Assembly (NCBI RefSeq): GCF_009902005.1 | Contig: NZ_WUTT01000001.1 | Location: 1,012,012 to 1,076,011, forward strand | Source of the DNA: Halomonas alimentaria | GTDB taxonomy: Bacteria; Pseudomonadota; Gammaproteobacteria; Pseudomonadales; Halomonadaceae | Reading direction: 5' to 3' | DNA length: 64,000 bases | Part shown: piece by piece, positions 1 to 64,000 of the stretch | How positions within the stretch are numbered: position 1 is the first letter of the stretch | How the letters are laid out: each line of letters begins with the position of its first letter | Translations under genes and position numbers: made by a program | The notes under the pieces: generated by a model | Seen by the model: the letters and a program-made list of their open reading frames with translations, nothing else | What the model was told of the DNA's origin: nothing | The model's database searches: none

Positions 1-2
1 CC

Positions 3-113
3 CGAGTCGAGTTTTGGAGTGCGCTTGCTCTCGCGGTAGGGGCGGGTGTCTGTGTTCAGGCGGTAGTGCAGTGGCTTGTGCTGCCCAACAAGACGCTCCA
101 GCCGACACGCTGA
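3..113 (+). CDS. 3' end of an upstream cassette gene (partial)
   Basis: An open frame enters from the left edge and stops with TGA at 111-113, inside the attC site. The visible 36 residues are hydrophobic (ALALAVGAGVCVQAVVQWLV) and end in PNKTLQPTR. That kind of tail is common when a cassette gene reads into its attC. It is probably the last membrane segment of a cassette-encoded membrane protein. Function cannot be told from this fragment, and another frame is also open here, so the call is tentative. Confidence 0.4.
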   Translation, partial: RVEFWSALALAVGAGVCVQAVVQWLVLPNKTLQPTR

Positions 114-141
114 CGCGCGCGGCTGAGCTTTTGCGTTATGA
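83..141 (+). repeat. attC site of the upstream integron cassette
   Basis: The outer site GCCCAAC (83-89) faces the core GTTATGA (135-141). Between them are paired arms, GCTCCAGCCG against CGGCTGAGC, with one unpaired base, the usual asymmetry of attC hairpins. Recombination would fall between G135 and T136, which makes 136 the first base of the maa cassette. Orientation implies that attI and the integrase lie to the left of the window. Confidence 0.75.
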
Positions 142-168
142 GTAAATTGGTCTTGGAGTCCAAGTTTA

Positions 169-408
169 ATGTCAGAAAAAGAAAAAATGTTAGCAGGTAA
201 GCTTTATGATCCAAGTGATGAAGAGTTATTAAAGTTAAGATTGAACGCTAGACTGTTAACTGAAGAGTTGAATACAACCTCTGTCGAGTTTCATCAAAAG
301 CGTGTTGAAATAATTAGACATTTGTTTGGTACAACAGGTGACAATATTCACATTGAATCTTATTTCAATTGTGACTACGGCTCTAATATTCATGTTGGTG
401 ATAATTTC
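169..408 (+). pseudogene. maa: maltose O-acetyltransferase-like gene, 5' part (split by transposon)
   Basis: Encodes the first 80 residues of a hexapeptide-repeat sugar O-acetyltransferase of the Maa/LacA/NodL type. The N-terminal cap (MSEKEKMLAGKLYDPSDEEL) and the start of the left-handed helix (SNIHVGDNF) are visible. Codon 80 (TTC, 406-408) is followed directly by transposon DNA; the matching 3' part restarts at 21183. Joined, they give an uninterrupted protein of 187 residues, the normal family length. The gene is AT-rich, unlike the GC-rich chromosome, and sits as a cassette between attC sites. The ORF now runs on into the element and yields a nonfunctional hybrid. Confidence 0.88.
401..408 (+). 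repeat. left copy of 8-bp target-site duplication
   Basis: ATAATTTC directly precedes the left inverted repeat and is repeated exactly at 21175-21182 after the right one. Eight base pairs is the usual duplication length for ISL3-family transposition. Confidence 0.93.
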
Positions 409-431
409 GGGTATCCGGAATATCTGGTTGA
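409..431 (+). repeat. left terminal inverted repeat of the transposon
   Basis: Reading inward it begins GGGTATCCGGAATATCTGG and continues TTGA. It matches the right end at 20 of 23 positions: the first 11 bases and the TGGTTGA block at 17-23 are identical. Confidence 0.92.
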
Positions 432-595
432 TTTCTGGTTATCGCAAAAAGGTCCCTACTCTCTGCCTCACCGGATTTCTCGGTTGATGGGTGCTTGGTT
501 TACTCAAGGGTTGCGTCCGGTGAACTACCCTCCGGTCGGGGCCATGGTGCAGATCGCCAGGCGCCGCCGAGAGGTGGCGTCACGGAGCCGTGCGG

Positions 596-1561
596 CTAGG
601 AGGGAGAGGGGTCTGGGATCAACTTGCCCGGCACCCAGCTCAGGTAGGCCACCATGCCGAACAGTTCGACCAGCGACTGGAAGACGATGACCACCACGGC
701 GGCTTGCCAGGCCTCGGGCAGCGCCAAGGCGATGGGCAGCACCACAAAGGAGTTGCGGGTGCCGAAGCTGAAGGTCAAGGTTCTGGCCGAACGCGTGGGG
801 AGCTGGAACAGTCTGCCGAGGGTCTTGCCCAGGAACGCGGCGAAGATCAAGTAGGCGACGAAGATCAACAGCACCTGCAGCAACACCCCGGTGAGGCCGG
901 CCACGGTCGTCACCTGCGATGCCGCGATGACGAAGACTACCAGTGCCAGTAGCGGCACGGGCAGCATGCCCAGGCCATGCACCCACCGCCTGGTATTGAG
1001 GCTGCGCTCGGCCAGGCGCTCGGTCATCCAGGCCAGGGCCAGAGGCGTGAGGATCAGCCCCGCAAAGGCGCCGAGCAGATGGGTGCTGATGGCGGTCTGA
1101 AGCCACTCCGCGCCCAGGAAGAGCCAGAGATAGACGGGCAGGGCCAGCAGCTGCGCGAGCAGGAGCACCGGTGTGGCGGCAATGGCTCGGCCGGCATCGC
1201 CTTTGCCGAGGTGGGTGAAGCTGATGAACCAGTCGGTACAGGGGACGAGCAGCACCAGCAGCACGCCGGCTTGCACGGCGACTGATACGGGCAGGAGGGT
1301 CATCAGCCCGCCTAGGACTAGGGGGATCACCACGAAGTTGCCGAGCAGCAGGGCCGCCAGGAAGCGCCAATCCTTGAGGCCCTGGCCGATTCGCGTCAGC
1401 GGCACCTGGGTAAAGGTGGCATAGAGCAGCCCGCCGAGCAGCGGCCAGAGAACGGCTTCAAGGCGTGAGGTCACGTCCGGCAGGCCCAGCCCGATGGCCA
1501 GGCCTGCCAGGATACCAATTAGATAGATCCAGGATTGCTGGCGTTCCAGCCAGTCGCGCAC
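596..1561 (-). CDS. Acr3-like arsenite / bile-acid-symporter-family efflux permease
   Basis: A 321-residue membrane protein with about ten hydrophobic segments, of the BART superfamily (arsenical resistance Acr3/SBF type). The fourth segment carries a cysteine (LVLLVPCTDWF), where Acr3 pumps have their functionally important Cys. It is the last gene of the leftward operon that starts near 4348, 15 bp after a rhodanese and downstream of an ArsR regulator. I infer extrusion of arsenite or a related oxyanion across the inner membrane, but substrate is not proven. It lies next to the left end of the transposon. Confidence 0.72.
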   Translation of the reverse strand: MRDWLERQQSWIYLIGILAGLAIGLGLPDVTSRLEAVLWPLLGGLLYATFTQVPLTRIGQGLKDWRFLAALLLGNFVVIPLVLGGLMTLLPVSVAVQAGVLLVLLVPCTDWFISFTHLGKGDAGRAIAATPVLLLAQLLALPVYLWLFLGAEWLQTAISTHLLGAFAGLILTPLALAWMTERLAERSLNTRRWVHGLGMLPVPLLALVVFVIAASQVTTVAGLTGVLLQVLLIFVAYLIFAAFLGKTLGRLFQLPTRSARTLTFSFGTRNSFVVLPIALALPEAWQAAVVVIVFQSLVELFGMVAYLSWVPGKLIPDPSPS

Positions 1562-1576
1562 GGGAGAGGATCCTTC

Positions 1577-1900
1577 TCAGTGTTCCAGTGTCAAGCCTTC
1601 GGCCAACCAGGCCTTCTTTCCACCCACATAGTGGTAGACCGCGGTGTAGCCGAGGCGGGCCAGTCGTTCGGCGGCACGGCCGGCCCGTTTGCAGTCTTCA
1701 CTGGTACAATACACGACGATGGTCGCTTGCCTGTCGGGTAGCCGGCGGGGCGCCTCGTCCAGGATGTCGTCGGAGACGATGTTGATGGCCCCCGGCAGGT
1801 GTCCCTTGGTGAAGGTCTCGGCCGGCAGGGTATCCACCAGGGTGAACTCCCGGTGTCGCCGCTGCCAGTCACGTAGGGTGGCGGTATCGATCGTTGTCAT
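1577..1900 (-). CDS. single-domain rhodanese-like sulfurtransferase
   Basis: A 107-residue cytoplasmic rhodanese domain with no signal peptide. The family landmarks are present: TLPAETFTKGHLPGAINI in the first half and the loop VVYCTSEDC with the presumed catalytic cysteine. The start at 1900 is chosen because the domain begins there (MTTIDTATL) and GGAGG lies just upstream; a longer frame to 2032 has no matching domain. Probably transfers persulfide sulfur to a thiol acceptor; within this arsenic/thiol operon it may supply or detoxify reactive sulfur. Confidence 0.8.
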   Translation of the reverse strand: MTTIDTATLRDWQRRHREFTLVDTLPAETFTKGHLPGAINIVSDDILDEAPRRLPDRQATIVVYCTSEDCKRAGRAAERLARLGYTAVYHYVGGKKAWLAEGLTLEH

Positions 1901-2013
1901 GGTACCTCCTGGCTTGGCGTGATGTTCCTCTTCCATCCTCGCCGAGGCTTTCCGGCCTCTCTTCCTGGTTTCCCGGTTGAACGCCGGCGCAAGGACTGTC
2001 CCGCAGGAATCCC

Positions 2014-2721
2014 CTACAGGCCCGTCACCCAAGCGGGAAGCATCTGCACCGCCCAGGTCTGCAGGACCTTGTCGACGCCGGTGAGCACGAGTCCTCCCAA
2101 CAGCAGTAGTGTCCAGCCCAGCAGGCGTTTACCGAGGTCCGCGCTCTTCATGGCCGTGGCATTCCAGCGGGCGATCGCCCGGCTCGACAACAGGCCGGCC
2201 GCCAGCAGGACCGCCGCCGTGCCCGCGCCGAACATCAGCATCACCAGAAAGGCGAGGCCCATCTGCTGGCCCATGGACGCCAGCCCGATCGCTGCGCCCA
2301 GGGTGGGGCCCACACAGGGAAGCCAGACGAGGCCCAGCAGCAGGCCCACGCCGAATTGGCCATACCAGCGCTCGGCGCTGGCGTCGAGATTCCACCGGGA
2401 CGTTACAAACGACAGCCCCGATGTCAGGCGGTTGGCCAGGGGCTTGATCACCAGCATGGCCCCGGCGGCCAGCAGGATGACGGCGGCGAGGTAACGGAAC
2501 GATTCCGGGTCCAGCCCCAGGTTGACCAGGAAAAACATCAGCACACTGCCGGCCACGGCGAAGGACAGGCTCAACCCACCGGCCAGGGCCAGGGGGCCGA
2601 AGCGACCGGTGGTGGTGGACGAGGCGATGACCACCGGTACCAGGGGCCAGACGCAGGGCGAGAGGATGCCCACCACCCCCGCCAGGAAGGCGAGGGGGAG
2701 CGCCGTCAGTTCAAGAGCCAT
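2014..2721 (-). CDS. CcdA/DsbD-type transmembrane thiol-electron carrier
   Basis: A 235-residue polytopic protein of the CcdA family, which moves reducing equivalents across the inner membrane to periplasmic thiols. Two conserved Cys-containing segments are seen: LSPCVWPLVPV near residue 20 and WLPCVGPTLG near residue 135. Its start overlaps the end of the upstream thioredoxin-like gene by 11 bp, so the two are likely translated together and form a redox relay. A second, different CcdA lies at 10892-11614 on the same transposon. Confidence 0.82.
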   Translation of the reverse strand: MALELTALPLAFLAGVVGILSPCVWPLVPVVIASSTTTGRFGPLALAGGLSLSFAVAGSVLMFFLVNLGLDPESFRYLAAVILLAAGAMLVIKPLANRLTSGLSFVTSRWNLDASAERWYGQFGVGLLLGLVWLPCVGPTLGAAIGLASMGQQMGLAFLVMLMFGAGTAAVLLAAGLLSSRAIARWNATAMKSADLGKRLLGWTLLLLGGLVLTGVDKVLQTWAVQMLPAWVTGL

Positions 2722-3187
2722 CGGTCACGGCATTGAGTTGGCTGAAAATCTTCTCCTTGCGAGTTTCCCCGACGGCGAACCAGACCTGCTCGGTGCCCGA
2801 GAACAGCACCAGCGTCGACTGATGTGGGGCCTTGAAATGGGTCACCCATTGCTTCTGGGTATCGTAGTCCACGTTCAGGATATGCAGCCCGGCGTCCGGG
2901 TACTGCTGCTGGTATTCGGTGAGAACCTGCTTTTGCCTCTGGCAGTTCGGACACCATGGCGCGCTGATGTGCACCAGCACACTTTCCCCCTGCTCCTGCA
3001 ACGTCTCGAACCGCTCCATGCTGAACGGCTCGGCGTCCAACGCCATCGCCGCCGGTGCCAATATCAGGGAAAACAGCAACACGACATATCCCGTCAGGGC
3101 CGAGAGTGGTTTGCGAATCACGAGTCTTTTTCCTCTTGCTATCACTTGGGCGGTAGCGACCGCCGACGTTCGTTCAGGATGTGTCAT
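2711..3187 (-). CDS. periplasmic thioredoxin-like protein
   Basis: A 158-residue protein with an N-terminal membrane/signal segment (VVLLFSLILAPAAMAL) followed by a thioredoxin fold. The active site is PWCPNC. The start at 3187 overlaps the preceding stop as ATGA. That supports this start over a longer open frame. It precedes a CcdA-type carrier and is expected to receive electrons from it in the periplasm. Its target is unknown; it may protect thiols oxidised or bound by metals or arsenic. Confidence 0.78.
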   Translation of the reverse strand: MTHPERTSAVATAQVIARGKRLVIRKPLSALTGYVVLLFSLILAPAAMALDAEPFSMERFETLQEQGESVLVHISAPWCPNCQRQKQVLTEYQQQYPDAGLHILNVDYDTQKQWVTHFKAPHQSTLVLFSGTEQVWFAVGETRKEKIFSQLNAVTDGS

Positions 3188-3633
3188 GACCCGCCGTGCC
3201 TGCCCAGATAACGGTCCAGCCCCCACAGCAGCAGGCCGAACAGCAGGTGCGGCAGGGCGGACGCCGGAATCAGTTGGGGACCGATAGCCAGGCCGGCGAG
3301 TCCCCAGCCCACCACGGGGAAGAACACCACCAGGATCACGACCCACAGCACGGCGGCCAGGCCCAGCGCGGTCGGCAGGGTCTTGCGCGGGAAATAGCGC
3401 ACGAACACCACCGACCAGAAGGTCACGTAGACCGTATGGAAGAGCAGGCCGATCGGCATCGGCAGGGGCCGTCCCAGCAAGGTCTCGGCGAAGGCCAGAG
3501 AAGGGGGCTTCGGGAAGGGGGATACGCCAGCCTTCAACAAGGCGACCATCACGATGGCGGTGAGCACCGACACCGCGATCCCGATGCCGATCGCCCTTGG
3601 CCAGGAGGGTTTGGTGGGGACTGTCTGGATCAT
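3184..3633 (-). CDS. small polytopic membrane protein, unknown function
   Basis: 149 residues with about four hydrophobic segments (for example IGIGIAVSVLTAIVMVALL near the N-terminus). The middle holds a conserved-looking stretch, PLPMPIGLLFHTVYVTFWSV. I do not recognise a named family. It lies between arsR and the thioredoxin gene, overlaps the latter by 4 bp, and so belongs to the leftward arsenic/thiol operon. A transport or scaffolding role there would only be inference. Confidence 0.65.
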   Translation of the reverse strand: MIQTVPTKPSWPRAIGIGIAVSVLTAIVMVALLKAGVSPFPKPPSLAFAETLLGRPLPMPIGLLFHTVYVTFWSVVFVRYFPRKTLPTALGLAAVLWVVILVVFFPVVGWGLAGLAIGPQLIPASALPHLLFGLLLWGLDRYLGRHGGS

Positions 3634-3687
3634 CTTGCGCTCCCTTTTGATGAACGGTGTGGATGGACCCTCAGGCGAGGCGGAGGG

Positions 3688-4041
3688 TCACCGGTCGCGA
3701 GACGTGGGGCAGCGGGGCCCGCAGCTTTCCTCGGCCTCGCTGCAGCAGGCACCGACCAGGTGGTCCGTCAACGCCAGCAGGGCATCGAACACCGCGCGGT
3801 AATAGACGAACTGGCCCTCGCGGTGCGATTCGACCAGGCCGGCGGCGGCCAGCTTCTGCAAGTGGAAGGTCAGCGCATTCGGCGCCACGTCGAGGCGCTC
3901 GGCGAGCCTGCCTGCCGCCAGGCCGGTGGGGCCCGCCGCCGCCAACTGGCGAATCGCCGCCAGGCGAACGGGATGGGCGAGGGCGGTCAGTTTTCTGGCG
4001 ACGATGTCGTCGCTGTTCTGGCGTCCGCAACCGTGTGCCAT
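3688..4041 (-). CDS. ArsR/SmtB-family metal-responsive repressor
   Basis: 117 residues with a winged helix typical of ArsR (LAHPVRLAAIRQL, then the recognition helix RLDVAPNALTFHLQKLAAAG). The C-terminal tail is cysteine-rich (ACCSEAEESCGPRC), a likely thiolate site for As(III) or a soft metal. The start at 4041 removes an unrelated N-terminal extension. It is the second gene of the leftward operon and probably represses it by binding the perfect palindrome at 4453-4480. Confidence 0.83.
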   Translation of the reverse strand: MAHGCGRQNSDDIVARKLTALAHPVRLAAIRQLAAAGPTGLAAGRLAERLDVAPNALTFHLQKLAAAGLVESHREGQFVYYRAVFDALLALTDHLVGACCSEAEESCGPRCPTSRDR

Positions 4042-4045
4042 GGAC

Positions 4046-4348
4046 TCATGCCCTCGGGTCGCGCTGCGCTTGGCCCGCATCGGCACAACCGCCGATCGGG
4101 CCGCAACCGCAGCTTCCGGCCCTTTTCGATGCGACGCGACGGCGCAGGTAGAGATAACCGCCGACCGCGCCAAGCGCGGCGATGCCGAGCCCGATCTGTC
4201 CCGCCAGCGCTAGGCCGACTCCACCGGCGGCGAAGAACGCGGCCAGGAAAGGGACGACCAGCGGGGCGCAGCAGACCGCGCAGGCCGTGAGCAGCACGCC
4301 GCCCGTCGCGACGGCCTTGCCGGAGGGGCTGGAGGATGTCTTGCTCAT
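4046..4348 (-). CDS. small MerT/MerF-like membrane protein
   Basis: 100 residues with two hydrophobic hairpins. The first contains a vicinal cysteine pair (TACAVCCAPLVVPFLAAF), and the C-terminus is Cys-rich (AGSCGCGPIGGC). This arrangement recalls MerT/MerF mercury carriers and the small membrane proteins often placed with arsR genes. It is the promoter-proximal gene of the leftward operon, 4 bp before arsR. Metal binding or uptake is plausible; the metal is not known. Confidence 0.6.
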   Translation of the reverse strand: MSKTSSSPSGKAVATGGVLLTACAVCCAPLVVPFLAAFFAAGGVGLALAGQIGLGIAALGAVGGYLYLRRRVASKRAGSCGCGPIGGCADAGQAQRDPRA

Positions 4349-4452
4349 GATGGGTTCCTCTCGGGTTCGGGCGCTAAGTGGATGAGCTCGATCGGCTGTC
4401 TGGCGACGATGTCGCCATCGTCCTGGGTCAATATTTCAATAATAAATGAACT

Positions 4453-4480
4453 CTATATTTCATGCAATAATGAAATATAG
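4453..4480 (-). promoter_or_regulatory. palindromic operator of the ArsR operon
   Basis: A perfect 10-bp inverted repeat, CTATATTTCA / TGAAATATAG with an 8-bp spacer, lies in an AT-rich patch 105 bp upstream of the first gene of the leftward operon. Size and symmetry fit an ArsR dimer site. The assignment to this ArsR is inference. Confidence 0.65.
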
Positions 4481-4529
4481 GCGTCACGCAACATGGTGTC
4501 GGCTTCAAATCCTTGACCAAGCTCTGAGC

Positions 4530-4917
4530 TCAGAGCTTGCCCCCTGCGGGTAGCTCAAGCCGGTTGTGGCCAGCGGAATACCAATGCCGTTGAACAGGAA
4601 CGCCGGCGAGACGTTCTCGGCGTAGGCGGGGTAACATCACCACCCGTACATCGGCATCCTGCCGCGCCCGGATCACGCCACCGGTGGTATTCTTCTCCTT
4701 GATGGGGTCGGCATGGCCAGCAGCTCCACCGAACGACCGCCCACGGCAGCGAAGATTACCATGGCGCCGTCGCCGCGCAGGCGCACGGCCTCGCTTTGTT
4801 CGGCTGCCCCTCCACATGCTCGCGTTCCATCAACAAGCGGTTGCTGAGCGGAGCGGGCCGTCTGCCCCCTGACCCACCACGCCCTTGCCATTGAGGGAGT
4901 CGAATGCCGACGTCCCG
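4530..4917 (-). pseudogene. decayed copper P-type ATPase (CopA-like) remnant
   Basis: Read leftward, broken frames give pieces of a P1B ATPase in correct order: GKGVVGQGADG and NRLLMEREHV (nucleotide-binding domain), RLRGDGAMVIFAAVGGRSVE, then DPIKEKNTTGGVIRA and VRVVM (hinge). A jump then leads to PAFLFNGIGIPLATTGLSYP, resembling the last membrane pair. The pieces need several frame changes, and the DNA between hinge and membrane pair is missing. No functional protein can be made. It implies that the transposon once carried a copper exporter at this spot. Confidence 0.62.
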
Positions 4918-4923
4918 GACAGG

Positions 4924-6363
4924 TCAGTTACTCACCGGGCGTAAGGCAACGAAGTAGGAACGGCCCTCGCGGTTGATGAGCACTGGGACGACTTGCTCTT
5001 GGGGTAAGTTGGCGGCCATATCGGCCAGTTGCTCCGCACTCTCCACCGACTGCTGGCCGATGCTCATCAGCACATCCCCTGGCCGGATCCCGGCCGCTGC
5101 CGCGCTGCCGGCGGGATCGACGCTGACGATACGCACGCCCTGCTTGATACCCAGCTGGCGACGCTCAAGCTCGCTCAGAGACTGCACTGTAATACCCAGT
5201 CGCACCGGACCGCCGTCGCTATCACCCTGGTTAGCAACCACATCCGGCCACTCCCCGACTGTCAGGGTGATGGGCTGCTTTTCACCATCGCGCAGCACCG
5301 AGAGTTCGACTTCCTCACCGGGCGTCACTTCGCCCACAAGTCGGGGAAGCGTGGTGGAATGATCCACCTCCTCGCCATTCACCTTCAGGATAACGTCTCC
5401 TGCTTGGAGACCACCCTTGGCTGCCGGTCCGCGAGGGTCCAGATCTGCGATCAAGGCTCCTTCCGCCTGTTCCATGCCGAAGGATTCCGCCAGGTCCTTG
5501 GAGACCGGCTGGATCCTGACACCCAGCCAGCCACGGTTCACGAAGCCGTCATCACGCAGTTGGTCGGCCACATCCATGGCCACATCGATCGGGATGGCAA
5601 ACGAAAGGCCCATATAACCGCCGCTACGGGTCAGGATCTGGGAGTTGATACCCACGACCTCACCGTCCAGGTTGAACAGCGGACCGCCTGAGTTACCCGG
5701 GTTTATGGCCACGTCGGTCTGGATGAAGGGCACATAAACATCCTGGGGCAGGGTACGGTTGATGGCGCTGATGATGCCCGCGGTCACGGAATGGTCGAAG
5801 CCGAAGGGCGAGCCGATGGCGGCGACCCACTGTCCGACCTTGAGGTCGGAGGACTCGCCCAGCTCCAGGGTGGGCAGGTTGTCCGCCTCGACCTTGAGCA
5901 CCGCCACGTCGGTCTTCTCGTCGGCACCAACCAGCTCGGCCTCGAGTTCACGGCGGTCGTTGAGGCGCACCAGGATCTCGTCGGCATCCTTGACCACATG
6001 GGCGTTGGTCATGATGTAGCCGTCTTCATCGAAGATGAAGCCCGATCCCAGTGACTGACGTGGCTCCTCATTGCGATTGGGCGCCCCGCCGGGTGGCATC
6101 GGGATGCGGTCGCCGAAGAACTCTCGAAAGATCTCCGGCACCTCCTGCCCCCCAAACTGCCGAGAGGACGTCATGGACCTCTCGACCTCCCGTGAGGTGG
6201 AGATGTTGACGACGGCCGGCGCGGCCTTGTCGACCAGCTCCGTGAAGTCTGGCAGTCGTGGCTCGGCGAGGGCTGGCGTCGCCAGCATCAAGAGTAAAGC
6301 TAGGCTCATCAGCCAAGTGTGCGAGTGAGGCTTGGGTATCACAATGAGTTCCTTCCGGGGCAT
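4924..6363 (-). CDS. DegP/MucD-type periplasmic serine protease
   Basis: 479 residues: a signal sequence (LALLLMLATPALA, cleavage near residue 33), a trypsin-like domain and two C-terminal PDZ domains. The catalytic triad is visible as His122 (TNAHVV), Asp152 (TDVAVL) and Ser225 (NPGNSGGP). Such Do-family proteases degrade or hold misfolded envelope proteins. It reads leftward and diverges from the CDF pump at 6517, sharing a 150-bp spacer. Chromosomes normally have their own copy, so a transposon-borne one suggests extra protection of the envelope under metal stress. Confidence 0.9.
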   Translation of the reverse strand: MPRKELIVIPKPHSHTWLMSLALLLMLATPALAEPRLPDFTELVDKAAPAVVNISTSREVERSMTSSRQFGGQEVPEIFREFFGDRIPMPPGGAPNRNEEPRQSLGSGFIFDEDGYIMTNAHVVKDADEILVRLNDRRELEAELVGADEKTDVAVLKVEADNLPTLELGESSDLKVGQWVAAIGSPFGFDHSVTAGIISAINRTLPQDVYVPFIQTDVAINPGNSGGPLFNLDGEVVGINSQILTRSGGYMGLSFAIPIDVAMDVADQLRDDGFVNRGWLGVRIQPVSKDLAESFGMEQAEGALIADLDPRGPAAKGGLQAGDVILKVNGEEVDHSTTLPRLVGEVTPGEEVELSVLRDGEKQPITLTVGEWPDVVANQGDSDGGPVRLGITVQSLSELERRQLGIKQGVRIVSVDPAGSAAAAGIRPGDVLMSIGQQSVESAEQLADMAANLPQEQVVPVLINREGRSYFVALRPVSN

Positions 6364-6451
6364 GAGACATGGTAACCATGTCTGGTACAGCGCCCACTAT
6401 GCAAAGTTCCACCACGCCTAGCCCTAGCTCGGCCTTCATTATAATTCGAGC

Positions 6452-6482
6452 TTGAACCTTGAGTTGGTATAGGTTTTATACT
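6452..6482 (+). promoter_or_regulatory. MerR-type promoter of the CDF pump gene
   Basis: TTGAAC and TATACT are separated by 19 bp, the over-long spacing that MerR activators correct. The spacer contains the imperfect dyad ACCTTGAGTTGGTATAGGT. It lies 35 bp before the CDF start. The MerR protein at 10378-10857 is the only candidate activator within the element. Confidence 0.75.
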
Positions 6483-6516
6483 GTCGCGTCATCAGGTGAC
6501 ACCACAAGGACGACGC

Positions 6517-7431
6517 ATGGGACATCATCACGATCATCCCCATCTTGACCCCACCTCTGGTGACCGTCGGGTGAGCATCGCCATCTGGGCCAACGGGATA
6601 TTGACCGTTGCTCAGATTGTTGGGGGTATCCTGGCGGGAAGCCTCTCGCTGATCGCGGATGCGCTGCATAATTTTTCCGACATGGCGGCGCTCGTCATTG
6701 CCTTTGCGGCCCGCAAGATAGCAAGACGACCGCCAGACTCACAGATGACGTTTGGCTATGGACGAATCGAGATTGTGGCGGCGCTGATCAACTACACCAC
6801 GCTCATTCTCGTCGGCGTCTACCTGATTTACGAAGGCGCCATGCGCATGATCGACCCGCCAGCGGTTCAGGGCTGGATCATCGTTGTCATCGGTGCCGTC
6901 GCCTTAGCAGTCGACGCGCTCACGGCCTTGCTTACCTGGTCGATGCAAAAGCATAGCGTCAATATTCGGGCCCTGTTTCTGCACAACCTATCTGATGCGC
7001 TTGCGTCCCTCGCCGTGATCATTGGGGGCTCGCTGATTCTGCTATACGACATGCGCTGGGTAGACCCCGCGATTACGATCGGCATTGCGCTCTATATTCT
7101 TTATCTCGCCTTTACGGAGATTGGTGGCCCTATCCGGACACTGATGTTGGGATCGCCACCCGATATCGACGGCCAATCAGTCATTGATGCGCTGCGTGAC
7201 GTCGAGGGTGTCCAGGATGTACATCATGTCCACCTATGGCAAATGCAGGAAAGCACTGCCGCGCTTGACTGTCACGTGGTGCTCACGGAAGCCGGCTGGC
7301 AGCAGCTTGAGGCGATCAAGGCGGATATCAAGGCTCAGCTAAAAGCGCGCTTTGACATTGGCCACTCCAGCTTGGAATTCGAGCATATTGATCATGCGCA
7401 TCAGAGAGCCAATCTTTATGGGCATGGATGA
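6517..7431 (+). CDS. cation diffusion facilitator (CzcD/ZitB-like Zn2+/Cd2+ efflux)
   Basis: 304 residues with a His-rich N-terminus (MGHHHDHPH), six membrane segments and a cytoplasmic C-terminal domain. The paired metal sites of CDF antiporters are present in segments 2 and 5 (ALHNFSD and LHNLSDA). It would export zinc or similar divalent metals in exchange for protons. The start at 6517 puts the His-rich tail first; an alternative ATG lies 7 codons upstream. ISPpu12-type ISL3 elements are known to carry a czcD-like gene, and this is the equivalent. Confidence 0.88.
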   Translation: MGHHHDHPHLDPTSGDRRVSIAIWANGILTVAQIVGGILAGSLSLIADALHNFSDMAALVIAFAARKIARRPPDSQMTFGYGRIEIVAALINYTTLILVGVYLIYEGAMRMIDPPAVQGWIIVVIGAVALAVDALTALLTWSMQKHSVNIRALFLHNLSDALASLAVIIGGSLILLYDMRWVDPAITIGIALYILYLAFTEIGGPIRTLMLGSPPDIDGQSVIDALRDVEGVQDVHHVHLWQMQESTAALDCHVVLTEAGWQQLEAIKADIKAQLKARFDIGHSSLEFEHIDHAHQRANLYGHG

Positions 7432-7532
7432 CACGTCACTATTCGCCGACTTAGGCACCCAACAGCGGTTGAGATCTACTCAGCAGCTCTCTGGTCTTGC
7501 TTTCCGCTTAACCACTTGAATTGGAGAAGTCA

Positions 7533-8210
7533 ATGTACAAAAAAGCGACGTTTATCCTGGTTGGCGCGTTGATGCTGATCGCCCTCATCGTGATCGTAGC
7601 GAGACCCTCGTTGTTGGGCATGGGCGCCGAGGCGGCCAGCCAGGATGGCGCTCAGGCCGAAAACTCTCTGGTGCGCTCACACTCGCCTATTCTGGGGCCG
7701 GAAGAAGCGCCGGTGACCATCGTGGAGTTCTTCGACCCGGCCTGTGAGGCCTGCCGTGCCTTCTATCCGCTGACCAAGCGCATCCAGGAAGAGTATCCCG
7801 ACCAGGTGCGGTTGGTGGTGCGCTACACGCCCTTCCACGGAGACGTGTCCGATACCGCCATTCGCGTGCTGGAAGTCGCCAGGCGCCAGGACGTCTTCCA
7901 GCCGGTGCTGGAAGCGTTGCTGGCCCGGCAGAGCCAGTGGGCGGCTCATGGCAGCTTCGATGAGGCCGCTATTCTGGATATCGCCAGCGAGGCTGGTCTG
8001 GACAGGGCTTCAGCAGAGGAACAACTTGATTCCCCCGAGGTACAAGCGGTCATTGACCAGGACAAGGAAGACGTCAAGGCCAACCAGATCCGCCAGACGC
8101 CGACCTTTTTCGTCAATGGTGAGCTGTTGGACCCCTTCGGCATGCAGGAACTGGTCGACGCCGTCAATCGTGAGGTGACCGAGGTCGCTGGCGAGGACGA
8201 TGCGTCATGA
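7533..8210 (+). CDS. membrane-anchored DsbA-family thiol:disulfide protein
   Basis: 225 residues: an N-terminal membrane anchor (FILVGALMLIALIVIVA), then a DsbA-like thioredoxin fold with active site CEAC (EFFDPACEACRAF) and a cis-Pro loop (RQTPTFFVNG). It likely oxidises or reduces periplasmic thiols. The ATG at 7533 is preferred to a TTG at 7521. Its stop overlaps the start of the next gene as ATGA, so it is cotranslated with the M23 peptidase. Confidence 0.8.
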   Translation: MYKKATFILVGALMLIALIVIVARPSLLGMGAEAASQDGAQAENSLVRSHSPILGPEEAPVTIVEFFDPACEACRAFYPLTKRIQEEYPDQVRLVVRYTPFHGDVSDTAIRVLEVARRQDVFQPVLEALLARQSQWAAHGSFDEAAILDIASEAGLDRASAEEQLDSPEVQAVIDQDKEDVKANQIRQTPTFFVNGELLDPFGMQELVDAVNREVTEVAGEDDAS

Positions 8211-9466
8211 CACGGCGCTGGTTGCTGCTAGGGTTGGTGGGTCTGGGCCCTCTGCTGGCCGAGGCCCATTGGCAAGAGAACACCTTGCTATCACCGAGCG
8301 AACCGGCATCGGCCAGGGCACAAGCTCTCGCGCAGAGGGGCTCAGCGCCCTTGGCCGTTCAGCCGCCCGAGATCGTCGCCCAAGAGCTCACCGTGGCATC
8401 AGGGGATACCCTGAACGCACTGCTGTTGCAGCTTGGCGTGAATGCCGAGACGCGCACCCAAGCGTTGACATCGCTGGCGGGGAGGTTCGACCCAAGAGGC
8501 TTGCGGCCTGGAGACCGTCTCACTGTCACCTCTCTGACGACCGGACAGCCGGTGTCGGTGGCCATCGAGCGTGACTCGGGTATTCAATACGTCGTTACAC
8601 TGGGGGAGCGGCCGTCGACGCGGATTGTCCCGCCTCGTCTCGACACCCTGACTCTGGGCCGTGAAGTGGACATCGAAACGTCACTTTATGCCGCCTTGGC
8701 GGCAGAGGGGATACCCACGCGTTTCGCCATGGACCTCGAGGTGCTGCTAGGCGGACTCATGGACACAGCCCGAGATATCTCGGGCGCGGAGCGCCTGCAG
8801 TTACTGTGGGAAGAGGATCGCCGAGAGGATGGCACGCGAGTCGGGCCTCCCCGTCTGACCTATATGGGATTGGCTGACCCGTCGGCACGACTGGAGATGG
8901 TATGGCCGACGGACCAGAGAGCCACCGTGATGCTCTTCAAGGACGGTAGCCTTGTGGAGACGAAGCGGTTCCCGGTGCTCGGCGCACGCCTGACGTCCGC
9001 CTTCGGCAATCGACGCCATCCCGTTTACGGTGGGGTACGTCGTCATGACGGCGTCGACCTTGCCGCCCCTCGCGGCACCCCAGTCATGGCGACGGCGCCG
9101 GGGCGGGTCTCCTTCGTCGGTCGCCGGGGAGGTTATGGTCGTGTCGTGGAGGTAGAGCACGAGAGGGGCACTCTCAGTCGCTATACGCATCTCAGTCGCT
9201 TCGCCTCCGGCCTGTCGGTCGGGGACGCCATCAATGCCGGCGACACGCTGGGTGAAGTCGGGGCCTCCGGACTCACCACGGGGCCCAACCTGCACTACGA
9301 AGTGAGAGTGGGTGACCGACCTGTCGATCCCCTGGAGGAGGGGCAGCGCATCATTCTGGGGGAGTCACCGACACCCCAGGATTATCGAAGCGCGCTCTTC
9401 GAGGCTCGTGGTCGTCTGAAAAAAGCCATCGGTACGTCTGGTCTGGTCGCCTTGGATAATCGATAG
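8207..9466 (+). CDS. M23 (LytM) peptidase-domain envelope protein
   Basis: 419 residues with an N-terminal signal (WLLLGLVGLGPLLAEA), an OapA/LysM-like middle region (VASGDTLNALLLQLGV) and a C-terminal M23 domain. Zinc-ligand motifs are seen as RRHDGVDLAAP and NLHYEV. It should act on peptidoglycan cross-links in the periplasm. It overlaps the DsbA-like gene by 4 bp. Its presence on a transposon fits with the other envelope genes of the element. Confidence 0.83.
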   Translation: MTRRWLLLGLVGLGPLLAEAHWQENTLLSPSEPASARAQALAQRGSAPLAVQPPEIVAQELTVASGDTLNALLLQLGVNAETRTQALTSLAGRFDPRGLRPGDRLTVTSLTTGQPVSVAIERDSGIQYVVTLGERPSTRIVPPRLDTLTLGREVDIETSLYAALAAEGIPTRFAMDLEVLLGGLMDTARDISGAERLQLLWEEDRREDGTRVGPPRLTYMGLADPSARLEMVWPTDQRATVMLFKDGSLVETKRFPVLGARLTSAFGNRRHPVYGGVRRHDGVDLAAPRGTPVMATAPGRVSFVGRRGGYGRVVEVEHERGTLSRYTHLSRFASGLSVGDAINAGDTLGEVGASGLTTGPNLHYEVRVGDRPVDPLEEGQRIILGESPTPQDYRSALFEARGRLKKAIGTSGLVALDNR

Positions 9467-9573
9467 GCCGCCAGGCTGGCTTGTTGTATGAGACGCAGCG
9501 GTGGCCATGTAATGGCTATCGTCGTGTGACTCAACATTCCCTGCAGTACCAACCCTCCAAAGGGGAAGGGTCT

Positions 9574-10356
9574 ATGGAAGGTGTCTCTCCAGTCACGCTG
9601 GGGTTTTTGGGTAGTCTTGCCGCCGGTTCGATGACCGCGATCGGAGCGCTACCTATCCTGATCAGCAAGGCGCCCGATCGTGCCGTTCGCGACCTGGCAC
9701 TCGGATTCGCCGCCGGTGTCATGCTGGCGGCGTCCTTCTTTTCACTGATCATTCCCTCCCTGGAAGCCTCTGGACTGCGCTATGGCGGTAGCGTCTTGCC
9801 TGCCGTCATTGCCTGCGCGTCGATACTGATGGGGATGGGGCTGGTCGCCCTGCTGAATGAGCGACTCCCCCACGAGCATTTCGAGCAGGGGCGTGAAGGG
9901 CCACAGGCAGCATCGCTTCGCCGAATCTGGCTGTTCATCATTGCCATCACGATCCACAACCTGCCAGAGGGTCTGGCGGTTGGTGTGGCTTTTGGAGCAG
10001 GGGGAAGCGAAGGGGGACTTCCCCTTGCCATCGGTATCGGCCTGCAGAATGCGCCGGAAGGCCTGGCGGTGGCAGTGGCACTGCTGGGTGAAGGCTATTC
10101 ACGCTGGCGATCCTGGACCATTGCCTCCCTCACCGGGCTGGTAGAGCCGCTGGGTGGCCTGCTAGGTGCGGGAGTCGTCAGCATGTCACAAGTGCTGCTC
10201 CCCTGGGGGCTGGCCTTCGCCGCCGGCGCCATGCTCTATGTCATCAGCCATGAGATCATTCCCGAGACCCACCGAAGTGGCCACCAGAACAAGGCGACGT
10301 TGGGGCTCTCGGTGGGGTTGGTACTCATGCTGTTCCTGGATGTCTCGCTGGGCTAG
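9574..10356 (+). CDS. ZIP-family metal transporter
   Basis: 260 residues, eight hydrophobic segments. The ZIP signature is present in segments 4 and 5: TIHNLPEGLAVGVAFG and GLQNAPEGLAVAVAL, with the His/Asn/Glu metal ligands. ZIP proteins usually bring zinc, or other divalent metals, into the cytoplasm. The start at 9574 follows a GGGGAAGGG ribosome site. It ends convergently with merR, 21 bp apart. Confidence 0.85.
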   Translation: MEGVSPVTLGFLGSLAAGSMTAIGALPILISKAPDRAVRDLALGFAAGVMLAASFFSLIIPSLEASGLRYGGSVLPAVIACASILMGMGLVALLNERLPHEHFEQGREGPQAASLRRIWLFIIAITIHNLPEGLAVGVAFGAGGSEGGLPLAIGIGLQNAPEGLAVAVALLGEGYSRWRSWTIASLTGLVEPLGGLLGAGVVSMSQVLLPWGLAFAAGAMLYVISHEIIPETHRSGHQNKATLGLSVGLVLMLFLDVSLG

Positions 10357-10377
10357 CTTGCCGACCCTTCCAGGCGC

Positions 10378-10857
10378 CTACCCCAGGTCGTGAGCGCCTC
10401 CGTGGGCCTGGTCGCTGATACAAAGCTGATGATCGCTCAACACTTCGATGATCCGGCAGCTTTCGACCTTCCCCCCGGCACACTGGCTGACCATCCGTTT
10501 GAGCTCGTCACGCAGTGCGGAGAGCCGCTGCAACCGCGACTCGACCTCCTCCAGGTGGTGCTTGGCAATGGCGTCGACCTCCTGACACGGCATGTCGGGC
10601 TGGTCTGACATGGCCAGCAGTTCACGCACCGCTTCCACCGAGAAGCCGAAGTCCCGAGCATGGCGAATGAAGGTTAGCCGCCTGACGGCTTCCTCTCCGT
10701 AGCGGCGTTGACCGCCCTCGGTACGTGTCGCGTCGCTCACCAGCCCGATGCTCTCGTAATAGCGAACCGTTTCGGGCTTGCAGCCGGCACGCCGGGCCAG
10801 TTCGCCGATGCCGATATTCCTCTCCGGGACGTGGGACGTGTCGACAGAGTTGGTCAT
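10378..10857 (-). CDS. MerR-family metal regulator (CadR/PbrR/ZntR-like)
   Basis: 159 residues. The N-terminal helix-turn-helix is clear (IGELARRAGCKPETVRYYE), followed by the dimer helix and a metal-binding tail. Cysteines fall where CadR/PbrR proteins bind metal: MPCQEV, then CAGGKVESC. The start at 10857 (MTNSVDT) is preferred to an upstream ATG. It probably activates the 19-bp-spaced promoters at 11660-11690 (ATPase) and 6452-6482 (CDF pump). Cd2+, Pb2+ or Zn2+ are the likely inducers. Confidence 0.87.
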   Translation of the reverse strand: MTNSVDTSHVPERNIGIGELARRAGCKPETVRYYESIGLVSDATRTEGGQRRYGEEAVRRLTFIRHARDFGFSVEAVRELLAMSDQPDMPCQEVDAIAKHHLEEVESRLQRLSALRDELKRMVSQCAGGKVESCRIIEVLSDHQLCISDQAHGGAHDLG

Positions 10858-10891
10858 GGTGGCATCTCCGTAAAAACGATCAGCGTCTGAA

Positions 10892-11614
10892 CTACCCCAG
10901 AGTTGCAAGGGAAGGAAAGAGTCCCAGCATGAAACTTGAAAGCTGGGTCATGGTGCCTGTCGCGATCGCAATCCCCATGACGATCACGATCGTGCCCGCC
11001 ACAGGTCTTGTATAGGCACTCCACCTACCGAGCTTCCGGCTGTTTTGCGTCATGACGTTCAGAAAGATGGTGCTAGCCAAGAAAGGAAGTGCCAGACCAA
11101 GAGAATAGCTTGTCAGATAGACCATGCCGGCCTGGGCGCTGACAGCACTGCCGGTCGCCATCAGGATGGCTCCCAGGATGGGACCGATACAGGGTGTCCA
11201 GCCAATGGCGAAGGACACGCCAAAGATAGTTGCCGATAGCGGTGAGCCACCCTGGACATTGGGTGAAAACTGCAGCGTTCGTTGCAGCAGTGGCAAGCGA
11301 AGTATACCGGTCATGAAGACGCCTAGGAGGATGACCACGCCTCCCGTAATCCAGTTGAACTCGTTCCGATAGCCTCGAAGCAACTGACCAATGCTGCTGG
11401 CCCCCAAGCCCAGCATGATAAAAACCATGGTGAATCCCAAGATGAAGAAAGAGCTGAGAATCAGGGCTTCCAAGCGCTTGTCCTTTTTCCCGGCGCTTCC
11501 TCCCGTAACCACCGACAGGTATGCCGGGAGCAAGGGCAGGGTACAGGGGGAAAAGAATGAGACAAGGCCACCCGCGAAGGCGCCCAGCAAGCCAATGGAC
11601 GACAAGGATTCCAA
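10892..11614 (-). CDS. second CcdA/DsbD-type transmembrane redox protein
   Basis: 240 residues, six to seven membrane segments. Conserved cysteines are in FFSPCTLPLLPAYLS and GWTPCIGPILGAI. It is longer and different in sequence from the CcdA at 2014-2721. It stands 34 bp upstream of merR on the same strand and diverges from the ATPase at 11724. It should carry electrons to a periplasmic thiol protein, perhaps the DsbA-like one at 7533; that pairing is inference. Confidence 0.82.
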   Translation of the reverse strand: MESLSSIGLLGAFAGGLVSFFSPCTLPLLPAYLSVVTGGSAGKKDKRLEALILSSFFILGFTMVFIMLGLGASSIGQLLRGYRNEFNWITGGVVILLGVFMTGILRLPLLQRTLQFSPNVQGGSPLSATIFGVSFAIGWTPCIGPILGAILMATGSAVSAQAGMVYLTSYSLGLALPFLASTIFLNVMTQNSRKLGRWSAYTRPVAGTIVIVMGIAIATGTMTQLSSFMLGLFPSLATLG

Positions 11615-11659
11615 CGTGCCCTCCCAAAGAACAGCCCTTCAGGCTGTAACCGATGGAGC

Positions 11660-11690
11660 TTGAAGCTGTAGTTGCTACAGGGTTTATGCT
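11660..11690 (+). promoter_or_regulatory. MerR-type promoter of the P-type ATPase gene
   Basis: TTGAAG and TATGCT are 19 bp apart, and the spacer holds the dyad CTGTAGTTGCTACAG. This matches the overlong-spacer promoters turned on by CadR/PbrR/ZntR proteins. It lies 33 bp before the ATPase start. Confidence 0.82.
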
Positions 11691-11723
11691 GTCGAATAAT
11701 ACATCATCCCACGGAGTCACACC

Positions 11724-13919
11724 ATGGAGAAATCGACACACTTTGAGGATTCGCCTGCCTTGAAGCTCCGCGTCGAGGGCATGGACTGCGGCGGCTGCGA
11801 GCGTAAGGCCGAGGCCGCCCTGGGCCGCCTGGAGGGCATCAAGGAGGTGTCGGCCAGCTCGGTTACCGGCTCGGTCACGATCCAGCTTCATGAGCACTCG
11901 ACGCCCTCGCATGAGTCGATCGAGGAGACTCTCATTGAGCTTGGCTACCGCCTCGTCGACCAGGATGAGGAAAGTGAATCCACTACCACGCCGGACTCCT
12001 GGTGGCAGACCGCCAAGGGGCGCCTGGTGCTCGTCACGGGGGGGCTGCTGGCTCTGGCCTTGGTCCTTCGCATGACCTGGCCGGTCCTGGGGGGCTGGCC
12101 TTTTGTCGCCGCCACCCTGGTGGGCCTGATGCCCATCGCCCAGGGCGCCTGGGGCGCACTGAAAATGCGCAACCCCTTCACCATCGAGATGCTGATGAGT
12201 ATCGCCGCCCTGGGCGCCCTGGCCATCGATGCCGCGGCCGAGGCGGCAGTGGTGGTCTTCCTGTTCGCCGTGGGCGAACTGCTGGAGGGCGTGGCCGCCT
12301 CACGGGCGCGACGCAGCATCTCGGCCCTGGCCGATCTGACGCCGTCTACCGCGAGATTGATGGAGAATGGGGATGCCCGGGAGGTCTCGGCCGCCACGCT
12401 CACACCTGGCCAGCGGGTACTGGTAAGGCCGGGCGACCGTGTCCCCTGCGATGGGCGTATCCTGGCTGGTGAGTCCGATGTGGATGAGTCACCGATCAAC
12501 GGAGAGTCGGTGCCCCGCTCGCGTGCCCCGGGTGACGACGTCTTCGCCGGCACGGTCAACCTCGATGCCGCCCTGGAGGTGGAGGTAACCCGCGGCGCCG
12601 AGGACAACACCATCGCGCGGGTCATCCGCCTGGTGGAGGAGGCCCAGGCCGCCAAGGCACCGGTGGCCCGCTTCATCGATCGCTTCGCTTTCTACTACAT
12701 GCCGGCGGTGGTGGGGCTCGCCCTGCTGATGGCGGTGGTGCCGCCGCTGGTCTCGACCATGGCCTGGTCGGAATCGGTCTATCGCGCCCTGGCCCTGCTG
12801 TTGATCGCCTGCCCCTGTGCCTTGGTGATCTCGACCCCCGCGGCGATTGCTGCCGGCCTCTCGACGGGCGCCCGGCGGGGCCTGCTGATCAAGGGCGGCG
12901 CGGTACTCGAACAGCTGGGCAAGCTCCGAACGGTGGCGTTGGACAAGACTGGCACCCTCACCGCCGGCACTCCCCAGGTCACCGACGTGGAGAACTGGGC
13001 CACCGACCAAGGCGAGCACGAGGTACTGAGGCTGGCAGCGGCGATGGAGCGGGACTCCAGTCATCCCATCGCCACGGCCATCTTTTCGCACGCGCAGAAG
13101 CTGGGCCTTTCCATCCCCCAGGCGAACGGTAACCGCGCCCTTTCGGGACGTGGCGTCACCGGCTGGATCGAGGGGCGTGAGCTGAGCCTGGTCTCCCCCC
13201 GTCACCTGACAGCGCCGACCGCTCTCGATGACGGTCTGCGTGCCCGAATTGCCGAGCTGGAACATGCCGGCAAGAGTCTCGCCCTGCTGGTCGAGAGTGA
13301 GCGTCCGCTGGGGCTGATCGCCGTTCGCGATGAGCCGCGTGGGGACGCCCGGGAGGGGCTCGCCGCCCTGTCACGTCTCGGCGTCGAGGCCGTCATGCTC
13401 AGTGGTGACAATGCGCGTACCGCCGCTGCCATCGGTGGCTCGCTGGGCATCGAGGCCCATGGCGAGCTGATGCCCGAGGACAAGGCCCGGCGCGTGCAGC
13501 AATGGCAGGCCACCGGACGCGGGCCGGTCGGCAAGGTGGGCGACGGGATCAACGATGCCCCGGCACTGGCGGCGGCCGATGTCGGCATCGCCATGGGCGG
13601 CGGCACCGACGTGGCACTGGAAACGGCGGATGCGGCCCTGCTCAAGAACCGCGTCACCGGCATCGCCGAGCTGATCGACCTGTCTAGGGCCACGCTGCGC
13701 AACGTCAAGACCAACGTCGCCCTGGCGCTGGGCCTGAAGGCTATCTTCCTGGTGACCACGGCGCTGGGCATCACCGGCATGTGGATCGCGGTGATGGCGG
13801 ATACCGGTGCCACCGTGCTGGTGACCCTGAACGCCATGCGGCTGCTGGGCTATCGCTTCTCACCAGGGACCGCCATGAGCGGCTCGGCAAGCCCGCGCTA
13901 CCAGGCAGCCACGTCATGA
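11724..13919 (+). CDS. zntA: P1B-type Zn2+/Cd2+/Pb2+ exporting ATPase
   Basis: 731 residues. A single N-terminal metal-binding domain has GMDCGGC (Cys22, Cys25). The membrane metal site is CPC (Cys363-Pro-Cys365), the phosphorylated aspartate is Asp407 in DKTGT, and the hinge GDGINDAP is intact. The CPC plus single GMDC-type domain points to divalent soft metals (Zn, Cd, Pb) rather than Cu(I). It starts 33 bp after a MerR-type promoter, and its stop overlaps lspA as ATGA. Confidence 0.92.
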   Translation: MEKSTHFEDSPALKLRVEGMDCGGCERKAEAALGRLEGIKEVSASSVTGSVTIQLHEHSTPSHESIEETLIELGYRLVDQDEESESTTTPDSWWQTAKGRLVLVTGGLLALALVLRMTWPVLGGWPFVAATLVGLMPIAQGAWGALKMRNPFTIEMLMSIAALGALAIDAAAEAAVVVFLFAVGELLEGVAASRARRSISALADLTPSTARLMENGDAREVSAATLTPGQRVLVRPGDRVPCDGRILAGESDVDESPINGESVPRSRAPGDDVFAGTVNLDAALEVEVTRGAEDNTIARVIRLVEEAQAAKAPVARFIDRFAFYYMPAVVGLALLMAVVPPLVSTMAWSESVYRALALLLIACPCALVISTPAAIAAGLSTGARRGLLIKGGAVLEQLGKLRTVALDKTGTLTAGTPQVTDVENWATDQGEHEVLRLAAAMERDSSHPIATAIFSHAQKLGLSIPQANGNRALSGRGVTGWIEGRELSLVSPRHLTAPTALDDGLRARIAELEHAGKSLALLVESERPLGLIAVRDEPRGDAREGLAALSRLGVEAVMLSGDNARTAAAIGGSLGIEAHGELMPEDKARRVQQWQATGRGPVGKVGDGINDAPALAAADVGIAMGGGTDVALETADAALLKNRVTGIAELIDLSRATLRNVKTNVALALGLKAIFLVTTALGITGMWIAVMADTGATVLVTLNAMRLLGYRFSPGTAMSGSASPRYQAATS

Positions 13920-14419
13920 GAACGAAACGGATAGCGATGGCGCCGCAGAGTCGGTACTGGTTGGCACTGGCGGGCCTGGTCGGCCTGGCCGACCAGGCCA
14001 TCAAGGGGCTGGTACAGGCGCTGATGCCGTATGGCCAGGCCAACCCGCTGACCCCATTCTTCAACTGGGGCCACTGGTGGAACACGGGGGCAGCCTTCAG
14101 CTTCCTCGCCGATTCAGGTGGCTGGCAGCGCTACCTCTTCCTCTGCCTGACAGGAATAGCGGCTATCGTGCTGACGTTCCTGTTGTGCAGGCCCAGGCCC
14201 CGCCTGGAGGCGCTGGGGTACAGCTTGATGCTGGGTGGCGCGCTGGGTAATGGCATCGACCGCCTGGCGCGAGGGTATGTGGTGGACTACCTGGACATCT
14301 ACTGGCGAGAGTGGCACTGGCCCGCCTTCAACCTGGCGGATATCGCCCTGTTCCTGGGTGTCATTACCTTTGCGATGGCGGCCTTGCATGAACGTCCCTC
14401 CCCCAGGTTGTCCGAGTGA
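13916..14419 (+). CDS. lspA: lipoprotein signal peptidase (LspA)
   Basis: 167 residues with four membrane segments. Both aspartic-protease motifs are present (GNGIDRLARGYVVDYL and FNLADIALFLG). It removes signal peptides from prolipoproteins in the inner membrane. The start at 13916 overlaps the ATPase stop; an internal ATG at 13937 is also possible. lspA genes next to metal ATPases are a recognised trait of ISPpu12-type elements and pbr operons. Confidence 0.9.
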   Translation: MRTKRIAMAPQSRYWLALAGLVGLADQAIKGLVQALMPYGQANPLTPFFNWGHWWNTGAAFSFLADSGGWQRYLFLCLTGIAAIVLTFLLCRPRPRLEALGYSLMLGGALGNGIDRLARGYVVDYLDIYWREWHWPAFNLADIALFLGVITFAMAALHERPSPRLSE

Positions 14420-14423
14420 CGGC

Positions 14424-15956
14424 ATGGATGCACAGAACCCGCCAGTCCGGGACATGACGCTTTTCGGACGGCTCTCTCCGGTCCTCGGCTGTTTGCTGGC
14501 CCTGACCGCCGGAGGGTTGACCACCCTTAGTGCCGCGCCCTTCACGCTGTGGTGGCTGGGCCCGGTGGCGGTGGCCCTGGTCTATGTCGGCATCCATGCC
14601 CTGACACCCGCTCAAGCCGCCCTCCGCGGTTGGTGCTATGGCGTGGGCCTGTTCGGCTCCGGTACCTCCTGGGTCTTCGTCGCGATCCACGACTATGGCG
14701 ATACGGGGGCGCTCCTGGCGCTCTTCCTCACCGGTCTGTTCGTGGCCAGCCTGGCGCTGTTCTATGCCGTGCCCTTCTGGCTCTATCGCCGCGTCACGGG
14801 CCCACGCCTGGCCTTCCTCAGCTTCGCCGGCGCCTGGGTACTCAGCGAGTGGCTGCGCACCTGGCTGTTTACCGGGTTTCCCTGGCTGCTGCTGGGCACC
14901 TCTCAGGTGGACTCGCCGCTGGCGGCCTGGGCCCCGGTAGGCGGCGTCTATCTCCTGTCGCTGATCACCGCCCTGACCGGCACCCTGGGCGTGGAGCTCC
15001 TGCGCCGCCGCTGGTGGGCCGCGGCGCCCATCGCCGCTCTCTGGCTGACTCCCCTGGCCCTGCCGGCCCAGTGGACCTTCCCGGCCGGCGAGCCGCTGGG
15101 AGTCGCCCTGCTGCAGGGCAACCTGGACCAGTCGATCAAGTGGACGCCCGAGGGCCAGCGTGAGGCGGCCAACATCTACACGGTGTTGACCCTTGCCCAG
15201 TCCAACGACCTCGACCTGATTGTCTGGCCCGAGGCGGCCTTGCCGATGTTCGAGGAGAACGCGCGGCCCATACTGGAGCGGGTGCAGTCCAAACTGTCGC
15301 CCGACACCGCCCTGCTCACAGGCATCCTGCAGCGCGACGGCGGCAACAACTACAACGGCGTGATCGGCCTGGGTAACGCCGAGGGCCATTATCGTAAGGT
15401 GCGTCTGGTGCCTTTCGGCGAGTACCTGCCGCTGAAGCGCCTGCTCGCCGGCACTATCGCCTTCTTCGACCTGCCCATGCCGACCATGACCCCCGGGGCC
15501 GCGGCTCAGGGGCCGATCCACGCCGCCGGAACCACCATCGGTAACGCCATCTGCTACGAGATTATCTATGCCGACCGGGTCGCCGAGCAGGCGCGCGATG
15601 CCGAGCTACTGTTGACGGTCTCCAACGACACCTGGTTCGGCCGCTCCATCGGCCCCCTGCAGCATCTGCAGATGGCCCGCCTGCGTGCGCTGGAGAATGG
15701 CCGATACCTGATCCGCGCCACCAGCAACGGCGTGACCGCCATCGTCGATCCTCAGGGCCGTGTCACGGCCCGCGCACCACAGTTCCAGGCGACGAGCCTT
15801 CGCGGCGAGGTACTGCCCATGCAGGGCCTCACCCCCTTCACCCGAACCGGTAGCTGGCCCGCTTGGCTGTTGGCCGCACTGCTGACTCTACTTGGGTGGA
15901 AACGCAACCTACATCGGTCGATTGACAACACACCCGGCGAAAAAGGAAGAGCGTAA
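14424..15956 (+). CDS. lnt: apolipoprotein N-acyltransferase (Lnt)
   Basis: 510 residues: an N-terminal block of membrane segments followed by a periplasmic nitrilase domain. The catalytic Glu-Lys-Cys set is visible: IVWPEAALP, YRKVRLVPFGEYLP and NAICYEIIY. It adds the third acyl chain to lipoproteins. It starts 5 bp after lspA. It ends with TAATG, shared with the next gene. A transposon carrying both LspA and Lnt is uncommon. Confidence 0.9.
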   Translation: MDAQNPPVRDMTLFGRLSPVLGCLLALTAGGLTTLSAAPFTLWWLGPVAVALVYVGIHALTPAQAALRGWCYGVGLFGSGTSWVFVAIHDYGDTGALLALFLTGLFVASLALFYAVPFWLYRRVTGPRLAFLSFAGAWVLSEWLRTWLFTGFPWLLLGTSQVDSPLAAWAPVGGVYLLSLITALTGTLGVELLRRRWWAAAPIAALWLTPLALPAQWTFPAGEPLGVALLQGNLDQSIKWTPEGQREAANIYTVLTLAQSNDLDLIVWPEAALPMFEENARPILERVQSKLSPDTALLTGILQRDGGNNYNGVIGLGNAEGHYRKVRLVPFGEYLPLKRLLAGTIAFFDLPMPTMTPGAAAQGPIHAAGTTIGNAICYEIIYADRVAEQARDAELLLTVSNDTWFGRSIGPLQHLQMARLRALENGRYLIRATSNGVTAIVDPQGRVTARAPQFQATSLRGEVLPMQGLTPFTRTGSWPAWLLAALLTLLGWKRNLHRSIDNTPGEKGRA

Positions 15957-17023
15957 TGGCCTTGTCGACATTTCATTCAGGTGCTCTGGAGAAACCACTG
16001 TTGGGGCAACGTCGAACCAGCATACTGATCGCTGTGATGGCCGGTTGGCTCGCGCTCATCGGCGTTGCTCAGGCCCAGGAGGAGAACAAGTGGCCCCGCG
16101 GTCACTATCCGCTGCCTGAAGAAGGCAATGTGATCGGCGACACCTACCGCATAACGGTGGAGGATCGAGAAGATACCCTGCTCGATATCGCCAGGCGACA
16201 CAACCTGGGGTACAGGGAGATCGTGCGCGCCAACCCGGACGTGAGCATCTGGATTCCCGGCGAGGGTACCGAGGTGACCATACCCGGGCGCTTCATCCTG
16301 CCCGCCACAGAGCGCACTGGCATCGTCATCAACATCGCCGAGCTGCGCCTTTATTACTATCCCGAGGTGGATGACGACGAGACATCACGTGTCGAGACCT
16401 ATCCTATCGGCATCGGTCGCGAGGGCTTCGATACTCCCCTCGGTGTGACCAAGACCACCATGAACATTAAGAACCCCGCCTGGTACCCACCCGAGTCGGT
16501 TCAGCGCGAAGCCAGGGCACGCGGTGAAGAGGCGCCCAGCGTGGTGCCACCAGGCCCGGACAATCCGCTGGGAGACCATGCCATTATCCTGGGTTTCGAT
16601 GGCTACTTGATCCATGGGACCAACCAGCCGGATGGTATCGGCATGCGTGCCAGTCGTGGCTGTATTCGCATGTTCCCTGGGGACATCGAGTCGATCTTCG
16701 ACCGCGTGCCCGCCGGCACCCAGGTCCGAATCGTCAACCAGCCCATCAAGATCGGCTGGCATGAAGGGCAACCGCTGGTTCAGGCATTCCCGCCTCTGGA
16801 GGGGGAGGGGCACAGCATGTCCACGTTGGTAGAGACCGTCACACGCCTCAACCAGCGCAAGGCCGAGGGCTGGAGCTTCGATTATGAACAGCTTCGTGGC
16901 CTGTTGGATGACCCCAGCGGTCGCATGGTAGCCCTGAATCCCAAGCCGGAGCCGGAGCCAGATAAAACACCTGACCCTGACTACCAGGGTATCTACGCAG
17001 AAATTGCGCTGCGCAGGCCATGA
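15956..17023 (+). CDS. L,D-transpeptidase (YkuD family)
   Basis: 355 residues. A signal segment (WLALIGVAQAQ) is followed by a LysM-like stretch (DTLLDIARRHNLGYREI) and a YkuD domain. The catalytic motif is HGTNQPDGIGMRASRGCIRM, with the nucleophilic cysteine. Such enzymes link Braun-type lipoproteins to peptidoglycan or form 3-3 cross-links. It directly follows lspA and lnt and overlaps lnt by one base; the three genes may act together on lipoprotein attachment. Confidence 0.88.
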   Translation: MALSTFHSGALEKPLLGQRRTSILIAVMAGWLALIGVAQAQEENKWPRGHYPLPEEGNVIGDTYRITVEDREDTLLDIARRHNLGYREIVRANPDVSIWIPGEGTEVTIPGRFILPATERTGIVINIAELRLYYYPEVDDDETSRVETYPIGIGREGFDTPLGVTKTTMNIKNPAWYPPESVQREARARGEEAPSVVPPGPDNPLGDHAIILGFDGYLIHGTNQPDGIGMRASRGCIRMFPGDIESIFDRVPAGTQVRIVNQPIKIGWHEGQPLVQAFPPLEGEGHSMSTLVETVTRLNQRKAEGWSFDYEQLRGLLDDPSGRMVALNPKPEPEPDKTPDPDYQGIYAEIALRRP

Positions 17024-17297
17024 CGACGACAACATGGCGGGTCCTGTCAGTCTCGTGATGTTGACTTCAGGCGTGGCTGATACAGGACCTATCGCCCTGT
17101 GCAGGGTCACTGGCGGCGCGTTGGCGGTATACCCAACTACTGAACTGGTGCCGTGCCTTGGGGCGCGGCCTTCCTCGCCTCCCAGGCACCGAGGTGCGGG
17201 CTCTGGCTTCATCTGCGTTTATAGTCCCACCTTGCCGCATGCCACGTTGGGCTCCTAGTCTCACCGTTGGCATGCCGATTCTGGGGAGGGAAGGGCT

Positions 17298-18152
17298 ATC
17301 GACCTCGACGTTGCTCTGGGCTACCTGCTGCCGTGGGAGTTCTCGCTGGCCTGGTCGGGGGCCTGCCTGCTGGCCATCGCGCTCTACCTGCGTGGCCTTC
17401 GGCAGCGCCGACGGCGAGGCGAGGCCACCGGCGCAGGCCGAGTCCTTGCCTACCTGCTGGGTGTCGCCACCATCTATGGCGTCACCCAGACCCATTACGA
17501 CTACCTCGCCCAGTACATGTTCTTTACCCACCGGGCACAGCATCTGGTATTGCATCACGCCGGTCCCTTCCTGATTGCCCTGGCCGCCCCCCTGCCGGTA
17601 CTGACAGACGGCTTGCCGACCCGAATCAGGCACTTTTCAGGATGGAGGCCGGTCGCGCGCCTGCTGCGCCCCGTATACCGGACGCTTCAGCATCCACTGA
17701 TCGCTCCCGTACTGTTCGTCGGGCTGATCTATTTCTGGTTGATTCCCGAGGTCCACTTCGATGCGATGCTGAGTACCGACCTGTATCAAGTGATGAACTG
17801 GAGCATGGCGCTGGATGGGTTGCTGTTCTGGTGGTTGATCCTGGATCGCCGCACGCCGCAGCAGGGCGGCCTCGGTTACGGCAAACGCATCGCCATCCTG
17901 CTGGTGGTGATTCCGCCGCAGATCGTGCTGGGGGCCTATATCGTCTTTAGCAAAAATGTCATTTTCGATGTCTATGAGGTGTGCGGGCGCGCCTGGCCGC
18001 TGGACCCTCTGACTGACCAGCTCCTCGGTGGCCTGTTGACTTGGGTACCGGCCACGATGATGAGTGCCATCGGGGTTCTGATCATTCTCAGCTTTCTGTT
18101 CCGTGATGCCCGCAAGGAGGATGCCGCTGATGTCTCTCACGCCACACCCTAG
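17298..18152 (+). CDS. CtaG-family cytochrome c oxidase assembly membrane protein (unusual ATC start)
   Basis: The frame encodes about 284 residues with six to seven membrane segments. Conserved pieces include LLPWEFSLAWSG, YDYLAQYMFFTHRAQHLVLH and LLGGLLTWVPATMMS. This is the caa3-CtaG type thought to help copper delivery to oxidase. The coding frame continues upstream of the first ATG (17517) as far as an in-frame TAG at 17256, with no ATG, GTG or TTG. GGGGAGGG sits just before ATC at 17298, where a start is expected (next codons Asp-Leu-Asp-Val). Starting at 17517 would remove two membrane segments. PCu(A)C and SCO genes follow. Confidence 0.7.
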   Translation: MDLDVALGYLLPWEFSLAWSGACLLAIALYLRGLRQRRRRGEATGAGRVLAYLLGVATIYGVTQTHYDYLAQYMFFTHRAQHLVLHHAGPFLIALAAPLPVLTDGLPTRIRHFSGWRPVARLLRPVYRTLQHPLIAPVLFVGLIYFWLIPEVHFDAMLSTDLYQVMNWSMALDGLLFWWLILDRRTPQQGGLGYGKRIAILLVVIPPQIVLGAYIVFSKNVIFDVYEVCGRAWPLDPLTDQLLGGLLTWVPATMMSAIGVLIILSFLFRDARKEDAADVSHATP

Positions 18153-18594
18153 TCTGCCGCGACTAGCGAAACCCTGGTGCTCGACCTTCCTGCTGCTGAT
18201 CGCGACGTCCGGCACGCTGGCGGCTGCCGAACTGGAGGTCAGCGAGGCGCGTCTTAGGCTCCTGCCCGGGGACCTGCCCGCGGCAGGCTACTTCACCCTC
18301 ATCAATACCAGCGAAAAGGGCGTCACCCTGACAGGAGCGGATAGTCCCGCTTTCGGTAATGTCATGATGCACCGCAGTGTCAATCAGGATGGCGTCACCC
18401 GCATGGAGCCCGTTGCCCAGCTGGAGCTGGCGGCGGGGGAACAGGTCGAATTTGCTCCGGGTGGCTATCATCTCATGCTCATGAAGCGGGCTCGCCCCCT
18501 CGTCGTAGGTGACGACGTCGAGGTGAATCTTCATTTCGCCGGCAATCAGCGACAGCGTGTCACGTTCCGCGCCGTGGCGCCGACAGCACAGTAG
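18130..18594 (+). CDS. PCu(A)C-type periplasmic copper chaperone
   Basis: 154 residues: a signal peptide (STFLLLIATSGTLAAAE) and a copper-binding cupredoxin-like domain. The His/Met copper ligands appear as VMMHRSVNQDGVTRM and GGYHLMLM. The start at 18130 has AAGGAGG at 9 bp; it overlaps the end of CtaG. PCu(A)C passes Cu(I) to the oxidase CuA site, often together with SCO, which is the next gene. A second family member is on the chromosome at 54530-55045. Confidence 0.85.
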   Translation: MSLTPHPSLPRLAKPWCSTFLLLIATSGTLAAAELEVSEARLRLLPGDLPAAGYFTLINTSEKGVTLTGADSPAFGNVMMHRSVNQDGVTRMEPVAQLELAAGEQVEFAPGGYHLMLMKRARPLVVGDDVEVNLHFAGNQRQRVTFRAVAPTAQ

Positions 18595-18604
18595 GGGGAG
18601 CAGG

Positions 18605-19183
18605 ATGCGCCGATGTATCATGGCACTATTCGTGACGCTATGGATTGCGGGCTGCAGCGATCCAGACTGGCAGACCAAGGATATCTCGGGGCTGATGCCA
18701 TCCCTGGCGTTCGAACTCATCGACGAGAACGGGAATACGGTGAGCGCCGATCAGTTCCTCGGCAAGACGACGCTGCTGTTCTTCGGCTTCACCCATTGCC
18801 CCGATGTCTGCCCCACTACCCTGGCGCGCCTCGACGCTGCCACCCAGCGCATGGATGAAGCGGCTCGCGATGACATCCAGGTGCTTTTCGTCTCGGTGGA
18901 CCCCCGCCGCGATAACGCCGAGACGCTGGATAGCTACACCGCCGCCTTCGGCCCCCAGTTCATCGGCCTCACTGGGGATAAAGCGGCACTCGATAAGCTG
19001 ACACGCCGCTATCGGGTGACCTACGGGTATGGTGAAGAAGACAGCGAAGGCAGCTATGATGTGTCGCACTCCAGCGCTGTCTTCGCCTTCAATGCCCAGG
19101 GAGAAGTACGCCTGCTGATCCGGGACAGCGACCCCATGGATGCCGTGGTTGCCGACCTCGAAAGGCTTGCCAGCGGTGCCTGA
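18605..19183 (+). CDS. SCO1/SenC-family copper chaperone lipoprotein
   Basis: 192 residues. The N-terminus is a lipoprotein signal (LWIAGC). The thioredoxin-like domain has THCPDVCPTT and a distant conserved His (SYDVSHSSAVF), the Cu ligands of SCO proteins. It helps load the CuA centre of cytochrome c oxidase. It is the last intact gene of the CtaG-PCu(A)C-SCO set, 10 bp after its neighbour. Its lipidation would use LspA/Lnt-type enzymes. Confidence 0.88.
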   Translation: MRRCIMALFVTLWIAGCSDPDWQTKDISGLMPSLAFELIDENGNTVSADQFLGKTTLLFFGFTHCPDVCPTTLARLDAATQRMDEAARDDIQVLFVSVDPRRDNAETLDSYTAAFGPQFIGLTGDKAALDKLTRRYRVTYGYGEEDSEGSYDVSHSSAVFAFNAQGEVRLLIRDSDPMDAVVADLERLASGA

Positions 19184-19340
19184 GTTGTCACCGTCCAGTG
19201 CCCTATCTTCCGTCGAGAACCAGTACGGTTCAGGGGGAGAAAGGCTGTCGAGGAGGCTTGCCTAGGAGTACGGCGCAGGGTTCGTCGTAGCGCCTTGAGG
19301 CAGCCGAAAACCACGTTCGATCACATTTCACTCTTGGAAA

Positions 19341-19795
19341 TTGGGTCTGTCGACCCTGGGGTTAACCTGGGCCGCCGGCGCCTCGCTGGTCATGTCCCTC
19401 ACCGGACGCCTGCTCAAACAGTCGTGCCAGCCAGAGGACCGTCCGGCGCTGTTCGCCGCGCAGTTCTCGCTTTCGCATGGCTGGTGGCCTATCCGTTGGC
19501 CGGCTGAGTCGGGGCCGAGGTGGGCCTGATCGAGACCTTCGCCCTGCTGGGGGCGATTGCGCTGGTGTCGACGGCGCTCGCGATCCGTGTCTGGCCGTCA
19601 GGGAACCCTATGGCGCTCGAGCATGATCATGCTCCTATGGAGCACACCCATCTGCACTATCATGACGACCACCATCAGCATGAGCATGAGGGCTGGGAGG
19701 GGCCGGAACCGCATCGCCATCCCCACCATCACCCAAGGGGCAGGCATCGGCACATCTTTATGATCGATGGCCATCACACGAGATCGCCGTCGTGA
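19341..19795 (+). pseudogene. MFS transporter remnant with His-rich tail
   Basis: Only the last part of a membrane transporter remains. GLSTLGLTWAAGASLVMSL is read in one frame; the sequence then shifts to another (LAFAWLVAYPLAG), meets a TGA at 19506-19508 and continues as GLIETFALLGAIALVSTALA. The hydrophilic end is strongly His-rich (HTHLHYHDDHHQHEHEG), suggesting metal handling. No start and the first several segments are absent. From about 19184 to 19340 I see nothing further. It stands next to the transposase. Confidence 0.68.
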
Positions 19796-19824
19796 CATGA
19801 CAAAGAGGCACAAGGAACGTTTGC

Positions 19825-21126
19825 ATGACCATTCTGCCTGACAACATCCTCCATTTACCGGAATACCGCATCCTGGGTACAAAGATGGAAGAGCATGATC
19901 TCCACTTTCAGGTCGAAGCTCCGGTCCCTGTGGCCTGCAAGGAGTGCGGCGTAGAGGGAGAGTTCGTCAGGTTTGGCAAGCGCGATGTGGCTTACCGAGA
20001 TCTGCCCATCCACGGCAAGCGAGTCACCCTATGGGTGGTACGACGCCGCTACACTTGCCGAGCCTGCGGAAAGACATTCCGCCCACCACTCCCCGAGATG
20101 GTTGACACTCATCGCATGACGCGGAGGCTTTACAGCCATGTCGAGAAGGAAGCCTTCAACCATCCCTACGCTTATGTGGCCGATACCACGGGCCTGGACG
20201 AGAAGACTATTCGAGAGATCTTCAAGAAGAAGGCTGAGTTCCTGGCGACCTGGCACCGTTTCGAGACACCCCGTTGCCTGGGCATCGACGAGCTGTACCT
20301 GAACCGCCGCTACCGTTGCATCCTGACCAACCTTGAGGAGCGTACCCTGCTGGACCTGTTGCCCGGTCGTCAGCAGGACTCCGTGACCAGACGCCTCATG
20401 AACATGACCGACCGCAACAAGGTCGAGATCGTCAGCATGGACATGTGGAAGCCCTACCGCCGTGCCGTCCAGGCGGTGCTGCCACAGGCCCGCATCGTGG
20501 TCGATAAGTTCCATGTTGTGCGTATGGCCAACGAAGCCTTGGAGAAGGTCCGCAAGGGGCTCAGAAAGGAGCTGACGGCCAACCAGCGACGGACGCTCAA
20601 GGGTGATCGGAAGATCCTGCTGAAGCGGGCTCACGATGTCTCAGACCGCGAACGGCTCATCATGGAGACTTGGACGGGGGCCTTCCCTCAGCTCCTGGCA
20701 GCCTACGAGCATAAGGAGCGGTTCTACCACATCTGGGACTGTGCCACCCGGCGAGATGCTGAGAAGGCACTAGCTGCCTGGATTGACGACATCCCGCAGG
20801 GGCAGAAGGAAGTCTGGAAGGATCTTGTCAGCGCCGTCAGCGAATGGCGTGAGGAGATGCTGACCTACTTCGAGACTGACATCCCGGTCACCAACGCCTT
20901 CACGGAGTCGATCAACCGGCTGGCCAAGGACAAGAACCGCGATGGCCGGGGCTACTCATTCGAGGTGATGCGGGCCCGGATGCTCTATACCACCAAGCAC
21001 AAGAAGAAGGCGCCGCAGACCAAGGAGTCCCCGTTCCTAGGCAAGGCTACCATGACCTACGGCAGGGGTCTCCCCGAGCCCGAGAAGAACTTCGGCGTCG
21101 ATCTATCAACCTTCTGGGAAGATTAA
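19825..21126 (+). CDS. tnpA: ISL3-family transposase
   Basis: 433 residues. The N-terminus has the ISL3 zinc finger (CKECG ... CRACGKTF), followed by a helix-turn-helix region and a DDE catalytic domain. Blocks include [46 protein letters not shown] and [14 protein letters not shown]. The full family length is kept and no frame damage is seen. It ends 48 bp inside the right inverted repeat and presumably mobilises the whole 20.8-kb element. Confidence 0.94.
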
Positions 21127-21151
21127 GGTTTTGGTGGATCAGAAGGGATCG

Positions 21152-21174
21152 TCAACCACTTAATCCGGATACCC
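21152..21174 (-). repeat. right terminal inverted repeat of the transposon
   Basis: Read inward on the minus strand it begins GGGTATCCGGATTAAGTGG and then TTGA, matching the left end at 20 of 23 positions. Confidence 0.92.
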
Positions 21175-21182
21175 ATAATTTC
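21175..21182 (+). repeat. right copy of 8-bp target-site duplication
   Basis: ATAATTTC, identical to 401-408. Its last two codons (Asn-Phe) duplicate the end of the 5' maa piece. Confidence 0.93.
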
Positions 21183-21506
21183 TATGCTAATTTCGGCTGC
21201 GTGATTTTGGATGTTGCGGAAGTAAAATTTGGTAAGAACTGTTTACTAGCACCTCAAGTTGGAATTTATACTGCGACACATCCCTTAGATCCAATCGCGA
21301 GGAACAGTGGTTTAGAGCTAGCGAAGCCAATAAAAATTGGTGATAATTGTTGGATAGGTGTTCATGCGGTTATCAACCCTGGCGTGACCCTTGGGAACAA
21401 TGTGGTGGTAGCCTCTGGTGCAGTGGTAACGAAGAGTTTTGGGGACAATGTCGTAATTGGTGGTAACCCAGCGAAAGTGTTAAAAGAAATCAGCGTTAAG
21501 CCATAA
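21183..21506 (+). pseudogene. maa: maltose O-acetyltransferase-like gene, 3' part
   Basis: The frame resumes as [14 protein letters not shown] and carries the rest of the hexapeptide-repeat domain: the [15 protein letters not shown] active-site region with the catalytic His, [17 protein letters not shown] and the final [13 protein letters not shown]. With codons 1-80 at 169-408 it forms a complete 187-residue enzyme. Without the 5' part it has no normal start (a GTG lies at 21201). Its stop is followed by the cassette's attC site. Confidence 0.9.
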
Positions 21507-21511
21507 TTTAC

Positions 21512-21639
21512 TCATAACAAAGCATTTAAGAGTGATTCCCAACGCTTGGCATTTTTCATTCCATCGTTGGGTTTTATGTTTACGGTGGTATGGTTGGGTT
21601 TCGTGGTAGCGTTGCTCACACCTTAATGCGGCGTTATAT
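21512..21639 (+). repeat. long VCR-like attC site of the maa cassette
   Basis: About 128 bp running from TCATAAC to the core GTTATAT (G at 21633), with the partly symmetrical inner arms CCCAACGCTTGGCA and GTTGGGTTTCG. Length and pattern recall Vibrio superintegron repeats. TTTACTCATAAC (21507-21518) is the exact complement of GTTATGAGTAAA at the start of this cassette (135-146), as expected for the pairing in the circular cassette. Confidence 0.82.
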
Positions 21640-21780
21640 CAGCTCTGGCTGAATGTCCGTTTCTGGCCGAATGGGGAATGTTAGTCTATGCTGATGAGCA
21701 GCTTTCGGCCCTAAGCGGCCATGTCAGCAATGGCTGTATGCTCGTGAATTGGGGATATGTGGCACGCGCAATGATCAGCG
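21634..21780 (+). other. gene-less cassette or cassette remnant
   Basis: The stretch lies between two core sites (GTTATAT at 21633 and GTTATGC at 21780). It has no convincing ORF and no clear outer half-site of its own. It contains a short dyad, TTTCGGCCCTAAGCGGCC. It may be a deletion remnant. Confidence 0.4.
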
Positions 21781-21909
21781 TTATGCTGCCAAGCTATACT
21801 TATTTTCTTGGTTTTTCAAAAATATAAGAGATGGGTGGGCGTCCAGCATAACATTATTGAGCGCGCGTGCGCGTTTAAGTGAAATATAAATCACGCGGTA
21901 TAATACCTG
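21781..21909 (+). other. very small gene-less integron cassette
   Basis: About 129 bp from TTATGCTGCC to the next core site, including its attC. The cassette start GTTATGC and its outer half-site GCATAAC (21846-21852) are exact complements, which fixes both ends. No ORF of useful size is present. Cassettes like this may carry a promoter or small RNA. Confidence 0.55.
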
Positions 21910-21915
21910 TTAGGT
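21846..21915 (+). repeat. attC site of the small gene-less cassette
   Basis: GCATAAC opens the site and GTTAGGT (21909-21915) closes it. Inner arms ATTAT...ATAAT and CGCGTG...CACGCG can pair. Confidence 0.65.
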
Positions 21916-21921
21916 TTCTGA

Positions 21922-22326
21922 ATGAGCTCAGATTTGATTTCGGTCTTCGCGCTTTTCGTTTCGATAGCAAGCCTGCTTTGGTCTTGGAAAATATCGAAAG
22001 CAGCTAGTTCAGTCGCTGTGGCTGAGAAATTGTCCAACCTTAAAATCACGGCAACTGAGGCAGTTCTTTTTATTGAGAATAAATTGAACCAGGAATGTCG
22101 CGAAGAAAGTGATGATTTTTATAACCGTCAAAAACGCCTGCGCCGTATTTTGGAAAAGCTTTTGAAGATTAGGGCGCAGCTCGACACTAAAACTTGGCGG
22201 AGCTCGAGTAAGTCAGTGGTAGAGCTTCAGGAAATCTCCGGACTTATGTTGGAAGTTCTAAAGGAACTCGAGGCAGAAATGAGAGTTAACGTTGCCGAAA
22301 TGGGACGTGAGGCCAATGAAACCTAA
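21922..22326 (+). CDS. cassette-encoded small protein with N-terminal membrane anchor
   Basis: 134 residues. One hydrophobic segment near the N-terminus (LISVFALFVSIASLLWSW) is followed by a charged, mostly helical region likely to form a coiled coil (RLRRILEKLLKIRAQLD, ELQEISGLMLEVLKELEAE). I do not recognise a family. It begins 13 bp after a cassette start and ends in the next attC. Its AT-rich composition differs from that of the chromosome. Function unknown. Confidence 0.65.
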   Translation: MSSDLISVFALFVSIASLLWSWKISKAASSVAVAEKLSNLKITATEAVLFIENKLNQECREESDDFYNRQKRLRRILEKLLKIRAQLDTKTWRSSSKSVVELQEISGLMLEVLKELEAEMRVNVAEMGREANET

Positions 22327-22403
22327 CAAGTCGCTAAAGTTCGTTCCGGCCTTTGGCCTACAGCGGACGCGCTTAAACGCGCCGCTTAGCTTAATCTCTG
22401 GGT
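22321..22403 (+). repeat. attC site with degenerate core
   Basis: The outer half-site ACCTAAC (22321-22327) is the exact complement of this cassette's start GTTAGGT (21909-21915). The inner region has the usual GTTCGTTCCGGCC and GCGCCGCTTAGC arms. The expected core GTT is replaced: the best fit is TCTGGGT (22397-22403). Confidence 0.6.
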
Positions 22404-22409
22404 GACAAG

Positions 22410-22961
22410 ATGAGTAGTGCTGCCAAACTCGCAGAAGCTGGTTTCTTCCTAGAACTATTGGACGCCCTTGAAAATAGGGAGCGATCACTCACCCACGGTT
22501 CAGGATCAGCTATGGAGGTGTCGTAATTGCTTAGTACTGTTATAAATTCCCTTTGTTCGGCGCTTGAGTATGCAAAGCCAATTGTAGGGGTTGATGCAGT
22601 CAAGGCATACAAGGCCGCTCACTCAACGCTACTCAGCGGGCAAGACGTTCGCAATATCACGATACATGAGAGGCACGTCGGTATTGATCACTACGGGTAT
22701 ATACCTCCGTCGGGAAACACGGTTAACTTTGACTTCCGAAAAACGCCGCGCTTAGTTCAAGAAGAGCGATCAGCTTCAACAGGTGTCGTTCTAAATGTGG
22801 GTGCCAATTACCACATCGAATATCAGGGAAAGCTTACTGACCTCACTGACCTTTGCTTTCAACAATTCTATGAGGTGCGCGCATTCCTTGTTTCTCGCGG
22901 CGTTGTTACCCAACAAGGTGCTGAAGCGGACAGTCCCGACTCCGGTGCGCCTGCTATTTAG
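22410..22961 (+). pseudogene. cassette gene interrupted by an in-frame stop
   Basis: One frame runs from ATG at 22410 (SSAAKLAEAGFFLELLDALE) to the attC at 22961, broken only by TAA at 22524-22526. After the stop it continues with a matching helical stretch (LLSTVINSLCSALEYAKPIV). The downstream part alone could start at TTG 22527 and would have 144 residues. It reads through the attC at its C-terminus (TQQGAEADSPDSG). The full product would be about 183 residues; family unknown. Confidence 0.55.
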
Positions 22962-22975
22962 CTTGAGAGTTATAG
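22908..22975 (+). repeat. attC site
   Basis: ACCCAAC (22908-22914) faces GTTATAG (22969-22975), with GCTGAAGCGGACAG and GCGCCTGCTATTTAGC between them. It overlaps the 3' end of the interrupted cassette gene. Confidence 0.68.
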
Positions 22976-22990
22976 CCACACGGAGTCACC

Positions 22991-23494
22991 ATGGATCTAA
23001 ATGAATTGGCGGTAGAGTACTATCACAGCTCTCTTGATCTTGCGCAAAAAGCCCTTCTGGCTGGCCTTTCGGTAGCAGGTGTTGCGTATTTGGTCGCAAT
23101 AACCGGGGTGAGCAGGGAGTCATATGCTGTCCCTCAGGTTGGTGTGGAAGTGGAATCGCTTAGTTACTTTTCTATTTCTCTTATAATTCTATTTATGGCG
23201 TGCGGATTTATTTGCAATTATGGAATTCGTAAAGCTATAGATAACTGGAATTTAATTTCAAATGAGGATCTTGCGGCTAGGTTGCTCGAAGTTCCAAGTT
23301 TATTCATGCTTGGAGTTGTAGTTGATGCTTTGCTTTACGGATTCTTATTTATGGTTGGGGCAAGTCTTTTTGAGCCTATATTTGGAGTGAGCAACTGGAT
23401 GTCTTTGATATTTGGCAGCGTGGTAGTTCTCCCATATTTTCTTGCTTTTAGTTTATCTTCCGATTTGCGGCGATTTAGGGGGAGTGCACAATAG
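22991..23494 (+). CDS. cassette-encoded polytopic membrane protein
   Basis: 167 residues with about four hydrophobic segments (ALLAGLSVAGVAYLVAITG, FSISLIILFMACGFICNYG, FMLGVVVDALLYGFLFMVG, LIFGSVVVLPYFLAFSL). CGGAGTC lies before the start. It fills a cassette bounded by GTTATAG and GTTATAC. No family is recognised; it is AT-rich and foreign in composition. Function unknown. Confidence 0.68.
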   Translation: MDLNELAVEYYHSSLDLAQKALLAGLSVAGVAYLVAITGVSRESYAVPQVGVEVESLSYFSISLIILFMACGFICNYGIRKAIDNWNLISNEDLAARLLEVPSLFMLGVVVDALLYGFLFMVGASLFEPIFGVSNWMSLIFGSVVVLPYFLAFSLSSDLRRFRGSAQ

Positions 23495-23578
23495 CCATAA
23501 CAAGGCCAGGCGCAGCGACGTCTTTTCCGTCGCGGCTTCGCCTGCACTACAAAGCCGCGCGTGCTAGCGGCGTTATAC
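23495..23578 (+). repeat. last visible attC site of the array
   Basis: CCATAAC (23495-23501) and GTTATAC (23572-23578) enclose the pairing arms CCAGGCGCAGCGACG and CGTCGCGGCTTCGCCTG. The cassette's own start GTTATAG fits the outer half-site at 6 of 7 bases. No further attC is seen to the right. Confidence 0.75.
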
Positions 23579-23656
23579 GTCAGGAAAATCTCAATGACCG
23601 CTCTTGGCCGAAAGCGGCCCTGCCAACCACATCTTTAGATGGGCAGGGCATGATCT

Positions 23657-24028
23657 TTAATCCTCTGTTCTGACCAGCCATCCTTCAACGGTGTCCGAGC
23701 CGTATTCGTCCTTCCAGGCTTTTAGTGTTTTCTGGTTGCCGCCGCGTGTCTCTACGACTTCACCAGTATTAGGGTTTTTATAGATCTTCAGCTTGCGTTT
23801 GGCGCGACCCGTGCTCGTGGTGCTGGAGTGTTTGGCCGTTGTCTGTTGCGGGTCAAGCAACTTGATGACGTCTGAAGCCGACTTGTCAAATTCTCGCATG
23901 AGAGCTTCCAGCTTATCCTTGAACTGAAGCTCAGCCTTGAGGCGGTCGTCGTTCTTGAGCCTATCCAGCTCTTCCTGAAGCTGCTTTAACTGCTGTTCCT
24001 TCTGCATGTAGGAAGCTAGTATGGACAT
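23657..24028 (-). CDS. mvaT: MvaT-family H-NS-like xenogeneic silencer
   Basis: 123 residues from the preferred start MSILASYMQKEQQLKQL; 16 further codons upstream are open but unlike the family. The N-terminal half is an oligomerising coiled coil. The C-terminal DNA-binding domain shows the MvaT pattern (KLKIYKNPNTGEVVETRGGN, then KAWKDEYGSDTVEGW). MvaT proteins coat and silence AT-rich foreign DNA. Here the gene lies directly beside an AT-rich cassette array and could repress it. From 24029 to 24259 I see no convincing gene. Confidence 0.9.
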   Translation of the reverse strand: MSILASYMQKEQQLKQLQEELDRLKNDDRLKAELQFKDKLEALMREFDKSASDVIKLLDPQQTTAKHSSTTSTGRAKRKLKIYKNPNTGEVVETRGGNQKTLKAWKDEYGSDTVEGWLVRTED

Positions 24029-24259
24029 GTGGTCTCTCTCTTCGGGTGGATAGTTACAACTATGGAGAAGAGTCAAGTGTAAATCAAGTCATAATGGCGT
24101 CCCTGCAAGGTCAGAATTGGTTCGCCGAGACGACCGCGCTTCATGCGGCTTCTATGCTCGATGAGCCTGAATCACTGGAGTATGACGCGCTGCGATTAAT
24201 GCAGGCATTGACTTACTGTCTCACTTTTTAGGTGAGAAGAGAGCGTATGGCAGTAAAGC

Positions 24260-24487
24260 TCAGCTGTAGAGCTCTGTGGCCGCAGGAAGAAGAGTGGCTG
24301 GGTCACAGGCCAGCACTGTAGCGATGCGGTAAAGCTTCTCCACAGTGATGTTGACCTCCCCTCGTTCAATTCGGCCTACGTAGCTCCTATCTATGCCACT
24401 CAGCAGTGCCAAGTCATCCTGAGATAGACCGCGCGCCTTCCTGCGGTGTCGAATCCGCTCCCCTATTGCTTTCGCCAGATGGTCCAT
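24260..24487 (-). CDS. XRE-family helix-turn-helix regulator
   Basis: 75 residues, nearly all one Cro/C1-type HTH domain (IGERIRHRRKARGLSQDDLA, then GIDRSYVGRIERGEVNITVE). The size and form resemble controller proteins of restriction systems. It diverges from the two-gene operon at 24589. A perfect 10-bp dyad begins 1 bp upstream of its start codon, suggesting that it represses itself. Confidence 0.88.
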   Translation of the reverse strand: MDHLAKAIGERIRHRRKARGLSQDDLALLSGIDRSYVGRIERGEVNITVEKLYRIATVLACDPATLLPAATELYS

Positions 24488-24488
24488 G

Positions 24489-24514
24489 GCCGCCTCAAAA
24501 TCTCTTGAGGCGGC
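24489..24514 (-). promoter_or_regulatory. inverted-repeat operator of the XRE regulator
   Basis: GCCGCCTCAA and TTGAGGCGGC form a perfect 10-bp dyad with a 6-bp spacer. It lies between the regulator's start codon and the divergent promoter. Confidence 0.7.
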
Positions 24515-24526
24515 ACTATCATGCGT

Positions 24527-24558
24527 TTGCGGACCGTCAGGCCACGGATTATAATCCG
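24527..24558 (+). promoter_or_regulatory. promoter of the wHTH-helicase operon
   Basis: TTGCGG (24527-24532) and TATAAT (24550-24555) are 17 bp apart. The -10 box is embedded in a perfect 14-bp palindrome, CGGATTATAATCCG (24545-24558), so a bound regulator could block it. Start codon follows at 24589. Confidence 0.68.
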
Positions 24559-24588
24559 CATTTCACTCTTTTCCCCCCCGGACCTCCC

Positions 24589-25176
24589 ATGAAGCCCAAT
24601 ACGTTCACCCTCGACACACGGCTGTATGAGCTCCTTCAGGAGGAAGGGCTTGATCGGTTCACCACACAGGACCTTCGGGATGCCTTCGCGTCCAGGCTGG
24701 AGGAGGGCTCGTTCCAGCTGAAGGATGTGCGGAGGTATGTGTATGAGCAGATACGCCGCATGCTGCGCGTGGGCTGGCTCGTGCTAGACGATGAGCGCAA
24801 GAGCCGCGGGCAGGTCTATCATCGTCTTCCCATGCCAGAGAAATTGAGGTTAAACTTAATTAGTAATGGCTTTGAGGCTAGCCTCACGCCCAGCAAGACC
24901 AAGAAGCGGACGTCCGCCGAGGCTGCGCCTACCTCAGCTCAAAGCTGTGCTGGATCAGAGGTCTACCAGCGACTAGAAGCAACGCGCAAGGAGGTCCGCC
25001 TGGATCTTCTCGCCTCAATGGGAGAGGCCGAGCGTTACAAGCAGCTAATTAGCGACATGCCATACCTGAGAGCCCGTGTGGAAAGTGAGTATCAAGAAGC
25101 CAAGGACCAAAGTTATCGGCTGCTGGGCCACCTGCGTGCGGTGGAGAAGACGATTTCTGCATTGTCCTCGCCATGA
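24589..25176 (+). CDS. winged-helix / coiled-coil protein, partner of the helicase
   Basis: 195 residues. The first 80 look like a winged helix (FTTQDLRDAFASRLEEG, then VYEQIRRMLRVGWLVLDDE). A variable linker (about 90-125) is followed by a charged helical C-terminus (RLEATRKEVRLDLLASMG, ESEYQEAKDQSYRLLGHL). The start at 24589 follows the promoter; upstream codons in the same frame overlap the divergent regulator. Its stop overlaps the helicase start as ATGA, so the pair is translationally coupled. I do not recognise a named family; DNA recognition for the helicase is a possible role. Confidence 0.72.
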   Translation: MKPNTFTLDTRLYELLQEEGLDRFTTQDLRDAFASRLEEGSFQLKDVRRYVYEQIRRMLRVGWLVLDDERKSRGQVYHRLPMPEKLRLNLISNGFEASLTPSKTKKRTSAEAAPTSAQSCAGSEVYQRLEATRKEVRLDLLASMGEAERYKQLISDMPYLRARVESEYQEAKDQSYRLLGHLRAVEKTISALSSP

Positions 25177-26561
25177 AGTTACCGCGACTCAGACTGTGGC
25201 AGCAGCGCTGCATTAAAGCGGCGCTGCCTCATTTTTCTACCACACCACACTTTTTGTGCCAGGCAACACCGGGCGCTGGCAAGACGCGATTGGCAGCAGA
25301 ACTAGCACGCTGTCTCTTTGAGAATAATCAGATAGATTTAGTCCTTTGCTTTGCGCCCTCATGCCAGGTAGTAGAAGGCTTTCGCCAGACCTTTTCAGAA
25401 GTGCTGGGCAAGCGGCTTGATGGCTTGGTCGGTGCAGTTGGGGGTGCCTATACCTACCAAGCTATGGATTATAGGGATGAGTCCTTCTGGCAGCTTCTCA
25501 ATGACTTTCGTGTGCTTGTCGTGTTTGATGAAATACACCACTGTGCAGGACATGACCCCCTGTTAAGTAATGCCTGGGGTCAGAAAATCCTTCAGAGAGT
25601 TCAGGATCGCGCCGCTTACACATTGGCACTTTCGGGGACTCCATGGCGTTCTGATGACCTGCCCATCGCTTTAGCACGCTATTCATCACCAGAAGGTGAG
25701 TTGATCTGCGACTTTCGGTACGGCCTACGAGAGTCCATCATTGATGGTGTGTGCCGATCGCCGCGTATTGTTCTTATAGATAATCATGAGGTTAAGCTAA
25801 AAGAGGAGCTGAAGCTTGAGAGCACTGCCAGGCTCTTTCCAAGCATTGCTGCATTGCTCGGAGACTCACCGATCACCTACGAAGACCTTCTTCGCCACGA
25901 TGATGTTATGCATCATATATTGGGGTTGGGCTGTGAGAAGCTAAATGAATTGCGGTGCATTAAGCCTGATGCCGCGGGCCTGGTTGTTGCTACTGATATT
26001 GAGCATGCCCACCAAATTGCCGGAGCATTGGAAGCTCAAGGAGAGGCATGCCATGTAGTTACAAATCAAACCCAAGGTGCGCAGCAGGTTATTAATACAT
26101 TCCGACATAGTGATTGCCGTTGGATTGTGGCAGTAGGAATGATCAGTGAGGGAACAGATATTCCACGTCTACAGGTGTGCTGCTATCTCAGTCGCATCCG
26201 GACTGAGCTTCACTATCGTCAGGTGCTGGGAAGGGTGTTAAGGAGAATAGGGCAGAGCGATGATCATGCTTGGCTGTTCATGCTAGCAGAGCCCACTCTT
26301 CAGCGCTTTGCGAAGCGGACTGCGGAGGACCTCCCAGATGATTTAGCAGTGCTGACCCAGGTGGAAAATCTTTCATCAAAATCTCATCGGCCGCACGGTG
26401 CAGCAGGCAGTAAAGGAGGAGCTGATGACGCTTCGAGTGTCAGCTTTAGCCTTCTGGAGAGTGACCTCCTTACAGCTCCGTATGAGAGTGGTGGCGAGGC
26501 CCAACCTCACTACCAAGTCAGCTTTTCTAGCCATTACCGACAGGTCCTGCTCGACCTATAG
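25173..26561 (+). CDS. superfamily 2 DEAD/DEAH-type helicase
   Basis: 462 residues. Motif I is ATPGAGKT (Lys37-Thr38), motif II is DEIH (Asp119-His122), motif III is LSGTPWR and motif VI is YRQVLGRVLRR. Both RecA-like domains are present with no nuclease or methylase domain fused. The GTPWR form resembles the helicases of restriction and phage systems. It is coupled to the winged-helix gene and controlled by a divergent XRE regulator. The codon use is less GC-biased than in core genes, suggesting transfer. Confidence 0.85.
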   Translation: MKLPRLRLWQQRCIKAALPHFSTTPHFLCQATPGAGKTRLAAELARCLFENNQIDLVLCFAPSCQVVEGFRQTFSEVLGKRLDGLVGAVGGAYTYQAMDYRDESFWQLLNDFRVLVVFDEIHHCAGHDPLLSNAWGQKILQRVQDRAAYTLALSGTPWRSDDLPIALARYSSPEGELICDFRYGLRESIIDGVCRSPRIVLIDNHEVKLKEELKLESTARLFPSIAALLGDSPITYEDLLRHDDVMHHILGLGCEKLNELRCIKPDAAGLVVATDIEHAHQIAGALEAQGEACHVVTNQTQGAQQVINTFRHSDCRWIVAVGMISEGTDIPRLQVCCYLSRIRTELHYRQVLGRVLRRIGQSDDHAWLFMLAEPTLQRFAKRTAEDLPDDLAVLTQVENLSSKSHRPHGAAGSKGGADDASSVSFSLLESDLLTAPYESGGEAQPHYQVSFSSHYRQVLLDL

Positions 26562-27074
26562 GTTATACAGCCTTTTCCAAGACATTACTCATGTTGTGTC
26601 ATGGAAAATAACTCCATATAACGTTTGATGCATTCCCAGCTGCAGCAGGCGAGGTGCCACTGTGTCGCTTAACCCGGATCGGGGCTTCAGGTCACTTTAG
26701 CTGATCCGGGAAAGCTGGTCCGGAAAAAAGAAGCGGCTAAAATGAACTCAAATGAGAAGTATTCTTTACAAGCGCTGGGTCGCACAGCCCTCCTCCAAAA
26801 AGTTAAGTTTTCAAGCCAAATTGGGCCAAAAAGCGGTAAAGCTAACTGAAAATGTTGGTTTTGAGTAAAGGGGGGAGGGGGCGGACTGCTTGGGTAGGCT
26901 GGAAAGCCTGTTGTCACGGGATCAACCCATCCGCCCATGGAAAGTTAACGAAAAGGGAATGGCGCAGAGAGGCATATTGCGCCATGGAGTTCCACTTGGT
27001 TGAAGGATTGGCTGACCCACGGATGATAGAGCCCGCAACAGGCAAAGGCCAGCCACTGTCCCGCTCCGGCGGGG
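26562..27074 (+). other. intergenic stretch without a supported gene
   Basis: About 510 bases. It holds an 8-bp inverted repeat, CCCGGATC (26673-26680) with GATCCGGG (26703-26710), and a purine-rich run near 26875. No ORF has a ribosome site, a domain or natural codon use. It separates the accessory region from core chromosome. Confidence 0.5.
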
Positions 27075-27278
27075 CTACTCCTCTTCGTCGATGGCCCAGT
27101 CGTCCTCGATGGCGCGGCGTAGACGCCGCTCCTCGAGCAGCGCCTCCACGCGGCGTCGGGCGCGCAGGGTGTCGGCACGACTGGAAGCGCGGGGGCGCGC
27201 GTAGTCGTCATCGTTCATCGCGTCGGAGAGTTCCTGGTCGTCGTCGTATCCAGGATCGAGAAGGTGTTCACGGCCCAT
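27075..27278 (-). CDS. small acidic conserved protein (PA3496-like)
   Basis: 67 residues, with an acidic N-terminal half and a basic-acidic helical end (RARRRVEALLEERRLRRAIE). The end resembles the short Pseudomonas PA3496-type proteins, some annotated as envelope integrity factors. Length and helix pattern agree, but identity is by memory of the family only. A strong hairpin lies upstream (27364-27394). Confidence 0.5.
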   Translation of the reverse strand: MGREHLLDPGYDDDQELSDAMNDDDYARPRASSRADTLRARRRVEALLEERRLRRAIEDDWAIDEEE

Positions 27279-27363
27279 GTGGTGTTCCTCCCATGGCCAG
27301 TGGTCGACGGGCGTCGACCGATCACGTATCGCTTCTCTTCCTCTGTGCGGCTGTGGAATCCGA

Positions 27364-27394
27364 AGCGCCCAGGCAACGGGGTTGCCTGGGCGCT
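27364..27394. terminator. strong hairpin, likely terminator
   Basis: A perfect 14-bp stem, AGCGCCCAGGCAAC / GTTGCCTGGGCGCT, with a 3-base loop. It stands between the LOV gene end and the next leftward gene. No clear T run follows on the minus strand. Confidence 0.55.
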
Positions 27395-27476
27395 ATATAT
27401 ATGCAACGCGAGGGGAGCACAAGCCCCGCCGCCGGTTTTTTTGCAGCACCGCGCCGGGTGATCGCCCCGGGACGGC

Positions 27477-27911
27477 TTACTCCAGGCCGTGCTCGGCCTT
27501 GAGGCGCTCCAGTTCCAGCTGGGCCTCGACCCGCTCGGTGACATCCTTCTGCACGCCGATGTAGTAGGTGAGGTTGTCGTCGTCGTCATGCACCGGCGTG
27601 ATCGAGAGCTCGTTGTAGAACAGGGTGCCGTCCTTGCGGTAGTTGCGCAGCACGGTGCGGCAGGGCCGTCCCTCGGCCAGCGCCTTGCGGATGGCCACGA
27701 GGCCCTCCTGATCGCGGTCGTCGTTCTGCAGGAAGCGGCAGTCCTGGTAGAGGATCTCGTCGGCGCTGTAGCCGGTCAGACGCTCGAAGCCCTGGTTGAC
27801 GTAGATCAGGATGTTCTCGTCGCCCTCCTGTTCGGCGACCACGATGCCGTCCTCCGAGGCGTCGATGATGCGCTCGAGCAGGTCAGGGCTGATCAGTGGG
27901 GATCGTTTCAT
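27477..27911 (-). CDS. short LOV blue-light receptor protein
   Basis: 144 residues: a single PAS/LOV domain with short flanking helices and no output domain. The photoactive cysteine is Cys58 in YQDCRFLQ. FMN-contact motifs follow (NYRKDGTLFYNELSITPV, YYIGVQKDVT). It closely resembles the stand-alone LOV proteins of Pseudomonas putida, including Asp in place of the usual Asn before the cysteine. It would bind FMN and form a Cys adduct in blue light. The start at 27911 begins the domain; a long upstream frame is antisense to other DNA. Confidence 0.88.
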   Translation of the reverse strand: MKRSPLISPDLLERIIDASEDGIVVAEQEGDENILIYVNQGFERLTGYSADEILYQDCRFLQNDDRDQEGLVAIRKALAEGRPCRTVLRNYRKDGTLFYNELSITPVHDDDDNLTYYIGVQKDVTERVEAQLELERLKAEHGLE

Positions 27912-28069
27912 GTCGGGTGTTCCATTATGGGCGTTCCTGTCGCGTATCCGGTCCTGGCCGCCTGGGTGACGACGTGCGTTCTGCACTCGATTGTGCCAGA
28001 TAGCATGGCCAGTAGCCGGCGGGATTTCAACGCGGCCCAAGGCTCGTCGCCGATAGCCGCCGCAGTCGG

Positions 28070-29383
28070 TCACTCCACCTCGGGAAGCCGGCTGGCGCTG
28101 GCGGCGGCGGCCAGCGCCATGCCGGCGAGCACCACCAGCAGGGCGGGACTGCCCAGCCACTGGCCAAGGGCGCCGACCGCGCCGCCCACCACCAGCAGAA
28201 GCACGCCGGTAATGGTGTTGGAGAGCGCCACATAGAGGGCGCGCTTGTCGCCGCCGGCCATGTCGACCACGTAGGTCTTGCGGCCCAGGCGCACCCCGGC
28301 GTGGACGATCACCAGCAGCGCATAGACCAGCGCATAGGGCCAGACCGTCTGGGTCCAGCCGCCCGGCAGCCAGGCGATGGCGGCGCCGAGCAGGCAGCAC
28401 GCCGCCGCGCCCAGGCCAGCATCGCGCATCACCCGCCGGCTCGAGGTGTCGGCGCGCTTGCCCCATACCGGGCTTGCCAGCATGCCGGCGAGCCCCGAGA
28501 CCACGATCAGCACCCCCAGGCCACCCAGTTCGGTGCCGCTCTGCTGCTGGCCGAGCAGCGCCACCCAGGGCAGCGCCAGGGCGCTGGCCAGCAGCAGGGT
28601 GCGGGAGACGTTGAAGTGCAGGAAGGCGCGATCCTCGCGCAGCAGGCGCAGGCCCAGCTTGATGCTGTCCCAGGCGTTCTCGCCGCCCTCTACCGCGCCG
28701 GGGGCCTCGCGGATGCGCGCCGCGCACAGGGCGTTCAGCGCCCAGCCCAGCGCCGCCACGCCGAGCAGCACGGCCAGCGCGATCTCGCCGGGTCGATCCT
28801 CGAAGAGCATCAGCACGCCGCCGGCGGCCAGGGTCACGGCCCCCGCCACGCTGCCGCTCCAGCCCATCAGGGTGCCGCGGCGCTGCTTGGCGATGGTCTT
28901 GCCCAGCACGTCCTTGGTGGCGATGGAGGAGAGCCCCCGGGCCAGCGAGAGTGCCACCAGGGCGACGAGTACCAGGCCCCCGCCGATGGCGCCTGCGCCG
29001 AACAGCGCGAGCAGGGCGAGTACCGCGGCGGCGGCCGCCTGGAGCAGGCCACCGGCCACCCACACCCACTTGCGCTGTGGCTTGAGGCGGATGAAGCCGG
29101 CCACGAACAGCTGCGGCAGCAGGGCGCCGGATTCGCGGATCGGCACCAGCAGGCCCACCATCCATAGCGGTGCAGCGATCACCCCCAGCAGCCAGGGCAG
29201 CACCAGGCGTGCGCTGGATAGCTCGTCGGCCAGCTTGTTGCCCAGCGAGGCGACCAGGTGCAGGAAGAAGCTGCGCGGCTGCTCGTCGCAGGCCTCGTCG
29301 GGAATGTCCTTGCACATCCGGCTGTCGTCGTCGCCGGTCAGCCACTCGTAGAGGCGGCGCTGGCTGATCTCGGGTGCGGCCAT
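28070..29383 (-). CDS. MFS transporter
   Basis: 437 residues with about twelve hydrophobic segments after a soluble N-terminus of some 60 residues (MAAPEISQRRLYEWLTG...). The segment-2/3 loop region is basic (FIRLKPQRKWVWV). A long central loop (residues 210-240) splits two halves. The substrate cannot be told. It diverges from the EamA gene at 29488. Confidence 0.75.
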   Translation of the reverse strand: MAAPEISQRRLYEWLTGDDDSRMCKDIPDEACDEQPRSFFLHLVASLGNKLADELSSARLVLPWLLGVIAAPLWMVGLLVPIRESGALLPQLFVAGFIRLKPQRKWVWVAGGLLQAAAAAVLALLALFGAGAIGGGLVLVALVALSLARGLSSIATKDVLGKTIAKQRRGTLMGWSGSVAGAVTLAAGGVLMLFEDRPGEIALAVLLGVAALGWALNALCAARIREAPGAVEGGENAWDSIKLGLRLLREDRAFLHFNVSRTLLLASALALPWVALLGQQQSGTELGGLGVLIVVSGLAGMLASPVWGKRADTSSRRVMRDAGLGAAACCLLGAAIAWLPGGWTQTVWPYALVYALLVIVHAGVRLGRKTYVVDMAGGDKRALYVALSNTITGVLLLVVGGAVGALGQWLGSPALLVVLAGMALAAAASASRLPEVE

Positions 29384-29487
29384 GGGGGCTCCTCGCTGGT
29401 AGGATGGGTCCCCTATTGTCGCGACAGGGAGGCCGCCGTGTCACCTATAAGACTTCTCGACTGCACCAGCCACCGGAGGCCGGCCTC

Positions 29488-30372
29488 ATGACCCGCGATG
29501 GCCAGGCAATGCTTTACGGCCTCGGCGCCGTGGCGCTGTGGTCCACCGTGGCCACCGCCTTCAAGGTGGCGCTGGGCTACATGTCACCCCTCGAGCTGAT
29601 GTGGCTCGCCTCGCTGGTCTCCTGGGCGCTGATCGGCCTGCTGGTGGCCCGCCAGGGGCTGATGGGCCAGGCGCTGCGTCACGGTTGGCGCACCGCCGCC
29701 TGGGCGGGACTGATGAACCCGGTGGCCTACTACCTGGTGCTGTTCGGCGCCTATGACCGCCTGCCGGGCCAGGAGGCCATGGCGCTCAACTACACCTGGG
29801 CGCTGGCCATGGCCTTCCTGGCCGTGCCGATCCTCGGTCAGCGGCTGACCCGCATGGATGTAGTGGCCGGGCTGATCGCCTATGCAGGGGTGTGGGTGAT
29901 CGCCACCCGCGGCGCGGTGTTCGACGTGGCTTTCGCCGACCCGCTCGGCGTGGGCATGGCGCTGGCCTCGACGCTGATCTGGGCGCTCTACTGGCTGCTC
30001 AACGCCCGCGACCACCGCCCGCCGCTGGTGGCCCAGTGGCAGAACTTCAGCGTCGGGGTGCCGGTGCTGACGGTGCTGCTGCTGGCCGGCCCCGGCCTTG
30101 AGTGGCACGGCTGGCCGGCGCTGGGCGCGGGGGTCTACGTGGGGCTGTTCGAGATGGGCATCGCCTTCGTGCTGTGGCAACTGGCCGTGCACGGGGTGTC
30201 GCGCACATCCAGGGTCTCCAACCTGATCTTCCTCTCGCCGCCGGTGTCGCTGCTGCTCCTCTACCTGGTGGTGGGGGAGCCGATCCTGGCCTCGACACTG
30301 GTCGGCCTGGTGCTGATCCTCGCCGGCCTCGGGTTGCAGCAGTGGCAGAAGGCACCGGCGGCACCGCAGTAG
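29488..30372 (+). CDS. EamA/RhaT-type DMT-superfamily permease
   Basis: 294 residues, ten membrane segments in two EamA repeats (ALWSTVATAFKVALGYMSPL in the first; GVGMALASTLIWALYWLLNA in the second). Such proteins export amino acids or other metabolites. The start at 29488 opens the first segment directly. Substrate unknown. Confidence 0.82.
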   Translation: MTRDGQAMLYGLGAVALWSTVATAFKVALGYMSPLELMWLASLVSWALIGLLVARQGLMGQALRHGWRTAAWAGLMNPVAYYLVLFGAYDRLPGQEAMALNYTWALAMAFLAVPILGQRLTRMDVVAGLIAYAGVWVIATRGAVFDVAFADPLGVGMALASTLIWALYWLLNARDHRPPLVAQWQNFSVGVPVLTVLLLAGPGLEWHGWPALGAGVYVGLFEMGIAFVLWQLAVHGVSRTSRVSNLIFLSPPVSLLLLYLVVGEPILASTLVGLVLILAGLGLQQWQKAPAAPQ

Positions 30373-30394
30373 GTGAATCGAAAGTCCGAAGGCG

Positions 30395-31060
30395 TCAGCC
30401 CTGCGCCTCGGCCAGCGTCAGGCCGTTCTCCTCGAGGAGGGGGGCGAGCTCGGGCCACACGGTGTCGAGAATCATCGGCTGGGCGGCGGCGGTGGGATGG
30501 ATGCCGTCGTCCTGCATCAGGTTGTCGTCCAGTGCCACGCCCTCGAGCAGGAAGGGCACCAGTGCCAGGTCGAAGTCGTCCGCCAGGCGCCGGTAGACCC
30601 CGGTGAAGGCATCGCGGTAGGCGCGTCCGTAGTTGGGCGGGATGTCGATCCCCAGCAGCAGCACCTCGGCGCCCGCCTCTCGGCTCGCCTCGACCATGCG
30701 TCGCATGTTGGCCTGAAACTGCCCTGGCGGCAGGCCGCGCAGGCCGTCGTTGCCGCCCAGTTCGAGCAGAACGATGTCGGGGTCATGCTGTCCGAGAAGC
30801 TCGGGCAGCCGGGCTGCGCCGCCGCTGGAGGTCTCACCGCTGATGCTGGCGTTGACCACCCGCGCCTTCCCGTCGAGCCGCGCCTGGAGCAGACTGACCC
30901 AGCCCGCGTCGGCCTCGATGCCGTAGGCGGCACTCAGGCTGTCGCCCATCACCAGCAGCGTGGGGCGTCCGTCGGCCGACACTGGGCCCGCGCCCAGGGC
31001 AAGCGCCAGCAGCCAGCCCAGCGCCCAGCGCCATGCCACATCAGGGAGTCCCTTCTTCAT
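30395..31060 (-). CDS. tesA: GDSL lysophospholipase/thioesterase, TesA-like
   Basis: 221 residues: a signal peptide (WLLALALGAGPVSA) and an SGNH hydrolase. The four blocks are visible: MGDSLSAAYG (nucleophile Ser), ISGETSSGG, LLELGGNDGLRG and DGIHPTAAAQ (catalytic Asp/His). It hydrolyses acyl thioesters and lysophospholipids in the periplasm. Its start codon overlaps that of the divergent ybbA gene within the tetranucleotide CATG (31058-31061). Confidence 0.9.
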   Translation of the reverse strand: MKKGLPDVAWRWALGWLLALALGAGPVSADGRPTLLVMGDSLSAAYGIEADAGWVSLLQARLDGKARVVNASISGETSSGGAARLPELLGQHDPDIVLLELGGNDGLRGLPPGQFQANMRRMVEASREAGAEVLLLGIDIPPNYGRAYRDAFTGVYRRLADDFDLALVPFLLEGVALDDNLMQDDGIHPTAAAQPMILDTVWPELAPLLEENGLTLAEAQG

Positions 31061-31775
31061 GAATGCTACCTCTCGCAAGGATACGACGCCGATTCTACAC
31101 GCCGAGCGGCTGAGCAAGCAGGTTATCAGCGGCGAGCGACGGCTCACCATTCTGAGTGACCTGGCGATCTCGGTGTTCCCCGGCGAGACGGTGGCGATAC
31201 TCGGCCAGAGCGGTGCCGGCAAGTCGACCCTGCTGGGGCTGCTGGCCGGACTCGACCTGCCCACCGGCGGCGAGCTCGAGATGTTCGGCCATCGGCTCGC
31301 CGACCTCGACGAGGATGGCCGGGCGCGGCTGCGCGCCGGTCGCGTGGGCTTCGTGTTCCAGAATTTTCAGCTGTTGCCGACCCTCACCGCCCTGGAGAAC
31401 GTGCTGCTGCCGCTGGAGCTCTCGCCGCGCTCCGACAGCGAGCAGCGTGCCCGCGAGTGGCTCACGCGGGTGGGCCTGGGCGAGCGCCTCGACCACCTGC
31501 CCAAGCAGCTCTCCGGCGGCGAGCAGCAGCGCGTGGCCCTGGCGCGGGCCTTCGTCACCGGCGCCGAGCTGGTGTTCGCCGACGAGCCCACCGGCAACCT
31601 CGACCCCGACACCGGCGAGCGCATCATCGACGCCCTGTTCTCGCTCAACCGCGAGGCGGGCACCACCCTGGTGCTGGTCACCCACGACCACGCCCTGGCA
31701 CGGCGCTGCGACCGCTGCCTGCGCCTGGAGCATGGTCGCCTGGCGGAGATGCATCTCGATGAGGTGAGCGCATGA
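31059..31775 (+). CDS. ybbA: ABC transporter ATP-binding protein, YbbA-like
   Basis: 238 residues. Walker A is GQSGAGKST, the signature is LSGGEQQRVALARA and Walker B is LVFADEPTGNLD. It belongs to the LolD/MacB type, which works with FtsX-like permeases. Its stop overlaps the ybbP start. Divergent pairing with tesA is the same as in many gammaproteobacteria. The complex is thought to act on envelope lipids or proteins; substrate unproven. Confidence 0.88.
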   Translation: MNATSRKDTTPILHAERLSKQVISGERRLTILSDLAISVFPGETVAILGQSGAGKSTLLGLLAGLDLPTGGELEMFGHRLADLDEDGRARLRAGRVGFVFQNFQLLPTLTALENVLLPLELSPRSDSEQRAREWLTRVGLGERLDHLPKQLSGGEQQRVALARAFVTGAELVFADEPTGNLDPDTGERIIDALFSLNREAGTTLVLVTHDHALARRCDRCLRLEHGRLAEMHLDEVSA

Positions 31776-34354
31776 GCCTCTCCGTCCTGCGCCTGGCGCG
31801 CTTTTCGGCCCGGGGGCTCGCCCGCGACCTGCGCGCGCCCGACGTGCGAGCGCTGTTCGTGGCACTCGCCCTGGCGGTGGCCGCCTCCACCATGATCGGC
31901 TTCTTCCTCGACCGCCTGGACCGCGGGCTGACCCGCCAGGCCAGCCAGCTGCTGGGCGGCGACCTGGTACTGGAGCAGGGGCGGCCCTTCGACAGTGAGC
32001 TGCGCGGCACCCTCGAGGAGGCGGGCCTGGTGCTCAGCGACCAGGTGGATATGGTCTCCATGGTCAGCCTGGGGGACGCCTTCCAGCCCGCCAGCCTCAA
32101 GGTGGTGGATGGTCGCTATCCGCTCTACGGCGGGGTGCACGTCGACCTGGGGGAGGGCGTCGAGGTAGTGGCCCGCGGGCCCTCCCCGGGTGAGGTGTGG
32201 CTGGCGCCGCGCCTGGCGCTGCTGCTCGAGGCCGAGATCGGCGACCGGGTGCGCCTGGGCGAGAGCGAGCTGGTCGTCGGCGGTCTGGTGGAGCGTGAAC
32301 CCGACCAGTCCGCGGGCTTCGGCAGCTTCAACCCGCGGCTGATGATGCATCGCGACGACATGGAGGCCACCGAACTGGTCCAGGATGGCTCGCGGGTGGA
32401 GTTCGAACTGCTCGCCGCTGGGCCGCCGGACATCCTCGACGAACTGGCGCCGCTGCTGGAGCGACTGCGTCGCGACGGTATGGAGGTCCGCGACGTGCGC
32501 CGCGACCGCCCCGGGCTTGGCAGCGCCCTGGAGCGCGCCGAACGCTACCTGAGCCTGGCCGGGCTCGCCGCGGTGCTGCTGGCCGGCGTGGCGGTGGCGA
32601 TGTCCACCCGACGCTATGTCGACCGCCACCTGGATACCGCCGCGCTGCTGCGCTGCTTCGGCGCCACCCAGGGCGAGCTGACCCGGCTGTTCGGCCTGCA
32701 GCTGCTGTGGCTGGCGCTGGCGGCCTCGGTGCTGGGAGCACTGCTGGGGATGGCCGGCCAGGCCGCGCTGCTGGCGCTGCTTACGGCCTTGCTGCCCATG
32801 GAGCTGCCGGCTCCGGGCATGCTGCCGCTGTGGCTCGGGGTGTTCACCGCCCTGGCGGTGCTGGTGGGCTTCGCCGGGCCGACGCTGCTGCGCCTCAAGA
32901 AGGTCAGCGCCCTCAAGGTGCTACGTCGCGAGCTCGACCCGCTGCCGGCATCGGCCTGGCTGGTGGTGGCAGTGGCCAGCGGCGTCTTCGGCGGGTTGCT
33001 GTGGCTCTACTCCGGCGACCCGGCACTGGCGCTGGGTCTGCTGCTGGGAGGCCTGGTGATGCTGGTGGTGCTGTGGGGGCTGGGCTCGCTGCTGCTCGGC
33101 GGTGTGTTGCGCCTGGCCGGGCGCCTGCCACGTGACGGGGCGGAGTCAGGCGTCACCCAGGCGCTGCGCCTGGGCGGTGCCCAGCTGGCGCGCCGTCGCA
33201 CCGCCAGCCTCGGCCAGCTGCTGGCCTTCGCCGTGACCTTCTTCGCCATGGCGATGATCGCCCTGGTGCGCGGTGACCTGCTCTCCACCTGGGAGGCGCA
33301 GCTCCCCGCGGACACCCCCAACTACTTTGCCATCAATATCCAGCCCCAGGAGCGCGAGGCCTTCGAGGCCTCGCTCAGCGGTGCTGCCGACGCCCGCAGC
33401 GCCCTCTACCCCATGGTGCGCGGGCGCATCACCGCCATCAACGGCATGGCGCCGCGAGAGGCGGTGCCCCCCGAGGCGCGCGGCGACAACGCCCTGCGTC
33501 GCGAGCTCAACCTTACCTGGCGTGAGACGCTTCCCGAGGGCAATCGCCTGGTGGCGGGGGAGTGGTTCGGTGCGGAGCAGCAGGTCGAGTCCACTGGCTG
33601 GTACGACGAGGTCGCCGCCGAGCCCGGGGTCGAGCGGGTGCCGATCTCCATGGAAGATGGCCTGGCCGAGCGCTTCGGCCTGACCCTGGGCGACACCCTG
33701 ACCTTCACCATCGGCGCCGCCGATGTGGTCGGTGAGGTGACCAGCCTGCGTGACCTCGACTGGGACAGTTTCCGCCCCAACTTCTTCGTGATCTTCCCGC
33801 CCGGCGTACTGGAGCGCTTCGGCCACAGCTATATCACCGCCTTCCACCTTGACGAGGCGGAGCGCGAGGTGCAGCGAGACCTGGTGCGCGACTTCCCCGG
33901 TGTCACCCTGCTCAACGTCGACGCCATCCTCGCCCAGGTGCGTGACCTGCTCACCCGGGTGACACGTGCCGTGGAGGTGGTGCTCGCCTTCGTGCTGCTG
34001 GCCGGCGTCAGCGTGCTGTATGCGGCGTTGACCGCCAGCCGCCCGGTGCGCGCCCACGAGAGTGGCCTGCTGCGGGTCTTCGGTGCCGGCAATCGCCTGC
34101 TCTCCCGGGTGCAAGGGGCCGAGTTTGCTATCCTCGGCCTGGCCAGTGGCCTGATGGGCGCACTGCTCGCCGAACTGGCCAGCGCCGCGCTCTACCTGGC
34201 CTGGCTCGACCTGACGCCGCGCCTGCACCTGTGGCTGTGGCTGGCGCTGCCGCTGGGTGGGGCGCTGCTGATCGGCGCCATCGGCCACCTGCTCTCCCGG
34301 GACCTGCGCCGCCAGGCCCCGGCGACGAGCCTGGGCCTGCTGGGCGAGACCTGA
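31772..34354 (+). CDS. ybbP: FtsX-type ABC permease, YbbP-like
   Basis: 860 residues. Two FtsX core domains with a membrane segment at the N-terminus (ALFVALALAVAASTMIGFFL), three in the middle and a further group at the C-terminus, separated by large periplasmic domains. This matches YbbP, the partner of YbbA. It starts 4 bp inside the ybbA end, so the two are coupled. Confidence 0.88.
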   Translation: MSLSVLRLARFSARGLARDLRAPDVRALFVALALAVAASTMIGFFLDRLDRGLTRQASQLLGGDLVLEQGRPFDSELRGTLEEAGLVLSDQVDMVSMVSLGDAFQPASLKVVDGRYPLYGGVHVDLGEGVEVVARGPSPGEVWLAPRLALLLEAEIGDRVRLGESELVVGGLVEREPDQSAGFGSFNPRLMMHRDDMEATELVQDGSRVEFELLAAGPPDILDELAPLLERLRRDGMEVRDVRRDRPGLGSALERAERYLSLAGLAAVLLAGVAVAMSTRRYVDRHLDTAALLRCFGATQGELTRLFGLQLLWLALAASVLGALLGMAGQAALLALLTALLPMELPAPGMLPLWLGVFTALAVLVGFAGPTLLRLKKVSALKVLRRELDPLPASAWLVVAVASGVFGGLLWLYSGDPALALGLLLGGLVMLVVLWGLGSLLLGGVLRLAGRLPRDGAESGVTQALRLGGAQLARRRTASLGQLLAFAVTFFAMAMIALVRGDLLSTWEAQLPADTPNYFAINIQPQEREAFEASLSGAADARSALYPMVRGRITAINGMAPREAVPPEARGDNALRRELNLTWRETLPEGNRLVAGEWFGAEQQVESTGWYDEVAAEPGVERVPISMEDGLAERFGLTLGDTLTFTIGAADVVGEVTSLRDLDWDSFRPNFFVIFPPGVLERFGHSYITAFHLDEAEREVQRDLVRDFPGVTLLNVDAILAQVRDLLTRVTRAVEVVLAFVLLAGVSVLYAALTASRPVRAHESGLLRVFGAGNRLLSRVQGAEFAILGLASGLMGALLAELASAALYLAWLDLTPRLHLWLWLALPLGGALLIGAIGHLLSRDLRRQAPATSLGLLGET

Positions 34355-34378
34355 GATGAACGACATGCGGAGCAGCAG

Positions 34379-35806
34379 ATGAAACAGGACACCCTGCGCT
34401 ACCGGCTGCTGGAAGCCCAGCTCGAACTGGCCCGGCGTGGTGATCGCGCGGTGGTGCTGCTGCTGACCGGCCATGCGGTGACCCACAAGGGGCAGTTGGT
34501 CAACCGCCTCAACCACTGGCTCGACAACCGCCATACCGAGGTCCATGCCCTCGCGCCCAGCAGCGAGGAGCAGGCCAGGCCCTACTGGTGGCGCTACTGG
34601 CGGCGGGTGCCGGAGCGCGGGCGGGTCGGCATCTTCATCCACGGTTGGCATGGCGACGCGCTGTTCGCCCGCGCCGAGCGCCGCCTCTCTCCCGGCGCCT
34701 TCGAGGATCGCCTGGCGAGGATCCGAGAGTTCGAGGCCGAACTCGCCGCCGCCGGGGTGGTGCTGGTCAAGTTGTGGATGGATATCGGTCGCCATGCCCA
34801 GCGCGAGCGCCTGCAGGCGTTGCAGGCCGATCCCGCACTTGCCTGGCAGGTAGGGCCGGTGGAGTGGCAGCGCCACGTACAGCATGCCGCCATCCAGGCG
34901 CTGGGCCGGCGCCTGCGCGATGCCACCGATGTCCCCTACGCCAGCTGGAAACGGCTGGCGCTGCGCGCCCCGGACGAGCAGCTGCCGCGGGTGGGGGAGG
35001 CGCTGCTGGATGCCCTCGAGGCGCCGTCCGCATCGCCGCGACCGGTGGTGGCTTCGTCGCTGGCGGCCCTGCCCGAGGCCCCCGCGCTGCTCCACACCGA
35101 CCCCGAGGTCGCCCGGCGCCTCGACAAGTCCCGCTACCGGGAGCGTCTGGCCGCCGCCCAGGCGCGCCTGGCGATCAATGCGCGGGAGGCCGCCCGACGC
35201 CGCCTGCCGGTGGTCATCGTCTTCGAGGGGCAGGATGCGGCGGGCAAGGGCGGCAGCATTCACCGCCTGACCGCGGCGCTGGATGCCCGGCAGTACCGGG
35301 TGCATCGCATCGCCGCGCCCAGCGACGAGGAGACCCTGCGTCCCTGGGCCTGGCGCTTCTGGCGCCGTCTGCCCGCCGATGGGCGCATCGCCATCTTCGA
35401 TCGCAGCTGGTATGGCCGGGTGCTGGTGGAGCGGGTCGAGGCGCTCGCCAGGCCCGATGAGTGGCAGCGCGCCTTCGCCGAGATCCGTCAGTTCGAGCAG
35501 CAGCAGCTCGAACACGGCGGGGTGGTGATCAAGCTGTTCCTTGCCATCAGCAAGGAGGAGCAGCTGCGCCGCTTCGAGGCGCGCGCCGCCACCCCCCACA
35601 AGCGTCACAAGCTGACCGACGAGGACTGGCGCAACCGCGAGCGCTGGGACGACTATCGGCTGGCCATCGACGAGATGTTCGCCGCCACCCACCGCCACGG
35701 CGCCGAATGGACGCTGGTCGGCTGCGATGACAAGCGGCGTGCCCGACTGGCGGTCATCGACACGGTCAATGCTCACCTCGAGGCGCGCCTGCAGTCATCC
35801 CGTTAG
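34379..35806 (+). CDS. pap: polyphosphate:AMP phosphotransferase (tandem PPK2 domains)
   Basis: 475 residues made of two PPK2-type kinase domains. The second has the intact P-loop (FEGQDAAGKGG, about residues 282-292) and DRSWYGRVLVERV. The first has a degenerate loop (TGHAVTHKGQ) and IHGWHGDALFARA, as in PAP enzymes, where only one half is catalytic. It makes ADP from AMP using polyphosphate. It follows ybbP by 24 bp. Confidence 0.88.
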   Translation: MKQDTLRYRLLEAQLELARRGDRAVVLLLTGHAVTHKGQLVNRLNHWLDNRHTEVHALAPSSEEQARPYWWRYWRRVPERGRVGIFIHGWHGDALFARAERRLSPGAFEDRLARIREFEAELAAAGVVLVKLWMDIGRHAQRERLQALQADPALAWQVGPVEWQRHVQHAAIQALGRRLRDATDVPYASWKRLALRAPDEQLPRVGEALLDALEAPSASPRPVVASSLAALPEAPALLHTDPEVARRLDKSRYRERLAAAQARLAINAREAARRRLPVVIVFEGQDAAGKGGSIHRLTAALDARQYRVHRIAAPSDEETLRPWAWRFWRRLPADGRIAIFDRSWYGRVLVERVEALARPDEWQRAFAEIRQFEQQQLEHGGVVIKLFLAISKEEQLRRFEARAATPHKRHKLTDEDWRNRERWDDYRLAIDEMFAATHRHGAEWTLVGCDDKRRARLAVIDTVNAHLEARLQSSR

Positions 35807-35864
35807 GCTAGACTGCTGCCAGACCCCACGATCACTCAGCTCGATCACACACGGAGGTGATCCC

Positions 35865-37025
35865 ATGCGTTTCCCGAATCCTGCCCCGCCGCGCCGGGCG
35901 CTGCCTCTGGCATTTGCCCTGCTGGCCAGCGCCCCGGCATTCGCCGATACCGAGCGTCTCGAGAGCGACCTGCGGGCCCTGGTCGCCGAGCAAGGCGAGC
36001 TTGTCATTGGCTACCTCTCCACCTCGCTGCTGGGTGGCGAGACCCGTGCCGAGGAACTGCGCTTCGAGGGTCCCGACGGCGAGACGCTGTGGATCGACCG
36101 CTATGTAGTCAAAGGTGACTACGAGCGCCCGGACTCCGTCACGCTGGAGGGCATCCGTGTGGAGGGCATTCGCCTGGAGGACGCCCCGCAGGAACTGGAG
36201 GCCTCCCTGGTACTGGGCGTCGCGCGCATCGTGCTGGATGATCCCGGCAGCGCCGTGCCGCCCCGGGACGACGAGGCGCTGGCGGAGGAGTGGCTCGATG
36301 TGATGACCCTCACCGAGCTCAGCCTGGAGCACCCCGAGGGGATGCTCGCCTCCCTGGCCAGTCTCGACCTGGATGGCGACTTCGAGGACGGCCAGGGCGG
36401 GCTTGCCCTCGAGGCCCTGGCGGTCGACCTGGACCGGCTGATCACGCTCTCCCCCGAGGAGGAGCGCACCCGCCTGCGCATGGCCAGCAATGTGCTCACC
36501 GACGGCAGCGGCCAGCTGCACCTGGATGCCGGTTTCGATGCCCGCTGGGAGCCCGAGGACGAGCAGACGGGACGGCTGTTCAGTGACGGTGAGCTGACCC
36601 TGCGCGATGCCCTGGTCATGGCGATCGACCTGGAGAGCCTGCTGGCCCTGCCCGAAGGAGCGGAGGTCGCTTCGCTTCTGGCCGACGGGACGCTGCTTGA
36701 GGAGGCGGCCCTGGGTGGCGGCCGGTTCGAGCTGCGTCTCGCCGAGCGGGGGCTCTTCGCCCGGTTGGCGACCCTGGGCGCCACCATGGAGGGGATCAGC
36801 AAGGCCCAGTATCTCGAGCAGGCGCGTACCCAGGCCGAGGGTTTCGGAATGATGTTCGGTCCCCAGGTGCGCGACCTGCTCAACGGCCTGGTCGACCTCA
36901 TGGCCGGCGGCGCCGAGGAGCTGGTGGTCACCCTGGATCTGCCCGCGGAGGAGCGCCTCGAGAGCTTCGCCGAGGATCCCCTGGCGCTGCCCGAACGCTT
37001 CGCCATGCAGGTGGAGACACGCTGA
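35865..37025 (+). CDS. exported protein of unknown function
   Basis: 386 residues with a signal peptide (LPLAFALLASAPAFA) and an acidic, mostly beta-predicted body rich in repeated segments such as LEGIRVEGIRLED and ELSLEHPEGMLASL. No membrane segment follows the signal, so it is probably periplasmic. ACGGAGGTGATCCC precedes the start. I do not recognise a family. Some resemblance in style to DUF945-like proteins is only impressionistic. Confidence 0.7.
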   Translation: MRFPNPAPPRRALPLAFALLASAPAFADTERLESDLRALVAEQGELVIGYLSTSLLGGETRAEELRFEGPDGETLWIDRYVVKGDYERPDSVTLEGIRVEGIRLEDAPQELEASLVLGVARIVLDDPGSAVPPRDDEALAEEWLDVMTLTELSLEHPEGMLASLASLDLDGDFEDGQGGLALEALAVDLDRLITLSPEEERTRLRMASNVLTDGSGQLHLDAGFDARWEPEDEQTGRLFSDGELTLRDALVMAIDLESLLALPEGAEVASLLADGTLLEEAALGGGRFELRLAERGLFARLATLGATMEGISKAQYLEQARTQAEGFGMMFGPQVRDLLNGLVDLMAGGAEELVVTLDLPAEERLESFAEDPLALPERFAMQVETR

Positions 37026-37154
37026 GCCCGGCAGCCGGCAAGGCAAGATGAATGCGGTGCGGGCCGGGATGACGTCGTTTCATGTGAAAGGGGCGGGGGG
37101 CTGGGGTATCATGCCGTGATTCACCTTACCCCCGTGATATGAGGTTTCCCGCCG

Positions 37155-38420
37155 ATGTTCAGCCGTGACATGACGATTGCCGGTTTCGATGATGCTCTCT
37201 TTGACGCCATGCAGAAGGAAGTGCAGCGCCAGGAGGCCCATATCGAGCTGATCGCTTCCGAGAACTACGCCAGCCCCCGGGTCATGGAGGCCCAGGGCAG
37301 CCAGCTGACCAACAAGTACGCGGAAGGCTACCCCGGCAAGCGCTACTACGGCGGCTGTGAATATGTCGACATCGTCGAGCAGCTGGCCATCGACTACGCC
37401 AAGGAGCTGTTTGGCGCCACCTACGCCAACGTCCAGCCCCACTCCGGCTCCCAGGCCAACGGCGCCGTCTTCCAGGCGCTGGTCAAGCCGGGCGACACCG
37501 TGCTGGGCATGAGCCTCGACGCCGGCGGCCACCTCACCCACGGCGCCAAGCCCAACTTCTCCGGCAAGCACTACCACGCCGTGCAGTACGGGATCGACGA
37601 AAGCGGGCGCATCGACTACGAGGAAGTGGCCAAGCTCGCCCGCGAGCACCAGCCGAAGATGATCATCGCCGGCTTCTCCGCCTACTCCCAGATCATCGAT
37701 TGGGCGAAGTTCCGCGAGATCGCCGACGAGGTGGGTGCCTACCTGCTGGTCGACATGGCCCATGTGGCCGGCCTGGTGGCCGCCGGCGTCTACCCGACGC
37801 CACTGCCCCACGCCCACGTGGTGACCACCACCACCCACAAGACCCTGCGCGGTCCGCGTGGAGGCCTGATCCTTTCCAGCGAGGGCGACGAGCAGATCGA
37901 GAAGAAGCTGCAGTCCGCCGTCTTCCCGGGCAGCCAGGGTGGCCCGCTGGAGCACGTCATTGCCGCCAAGGCGATCTGCTTCAAGGAGGCCATGGCCCCC
38001 GAGTTCAAGGCCTACCAGCAACAGGTGGTCAAGAACGCCCAGGCCATGGCCGGCGTGTTCCTCGAGCGCGGCTATGACGTGGTCTCCGGCGGCACCGAGG
38101 ACCACCTCTTCCTGCTTTCGCTGATCAAGCAGGAACTGACCGGCAAGGATGCAGACGCCGCCCTGGGCCGCGCCCATATCACCGTCAACAAGAACGCCGT
38201 GCCCGGCGACCCGCAGAGCCCCTTCGTCACCTCCGGCCTGCGTATCGGCACCCCGGCGGTGACCACCCGTGGCTTCGGTGAAGGTGAGTGCAAGGACCTG
38301 GCCGGCTGGATCTGCGACATCCTCGACGTGATGGCCAAGGGCGAAGATTCCGCCGCCATCGAGGCCGAGGTCAAGGCCAAGGTCGCCACCGTCTGCACCA
38401 AGTTCCCGGTCTATCGCTGA
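37155..38420 (+). CDS. glyA: serine hydroxymethyltransferase
   Basis: 421 residues, full length. It opens with [17 protein letters not shown]. The PLP-lysine motif is [15 protein letters not shown], and the folate site region [16 protein letters not shown] is intact. It converts serine and tetrahydrofolate to glycine and methylene-THF. A strong hairpin follows at 38463. Confidence 0.97.
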
Positions 38421-38462
38421 TCGATGACAGGCTCCTGCCACCGGGGCCGACCATGATAGACA

Positions 38463-38500
38463 ACCACGCCCCGCGCCGTGACAACGGCGCGGGGCGTGGT
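38463..38500 (+). terminator. glyA terminator hairpin
   Basis: A perfect 16-bp stem, ACCACGCCCCGCGCCG / CGGCGCGGGGCGTGGT, around the loop TGACAA. The tail after it is not a strong T run. Confidence 0.72.
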
Positions 38501-38618
38501 CGTTATGACATCTTATGCAGGGCGATATGACATATCGTCAACTTCGGATGTGCACCCTCGCCCCGAACCATTATGCTGCAAGTAGAGGCAATTCTGCTGG
38601 CCAAGGAGAAGCACGCAT

Positions 38619-40028
38619 ATGTCGACACTGACCTTTCTGGGCGCGGTGGGGGAAGTCACCGGGTCCCGCTACCTGCTCGAGGTGGACGGCGAGAACGGGC
38701 CCCACCGGCTGCTGCTGGAGTGCGGCCTGCACCAGGGCGGGGCGGACGCCGACCGCGCCAACGAGAAGCCCTTCGGCAAGTTGGTGAAGGAGCTCGAGGC
38801 GGTGGTGCTCTCCCATGGCCACCTGGACCACTCGGGTCTGCTGCCCAGGCTGGTGCGCGAGGGCTATCGCGGGCCCATTCACTGCACCCGCGGCACCCGC
38901 GACCTGCTGGAGATCATGCTTCAGGATGCGGCCTTCGTGATGGCCAAGGATATCGAGTGGGAGAACAAGTGGCGCAGCCGCCACGACAGGCCCCTGGTGG
39001 AAGCGCTCTACGACCTCGACGACGTGGAGCAGACGCTTGCCCAGTGCGTCTCCCACCCCTACGGCCAGCCGGTCACCTTGCCCGGCGGCGTGACCCTGGT
39101 GTTTCGCGACGCCGGCCATATCCTCGGCTCGGCGATCGTCGAGCTCAATGTGCCCTCCGGCGGGCAGGAGAAGCACCTGGTGTTCTCCGGCGACCTGGGG
39201 AACCCCAGCTCGGTGCTGATGAAGGACCCCGAGAAACTCTATGAGGCCGACCTGGTGCTGATGGAGAGCACTTACGGCGACCGTGACCACCGCCCCCTGG
39301 AGGAGACCCTAGAGGAGTTCGCCAAGGTGCTGGAAGAGGCCCACGCCGATGGCGGCAACGTGCTGATCCCCGCCTTCGCGGTGGGGCGTAGCCAGGAGAT
39401 CCTCTACCACCTCAGCGTGCTCTACCACGAGGGGCGCCTTCGCCAGCAGCTGGTGTTCCTCGACAGCCCCATGGCGATCCGGGTCACCGAGCTCTACCAC
39501 CGGGCGCGCAAGGCGCTCGACCCCGAGGACCTCAAGGTGCTCAACAAGGCGGCCAGCGGCGACCCCGGCCAGTACCTGCCGGTACTGCGCATGACCCGCA
39601 CCGTGGAGGAGTCCATGGCCATCAACCGCATCCACGGCGGGGCGATCATCATCGCCGGTGCGGGCATGTGCAACGGTGGGCGTATCGTCCACCACTTCCG
39701 CTACAACCTGGAGAAACCCGCCACCCGGCTGGTGATCGTCGGCTTCCAGGCCGGTGGCACCATCGGTCGCCAGATCGTCGACGGCGCCGAGCGTATCCGC
39801 GTGTTCGGCCACGACCTGGCAGTGAAGGCGAAGGTGCATACCATCGGTGGTTTCTCGGCCCATGCCGGCCAGAGTCAGCTGATCGGCTGGGCCGGGGCCT
39901 TCCGAAATCGTCCGCGCTTCTACCTGGTGCATGGCGAGCCCGAGACCCAGAAGGTGCTCCAGGCGGCGCTGGCCGAGAGCGAGATCGAGGCGGAGATTCC
40001 CGCTTACGGTGATCGCATCGAGCTCTAG
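38619..40028 (+). CDS. MBL-fold ribonuclease-like protein (CPSF/RMMBL type)
   Basis: 469 residues: metallo-beta-lactamase domain, beta-CASP insert and C-terminal RMMBL motif. Zinc motif HGHLDHSG, then DAGHILGSAIVEL, ESTYGDRDH and GGFSAHAGQSQLIGW. It belongs to the RNA-processing branch related to YSH1/RNase J. It probably cuts or degrades RNA in the cytoplasm. GGAGAAG precedes the start. Confidence 0.85.
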   Translation: MSTLTFLGAVGEVTGSRYLLEVDGENGPHRLLLECGLHQGGADADRANEKPFGKLVKELEAVVLSHGHLDHSGLLPRLVREGYRGPIHCTRGTRDLLEIMLQDAAFVMAKDIEWENKWRSRHDRPLVEALYDLDDVEQTLAQCVSHPYGQPVTLPGGVTLVFRDAGHILGSAIVELNVPSGGQEKHLVFSGDLGNPSSVLMKDPEKLYEADLVLMESTYGDRDHRPLEETLEEFAKVLEEAHADGGNVLIPAFAVGRSQEILYHLSVLYHEGRLRQQLVFLDSPMAIRVTELYHRARKALDPEDLKVLNKAASGDPGQYLPVLRMTRTVEESMAINRIHGGAIIIAGAGMCNGGRIVHHFRYNLEKPATRLVIVGFQAGGTIGRQIVDGAERIRVFGHDLAVKAKVHTIGGFSAHAGQSQLIGWAGAFRNRPRFYLVHGEPETQKVLQAALAESEIEAEIPAYGDRIEL

Positions 40029-40103
40029 GTTGCCGCGACAACCTGCCGTCTTGTCGTCACGCGGGCGGAGGCGCAGCGTGACGGTATCGATGGAGCGGGA
40101 GGA

Positions 40104-41081
40104 ATGAGCATGATGGGTGTGATCCAGGCGCTGACGCGCAATCTCGTGGTGGCGATACCGGTGACCCTGCTGCTGGGGCTGGCCTTCGGTGCCATGGCGC
40201 CGGTGGGTTGGCTCTCGATGCTGGTGATACCGCTGACCCTGCTGATGATCTACCCGATGATGGTCAACCTGCGCCTGCGTGAACTGCTGATGGGCGGCGA
40301 CGGCCGCGCCCAGGGGCTGGCCCAGCTGATCAACTTCGCGGTGATCCCCTTCGTGGCCTTCGGGCTGGGCCTGTGGTGGTTTGCCGACCAGCCTTACCTG
40401 GGGCTGGGGCTGCTGCTGGCCGCACTGCTGCCCACAAGCGGCATGACCATCTCCTGGACCGGCTTCGCGCGCGGCAACCTGCCGGCGGCGGTGAAGATGA
40501 CCGTGGTCGGTCTGATCCTGGGTTCGCTGGCCACGCCGATCTACGTGAAGTGGCTGATGGGGGCGGCAATCCCGGTGGATCTGGTGGCGGTGTTCCGCCA
40601 GATCATCCTGGTGGTGGGCATTCCCATGCTGGCCGGCCAGCTCACGCGACACTTCCTGATCAAGCGCCATGGCGCCGAGGGCTTTCGCAAGCAGTGGGCG
40701 CCGCGCTTTCCGCCGCTCTCCACCCTGGGGGTGCTGGGCATCGTCTTCGTGGCCATGGCGCTCAAGGCCGACGACCTGCTGGCTAGTCCCGGGCTGCTGC
40801 TGGATATCGCCGTGCCGCTGCTGATCCTCTACGCCGTCAACTACCTGATCAGCACCCTGGTGGCCCGGTCCTGGCTCTCGCGGGGCGACGGCATCGCCCT
40901 GGTCTACGGCACGGTGATGCGCAACCTCTCCATCGCCCTGGCGCTGGCGATGAACGCCTTCGGCGAGGCCGGAACCGACGCTGCCCTGCTGATCGCCCTG
41001 GCCTATATCATCCAGGTGCAATCCGCGGCCTGGTACGTGCGCTTCTCGGATCGCCTGTTCGGGCCGGCCGAACCGGCCTGA
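40104..41081 (+). CDS. SBF/BART-family permease
   Basis: 325 residues with about ten membrane segments. It is related to bile-acid symporters and arsenic pumps. In the segment where Acr3 has a cysteine it has LLPTSGMTISWTGFARG, with no Cys, so arsenite transport is less likely than for the transposon copy at 596. Substrate unknown. Confidence 0.68.
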   Translation: MSMMGVIQALTRNLVVAIPVTLLLGLAFGAMAPVGWLSMLVIPLTLLMIYPMMVNLRLRELLMGGDGRAQGLAQLINFAVIPFVAFGLGLWWFADQPYLGLGLLLAALLPTSGMTISWTGFARGNLPAAVKMTVVGLILGSLATPIYVKWLMGAAIPVDLVAVFRQIILVVGIPMLAGQLTRHFLIKRHGAEGFRKQWAPRFPPLSTLGVLGIVFVAMALKADDLLASPGLLLDIAVPLLILYAVNYLISTLVARSWLSRGDGIALVYGTVMRNLSIALALAMNAFGEAGTDAALLIALAYIIQVQSAAWYVRFSDRLFGPAEPA

Positions 41082-41087
41082 GACGGG

Positions 41088-41714
41088 CTACTTGCCGGCG
41101 CCGGCGGCTTCCAGGCGCGCGGCGATCTCCGTGTGGCCATTCTCCCGCGCCCACTGCAGCGGTGTGGTGCCGTCGCCGGCCACATGGGCGGGGTCGGCAC
41201 CCTGCGCCAGCAGCAGCTCGACCAGCTCCGGGCGGCCATCCTTGGCGGCCCATGTCAGGCTCGACCAGCCCGCCTCGTCATCCACGGCATCGACATCGGC
41301 GCCGGCCGCAAGCAGTGCCCGGCTGGTGGCTTCCTGGTTGTTGACCACCGCCACCAGCAGCGCCGTGTAACCGGCCTGGTCGCGGTGCTTGGTATCGGCA
41401 CCGCGGGCCAGCAGCGCCTCGAGCATTTCCAGATGGCCGTTGGCGGCGGCCTTCATCAGGGCTGTCCAGCCACAGCGGTCGCTGGCATCCACCGCGGTGC
41501 CGTCGTCGAGCATCGCCAATACCCGCTCGGTTTCGCCATTTTCGGCGGCCAGGGTCAGCGCCGTTCGGCCCAGTGGGTCCACCGCTTCCGGCTCCGGTTT
41601 CATGAGGTCAGGCCCGAACATGAAGGCCACCACCAGTGCCAGCGGCATCAGGATGCCGGTCAACAAGGGGTAGCGCCGATAGGGCAGGGTGATCCATTGC
41701 CAGATTCGGGACAT
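41088..41714 (-). CDS. membrane-anchored ankyrin-repeat protein
   Basis: 208 residues. One N-terminal membrane segment (PLLTGILMPLALVVAFMFG) is followed by about five ankyrin repeats (for example GRTALTLAAENGETERVLAML and GWTALMKAAANGHLEMLEAL). The repeats should face the periplasm or outside. Binding partner unknown. It converges with the SBF gene. Confidence 0.82.
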   Translation of the reverse strand: MSRIWQWITLPYRRYPLLTGILMPLALVVAFMFGPDLMKPEPEAVDPLGRTALTLAAENGETERVLAMLDDGTAVDASDRCGWTALMKAAANGHLEMLEALLARGADTKHRDQAGYTALLVAVVNNQEATSRALLAAGADVDAVDDEAGWSSLTWAAKDGRPELVELLLAQGADPAHVAGDGTTPLQWARENGHTEIAARLEAAGAGK

Positions 41715-41922
41715 GCGTGCCTCCGCCAGTGGTGTCGTTGACCTCGGTGCATGATGCCCTTTTCACACACGTTCTGGCTGCGGCACGTTGTCCCGCGCCC
41801 GGGTGGCTGCATTCCTGTTGATACACATCAAGGTGCGGCCACATGCCTCATGCCGACGCGGCAGCTTCTGGACTACGCTGGGATTAACATTGAGTTATGT
41901 CATAGCGTTAGAGGAAGCGGTT

Positions 41923-42513
41923 ATGAAAGCAGCGATGAAGACTCTGCTGGCGGGCTCTGTCATGGCGGCCATGCTGGCGGGTGGGCCGGCCTTCGCCGAG
42001 GAGGCCGAGGCCTATCGCGAGACGTCGCTCGGGCTCTACGTCAACGCCGCCGAGGCCTGGGAGCTGATGCAGGAGAACGAGCGGGCGGTGCTGATCGACG
42101 TGCGTGACCCGGTAGAGATCAAGTTCACCGGCTTCGCTGAGCCCACCGACATCCACGTGCCCTGGGTGCTGGCCGACCGCGACAGCTTTGACGCCGAGGC
42201 CAGGACCTGGCCCATGGTCAAGAACCCGGACTTCGCCGAGCAGATGCGCGCCGAACTGGAGGCGCTGGGGGTGGCCGAGGATGACCCGATCATCGTCATG
42301 TGCCGCTCGGGCTCCACCCGCAGCGCGCCGGCCGCCGACGCCATCGCCGAGATGGGCTTCAGCGAGGTCTACTCGGTGACCGATGGCTTCGAGGGAGGCA
42401 AGCTCGAGGAGGGCGACTCGAAGGGCGTGCGCGCGGTGAACGGCTGGCGTAACTCCGGGCTACCCTGGAGCTATGAGATCGACCCCGAGGTTGCCTGGCA
42501 GCCTGCCGAGTAA
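41923..42513 (+). CDS. periplasmic rhodanese-like protein
   Basis: 196 residues: signal peptide (LLAGSVMAAMLAGGPAFA), then a rhodanese domain with LIDVRDPVEIKFTG and the active-site loop VMCRSGSTRSA. The start at 41923 begins the signal. It opens the sulfur island and may carry sulfane sulfur in the periplasm for the nearby DsrE-like protein and persulfide dioxygenases. Confidence 0.85.
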   Translation: MKAAMKTLLAGSVMAAMLAGGPAFAEEAEAYRETSLGLYVNAAEAWELMQENERAVLIDVRDPVEIKFTGFAEPTDIHVPWVLADRDSFDAEARTWPMVKNPDFAEQMRAELEALGVAEDDPIIVMCRSGSTRSAPAADAIAEMGFSEVYSVTDGFEGGKLEEGDSKGVRAVNGWRNSGLPWSYEIDPEVAWQPAE

Positions 42514-42624
42514 CCGGATGATCGGCACGCGGGTGGGGCTCTGGTGGCCTGCCCGCGCTTCCGGGCAAGACGTTTCCGCCAAGAGATTTCCACGCAAGTC
42601 TTCGACCCAAGCAAGGAGCAGAAC

Positions 42625-43113
42625 ATGAGTTTCAAGACGACCCTGAGTGTGGCGCTGGCCACGGGTGCCATTGCCTTTGGTGCCAACGCCCTGGCCGACA
42701 ACCACGGTGGCGAGGCCGAGGAAGGCAAGGCAATGGATGACAAGGCGCTGGTGATCCTGACCAGTGACTCCCTGGAGACCCAGGGCATGGCCATGATCCT
42801 CGCCAATGCCATGCAGCAGCAGGGCACCGACCTCCAGCTGCTGCTCTGCGACCAGGCCGGTGACCTGGCAGTAGAGGGTTACCAGAGCGCCCAGCCCATC
42901 AATACACCGCCGAGCAACCCCGCCGGTCAGGTGACCCCCGAGGGCATCATGCAGATGCTGATGGGTAATGGCGCTCAGGTGGACGTCTGCGCCATCTATC
43001 TGCCCAACCGCGACTATGGTGAAGAGGTGTTGCGCGAGGGGGTGGGCATCGCCGCACCGGGCCCGATCGCCGAGCTGATGCGTGACCCGAGTGTTCCGGT
43101 CTTTACCTTCTGA
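42625..43113 (+). CDS. exported DsrE-like sulfur-relay protein
   Basis: 162 residues with a signal peptide (VALATGAIAFGANALA) and a DsrE/peroxiredoxin-like fold (LVILTSDSLETQGMAMILA ... PEGIMQMLMGNGAQVDVCA). Two cysteines (LLLCDQ and DVCAIY) could hold persulfide sulfur. It is exported, unlike classic cytoplasmic DsrE. Located between rhodanese and the DUF2892 protein. Confidence 0.72.
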   Translation: MSFKTTLSVALATGAIAFGANALADNHGGEAEEGKAMDDKALVILTSDSLETQGMAMILANAMQQQGTDLQLLLCDQAGDLAVEGYQSAQPINTPPSNPAGQVTPEGIMQMLMGNGAQVDVCAIYLPNRDYGEEVLREGVGIAAPGPIAELMRDPSVPVFTF

Positions 43114-43153
43114 ATCCAAGCAACTTTTGCTCCCAAGCATCGAGGAGAACGCC

Positions 43154-43345
43154 ATGACCCGTAACGTAGGTGGTATCGACAGGATTGCCCGTATCGTGGT
43201 CGGCATCGTGCTGATCCTGCTGGCATTGACCGGCACCATCGGTGCCTGGGGCTGGATCGGCGTGGTACCGCTGGCCACCGGGCTGTTCAACTTCTGCCCG
43301 GCCTACAAGCTGTTGGGCGTGAATACCTGCAAGCTGAAGAAATAG
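43154..43345 (+). CDS. small DUF2892 (YgaP-like) membrane protein
   Basis: 63 residues: RNVGGIDRIARIVVGIVLIL opens one membrane hairpin, followed by PLATGLFNFCPAYKLLGVNTC. This is the inner-membrane part of YgaP-type proteins without its rhodanese domain. The two cysteines near the end are conserved in the family. AGGAGAAC precedes the start. It goes with the rhodanese and DsrE-like genes just upstream. Confidence 0.85.
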   Translation: MTRNVGGIDRIARIVVGIVLILLALTGTIGAWGWIGVVPLATGLFNFCPAYKLLGVNTCKLKK

Positions 43346-43376
43346 TCACCGCCGGCCATAGCCGGCTCTCGAATCG

Positions 43377-43408
43377 CGGCGCCCGCGGCCTTCAGGTCGC
43401 GGGCGCCG
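43377..43408 (+). terminator. hairpin after the rhodanese-DsrE-DUF2892 genes
   Basis: An 11-bp stem, CGGCGCCCGCG / CGCGGGCGCCG, with a 10-base loop. It separates the first three sulfur genes from the first persulfide dioxygenase. Confidence 0.65.
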
Positions 43409-43489
43409 TGCGTTGGTTCTCCCCTGCGGAGGTTGTCGCGGAAGGGCTATCGGCCCCATGCAGTGGCACAATCGTCATATAGTTCATTT

Positions 43490-43502
43490 TAAGCTAAGCT
43501 TA
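43490..43502 (+). promoter_or_regulatory. palindrome in the AT-rich promoter region of the first persulfide dioxygenase gene
   Basis: TAAGCTAAGCTTA is a 6+1+6 inverted repeat, 57 bp before the start codon and in a strongly AT-rich patch (43476-43520). Sulfur-responsive ArsR-type repressors (BigR/SqrR) use AT-rich dyads. No such regulator is in the window, so this is only a candidate. Confidence 0.35.
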
Positions 43503-43559
43503 TTCCATATAAAGCAATTGGTGGTCGACTCACCGCAATACGCTATCGGAGGTATCCCC

Positions 43560-44471
43560 ATGCAGACCTTTGCCCTCTCGCCCAGCACCGGTGCCGGCAG
43601 CCCTGAGGTCGCCGGCTTCTTCGACCCGCGTACCTTCTCCATCCAGTATGTGGTCAGTGACCCGGCCACCGGCAAGTGCGCCATCATCGACCCGGTATAT
43701 GACTTCGACGAGAAGTCCGGTGCCACCGCCAGCCATCACGCCGATGAGCTGCTCGCCTATGTGAAGGAGAAGGGGTTTGAGGTGGAGTGGGTGCTCGATA
43801 CCCACCCCCATGCCGACCACTTCTCGGCGGCGCAATACCTGAGCGAGAAGACCGGGGCGCCCACTGCCATCGGCGAGAAGGTGGTGGAGGTGCAGAAGCT
43901 GTGGAAGAAGATCTACCACTGGCCCGACTTCCCTGCCGATGGCTCCCAGTGGCACCGCCTCTTCGCCGAGGGTGACACCTTCGCCATCGGCGATCTGGAG
44001 GTGCGGGTGATGTTCTCGCCGGGGCATACCCTGGCCTCGATCACCTATGTGGTGGGCGACGCGGCCTTCGTCCATGACACCCTCTTCCAGCCGGACTTCG
44101 GCACCGCCCGGGCCGACTTCCCCGGCGGCGATGCCCACCAGCTGTGGCGCTCCATCCAGGCGATCCTGGCACTGCCCGACGACACCCGGCTGTTTACCGG
44201 CCACGACTACATGCCCGATGGTCGCGAGCCGGAGTGGGAGAGCACGGTGCGTGAGCAGCGCGAAACCAACAAGCATCTGGCAGGCAGCGTCACCGAGGAT
44301 GACTATACGGTGATGCGCGACCAGCGCGACAGCGAACTGCCCATGCCCAAGCTGATCCTGCACTCGCTCCAGGTGAATACCCGTGGCGGGCGTCTGCCCG
44401 AGCCTGAGGCCAACGGCAAGCGCTACCTCAAGATCCCCCTGGATGCCCTGGAAGGAGCTGCCTGGGAGTAG
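43560..44471 (+). CDS. MBL-fold persulfide dioxygenase-like protein (Blh type), copy 1
   Basis: 303 residues, one metallo-beta-lactamase domain of the ETHE1/Blh type. Metal motif DTHPHADHFSAA, then FSPGHTLASITYVVGD and FTGHDYMPDG. Such enzymes oxidise glutathione persulfide to sulfite and glutathione. The start at 43560 has GGAGG upstream. It has its own AT-rich promoter and a terminator. The C-terminal extension after the domain carries ELPMPKLILHSLQVN, shared with copy 2. Confidence 0.82.
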   Translation: MQTFALSPSTGAGSPEVAGFFDPRTFSIQYVVSDPATGKCAIIDPVYDFDEKSGATASHHADELLAYVKEKGFEVEWVLDTHPHADHFSAAQYLSEKTGAPTAIGEKVVEVQKLWKKIYHWPDFPADGSQWHRLFAEGDTFAIGDLEVRVMFSPGHTLASITYVVGDAAFVHDTLFQPDFGTARADFPGGDAHQLWRSIQAILALPDDTRLFTGHDYMPDGREPEWESTVREQRETNKHLAGSVTEDDYTVMRDQRDSELPMPKLILHSLQVNTRGGRLPEPEANGKRYLKIPLDALEGAAWE

Positions 44472-44492
44472 GCGTACGGCAGCGCTGGAACA

Positions 44493-44525
44493 ACGAGCCC
44501 CGAAGGCCCTGCCGCCGGGGCTCGT
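44493..44525 (+). terminator. hairpin between the two dioxygenase genes
   Basis: ACGAGCCCCG / CGGGGCTCGT, a 10-bp stem with a 13-base loop, just after the first copy. Confidence 0.65.
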
Positions 44526-44641
44526 GCCGTGGAGGAGGGTAGTGGGACCCCTATATAGCTAAATATTCTATTCTTAGAACATGTTTTCGGCTATGCTGTC
44601 TCCATACTCCGGCCAGCGACATCCGATGGAGGTTGTTTCCC

Positions 44642-45508
44642 ATGTCCCAGCCAATCGTGACCCACTTCTTCGACGAGCCCACCAATACCTTCAGCTATGT
44701 GGTGCAGGATCCAGACAGTAACGCCTGCGCGATCCTCGATTCGGTGCTCGACTTCGACTATGCCGCAGGGCGCACCGACGTGCGCTCCGCCGACGAGATC
44801 ATCGCCTTCGTACGCGACAACGGCCTCGAGGTGGCGTGGATCCTCGAGACCCACGTGCATGCCGACCACCTCTCTGCCGCCCCCTACCTGCACGAGACGC
44901 TGGGCGGGCTGACCGGCATCGGCGCCAATATCACCGTGGTGCAGGACGTCTTCGGCAAGGCCTTCAACGCCGGCACCGAGTTCGCCCGTGACGGCAGTCA
45001 GTTCGACCGCCTCTTCGAGGAGGGCGACACCTTCACCATCGGCAACCTGGAAGGGCGGGTGCTGCACACCCCTGGCCATACGCCGGCCTGCCTGACCTAC
45101 GTGATCGGCGATGCCGCCTTCGTCGGTGACACCCTGTTCATGCCCGACTACGGCACCGCCCGCTGCGACTTCCCCGGCGGCGACGCGCGCACCCTCTATC
45201 GCTCCATCCAGAAGGTGCTGTCGCTGCCCGACGAGACGCGCCTCTTCCTGTGCCACGACTACAAGGCGCCGGAGCGCGATGAGTACCAGCACCAGACCAC
45301 GGTGGCCGAACAGCGCGCCCACAATGTCCACGTCCACGAGGGCATCGCCGAGGAGGAATTCGTCAGGATGCGCACCGAGCGCGACGCCACCCTGGGCATG
45401 CCGAGGCTGATCATCCCCTCGGTGCAGGTGAACATGCGCGCCGGTGAGATGCCCCCTGCCGAGGATAACGGCCAGGTCTACCTCAAGGTGCCGATCAACA
45501 AGTTCTGA
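44642..45508 (+). CDS. MBL-fold persulfide dioxygenase-like protein (Blh type), copy 2
   Basis: 288 residues with the same domain as copy 1 but clearly diverged. Metal motif ETHVHADHLSAA; LHTPGHTPACLTYVIGD; LFLCHDYKAPERD. Upstream is a second AT-rich promoter-like patch (44550-44585) containing TTCTTAGAA. It is followed in the same direction by DUF442, SulP and YeeE/YedE genes, which form a likely operon. The start at 44642 (SQPIVTHFF) is preferred to one 3 codons upstream. Confidence 0.84.
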   Translation: MSQPIVTHFFDEPTNTFSYVVQDPDSNACAILDSVLDFDYAAGRTDVRSADEIIAFVRDNGLEVAWILETHVHADHLSAAPYLHETLGGLTGIGANITVVQDVFGKAFNAGTEFARDGSQFDRLFEEGDTFTIGNLEGRVLHTPGHTPACLTYVIGDAAFVGDTLFMPDYGTARCDFPGGDARTLYRSIQKVLSLPDETRLFLCHDYKAPERDEYQHQTTVAEQRAHNVHVHEGIAEEEFVRMRTERDATLGMPRLIIPSVQVNMRAGEMPPAEDNGQVYLKVPINKF

Positions 45509-45528
45509 AGGCTCAGGAGACAGTCGAT

Positions 45529-45963
45529 ATGCAGATTCATCAGCTCGAATCCGGTTTCGCCATCACCGACGCGGTCAGCCCGGAAGATCTCGACGAGGTC
45601 GCCCGCCGCGGCTTCCGCTCGGTGATCTGCAATCGCCGCCCTGGCGAGGCCGAGGACCACCCCGATGACCGTCCCCTCAAGGCGCGTGCCGCCGAGCTCG
45701 GCCTCGAGTGGCGCTGCATCCCGGTGATACCGGGCGAATACTCGGAGGAGGACATCGCCGCCTTCGGCGAGGCACTGGAGACACTGCCGGCACCGATCCT
45801 GGCCTTCTGCAAGACCGGCAAGCGTGCCGTGCACCTGTGGGCCCGTGCCCGCAGCCAGGGCGAGAGCTGCGATATCCCGGCGCTGCTGGCCGCTGCGCGG
45901 GCCGCTGGCCATGATCTGGAAGAGCATCGGCCGCATCTGGAAGCCGCCGCCGGGCAGCGTTGA
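45529..45963 (+). CDS. DUF442 / Blh N-domain phosphatase-like protein
   Basis: 144 residues. The fold is that of dual-specificity phosphatases used as the N-terminal part of some Blh proteins. The active-site loop is AFCKTGKRAVHLWA, in which the cysteine is kept. It may act as a sulfur transferase or sensor with the persulfide dioxygenase just upstream. It ends 1 bp before the SulP gene. Confidence 0.8.
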   Translation: MQIHQLESGFAITDAVSPEDLDEVARRGFRSVICNRRPGEAEDHPDDRPLKARAAELGLEWRCIPVIPGEYSEEDIAAFGEALETLPAPILAFCKTGKRAVHLWARARSQGESCDIPALLAAARAAGHDLEEHRPHLEAAAGQR

Positions 45964-45964
45964 G

Positions 45965-47773
45965 ATGAACCCGAAACGCTATCTGCCGATCCTGCAGTGG
46001 CTGCCCGACTATGGTCGCAGCGCCCTGGCCAGCGACCTGCTGGCGGCGGTGATCGTTACCATCATGTTGATCCCCCAGTCGCTGGCCTACGCCATGCTGG
46101 CCGGGCTGCCACCCGAGGTGGGGCTCTATGCCAGCATCACGCCGCTGGTGGTCTATGCGGTGTTCGGCACCAGCCGCACCCTGGCCGTGGGGCCGGTGGC
46201 GGTGGTGTCGCTGATGACTGCGGCAGCGGTGGGGCAGGTGGCGCCCCAGGGCACGCCGGAGTATCTCGGTGCGGCCCTGGTGCTGGCGCTGATGTCGGGC
46301 CTGATCCTGACCCTGATGGGCGTGGCGCGGCTGGGCTTCCTGGCCAACTTCCTGAGCCACCCGGTGATCTCGGGCTTCATCACCGCCTCGGGACTGATCA
46401 TCGCCGCCAGCCAGCTCAAGCATGTGCTGGGCGTCGAGGCGAGCGGCCACAATCTGCTGGAGCTCGTGGTCGGATTGGGTGGCCAGCTGGGCAGCGTCAA
46501 TCTGCCCACCCTGGTGATCGGGCTTGGAGTGCTGGCCTTCCTCTACGCCGCGCGGCGCTGGCTCAAGCCCACCCTGCGCCGGCTCGGCGTACCATCGCGC
46601 CCGGCGGACATGTTGACCAAGGCGGCGCCGATCCTCGCCGTGGCGGTGACCACCCTGGCCAGCTGGGGGCTGAGGCTGGACCAGCACGGTGTGGCGGTGG
46701 TCGGCGCGGTGCCTGCCGGCCTGCCGCCGCTGACCCTGCCCGGCTTCGACAGCGGCCTGTGGAGCCAGCTGTTCGTGGCCGCGCTGCTGATCAGCATCGT
46801 CGGCTTCGTGGAGTCGGTGTCGGTGGGCCAGACCCTGGCCGCCAAGCGCCGCCAGCGCATCGACCCCGACCAGGAGCTGGTGGGCCTGGGCACCTCCAAC
46901 ATCGCCGCCTCGCTGACCGGCGGCATGCCGGTCACCGGTGGCTTCTCGCGTTCGGTGGTCAATTTTGACGCCGGCGCCGAGACTCCGGCCGCCGGTGCCT
47001 TCACCGCGGTAGGCATCGGCGTGGCCGCACTGCTGCTCACTCCGCTGATTGCCTATCTGCCCATCGCCACCCTGGCGGCCACCATCATCGTGGCGGTGCT
47101 GTCGCTGGTCGACTTCGCGGCGATCAAGCGCACCTGGGACTATTCGCGGGGTGATTTCGCCGCCATGCTGGCCACCATCGCCGTCACCCTGGGCCATGGC
47201 GTGGAGAGCGGTATCATGGTCGGCGTGGGGCTGTCGCTGGCGCTGCATCTCTATCGCACCAGCCGGCCCCACAGCGCCGTGGTGGGTCGCGTGCCGGGCA
47301 CCGAGCACTTCCGCAATGTGCAGCGCCACCGCGTGGAGACCGACGAGCGCCTGACGATCCTGCGCGTCGACGAGAGCCTCTACTTCGCCAATGCGCGTTA
47401 TCTGGAAGACACCGTGATGGAGCTGGCCGCCCGCCAGCCTGGACTCGAGCACATCGTGCTGGCCTGCCAGGCGGTCAACATCATCGACGCCTCGGCGCTG
47501 GAGAGCCTGGAGGCGATCAACGCTCGCCTCAAGGATTCCGGCGTGGCGCTGCACCTGGCCGAGGTCAAGGGCCCGGTGATGGATCGCCTGCAACACACCG
47601 AGTTTTGTCACGAGATGACCGGCAAGGTGTTTCTCAGTACTTTCGATGCCTGGCAGGAGCTGCGCGGCGTCGGCGACGGCCGCCTGTCGCGGCGCTGCGC
47701 CGAGATGCAGCTGGGCGCCGTGCCGGGCGCGACCTTCGACGACGAGGCACAGCCGCATCCACGGCTGCCCTGA
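45965..47773 (+). CDS. SulP-family anion permease with STAS domain
   Basis: 602 residues: about twelve membrane segments (signature QSLAYAMLAGLPPEVGLYAS near the N-terminus) and a C-terminal STAS domain (from about 490, ILRVDESLYFANARYLED). It moves sulfate or another anion across the inner membrane. In this island it probably exports sulfite/sulfate or imports a sulfur anion. Start at 45965 is 1 bp after the DUF442 stop. Confidence 0.88.
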   Translation: MNPKRYLPILQWLPDYGRSALASDLLAAVIVTIMLIPQSLAYAMLAGLPPEVGLYASITPLVVYAVFGTSRTLAVGPVAVVSLMTAAAVGQVAPQGTPEYLGAALVLALMSGLILTLMGVARLGFLANFLSHPVISGFITASGLIIAASQLKHVLGVEASGHNLLELVVGLGGQLGSVNLPTLVIGLGVLAFLYAARRWLKPTLRRLGVPSRPADMLTKAAPILAVAVTTLASWGLRLDQHGVAVVGAVPAGLPPLTLPGFDSGLWSQLFVAALLISIVGFVESVSVGQTLAAKRRQRIDPDQELVGLGTSNIAASLTGGMPVTGGFSRSVVNFDAGAETPAAGAFTAVGIGVAALLLTPLIAYLPIATLAATIIVAVLSLVDFAAIKRTWDYSRGDFAAMLATIAVTLGHGVESGIMVGVGLSLALHLYRTSRPHSAVVGRVPGTEHFRNVQRHRVETDERLTILRVDESLYFANARYLEDTVMELAARQPGLEHIVLACQAVNIIDASALESLEAINARLKDSGVALHLAEVKGPVMDRLQHTEFCHEMTGKVFLSTFDAWQELRGVGDGRLSRRCAEMQLGAVPGATFDDEAQPHPRLP

Positions 47774-47808
47774 AGGACTTACCCAAGGTTTTTTAAAGGA
47801 GAGAAAGT

Positions 47809-48270
47809 GTGGACTGGAGTTCATCCCTGCAGGGACTGGCCGGCGGCGTGCTGATCGGCCTCTCTGCCACATGGCTGATGGCCACCCTGGGCCGCATCGC
47901 CGGCATCAGCGGCATCATCGGCACCCTGATCACCGCTCGGCCGAAGGGCGACAGCGCCTGGCGCCTCACCTTCCTGCTTGGCCTGATCAGCGGTCCCATC
48001 GTGGTGATGCTGCTGGGCGGCGGCCTGGGCAATGTGGCGGGTGCCGCCGGAGAGGTGATCGGTGAACCCGCCGGCGGTGTGCTGCTGATGCTCGTCGCCG
48101 GCCTGCTGGTAGGCCTGGGCACCGGCCTGGGCAGTGGTTGCACCAGCGGCCATGGAGTCTGTGGCCTGTCACGGCTCTCGGTGCGCTCGATGGTGGCGAC
48201 CCTCACCTTCCTGGTGGCGGCGATCGTCACCGTCTTCGTGGTTCGGCACGTGATCGGAGGTGGCGCATGA
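47809..48270 (+). CDS. YeeE/YedE sulfur-transport half protein (first)
   Basis: 153 residues, four membrane segments. The characteristic motif GSGCTSGHGVCGLSRLSVRS carries the conserved cysteines. The YeeE family brings thiosulfate or sulfide-related compounds into the cell. The start is GTG at 47809, with AAAGGAGAG just upstream. Its stop overlaps the next gene by 4 bp. Confidence 0.88.
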   Translation: MDWSSSLQGLAGGVLIGLSATWLMATLGRIAGISGIIGTLITARPKGDSAWRLTFLLGLISGPIVVMLLGGGLGNVAGAAGEVIGEPAGGVLLMLVAGLLVGLGTGLGSGCTSGHGVCGLSRLSVRSMVATLTFLVAAIVTVFVVRHVIGGGA

Positions 48271-48680
48271 AAACGCTCATGGGCTATATCGCCGGGCTGA
48301 TCTTCGGCCTGGGGCTTGCCGTTTCCGGCATGACCGACCCGGCGCGGGTGCTGGGCTTCCTCGACCTCGCCGGCGCCTGGGACCCGACCCTGATGTTCGT
48401 GCTCGGCGGTGCCGTGGTGACCAACTTCATCGGCTACCGCCTGGTCTTCAAGCGTCCCAACCCGATCTATGCCGAAGCCTTCCAGCTGCCCACCCGCCAG
48501 GATCTCGACGCCCGGCTGATCGGCGGCTCGGCGCTGTTCGGCATCGGTTGGGGGCTCTCCGGCTACTGCCCAGGCCCGGCGATCGCCTCCATCGCCGGTC
48601 TGACCCTGCCACTGGTGGCGATGCTGGTGGCAATGGTCGTCGGCTGGTTCCTGGCCAGGGCGATTCCTGCGCGCAGCTGA
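48267..48680 (+). CDS. YeeE/YedE sulfur-transport half protein (second)
   Basis: 137 residues, four membrane segments, with GLAVSGMTDPARVLGFLD and the cysteine motif LFGIGWGLSGYCPGPAIASI. It makes the other half of the YeeE-type channel. A strong hairpin 18 bp after the stop ends the operon that began with the second dioxygenase. Confidence 0.88.
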   Translation: MKTLMGYIAGLIFGLGLAVSGMTDPARVLGFLDLAGAWDPTLMFVLGGAVVTNFIGYRLVFKRPNPIYAEAFQLPTRQDLDARLIGGSALFGIGWGLSGYCPGPAIASIAGLTLPLVAMLVAMVVGWFLARAIPARS

Positions 48681-48697
48681 ACCTGTCCTGCATCAAG

Positions 48698-48732
48698 CGA
48701 CTCCCCCGCAGGCCCCGCCAGCGGGGGAGTCG
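48698..48732 (+). terminator. terminator of the dioxygenase-SulP-YeeE operon
   Basis: A perfect 12-bp stem, CGACTCCCCCGC / GCGGGGGAGTCG, with an 11-base loop. No T run follows. Confidence 0.68.
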
Positions 48733-48839
48733 TCGTATACGACCAATGGATCGCCGGTTCCGACTTATATGTTCATAACCATTAACGCAGGCTTAATGGC
48801 CTGGTGACAGGATGTCGCATAACGAGAGGACCCGATGCC

Positions 48840-49529
48840 ATGCACGTACTACTGATCGAGGATGACGCCCTGGTGGCCTCAGGCATTCGCGCCGGGCTCG
48901 CCGTGCACGACTATGTCGTCGATCATGTGGCTTCCATTGCCGAGGCGCGTCGCGCCCTGGAGAGCGTCGACAGCGATGTGGTGATCCTCGACCGTGGCCT
49001 GCCCGACGGTGACGGCCTGAGCCTGCTCGAGGAGTGGCGCGACGCCGGGGTGACTACGCCGGTGCTGGTACTGACGGCTCGTGATGCGGTCAGTGACCGG
49101 GTGGCGGGGCTGCAGGGCGGTGCCGACGACTACCTGGTCAAGCCCTTCGACCTCGACGAACTGGTGGCCCGGCTGCAGGCACTTCTGCGGCGGGCGGCGG
49201 GGCGCTCGCATCCGCTGATCGAGCACGGTGCCCTGTGCCTTGACCCGGTGGCCCGGGAGGTCAGCGTCGACGGCCGCCCGGTCGCGCTCTCGCGCCGCGA
49301 GCTGGTGCTGCTGGAGGCTTTCCTGCAGGCCCCGCGCAGTGTGCTCTCGGCGGACCAGCTCAAGGATAGCCTCTACGGCATGAGCGAGGATGTGGAGAGC
49401 AACGCCCTCAACGTGCATATCCACCATCTGCGCCGCAAGCTCGGCAGCGAGCTGATCGAAACGGTACGCGGGCTGGGCTACCGGCTGGGGCCGCCGCTGG
49501 GTGAGTCCGACGAGAAGGAGCGTCCGTGA
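48840..49529 (+). CDS. OmpR-family response regulator
   Basis: 229 residues: receiver domain (LLIEDDALVASGIRAGL; phospho-Asp in VVILDRGLPDGDG; switch Lys in LVKPFDLDEL) and winged-helix DNA-binding domain (NALNVHIHHLRRKLG). It resembles QseB/PmrA-type regulators. Start at 48840; overlaps the kinase start by 4 bp. It probably controls the flanking sulfur or cytochrome genes. Confidence 0.9.
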   Translation: MHVLLIEDDALVASGIRAGLAVHDYVVDHVASIAEARRALESVDSDVVILDRGLPDGDGLSLLEEWRDAGVTTPVLVLTARDAVSDRVAGLQGGADDYLVKPFDLDELVARLQALLRRAAGRSHPLIEHGALCLDPVAREVSVDGRPVALSRRELVLLEAFLQAPRSVLSADQLKDSLYGMSEDVESNALNVHIHHLRRKLGSELIETVRGLGYRLGPPLGESDEKERP

Positions 49530-50863
49530 GCCTGCGGACGCGGCTGCTGGTGACTCTCGGGGTCACCCTGGTGCTGCTCTGGGGGCTGGCCGCCGCCTGG
49601 CTGCTGCGCGATCTGGAGGAACAGTTCGTGGCCACCCTCGACCAGCGCCTCGCCCAGTCCGCGCGCATGGTCGCGGGGCTGATGGCGCAGCTGCCCCAGG
49701 ATGTGTGGCTCGAGGCCGACCGGCGGGCGCTGTCGATCCCGCCGATCGAGGGGCTGGCCTGCCAGGTGCACTCGCCGCGCGGCGAGATCATGGCGCGTAC
49801 CCACACTGACCTGGAGTCGATCCTGGCGGTGGGCGAGGTCGGCGGGCACGCCTACCGTGAGGAGGGCGGCGTGACCTGGCGGGTGTTCACCTACGAGCGG
49901 GGCGGGCTGACCATCACTACCGCCGACCGCATGGACGAGCGCGACCTGCTGCTCGGCAACGTCATCAAGGTGGCCACGGTGCCCTTCGTGGTGGCCATGC
50001 TGGGCAGCCTGGTGGCGCTGTGGATCGGCGTGGTGCGTGGCCTGTCGCCCCTTGCCCGGCTGCGTGACTCCCTGGCGCGGCGTCATCCGGATGCACTGGC
50101 GCCGGTGGCCACCTACGGGGTGCCCGGCGAGCTGCGTCCGCTGGTGGAGACCCTCAACGGCCTGCTGGCCCGCGTCCAGCAGGCCATCGTGCGCGAGCAG
50201 CGCTTCACCAACGATGCCGCCCATGAGCTGCGCACACCGCTCACCGCCATCAAGACCCACCTGCAGGTGGCCAGCCGGGTAGAGGGCGAAGCGGCGCGTG
50301 ATGCCGTCGGCTACGCTGAGGAGGGTGTCGAGCGCCTGGCGCGGATACTCGACCAACTGCTGATGCTGGCGCGGGTGGAGGGCCGGCTGGCCTTTGAGGA
50401 CGGCACTCCGTGCCGCCCCGCCGATGTGGTGGCCCTGGCGCTGCGTGACAGTGGTGCCGCGACCGCGCGCTTCGAACTGCCCGAAGCGTGGCCCCAGGTA
50501 TCCCTGGCGTTGCCGCGGGAGCTGGCGGTGGCCGCACTGCGCAACCTGATCGACAACGCGCTCCGCCACGGCGGCGAGGGGTCACATGTGACCCTCGATG
50601 TGGAGTGCGATAACCACAGTACTTTGACATTCCGGGTGATCGACCAGGGGCCCGGCGTCGATGACGAAGCCCTGGAGCAGATGGCCAGACGCTTCTGGCG
50701 TGCCAGCAAGCAGCACGGCAGCGGCCTGGGGCTGGCCATCGTGGTGGCCATCGCCGAGCGCTTCGGCGGTGATCTGAAGTTCGTCCGTCCCGTGAGGGGG
50801 GGGCTGGAGGCTCGCCTGACCTTCCCGGTTCAGGCGAATCGCACTGCCCCGGAGGGGCATTGA
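49526..50863 (+). CDS. sensor histidine kinase
   Basis: 445 residues: two membrane segments enclosing a periplasmic sensor of about 130 residues, a HAMP-like linker, and the kinase core. H-box AAHELRTPLTAIKTHL, N-box NLIDNALRHGG, G-box GSGLGLAIVVAIAERFGG. It is QseC-like in shape. The signal is unknown; its place between YeeE and Tsd genes suggests a sulfur or redox signal. Confidence 0.9.
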   Translation: MSLRTRLLVTLGVTLVLLWGLAAAWLLRDLEEQFVATLDQRLAQSARMVAGLMAQLPQDVWLEADRRALSIPPIEGLACQVHSPRGEIMARTHTDLESILAVGEVGGHAYREEGGVTWRVFTYERGGLTITTADRMDERDLLLGNVIKVATVPFVVAMLGSLVALWIGVVRGLSPLARLRDSLARRHPDALAPVATYGVPGELRPLVETLNGLLARVQQAIVREQRFTNDAAHELRTPLTAIKTHLQVASRVEGEAARDAVGYAEEGVERLARILDQLLMLARVEGRLAFEDGTPCRPADVVALALRDSGAATARFELPEAWPQVSLALPRELAVAALRNLIDNALRHGGEGSHVTLDVECDNHSTLTFRVIDQGPGVDDEALEQMARRFWRASKQHGSGLGLAIVVAIAERFGGDLKFVRPVRGGLEARLTFPVQANRTAPEGH

Positions 50864-50910
50864 GAGACTGCCCCCATCCGAGGGGCCACGACAAAACGAG
50901 GGGAATACCG

Positions 50911-51561
50911 ATGACCAGCAAGAGGATCTTGAGTGGGCTCGGCCTGCTGCTGGGTGCCGGCCTGGCCGCCGGCCAGGCCGTGGCGCTCGAGGGAGACGCC
51001 CAGCGTGGCGAGGAGGCCGCGGGGACCTGTGTCGCCTGCCATCAGGCCGACGGCAGCGGCATGAACGTGCCAGGGGGGGAATCCTGGCCGCGCCTGGCCG
51101 GCCTCGACGCCGACTACATGGCCAAGCAGTTGCATGACATCAAGGAAGGGAGTCGCGAGGCACCCACCATGATGCCCTTCGTCAACATGCTCGACGACCA
51201 GCAGATCGCCGACGTGTCGGCCTACTACAGCCAGCTGCCCGCCACTCAGGGCGACGGCGGCGACGTCGACGAGGCGGTACTGGCCCGCGGCGAGCAGCTC
51301 GCCCTGCGCGGTGACTGGGACGAGTACATCGTCTCCTGCAAGAGCTGCCATGGTCCCGGTAACCAGGGCGTGGGCAGCACCTTCCCGGGGATCGCCGGTC
51401 AGCATGCTGGTTACATCGAGAATCAGCTTCACGCCTGGCAGGAGGGGCGTCGTGCCAACGACCCGCAGAACCTGATGGGGGCGATTGCCCAGCGCATGAG
51501 CGACGAGGACATCACCGCCGTGGCGGCCTGGCTGGCCACTCAGCCGGCGACCGACGAGTAA
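50911..51561 (+). CDS. tsdB: di-haem cytochrome c4-type protein (TsdB-like)
   Basis: 216 residues: signal peptide (LLLGAGLAAGQAVALEG) and two class I c-type domains with CVACH and CKSCH. Distal Met ligands are likely in TMMPFVNML and NLMGAIAQRM. It is followed 13 bp later by a TsdA-type enzyme; in several bacteria TsdB is the electron acceptor of TsdA. The name rests on this pairing. Confidence 0.8.
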   Translation: MTSKRILSGLGLLLGAGLAAGQAVALEGDAQRGEEAAGTCVACHQADGSGMNVPGGESWPRLAGLDADYMAKQLHDIKEGSREAPTMMPFVNMLDDQQIADVSAYYSQLPATQGDGGDVDEAVLARGEQLALRGDWDEYIVSCKSCHGPGNQGVGSTFPGIAGQHAGYIENQLHAWQEGRRANDPQNLMGAIAQRMSDEDITAVAAWLATQPATDE

Positions 51562-51574
51562 GGGGGAACAGACA

Positions 51575-52609
51575 ATGATCAATCGCAGGAAGACGCTGGC
51601 ACTGGCCGGTGTGACCCTGGCCGCCAGCGCAAGCCTGGTCGCCTGGGCAGAGACCGACGGCCATCCCTACGACAAGCTGGTGGAAATGGGCTATCCGGCG
51701 CCCCAGGAGGGTGAGCTGGTGCATGTGCCGCCGACCATGGCGGACCTCGAGGCCGCCGATATGAAGCCGCAGACCAAGGCCGTCATTCGCCGCGGCTATG
51801 ATCTCTTCACCAACACCCAGCAGCTGCGTGGCAAGAACGTCTTCAATGACATGAACTGCTCCAGCTGCCACCTGGGAGAGGGGCGCCAGCCGTTCAGTGC
51901 CCCGGTATGGCCGGCCGCAGTGACCCTGCCGAACTTCCGTGGCAAGAACCAGCACGTCAACAATCTCGAGGAGCGTATTGCCGGCTGTTTCGCCTACTCC
52001 ATGAACGGTACCCCGCCGGCGTACGGCAGCGATGACATGCTGGCGCTCTCCGCCTACCATCAGTGGCTGGCCAAGGGGGCGCCCGTGTATCCGGACCAGC
52101 CCATCTATGGTCGCGGCTTCCCGTCACCGGAGCGCACCGACGAGCTGAGCTATACGAATGGCGAGCAGCTGTTTGCGGACAACTGCGCGGTCTGCCACAG
52201 CGAGGATGGCTCGGGTCTCTATCAGGATGGCGAGTATGTGTTCCCCGCCACCTGGGGGGATGGCTCCAATAACTGGGGTGCCGGCATCGTGCGTACCTAT
52301 ACCGCCGCCGGGTTTATCAAGAACAATATGCCGCTGGGGCAGCCGCTGTCGCTCTCGGATCAGGAAGCGTGGGACATCGCCTACTACATGACCCAGCAGG
52401 AGCGCCCGCAGGACCCGCGCTACACCGGTAGCGTGGACGAGGTGCTTGAGAAGTTCGGACCGACCTTCCACAAGCACTCCAGCTACGGCCAGGAGCGTGA
52501 GGTCGATGGCCATCGCCTCGCCGACCACGCCAACTGGGGCGAGAAGGGCGAGGAGGTCAAGCCCTGGAACGTCGGCCAGCCGCGCTTCGAGGACCTCGAC
52601 GTCGAGTAG
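51575..52609 (+). CDS. tsdA: thiosulfate dehydrogenase (tetrathionate-forming), TsdA-like
   Basis: 344 residues: signal sequence and two haem c sites, CSSCH and CAVCH. Before the second domain is RIAGCFAYSMNGTPPA, the TsdA motif whose cysteine is an unusual haem ligand. The enzyme oxidises two thiosulfates to tetrathionate in the periplasm and passes electrons to a cytochrome, here likely TsdB. An efficient terminator follows. Confidence 0.87.
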   Translation: MINRRKTLALAGVTLAASASLVAWAETDGHPYDKLVEMGYPAPQEGELVHVPPTMADLEAADMKPQTKAVIRRGYDLFTNTQQLRGKNVFNDMNCSSCHLGEGRQPFSAPVWPAAVTLPNFRGKNQHVNNLEERIAGCFAYSMNGTPPAYGSDDMLALSAYHQWLAKGAPVYPDQPIYGRGFPSPERTDELSYTNGEQLFADNCAVCHSEDGSGLYQDGEYVFPATWGDGSNNWGAGIVRTYTAAGFIKNNMPLGQPLSLSDQEAWDIAYYMTQQERPQDPRYTGSVDEVLEKFGPTFHKHSSYGQEREVDGHRLADHANWGEKGEEVKPWNVGQPRFEDLDVE

Positions 52610-52634
52610 GAGCCCGATTTATCGGCGATGACTG

Positions 52635-52671
52635 AGCCTCCGCCCGGCAGTGCCTGGCGGAGGCTGTTTTG
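52635..52671 (+). terminator. rho-independent terminator after tsdA
   Basis: AGCCTCCGCC / GGCGGAGGCT stem with an 11-base loop, followed by GTTTTG. Confidence 0.85.
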
Positions 52672-52704
52672 TCACTAGCCGCGTGGGCGGGACTACGACT
52701 GCGC

Positions 52705-53466
52705 TCAGGGCGCGGGGCTGCCCATGGCCTCCTCGAGGCGCTCGGCGCTTGGCACGCCTTCGACGCGATCCACACGATCCCCGTCGCGGTAGAGGGTGGT
52801 CGGCGTAGCCATGAAACCCAGCGAATCGAACAGCTGGTTGTTGGCGTAGACCTGCTCCTCGACCTCGCGGGACTGGGGGCCCGCCTCGATCTCGTCGCCT
52901 TCGCCGCTATGGGCGTGAAGGGCGGCGGCGGGATCGTCGGCGCCCAGCAGGGCGGCGGCCTTGGCCGGGCTGTCCGCGGCCAGCACGCCGATCATGATAT
53001 GGCGCAGCTGTACCTCGCCGGCTTCGACCCAGGGGCGGGCCTCGTGCCAGAACTGTCGGCAGTAGGGGCAGTTGGGATCGGTGAAGGTGTAGACGATGCG
53101 CTCTGCGTCGGGGTTGCCGTCACCGATCCAGTGGCTCGCCTCCAGGTCCTGCCACACCTCGGCGAACTGGGCGGCGCGTACGTGCTTGTCCAGTGCGGGC
53201 TCGGAGAGGTTGTTGCCTTCGGCATCGACCAGGGTGCCGACGATGGCGTGCTCGCCGCCCGGCAGCAGGTAGATGGCTACTTCGCCGGCGGAGTGGCTGG
53301 CGCCGTAGCCGGTCAATCCGGCCGGGCCCTCGAACTCGCCGTGGATGGTCAGGCCCTGCTCGGTGAGGGCGGCCACCGGGGCGGGCAGGTCATCATTGGC
53401 CAGGGCCGGAGCCATGAAGGCCAGGGTTAGGGCGCCGATGGCCGGCAACTTGAGGGTGTGTCGCAT
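52705..53466 (-). CDS. dsbG: DsbG/DsbC-type thiol:disulfide isomerase
   Basis: 253 residues: signal peptide (GALTLAFMAPALA), an N-terminal dimerisation domain and a thioredoxin domain. Active site CPYC (TDPNCPYCRQFW) is the DsbG type; the cis-Pro loop is FMATPTTLY. It repairs or protects periplasmic cysteines. It converges with tsdA and follows the TlpA fusion gene by 59 bp on the same strand. Confidence 0.88.
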   Translation of the reverse strand: MRHTLKLPAIGALTLAFMAPALANDDLPAPVAALTEQGLTIHGEFEGPAGLTGYGASHSAGEVAIYLLPGGEHAIVGTLVDAEGNNLSEPALDKHVRAAQFAEVWQDLEASHWIGDGNPDAERIVYTFTDPNCPYCRQFWHEARPWVEAGEVQLRHIMIGVLAADSPAKAAALLGADDPAAALHAHSGEGDEIEAGPQSREVEEQVYANNQLFDSLGFMATPTTLYRDGDRVDRVEGVPSAERLEEAMGSPAP

Positions 53467-53525
53467 TATGGGGTCCTTGTGACGGTTGTCGTGAAGGCTG
53501 AGGTGAAGTGTCTCGAAGCAGGGCG

Positions 53526-54347
53526 TCAGCGCAGGCGTTCCAGTCCCTGGCGCAGGGTGGCGTGGGAGAGTTCGCCGAAGTGGGTATCCACCAGTCGTCC
53601 CTCGGCGTCATAGAACAGCGTGGTGGGCATGGCCATGGCGCCGGTCACATCGCCCAGGGCGGTGCGTGCATCGAGCAGCACGTTGCCCAGCTCCAGGGAC
53701 TGCTCGTCGAGGAAGCGGTTCACCAGCGCCACGTCCTCTCCCTGGTTGACGAAGGCGAAGGTGATGTAGCTGGCCTCGTCCTGGGCCTGTTCGAACACCG
53801 GCATTTCGCGGCGACACGGCGGGCACCAGGTGGCCCAGAGGTTGACCACCAGCGGCTGGCCCTGGTCCTCGGCCAGGCTCGGCAGGTCGATGGGGTCGCC
53901 CGCCAGGGTGGTCAGGGGTGTGTCGGGAAGCGGGCGGCCGCGATCTTCCATCAACAGCAGGGGGCCTGCGGTGAGCCCCCAGGCGAGAAGGCCGGCCAGC
54001 AGGGCGCCGCCCAGCGGGACCCGCTGGCGGGGGGAGCGCCACAGGCGCCAGGCGGCATAGCCCAGGCCGGCTAGCAGGCCGCCCAGAGGGTCAAAGCCGC
54101 CATCGCGGATGTCGAGCAGCGACAGGAATCCATCGTAGCTGCTCCAGTAACGTGCCACGAACACCAGCCGCGCGCCGACCAGGGCGATCAGCAGCAGGTT
54201 CAAGAGGGTATCGGCCGTGGGCGTGCGATGGCGGCGCCCGATCAGCGCCCCGGTGAGCAGGGCGACACCGAAGGCCAGGATGATCAGCAGCTGGCCGATC
54301 GAGAATCCCATGGGACCCACGGCGACGCTCTGGTTCAATGCCTGCAT
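53526..54347 (-). CDS. TlpA-type thioredoxin with Lgt-like membrane N-terminus
   Basis: 273 residues. The N-terminal 130 form membrane segments that recall the first part of prolipoprotein diacylglyceryl transferase (IALVGARLVFVARYW, GGFDPLGGLLAG). A periplasmic TlpA domain follows, with WATWCPPCRREM and cis-Pro in AMAMPTTLF. The later catalytic part of Lgt is absent, so lipidation activity is unlikely; it may bring electrons or simply anchor the domain. Likely partner of the downstream DsbG. Confidence 0.8.
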   Translation of the reverse strand: MQALNQSVAVGPMGFSIGQLLIILAFGVALLTGALIGRRHRTPTADTLLNLLLIALVGARLVFVARYWSSYDGFLSLLDIRDGGFDPLGGLLAGLGYAAWRLWRSPRQRVPLGGALLAGLLAWGLTAGPLLLMEDRGRPLPDTPLTTLAGDPIDLPSLAEDQGQPLVVNLWATWCPPCRREMPVFEQAQDEASYITFAFVNQGEDVALVNRFLDEQSLELGNVLLDARTALGDVTGAMAMPTTLFYDAEGRLVDTHFGELSHATLRQGLERLR

Positions 54348-54529
54348 GGGGAATGGCTCCTTGCCGGAAATGTGGGGCGATCATGCCGTCAGGCGCTGAG
54401 CCTGACAGCCAGTGATTAGCGGTGCATTAATCGCCGCCGCGCTGGGGCGTTATGTCGCAAGCGCGAACATGCCGCGTCTCCTGACCTATGCTGTGACCTC
54501 AGGTTCCCGTCATCGAGAGGATCATCCGC

Positions 54530-55045
54530 ATGCTGCCACGTTTTTCCCTGTCCTGGCGCGGCCCGCTGCTCGCCCTGGTTGCTGGCCTGGCCAGCAGCGC
54601 GGCGCTGGCCGACACACTGAGCGTCGAGGGCGCCCATGTGCGTGCCGTGCCGCCGGTCTCCACCACCACCGCCGCCTTCATGCAGCTTCACAACGCCGGT
54701 GATGCCGATCGCGCCCTGGTAGCGGCGAGCACGCCGGCCGCCCGCGTGGCGGAGCTCCACAATCATGTTGACGTGGACGGGGTGATGCAGATGCGCCAGG
54801 TGGAGATGATCCCGGTGCCGTCGGGCGAAGGCGCGCAACTGGCCCCGGGCGGCTACCACCTGATGCTGATCGATCTGGTCGAGCCGCTGCACGAGGGCGA
54901 CGAGGTGGCGCTCAGCCTGACCTTCGATGATGGCCAGACCCTCGAGGTGGCGGCCCCGGTGCGCCGCATCGAGACCATGGGCCACGGCATGTCCGAGGAG
55001 ATGCCCGAGGGGAAGGCCGAAGGCATGTCGCACGCGGGGCACTGA
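54530..55045 (+). CDS. PCu(A)C-type periplasmic copper chaperone (chromosomal copy)
   Basis: 171 residues: signal peptide (LLALVAGLASSAALA) and the PCu(A)C domain with copper ligands AELHNHVDVDGVMQMRQVEM and GGYHLMLIDL. The C-terminal tail is Met/His-rich (MGHGMSEEMPEG ... MSHAGH), absent from the transposon copy. It probably serves cytochrome oxidase assembly. Confidence 0.88.
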   Translation: MLPRFSLSWRGPLLALVAGLASSAALADTLSVEGAHVRAVPPVSTTTAAFMQLHNAGDADRALVAASTPAARVAELHNHVDVDGVMQMRQVEMIPVPSGEGAQLAPGGYHLMLIDLVEPLHEGDEVALSLTFDDGQTLEVAAPVRRIETMGHGMSEEMPEGKAEGMSHAGH

Positions 55046-55120
55046 GGAGGCACCGCTGGGCGGGCGGGGCTCGAGTCGCTACAATGCGACGAGTCCCGTT
55101 TCCCGTTCTGGAACCCTGCC

Positions 55121-55594
55121 ATGCACTGTCCCTTCTGCGGCACCCACGACACCAAGGTCACCGACTCGCGGCTGGTCGCCGAGGGAGACCAGGTGCGGCG
55201 GCGTCGCCAGTGCGTGGCCTGCGGCGAGCGCTTCACCACCTACGAGACCGCCGAGCTGATCATGCCGCGGGTGATCAAGGGTGACGGCTCCCGCGAGGCC
55301 TTCAACGAGGAGAAGCTGCGCGCCGGCATGCTGCGTGCCCTGGAGAAGCGCCCGGTCAGCGCCGAGGCCATCGAGGCCTCGGTGCAGCGCATCCGCCAGA
55401 CCCTGCGCGCCCGCGGCGAGCGCGAGATCCACGCCCGCGACATCGGTGAGGCGGTAATGGCCGCGCTGCGCGGCCTCGACCAGGTCGCCTACATCCGCTT
55501 CGCCTCGGTCTACCGCCGCTTTCAGGACATCGACGAGTTCCGCGCCGAGATCGACCGCCTCGCCCAGGACCCCGAACAGACGCCCCCTCGCTGA
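55121..55594 (+). CDS. nrdR: transcriptional repressor NrdR
   Basis: 157 residues: N-terminal zinc ribbon ([15 protein letters not shown] ... [12 protein letters not shown]) and ATP-cone domain. It senses nucleotide levels and represses ribonucleotide reductase genes. Family length is exact, and it precedes ribD as in most gammaproteobacteria. Confidence 0.97.
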
Positions 55595-55608
55595 CCCGGA
55601 GCGCCCCC

Positions 55609-56751
55609 ATGGCCTACCCCCCGCCGGAAACCTGGATGGCCCGAGCCCTCGAGCTGGCTCGCCGCGGCCTCTATACCACGCATCCCAACCCCCGCGTCGG
55701 CTGCGTGCTGGTCAAGGATGGGCGGCTGGTAGGGGAGGGCTACCATGCCCGCGCCGGCGAGCCCCATGCCGAGGTGCACGCCCTTAACGCCGCGGGCGAT
55801 GCGGCCCGCGGCGCCACCGCCTACGTCACCCTGGAGCCCTGCTCCCATCACGGCCGCACCGGGCCCTGCGCGGTGGCGCTGATCGAGGCCGGCGTGGCCC
55901 GTGTGGTAGTGGCCATGGAGGACCCCAATCCGGCGGTGGCCGGCCGCGGCATTGCGATGCTGCGCGAGGCCGGCATCGAGGTGACGGTGGGCATCGCCGA
56001 GGACGAGGCCCGGTCGCTCAACGCCGGCTTCGTGCGCCGCATGGACCATGGGCGCCCCTTCGTGCGCCTGAAGATGGCCATGAGTCTCGACGGCCGCACC
56101 GCCATGCAGTCCGGCGAGTCGCAGTGGATCACCGGCCCCGAGGCGCGGCGCCAGGTGCAGCGCCTGCGTGCCCGCGCAAGTGCCGTGCTCACCGGGGTGG
56201 AGTCGGTGATCTTCGACAATTCGCGGCTCACCGTGCGCGCCGACCAGCTCGGCCTGCCCGATGCCGAGGCCATCGCCACCCGTCAGCCGCTGCGGGTGAT
56301 CGTCGACAGCCGCCTGCGCCTGCCCGAGGCGGCGGCCTGCCTCACCGAACCGGGGCGCACCCTGGTGGTGGCGGTGGAGGGCGTCGACGAGGAGCGCATC
56401 GAACGGCTCACCCGCGCCGGGGCCGAGGTGCTCACCCTGCCCGCCGGCGATGACGGTCGGGTCGACCTGGATGCCGTGCTTCGCCACCTGGCCGAGGTCG
56501 AGCAGGCCAACGAAGTGCTGCTGGAGACCGGCGCGACCCTGGCCGGCGCCATGCTCGATGCCGGCCTGGTGGATGAGATGCAGCTGTTCGTGGCGCCCAC
56601 CCTGCTCGGCGGCGACGCCCGTCCGCTGTTTCAGCTCGCCGGCATCGAGACCATGGCCCACCAGCGCGGCCTGGAGATCCTCGATATCCGCGCCGTGGGG
56701 CAGGACTGGCGCATTACCGCCCGGCCGCGTCGGCGCAGCCAGGCGCGATAG
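55609..56751 (+). CDS. ribD: bifunctional riboflavin deaminase/reductase RibD
   Basis: 380 residues: N-terminal deaminase with zinc motif HAEVHAL and PCSHHGRTGPC, and C-terminal reductase (RPFVRLKMAMSLDGRTAM). It carries out the second and third steps of riboflavin synthesis from GTP. It starts 14 bp after nrdR. Confidence 0.96.
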   Translation: MAYPPPETWMARALELARRGLYTTHPNPRVGCVLVKDGRLVGEGYHARAGEPHAEVHALNAAGDAARGATAYVTLEPCSHHGRTGPCAVALIEAGVARVVVAMEDPNPAVAGRGIAMLREAGIEVTVGIAEDEARSLNAGFVRRMDHGRPFVRLKMAMSLDGRTAMQSGESQWITGPEARRQVQRLRARASAVLTGVESVIFDNSRLTVRADQLGLPDAEAIATRQPLRVIVDSRLRLPEAAACLTEPGRTLVVAVEGVDEERIERLTRAGAEVLTLPAGDDGRVDLDAVLRHLAEVEQANEVLLETGATLAGAMLDAGLVDEMQLFVAPTLLGGDARPLFQLAGIETMAHQRGLEILDIRAVGQDWRITARPRRRSQAR

Positions 56752-56952
56752 CGATATCAAGCGAAAGGCCTGTCGCCGGAAAAGCCGTGAGCGGTGCTTC
56801 CAGGCGCTATAGCACTGTCGCCAAGGGCTCTTTACTGGCGCCCGCTGCCGCGCCAAGGTACCCTGACGCCGTTTCGAGGCGAGGCGACGCCTGTGGACGA
56901 CATGATTGTCGCCGCCTGCCGACGCCTGCCACGCAGAATTTCTGGAGATCTC

Positions 56953-58122
56953 ATGGTGCACGCCACTGCCGGGGGCCTGGCCCCTATCGAAGACCTGATC
57001 GAGGACATCCGTCAGGGCAAGATGGTGATCCTGATGGACGATGAGGATCGCGAGAACGAAGGCGACATCATCATGGCCGCCGAGAAGGTGCAGGCCGAGC
57101 ACATCAACTTCATGGCCCGCCATGCCCGCGGTCTGATCTGCCTGCCGATGACCCGCAGCCGCTGTGAGCGACTCAAGCTGCCGCTGATGGTCAACGACAA
57201 TGGCTCCGGTTTCGGCACCAAGTTTACCCTCTCCATCGAGGCCACCGAGGGCGTTACCACCGGCATCTCCGCCGCCGACCGCGCGCGCACCGTACAGGCC
57301 GCCGTGGCCCGCGATGCCCGCCCCGAGGATATCGTCCAGCCCGGTCATATCTTTCCGCTGATGGCCGAGCCCGGCGGTGTGCTGCGCCGCGCTGGCCATA
57401 CCGAAGCCGCCTGCGACCTCGCCTCCCTTGCCGGCCTCGACCCCAGCGGCGTGATCTGCGAGATCATGAACGACGACGGCACCATGGCTCGCCGCCCCGA
57501 GCTCGAGCGCTTTGCCGAGGAGCATGGCATCAGGATGGGCACCATCGCCGACCTGATCCACTATCGCATCCACAACGAGCAGACCGTGGATCACGAGGAG
57601 TCGACCACGGTGAAGACCGCCCACGGCGAGCTCACCCTGCACGTCTTCCGTGACAGCATCCAGGGCGCCCATCACCTGGCGCTGGTCAAGGGCCGGCCGA
57701 GTCCCGAGACGCCGACCACGGTTCGCGTGCACCTGGCCGACACCATGCGCGACCTGCTCTGCCTGCAGAAGGGCGAGGGGGGCCACTGGACCTCCCACGA
57801 GGCCATCGCCGAGGTAGCGCGCAGCGAGCGCGGCGTCTTCGTGCTGCTCGATCATGGCCGGCCGCGTCTCGACCTGCGTGACCAGCTCGATATCTTCCTC
57901 GAGCGTCGCCGTGCCCCGCGTACCAGCGATTCCGATGGTGCCGGCAACTACCTGACCATCGGCACCGGCTCGCAGATCCTGCGCCACCTGGGCGTGGGCC
58001 AGATGCGCCTGCTCAGCTCGCCCTGGAAGTTCTCGGCGATCTCGGGCTTCGACCTGGAGGTAGTGGAGCGCCTGGGGCCGGAGGATCTCCCGGCGGGTGT
58101 CGACGCTGCCGACGGCGAGTGA
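56953..58122 (+). CDS. ribBA: RibBA: DHBP synthase with GTP cyclohydrolase II-like domain
   Basis: 389 residues. The N-terminal DHBP synthase has [16 protein letters not shown] and [14 protein letters not shown]. The C-terminal RibA-type domain lacks the zinc cysteine cluster of true GTP cyclohydrolase II, so GTP cyclohydrolase activity may be lost; the first activity is clear. The 200-bp leader shows no FMN-riboswitch consensus. Start at 56953 follows GGAG. Confidence 0.9.
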
Positions 58123-58214
58123 CACGGCGCCTCCCCTCGGCACTCCCATCACCTACTCTCATTCAATTCCGGGCGCGGCATGGCCGCGCCGGTGAGCCTC
58201 AGCAGGAAACCGAT

Positions 58215-58709
58215 ATGGAACCCATTTCTCAACTGGAAGGCAGCTTCGTCGACGTCGACGGTCGCTACGTGATCGTGGTGGGGCGCTTCAACCACCACGT
58301 GGTGGACAGCCTGGTAGAGGGCGCCGTGGATATCCTGGTGCGCCATGGCGTCGATGCCGAGAACATCGACATCGTCCATGTGCCCGGCGCCTGGGAGCTG
58401 CCCCTGGCGGTCAAGCAGGTGCTCAAGGTGGCGCGCCCCGAGGCCGTCATCGCCCTGGGCGCGGTGATCCGCGGCGGCACCCCGCACTTCGAGTACGTGG
58501 CCGGTGGCTGCAACGCGGCCCTGGGCAACCTGCAGCTGGAGTTCGAGACCCCCATCGCCAACGGCGTGCTCACCGTCAACTCCATCGAGCAGGCCATCGA
58601 GCGCTCCGGCACCAAGGCCGGCAACAAGGGCGCCGAGGCGGCCATGGCGGCCATGGAGATGGTCTCGCTGATGCGCCAGCTGGGCGGTGGCGCCGAGGAG
58701 GAAGCATGA
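58215..58709 (+). CDS. ribH: lumazine synthase (RibH)
   Basis: 164 residues. Motifs [28 protein letters not shown] and [14 protein letters not shown] are present. It condenses the RibD product with DHBP. Stop overlaps nusB. Confidence 0.96.
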
Positions 58710-59203
58710 GACGCGAGCGCGGGCCCTCGAAGGCGCAGCAGGGGCGGCGCGCCGCCCGTGAACTGGCGGTGCAGTGTCTCTACCAGTGGCAGATGACCGG
58801 TAAGTCGATGAGCGCGGTGGAGGTGGAGTTCCGTAGCCAGCTGGCCGACGACGATCTCGAGGACCACGAGAACTGGCACAAGGTCATGGAGATCGCCGAC
58901 CTGGCGCTGTTCCATGAGCTGGTGCACAACGTGTCACGCTTCCGCGCCGACCTCGATGCCTCCATCGCGCCGCTGCTCGACCGCAAGCTCGAGGAGCTCG
59001 ACGCCATCGAGCTGGCCATCCTGCGACTGGGCGCCTACGAGCTCTCGCGGCGCCTGGAGGTGCCGTACCGGGTGGCCATCAACGAGGGCGTCGAGCTGGC
59101 CAAGTCGTTCGGGGCCACCGACGGCCACAAGTACGTCAACGGCATCCTCGACAAGCTTGCCGGGCGCCTGCGCGGCGCCGAGGTGGCCGCCCGCCGCCGC
59201 TGA
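58706..59203 (+). CDS. nusB: transcription antitermination factor NusB
   Basis: 165 residues: [16 protein letters not shown] at the start and [20 protein letters not shown] near the end. It acts in rRNA antitermination with NusE. It overlaps ribH by 4 bp in the conserved ribH-nusB-thiL order. Confidence 0.96.
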
Positions 59204-59214
59204 AGGGAAACCGG

Positions 59215-60180
59215 ATGCATAGCGAATTCGACCTCATCGCCCGCTACTTTACCCCCGCCACCCCCGACCCCGAGTCCGGGGTGGTGATGGGCGTGGGCGA
59301 CGACTGCGCGCTGCTGGCGCCCACCCCGGGCCGGCGGCTGGCGGTGAGCGTCGATACCTCCGTGTGCGGGGTGCACTTCCCCCCCGACGCCCCGCCCGAG
59401 GCGGTAGGCCACCGGGCCCTGGCGGTCAGCCTCTCCGATCTTGCCGCCATGGGCGCCAGGGCCCGCTGGTGCTTCATGTCGCTGTCGCTGGATGAGAGCG
59501 AGGACGCCTGGCTGGAGGGCTTCTCGCGTGGGTTCCTGACGCTCTGCGAGGCGACCGGCACCCGCCTGGCCGGCGGCGACATCACCCGCGGTGAGCTGGC
59601 CATCGGCGTCACCGTGATGGGCGAGGTGGCACCCGAGGCAGCCATGACCCGCGGCGGCGGCCGTCCTGGCGACCTGGTGGCGGTGACCGGCGCCTTGGGT
59701 GGCGGTGCCGGTGGCCTGGCGGCGTGGCAGGCAGGCGAGCGCGACCCTGTCCATCCGCTGCTGCAGCGCTACCTGACACCCCGGCCGCGGCTGGCCGCCG
59801 GCGAGGCCCTGGCCGGGCTGGCCACGGCCGCAGTGGATATCTCCGACGGGCTGCTCGCCGACCTGGGCCATATCCTCGAACACTCCGGGGGCGGCGCCCA
59901 TCTCGAGCCCGAGACGCTGCCGCTGGCCGAGGGGCTGGTGGCGGCGCTGGGCGAGGAGGGCGCACGCCAGGCGGCGCTGACCGGCGGCGATGACTACGAG
60001 CTGCTGGTGTGCCTGCCCGCCGAGGAGCTGGACGAGGCCCGCCGACGCCTGGCAGCACTCGAGTTGCCGCTGACGGTGGTCGGTCGCCTGACCCGTGCGC
60101 CGGGCGTTAGCGGCGTGCCGGCGGCCCAGCGCACCGGTTGGCAGCACTTCCGTGGCGCCCCTCCGGGAGGCACTTCATGA
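59215..60180 (+). CDS. thiL: thiamine-monophosphate kinase
   Basis: 321 residues. Motifs GVGDDCALLAP, SVDTSVCGVHFP and TGGDDYELLVC are intact. It makes thiamine diphosphate from thiamine monophosphate. Stop overlaps pgpA by 4 bp. Confidence 0.96.
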   Translation: MHSEFDLIARYFTPATPDPESGVVMGVGDDCALLAPTPGRRLAVSVDTSVCGVHFPPDAPPEAVGHRALAVSLSDLAAMGARARWCFMSLSLDESEDAWLEGFSRGFLTLCEATGTRLAGGDITRGELAIGVTVMGEVAPEAAMTRGGGRPGDLVAVTGALGGGAGGLAAWQAGERDPVHPLLQRYLTPRPRLAAGEALAGLATAAVDISDGLLADLGHILEHSGGGAHLEPETLPLAEGLVAALGEEGARQAALTGGDDYELLVCLPAEELDEARRRLAALELPLTVVGRLTRAPGVSGVPAAQRTGWQHFRGAPPGGTS

Positions 60181-60650
60181 ATCGCGCCCCATCCAGCGTC
60201 TGGCATCGTCCCTCCCACTTCCTGGCCTTCGGTCTGGGGAGCGGCACCGTGCCCTGGGCGCCGGGAACCTTCGGAACCCTGGCCGCCATCCCCTTCTACT
60301 GGTTGCTCTCCGAACTGCCACTTTCCTGGTACTGGGGGGTGGTCTTCATCGCCTTCGTGTGGGGCGTGTGGTTGTGCGAGAAGACCTCCCGCGACCTCGG
60401 CGTCCACGACCATTCGGGTATTGTCTGGGATGAGTTCGTGGGCTACTGGATCACCATGGCGGCAGTGCCCTTCTCCTGGGAGTCGGCACTATGGGGGTTC
60501 CTGGTCTTCCGGGTATTCGACGTGATCAAGCCGTTCCCCATCCGCTGGGCCGACCGTCATGTGGCCGGTGGCTTCGGCATCATGATCGACGATGTTCTCG
60601 CCGGCATCTACGCCTGGAGCCTCATGCACCTGTGGTTCTGGCTGCACTAG
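60177..60650 (+). CDS. pgpA: phosphatidylglycerophosphatase A
   Basis: 157 residues, membrane protein with GLGSGTVPWAPGTFGTLAA and IVWDEFVGYWITM, the acidic metal site of PgpA. It dephosphorylates phosphatidylglycerol phosphate. Start at 60177 overlaps the thiL stop. Confidence 0.95.
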   Translation: MNRAPSSVWHRPSHFLAFGLGSGTVPWAPGTFGTLAAIPFYWLLSELPLSWYWGVVFIAFVWGVWLCEKTSRDLGVHDHSGIVWDEFVGYWITMAAVPFSWESALWGFLVFRVFDVIKPFPIRWADRHVAGGFGIMIDDVLAGIYAWSLMHLWFWLH

Positions 60651-60708
60651 CACGGCACGGCGGTATTTCGCGAATGCCATAGCAGGCGTCGCAGGGAAGG
60701 GAGTGAGC

Positions 60709-61950
60709 ATGCGCAAGGAACGACTGATCGTGCCGGTGGTGGTAGGGCTGGCGCTGGTCTGGGCGGTGGCCCAGTACGCCGCCTCGCTGCTCTTCGAACG
60801 CGAGCTGCTGCGCACCCTGAACGACCTGGAGGCGCGCGGTGAGCTGGTGGTCGAACGCGAGGACGTGGAACGCGGCTGGCTCTCTTCCTCGGGACGGGTT
60901 CTGATCGCCCCGCTGCTGGGCGACGGCTGGCAGCTCTCCTTCACCTATACCGCGCGCCACGGCGTGCTCAGCACCCGGCTGGACGGTGAGATCCAGCCTA
61001 CCCTGGGGCCGGCCCAGCGGCGCCTGTTCGGCGATGCGCTGCCCTCCACGGCGCCGCGCTGGCACGCCCGCTACCAGACCCTGGGCGGCGCCCTCAAGGG
61101 CAGTGTCGGGCTGTCTCCCTTCGTGGTTCGCCAGGGCCAGCGCGAGCTCGACTTCCAGGGTGGGCAGGTCACCTTCGGCGGCGAGTACGGCGACTGGTGG
61201 CTGCGCGCCCGTCTCAAGCCGCTGCGCCTGACCGACGGGGTGGTCACCCTGGAGGCCGGCCCGGCCAGCCTGGAGAGCCGCTACGCCTATACCGCCGATG
61301 CCCACCATTTCACCCAGCATGACCTGCTGCGCCTCGACCGGGTCTCCTGGAGTCAGCCGGACCTCGAGCTGGATGGCAGCGAGCTGGTCTACCGCAGTCG
61401 CATGGAGCTAGACGACAGCGAGCTTCTTATCGACGGCGAGCTCAACCTGGGGGAGGTGCTGGCCGCCGATCAGGTGCTGCTTACCGGAGGCGCAACGGCG
61501 CAGTTTTCCCGCGTCGATGCCGAGGCGTTGCGTACCCTGCTGCGCCGCCTGCGCGAGGAGGTGATGACGGGGGGCAGCGACACCCCAACGCCCCGCCAGC
61601 TGATCGAGCGGCTCGACCCGGAGTTCAAGGCGCTGCTGCAGGATTCACCACGCCTGGATGTCACCGCGGTGGCACTCGACAGCCCCATGCTGGGCCTTTC
61701 CGCCCAGGGCGAGGGGGCGCTGATCTTCGATCCACGGCGCCTCGATGAGCTCAGCGTCTCACGACTCGATGATCCCGCCGAGCAGGCCCGTTGGCGCAGC
61801 CGCCTGGACGGCGACTTCGTCTGGCGCGAGGTGCCCACCGTGGTGGCCCTGTGGCTGGGACTGCCGCTGGACACCCGGGAGCTGGCGGTGGACGTGGTGC
61901 GAGGCAAGGTGCGCGTCAATGGCCGCCCGCTGCCACCACTATGGCGATAG
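60709..61950 (+). CDS. DUF945/YdgA-like envelope protein
   Basis: 413 residues with one N-terminal membrane segment (LIVPVVVGLALVWAVAQYAA) and a long periplasmic part. The arrangement after the anchor (LLFERELLRTLNDLEARGEL, then VVEREDVERGWLSSSGRV) fits the DUF945 family. Function unknown; probably peripheral to the envelope. Start at 60709 is followed at once by the anchor. Confidence 0.8.
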   Translation: MRKERLIVPVVVGLALVWAVAQYAASLLFERELLRTLNDLEARGELVVEREDVERGWLSSSGRVLIAPLLGDGWQLSFTYTARHGVLSTRLDGEIQPTLGPAQRRLFGDALPSTAPRWHARYQTLGGALKGSVGLSPFVVRQGQRELDFQGGQVTFGGEYGDWWLRARLKPLRLTDGVVTLEAGPASLESRYAYTADAHHFTQHDLLRLDRVSWSQPDLELDGSELVYRSRMELDDSELLIDGELNLGEVLAADQVLLTGGATAQFSRVDAEALRTLLRRLREEVMTGGSDTPTPRQLIERLDPEFKALLQDSPRLDVTAVALDSPMLGLSAQGEGALIFDPRRLDELSVSRLDDPAEQARWRSRLDGDFVWREVPTVVALWLGLPLDTRELAVDVVRGKVRVNGRPLPPLWR

Positions 61951-62029
61951 CCAGACTTGAAGTTGCCGATCATCGCCCGCATTCCACAGTCCATCGGCAT
62001 ATGCCCAACCGCTTGGACAGGGAGACCCC

Positions 62030-64000
62030 ATGAGCGACGACCAGGACCGCCACGCGTCTGACGAGCCGGAATGGATCCACGACGAGCACGAACAGGACGA
62101 GCAGGAGCAGGGCGAGGGTCTCGACCTCGGTGAATCGACCGGCGACAGCCAGCGTTCCATGGTGCCGGCCCGTGAAGCGCTGCCCGAGCGCATCTACCTG
62201 CTGCCCATCCACAACCGCCCCTTCTTTCCCGCCCAGGTACAGCCGCTGGTGATCAACCGCGAACGCTGGGAAGAGACCATCGAGCGTGTTGCCAAGACCC
62301 CGCACCACACCGTGGGCCTGGCCTTCGTCGGTGATGCCGCGCTGGAGGGGCTGGATCACGGCGACTTCCCCGAGATCGGCACCGCGGTGAAGATCCACAA
62401 GCTGCAGGGCGAGGATGACCAGCTGCAGTTCATCGCCCAGGGCCTGCAGCGCTTCCGGATTCAGCGCTGGATCTCCCGGGAGCCGCCCTACCTGGTGGAG
62501 GTGAGCTACCCCCGCGAGCCGGTGGATGCCGAGGCCGACGAGGCGCGGGCCTACGCCATGTCGCTGATCAACGGCATCAAGGAGCTGCTGCCGATCAACC
62601 CGCTCTACGGCGAGGAGCTCAAGCACTACCTCAACCGCTTCAGCCCCCATGAGCCCGGGCCGCTCACCGACTTCGCCGCCGCCATCACCTCGGCCAAGGG
62701 GCACGAGCTGCAGGACGTGCTGGCCACCCTGCCGGTGCTTTCGCGCATGCAGAAGGTGCTGCCGCTGCTGCGCAAGGAGATTGAAGTCGCCCAGCTGCAG
62801 AGCGAGATCAGCGACCAGGTCAACGCCCAGATGCAGGATCGCCAGCGGGAGTTCTTCCTGCGCGAGCAGCTCAAGGTGATCCAGCGCGAGCTGGGCATCT
62901 CCAAGGACGACCGCGAGAACGACGTCGACACCTTCCGCGACCGCCTCGAGGACCTGGTGGTGCCGCCCAAGGTGCTCACCCGCATCGAGGAGGAGCTCGA
63001 CAAGCTGGCGGTGCTGGAGACCGGCTCGCCGGAGTACGGTACCACCCGCAACTACCTGGATTGGCTGACCAGCATGCCCTGGGGCGTGCGCAGCCAGGAC
63101 CAGCTCGACCTGGGCCACGCTCGTACGGTGCTCGACCGCGACCACGACGGCCTGGCCGACGTGAAGGAGCGCATCGTCGAGTTTCTCGCCGAGGGCACCT
63201 TCAAGGGCGATGTGGGCGGCTCCATCGTGCTGCTGGTGGGACCGCCCGGGGTCGGGAAGACCTCGGTGGGTCGCTCCATCGCCGAGGCGCTGGGCCGCGA
63301 GTTCTATCGCTTCTCGGTGGGCGGCATGCGCGACGAGGCGGAGATCAAGGGCCACCGGCGCACCTATATCGGTGCCATGCCCGGCAAGCTCGCCCAGGCC
63401 CTCAAGGAGGTCGAGGTCGAGAACCCGGTGATCATGCTCGACGAGATCGACAAGTTGGGGCAGTCCTTCCAGGGTGACCCCGCCTCGGCGCTGCTCGAGG
63501 TGCTCGACCCGGAGCAGAACGTCGACTTCCTCGACCACTACCTGGACGTGCGCCTGGACCTCTCCAAGGTGCTCTTCGTGTGTACCGCCAATACCCTGGA
63601 CTCGATCCCCCCGGCGCTGCTCGACCGCATGGAGCAGATCCGTCTCTCCGGCTACATCGCCGAGGAGAAGATGGCGATCGCCAAGAACCATCTGTGGCCC
63701 AAGCTGCTCAAGCGCGACAATATCCCCAAGAAGCGCATCAACCTTACCGATGCCGCCCTGCGCCAGGTGATCGAGGGCTATGCCCGCGAGGCGGGGGTCC
63801 GCCAGCTCGAGAAGCAGCTGCACCGCATTGTGCGCAAGGCGGCGGTCAAGCTGCTGGAGAGTGACCAGCAGTCGGTGAAGGTCTCGGTGAAGAACCTCGA
63901 GGAGTACCTGGGGGCGCCGCTGTTCCGCAAGGAGCAGGTGCTCCAGGGTGAGGGCGTGGTCACCGGCCTGGCCTGGACCTCCATGGGCGGCGCCACCCTG
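62030..64000 (+). CDS. lon: Lon-family ATP-dependent protease (5' part, cut by window)
   Basis: 657 codons are visible; the frame leaves the window. After an acidic, Glu/Asp-rich extension of about 45 residues comes the LAN substrate domain (YLLPIHNRPFFPAQVQPLV), then the AAA+ domain with Walker A GPPGVGKT (about residue 405) and Walker B VIMLDEID. The proteolytic domain with its Ser-Lys pair is only beginning. The acidic N-terminus recalls the second Lon of pseudomonads (AsrA type). Start at 62030 follows GGGAG. Confidence 0.92.
   Translation, partial: MSDDQDRHASDEPEWIHDEHEQDEQEQGEGLDLGESTGDSQRSMVPAREALPERIYLLPIHNRPFFPAQVQPLVINRERWEETIERVAKTPHHTVGLAFVGDAALEGLDHGDFPEIGTAVKIHKLQGEDDQLQFIAQGLQRFRIQRWISREPPYLVEVSYPREPVDAEADEARAYAMSLINGIKELLPINPLYGEELKHYLNRFSPHEPGPLTDFAAAITSAKGHELQDVLATLPVLSRMQKVLPLLRKEIEVAQLQSEISDQVNAQMQDRQREFFLREQLKVIQRELGISKDDRENDVDTFRDRLEDLVVPPKVLTRIEEELDKLAVLETGSPEYGTTRNYLDWLTSMPWGVRSQDQLDLGHARTVLDRDHDGLADVKERIVEFLAEGTFKGDVGGSIVLLVGPPGVGKTSVGRSIAEALGREFYRFSVGGMRDEAEIKGHRRTYIGAMPGKLAQALKEVEVENPVIMLDEIDKLGQSFQGDPASALLEVLDPEQNVDFLDHYLDVRLDLSKVLFVCTANTLDSIPPALLDRMEQIRLSGYIAEEKMAIAKNHLWPKLLKRDNIPKKRINLTDAALRQVIEGYAREAGVRQLEKQLHRIVRKAAVKLLESDQQSVKVSVKNLEEYLGAPLFRKEQVLQGEGVVTGLAWTSMGGATL

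Follow-up and report, generated by a model that had tools for sequence, protein, structure and literature searches.

Elements of the ISL3 family are mostly catalogued and described as insertion sequences only a few kilobases long, and copy-out/paste-in transposition through a circle is known for ISL3 relatives. As far as the available sections of the cited articles go, ISPpu12/ISPpu12a is an ISL3-family element of 3372 bp that has been likened to a non-composite transposon (PMC4133298, PMC4447125), the czcD gene of ISPpu12a did not make the strains tested resistant (PMC4447125), and the composite DEH consists of two ISPpu12 copies (PMC12060670). In the same partial texts, isoforms are recognized by transposases that are >98% similar and/or whole insertion sequences that are >95% identical (PMC4133298), and ISPst2, an ISL3 element of 2,985 bp, encodes a permease and ArsR (PMC6305408 Table 3).

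We analyzed a window of 64,000 nucleotides from a Halomonas-group chromosome (H. alimentaria; positions below are those of the window). Positions 409-21174 very probably constitute a complete ISL3 unit transposon that has interrupted a gene for a sugar O-acetyltransferase, in which the predicted transposase would have brought in 21 passenger genes as a block. The predicted roles of these passengers are mostly metal handling and cell envelope upkeep.

The unit resembles ISPpu12 in its ISL3 transposase by the right end, its inverted repeat, its MerR-type regulator, its LspA- and CDF-kind passengers, and the 8-bp duplications in the loci compared. It differs in being six times longer, in its gene order, in carrying 21 passengers instead of two plus the regulator tnpR, and in having no MerR gene adjoining the transposase. 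Compared with ISPpu12-like loci, the transposase is 77% identical and LspA 53%, and a distinct Halomonas metal module makes up the main cargo; the proposal that the ISPpu12 core set had been enlarged by additions was therefore abandoned. The transposase identity also rules out an ISPpu12 isoform, as does a transposase tree that places the two in separate clades (100/100 support). ISPst2, as described in the accessible part of its source, is similar in its left repeat (GGGTATCCGGAATTTCTGGTTGAT, one difference in 24), its 8-bp duplications and its ArsR-family cargo, but has just two passenger genes.

Termini, transposase and insertion site

The termini, the transposase and the interrupted gene are located as follows:

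169..408, + strand: sugar O-acetyltransferase, interrupted, 5' part (maltose-acetyltransferase Mac domain match)
401..408, unstranded: target-site duplication, left copy, ATAATTTC
409..431, + strand: left terminal inverted repeat IRL, GGGTATCCGGAATATCTGGTTGA
471..489, + strand: subterminal second repeat of the left end, CCGGATTTCTCGGTTGATG (alignment of left ends)
19825..21126, + strand: ISL3-family transposase, intact, 433 aa (NF033550, PF01610)
21152..21174, - strand (read 21174-21152): right terminal inverted repeat IRR, GGGTATCCGGATTAAGTGGTTGA
21175..21182, unstranded: target-site duplication, right copy, ATAATTTC
21183..21506, + strand: sugar O-acetyltransferase, interrupted, 3' part (hexapeptide repeats match)

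As the initial annotation had reported, the ISL3-type IRL and IRR are identical at 20 of 23 positions, and the 8-bp ATAATTTC is exact on both sides. Removing the unit and one duplicate in silico restored a single open sugar O-acetyltransferase frame of 187 aa. The transposase scored 303.6 bits with NF033550 (ISL3 equivalog; cut-off 180) and was matched by PF01610 over positions 1-240 of 240. It was the one close transposase found in the genome by an own-genome protein search, which agrees with the earlier report of a single ISL3 transposase near the right end. An ISL3 transposase, closely matched terminal inverted repeats and an 8-bp duplication, all present here, are features of ISL3-family elements.

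The repeat pattern, with up to 3 mismatches allowed, matched the 3,285,121-base genome exactly twice (IRL and IRR), while the reversed-pattern control gave 0 matches in the same bases; together with the inward/outward pair bias described below, this rules out chance repeats. Within the second repeat (CCGGATTTCTCGGTTGATG), the CGGAT core was invariant in nine aligned left ends, and the remainder was most divergent in genome G037. No Rfam match was found in the window at gathering scores. Transposons of the Tn3 family have a Tn3 TnpA, ends of about 38 bp and a 5-bp duplication; such an element is ruled out here by the 23-bp ends, the 8-bp duplication and the absence of a Tn3 transposase among the scanned open reading frames.

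About 80 bp of the left end are common to the left ends of other elements. This is what a composite transposon might have left behind, in which two ISL3 copies would have mobilized the intervening DNA and decay would have spared only the end of the left one, and DEH, from what can be seen of its report (PMC12060670), provides a precedent. We consider such an origin highly unlikely: the right inverted repeat of the left-hand copy is absent, a search of the window with up to 5 mismatches giving two ends only and none inside the unit; the terminus on the left is a left-type end in inward orientation; and the own-genome protein search found no transposase piece near it. In addition, a unit of the same build in a second genome, G004, has a single transposase. 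In the favored unit transposon, the lone transposase is predicted to act on both terminal repeats and would have carried all 21 passengers in together, possibly by the copy-out/paste-in circle route.

Cargo of the unit

The left part of the cargo, from the ars/thiol genes to DegP, is composed of:

596..1561, - strand: SBF/BART-superfamily transporter, weakly ACR3-like (ACR3 31.9 vs cut-off 282.8 bits)
1577..2032, - strand: Rhodanese-domain protein
2014..2721, - strand: CcdA/DsbD-like transmembrane protein
2711..3346, - strand: Thioredoxin-fold protein (true start probably nearer 3200)
3184..3633, - strand: membrane protein, no family matched
3688..4173, - strand: ArsR/SmtB-family metalloregulator (NF033788, 61 vs 55 bits)
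4046..4348, - strand: small membrane protein with a Cys-Cys-Ala-Pro stretch (no family matched; MerF-like by eye only)
4540..4923, - strand: copper-type P-type ATPase, likely relic (weak match, E 5e-4), at the junction of the first and second blocks
4924..6363, - strand: DegP/HtrA (Do family) periplasmic protease (510.7 vs 416.2 bits)

The metal/envelope part and the right end follow:

6452..6482, + strand: predicted MerR-type promoter, 19-bp spacer, before the CDF gene
6496..7431, + strand: CDF (CzcD/ZitB-like) cation efflux transporter
7521..8210, + strand: DsbA-like thioredoxin-fold protein
8207..9466, + strand: M23 peptidase (peptidoglycan endopeptidase type)
9481..10356, + strand: ZIP family metal transporter
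10378..10908, - strand: MerR-family metal regulator, ZntR/CueR/CadR-like (under every equivalog cut-off)
10892..11614, - strand: CcdA/DsbD transmembrane protein
11660..11690, + strand: predicted MerR-type promoter, 19-bp spacer, before the P-type ATPase
11724..13919, + strand: P1B-type ATPase, closest to ZntA/CadA
13781..14419, + strand: LspA, lipoprotein signal peptidase (TIGR00077, 117.8 vs 73.95 bits; start probably ~13926)
14235..15956, + strand: Lnt, apolipoprotein N-acyltransferase (TIGR00546, 306.7 vs 132.9 bits; start probably ~14489)
15956..17023, + strand: L,D-transpeptidase
17517..18152, + strand: CtaG-like cytochrome oxidase assembly protein (frame open from ~17277; start codon uncertain)
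18103..18594, + strand: PCu(A)C copper chaperone
18557..19183, + strand: SCO1/SenC copper chaperone
19341..19795, + strand: MFS transporter remnant with a His-rich tail (intact, 457 aa, in G110)

The metal function of the cargo is predicted from protein families. The arsenic function initially proposed is a weak label for the SBF-superfamily pump, given its ACR3 score. The P1B-type ATPase passed the cadmium family model by far (TIGR01512, 521.9 vs 313.5 bits) and the copper family model narrowly (TIGR01511, 410.1 vs 397 bits). An alignment revealed a MerR-type promoter with a 19-bp spacer common to the CDF and P-type ATPase genes, both here and in Halomonas plasmids. It is this alignment that underlies the promoter prediction, as a dedicated scan for MerR promoters did not reach significance on its own (only the P-type ATPase site passed the dyad threshold of 6, and none reached 7, which 2 of 20 shuffles did). 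The CDF pump and the P-type ATPase might therefore be activated by one and the same MerR-type regulator. Under Zn/Cd/Pb/Cu stress, the spare LspA, Lnt, DegP, disulfide and peptidoglycan enzymes could maintain the envelope, and the copper chaperones could maintain the respiratory oxidase.

The pbr lead-resistance operon of Cupriavidus metallidurans, as covered by the available parts of its descriptions (PMC3431237, PMC1526738), also has a P1B-ATPase, a lipoprotein signal peptidase and a MerR-type 19-bp-spacer promoter; the unit adds CDF, M23, Lnt, L,D-transpeptidase and oxidase chaperones. PbrB (C55-PP phosphatase), PbrT and PbrD were not among the cargo families found in the unit. The locus is a clear case of spare LspA, Lnt and L,D-transpeptidase genes traveling with metal pumps, and the link between lipoprotein processing and metal pumps also appears in ISPpu12 and pbr operons.

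A second copy in another species

The whole unit is also present in G004, a second species of the genus, where it measures 20,786 bp, is 96.1% identical from end to end and has its own 8-bp duplication, GAAATAGA. The window flanks (408 and 2,826 bp) had no match in the 40 kb around this copy. Joining the G004 flanks gave an open frame of 749 aa, which the element cuts after 7 codons. The presence of the whole unit at an unrelated location, bordered by a different duplication and within a frame that closes, means that it moved as a block; one transposase and its cargo within one pair of ends, found whole at two unrelated sites, correspond to a unit transposon. The initial annotation had called for a search for the same cargo between the same ends elsewhere and for empty sites: the G004 copy answers the former, and both target frames close once the unit is removed. 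With the paired ends, the duplication and the intact transposase, these results uphold its description of a complete 20.8-kb ISL3 transposon.

In 500-bp steps, identity between the window and G004 units was 98-100% at 409-10408, 82-96% at 10409-18408 and 100% from 18409 to the end; the transposases are 100% identical. This unequal identity points to recombination, and the copies may have swapped segments later by homologous recombination. Among the loci compared, the inner ars/DegP junction is whole only in these two copies, which indicates that both descend from one assembled unit. It should be noted that recent plasmid spread may be another cause of the identical transposases. The unit could even be a dead passenger that arrived once, its presence in two species reflecting the transfer of a larger plasmid or island instead of transposition. 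The single end pair in each of the two genomes and the two internal genes that are remnants would fit this scenario, but the flanks are unrelated, the duplications differ at the two sites, the transposase is intact and both end regions are 100% identical. We thus regard it as unlikely and retain transposition of the unit.

Mosaic structure and distribution of the metal module

Comparison of the loci shows that the unit is a mosaic of three blocks. The first (ars/thiol, 409-4539) is also found in an 11-kb unit of G041; the second (the DegP-to-SCO metal block, 4945 to ~19345) is shared with the 25-kb unit of G110 and is also present where no such unit surrounds it; and the third is the right end, with the MFS remnant, the transposase and IRR.

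The core of the module (P-ATPase-LspA-Lnt-LDT) was near full length in 15 of 90 genomes of the genus and, within the DNA fetched, lacked enclosing matched ISL3 ends in 12 of the 15, some of which (among G008, G035, G121, G011, G111 and G049) were short contigs or part-fetched and could have an outer end. Two Halomonas plasmids have a similar gene order, with no enclosing ends in the stretches fetched. The module can hence spread by other ways. According to the initial annotation, its reading would fall if the cargo were chromosomal in close relatives, without the ends, and the repeats belonged to a short insertion sequence; the former holds for the module core in these 12 genomes, within the DNA fetched, but the repeats here do not come from a short element. 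The distribution would also fit a metal island that is simply part of a Halomonas chromosome or plasmid, with separate short elements inserted on either side. This explanation is very improbable: an identical 8-bp duplication borders the outer ends, the target frame closes once the unit is removed, the G004 copy has the same outer ends with another duplication, the genome contains just one close transposase, and the unit lacks an inner end. For the unit transposon, ISL3 ends may have come to flank a pre-existing Halomonas metal module, giving the assembled unit.

In G035, SCO is followed by the SBF transporter, which is outermost in the unit. The two gene orders may thus be circular permutations of each other, which would hint at a circular step.

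When the whole element was compared by megablast with 72,556 plasmid and 20,395 E. coli records, no single location matched 80% of its length, and the matches listed were mostly to the transposase at ~80%. An order-wide protein search with the M23 peptidase (E 1e-120) retrieved only the window's own genome among 390, a result of little weight with at most four candidates scored per genome.

Other units with ends of this type

A survey of 275 genomes of the family, with 1 mismatch allowed and 0 matches for the reversed-pattern control, revealed 37 inward versus 2 outward adjacent end pairs within 40 kb. The inward pairs had a median of 5.1 kb, the largest being a 25.2-kb relative together with the window and G004 copies. 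Ends of this type enclose 0.6 to 25 kb of very different cargo, and relatives carry mercury, chromate, arsenic-type, amino-acid or sulfate genes. Units with the same ends and duplications filled 70 rows, in which one locus occurs twice (L012 = G121) and the G041 pair, found separately, is absent.

The largest relative, in G110 (25,227 bp), has the same end type, its own duplication (CCGAAGAC), the DegP-to-SCO block (97.6% DNA identity) and a related MFS-transposase block. It differs in its block order, its HupE cargo, an inner right end and a transposase broken by another IS. The suggestion that cargo of such size was undescribed is thus upheld in part: no ISL3 unit this large was found in the accessible portions of the literature searched, but the window unit is not the largest.

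ISL3-type elements therefore likely also move whole gene islands. Given one end pair and a transposase with 21 genes at two sites, and a range of 0.6 to 25 kb, annotation that marks the transposase alone may miss a metal-resistance platform. Whether GGGTATCCGG-type ends are an open-ended cargo platform of halophiles appears to us evenly balanced; the transposase would skip an inner right end for an outer neighbor and repeatedly turn short insertion sequences into 12-25-kb mosaics with metal, envelope and metabolic modules, a role played elsewhere by the Tn3 family.

Mercury ISL3 units of 5.1 kb (L014, L015, L016, L018, L023, L024, L025, L027, L028, L030 and L031) resemble the window unit in their transposase (91-92% identical) and ends, with exact 8-bp duplications in these 11 loci. 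Their annotated cargo, merR-T-P-F-F-A, has only a distant MerR in common with it. Such mercury units are also found in THAF12 and Paracoccus albus plasmids.

Delimitation of the 20.8-kb ISL3 element

The initial annotation had described a complete 20.8-kb ISL3 transposon with terminal repeats, an exact 8-bp duplication and an ISL3 transposase, and all three features were found at the positions it gave. The element (409..21174, 20,766 bp) carries 21 passenger genes and is laid out as follows:

409-431, + strand: left terminal repeat
409-4539: ars block
4945 to ~19345: metal block, from DegP to SCO
21152-21174, - strand: right terminal repeat, closing a right block of MFS remnant, transposase and repeat

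The terminal repeats are identical at 20/23 positions. With up to 3 mismatches allowed, the repeat pattern matches exactly twice in the 3,285,121-base genome, at the two ends of the element, and the reversed pattern, used as a control, has no match in this genome under the same tolerance. The left and right ends differ in structure. At the left end, a second copy of the repeat's inner part lies ~62-80 bp inside, with a CGGAT core that was unvarying in all nine left ends aligned, and the right repeat starts 25 bp past the transposase stop.

Joining the flanks minus one duplicate yields a single open frame of 187 aa. Of the two pieces of this interrupted target, scanned apart, the left matched the Mac domain of maltose acetyltransferase and the right hexapeptide repeats; the target is therefore a sugar-acetyltransferase-type O-acetyltransferase gene. 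The G+C content is 62.9% in the element, 43% (408 bp) and 46% (2 kb) in the adjoining flanks, and 66.7% in the remaining window. By eye, attC-like stretches were seen at 1-168 and 21500-21600, and the flanks resemble integron gene cassettes; the sole integrase passing the integron cut-off in this genome (G000:C1:3171240-3172169) lies ~2.1 Mb off along the contig.

When the transposase was used as a query in 97 genomes, eight matched at an E value of 1e-150 or better, the window's own among them. An identical transposase is encoded by a second species of the genus (G004), in a unit of 20,786 bp that aligns end to end with the window element at 96.1% identity and has GAAATAGA on either side. The window's flanks have no match within 40 kb around this unit. 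Its own flanks, once joined, form a 749-aa open frame that is stopped 7 codons into the element; by eye, this frame is a subtilisin-type peptidase. The two sites are unrelated, and each has a duplication of its own and a frame that closes; this shows that the moved segment is bounded by these ends. The same cargo between such ends elsewhere, which the initial annotation had named as a check, is present as a whole unit in G004. Taken together, the paired ends, duplication, closing frame and G004 copy identify the window element as a genuine ISL3 unit, complete and unusually large.

A resemblance of ISPpu12a to non-composite transposons has been described (PMC4133298, section 18), and the name transporter IS is in use for a class of elements (PMC9330008). 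No ISL3 unit near 20 kb was found among the papers listed in searches of mostly open-access literature on ISL3 elements, so that absence is not proven.

Cargo genes and predicted regulation

Pfam and NCBIfam assigned a family to 19 of the 21 passenger frames, and none to the membrane protein at 3184-3633 or the small membrane protein at 4046-4348. NCBIfam cut-offs were passed by the ISL3 transposase, DegP, the cation efflux transporter (CDF), the P1B-ATPase, LspA, Lnt and one ArsR/SmtB regulator. The P1B-ATPase passed the Cd-family cut-off by far and the Cu-family cut-off narrowly; the MerR protein was under all equivalog cut-offs. The gene previously labelled as arsenic-related encodes an SBF-superfamily transporter far under the ACR3 cut-off, which leaves that label weak. 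A likely copper-ATPase relic (best E 5e-4) lies at the block junction, and the MFS remnant adjoining the transposase has an intact counterpart in the 25,227-bp relative unit of G110. Before the first start listed for the CtaG gene, its frame stays open over 17277-17517, a stretch with no in-frame ATG, GTG or TTG.

The CDF gene and the P-ATPase gene are each preceded by a MerR-type promoter whose spacer is 19 bp long. The pattern TTGAA-CT--AGTTG-TA-A-G-TTTA was unvarying in seven aligned sequences (window, G110 and two Halomonas plasmids); a consensus scan for such promoters was not significant alone. Both MerR-type promoters with this spacer and the pairing of a P-ATPase with a lipoprotein signal peptidase in one operon have precedents in cad/pbr systems (PMC1526738, PMC3431237). 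The cargo load would guard the envelope and respiration under metal stress.

Mosaic structure and origin of the cargo

The G041 unit, 11 kb long and flanked by the duplication CTTTTTTT, contains window 409-4539 at 93%, and the G110 unit, flanked by CCGAAGAC, contains 4945-19347 at 97.6%. The start of the right block is also present in G110, G055 and the fetched locus L026, with the SCO/MFS break at ~19345-19367 in the window. Among the loci compared, only the window and G004 have the whole ars-DegP junction. In 500-bp steps, their identity is 98-100% to 10408, 82-96% to 18408 and 100% beyond; this dip indicates that recombination likely replaced the middle of the unit in one copy or the other.

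In a survey of 90 genus genomes, with at most three candidates scored per genome, the stretch encoding P-ATPase, LspA, Lnt and L,D-transpeptidase was near full length in 15, at a DNA identity of at least 88% in 14 of these and 71% in G001. Three carriers (window, G004, G110) hold it inside duplication-bounded ISL3 units. The other 12 had no enclosing matched end pair in the DNA fetched, a bound given that some contigs are short; at least one ISL3 end was present there in seven (G121, G011, G007, G055, G116, G033, G001) and none in five (G049, G119, G111, G008, G035). Because the element's lnt shares 81% DNA identity with the host's own lnt (G000:C1:1507799-1509217), part of the cargo likely originates from Halomonas, and the resemblance suggests capture of lnt from a Halomonas chromosome. 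Halomonas plasmids hold similar gene sets, and Roseobacter plasmids looser ones. On the Halomonas HAL1 plasmid (L004:12700-12778), an ISL3 left end with 1 mismatch adjoins the SBF gene of a related metal module on its outer side.

Units with related ends

An end within 1 mismatch occurs in 62 of 275 family genomes, in which the control pattern had no match. Adjacent end pairs within 40 kb faced inward in 37 cases versus 2 outward; the inward pairs, whose duplications were checked in the fetched part only, have a median length of 5,142 bp and top values of 25,227, 20,786 and 20,766 bp. Two of three further fetched 7.4-kb pairs (L163, L165) had no matching duplication. The fetched loci hold 70 end pairs with a duplication (at most 1 mismatch), a set in which one locus is counted twice and many rows come from a single genome, Pseudomonas bharatica; 34 of the pairs bound ISPpu12-like units of 3.37 kb, and 11 bound mercury units of 5.1 kb.

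Cargo of units with such ends
Chromate transporter: L037, G097, G041
SBF pump, FMN reductase, GAPDH, MFS: L012
Sulfate permease: G038
Asparaginases, racemase-fold enzyme, GntP permease: G037 (amino-acid set of this content: L113:4100-11715)
LysE, DHDPS: L013
Aldo-keto reductase, MFS: L029
PheS-like tRNA-synthetase-core protein: L019:8698-9819

Two short elements, of 582 bp (G018:C60:56526-57107, L117) and 931 bp (G021:C87:4639-5569, L118), have the same end type, exact 8-bp duplications and no transposase match, and represent non-autonomous, MITE-like members. Close transposase matches on a 3.6-kb Scrofimicrobium contig (Actinomycetota, L034) and a 7-kb contig of a Dehalococcoidia MAG (L021) are ascribed to transfer or contamination.

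Five rows of the duplication-bearing set (G110, L011, L006, L017, L022) have an inner end, and their matching duplications are found beyond it. A compound unit (L006:10299-25660, L161:1832-14409, L160:2020-16885, L162:2221-14832) consists of a mercury unit plus a CcdA-CadR-Lnt-LspA extension. Its outer duplications differ between sites, being AAAATAAT in the plasmid record THAF12, ATTTTTTT in G482 and GGAAATCC in G527 (one record with L017) and G532. Its inner junction GTTAAGGC is constant across sites, and the inner end lacks a partner that matches it. This combination of varying outer duplications and a constant inner junction argues that the transposase likely bypassed the inner end and used the outer one, and the compound unit probably moved as a 12.6-15.4-kb block.
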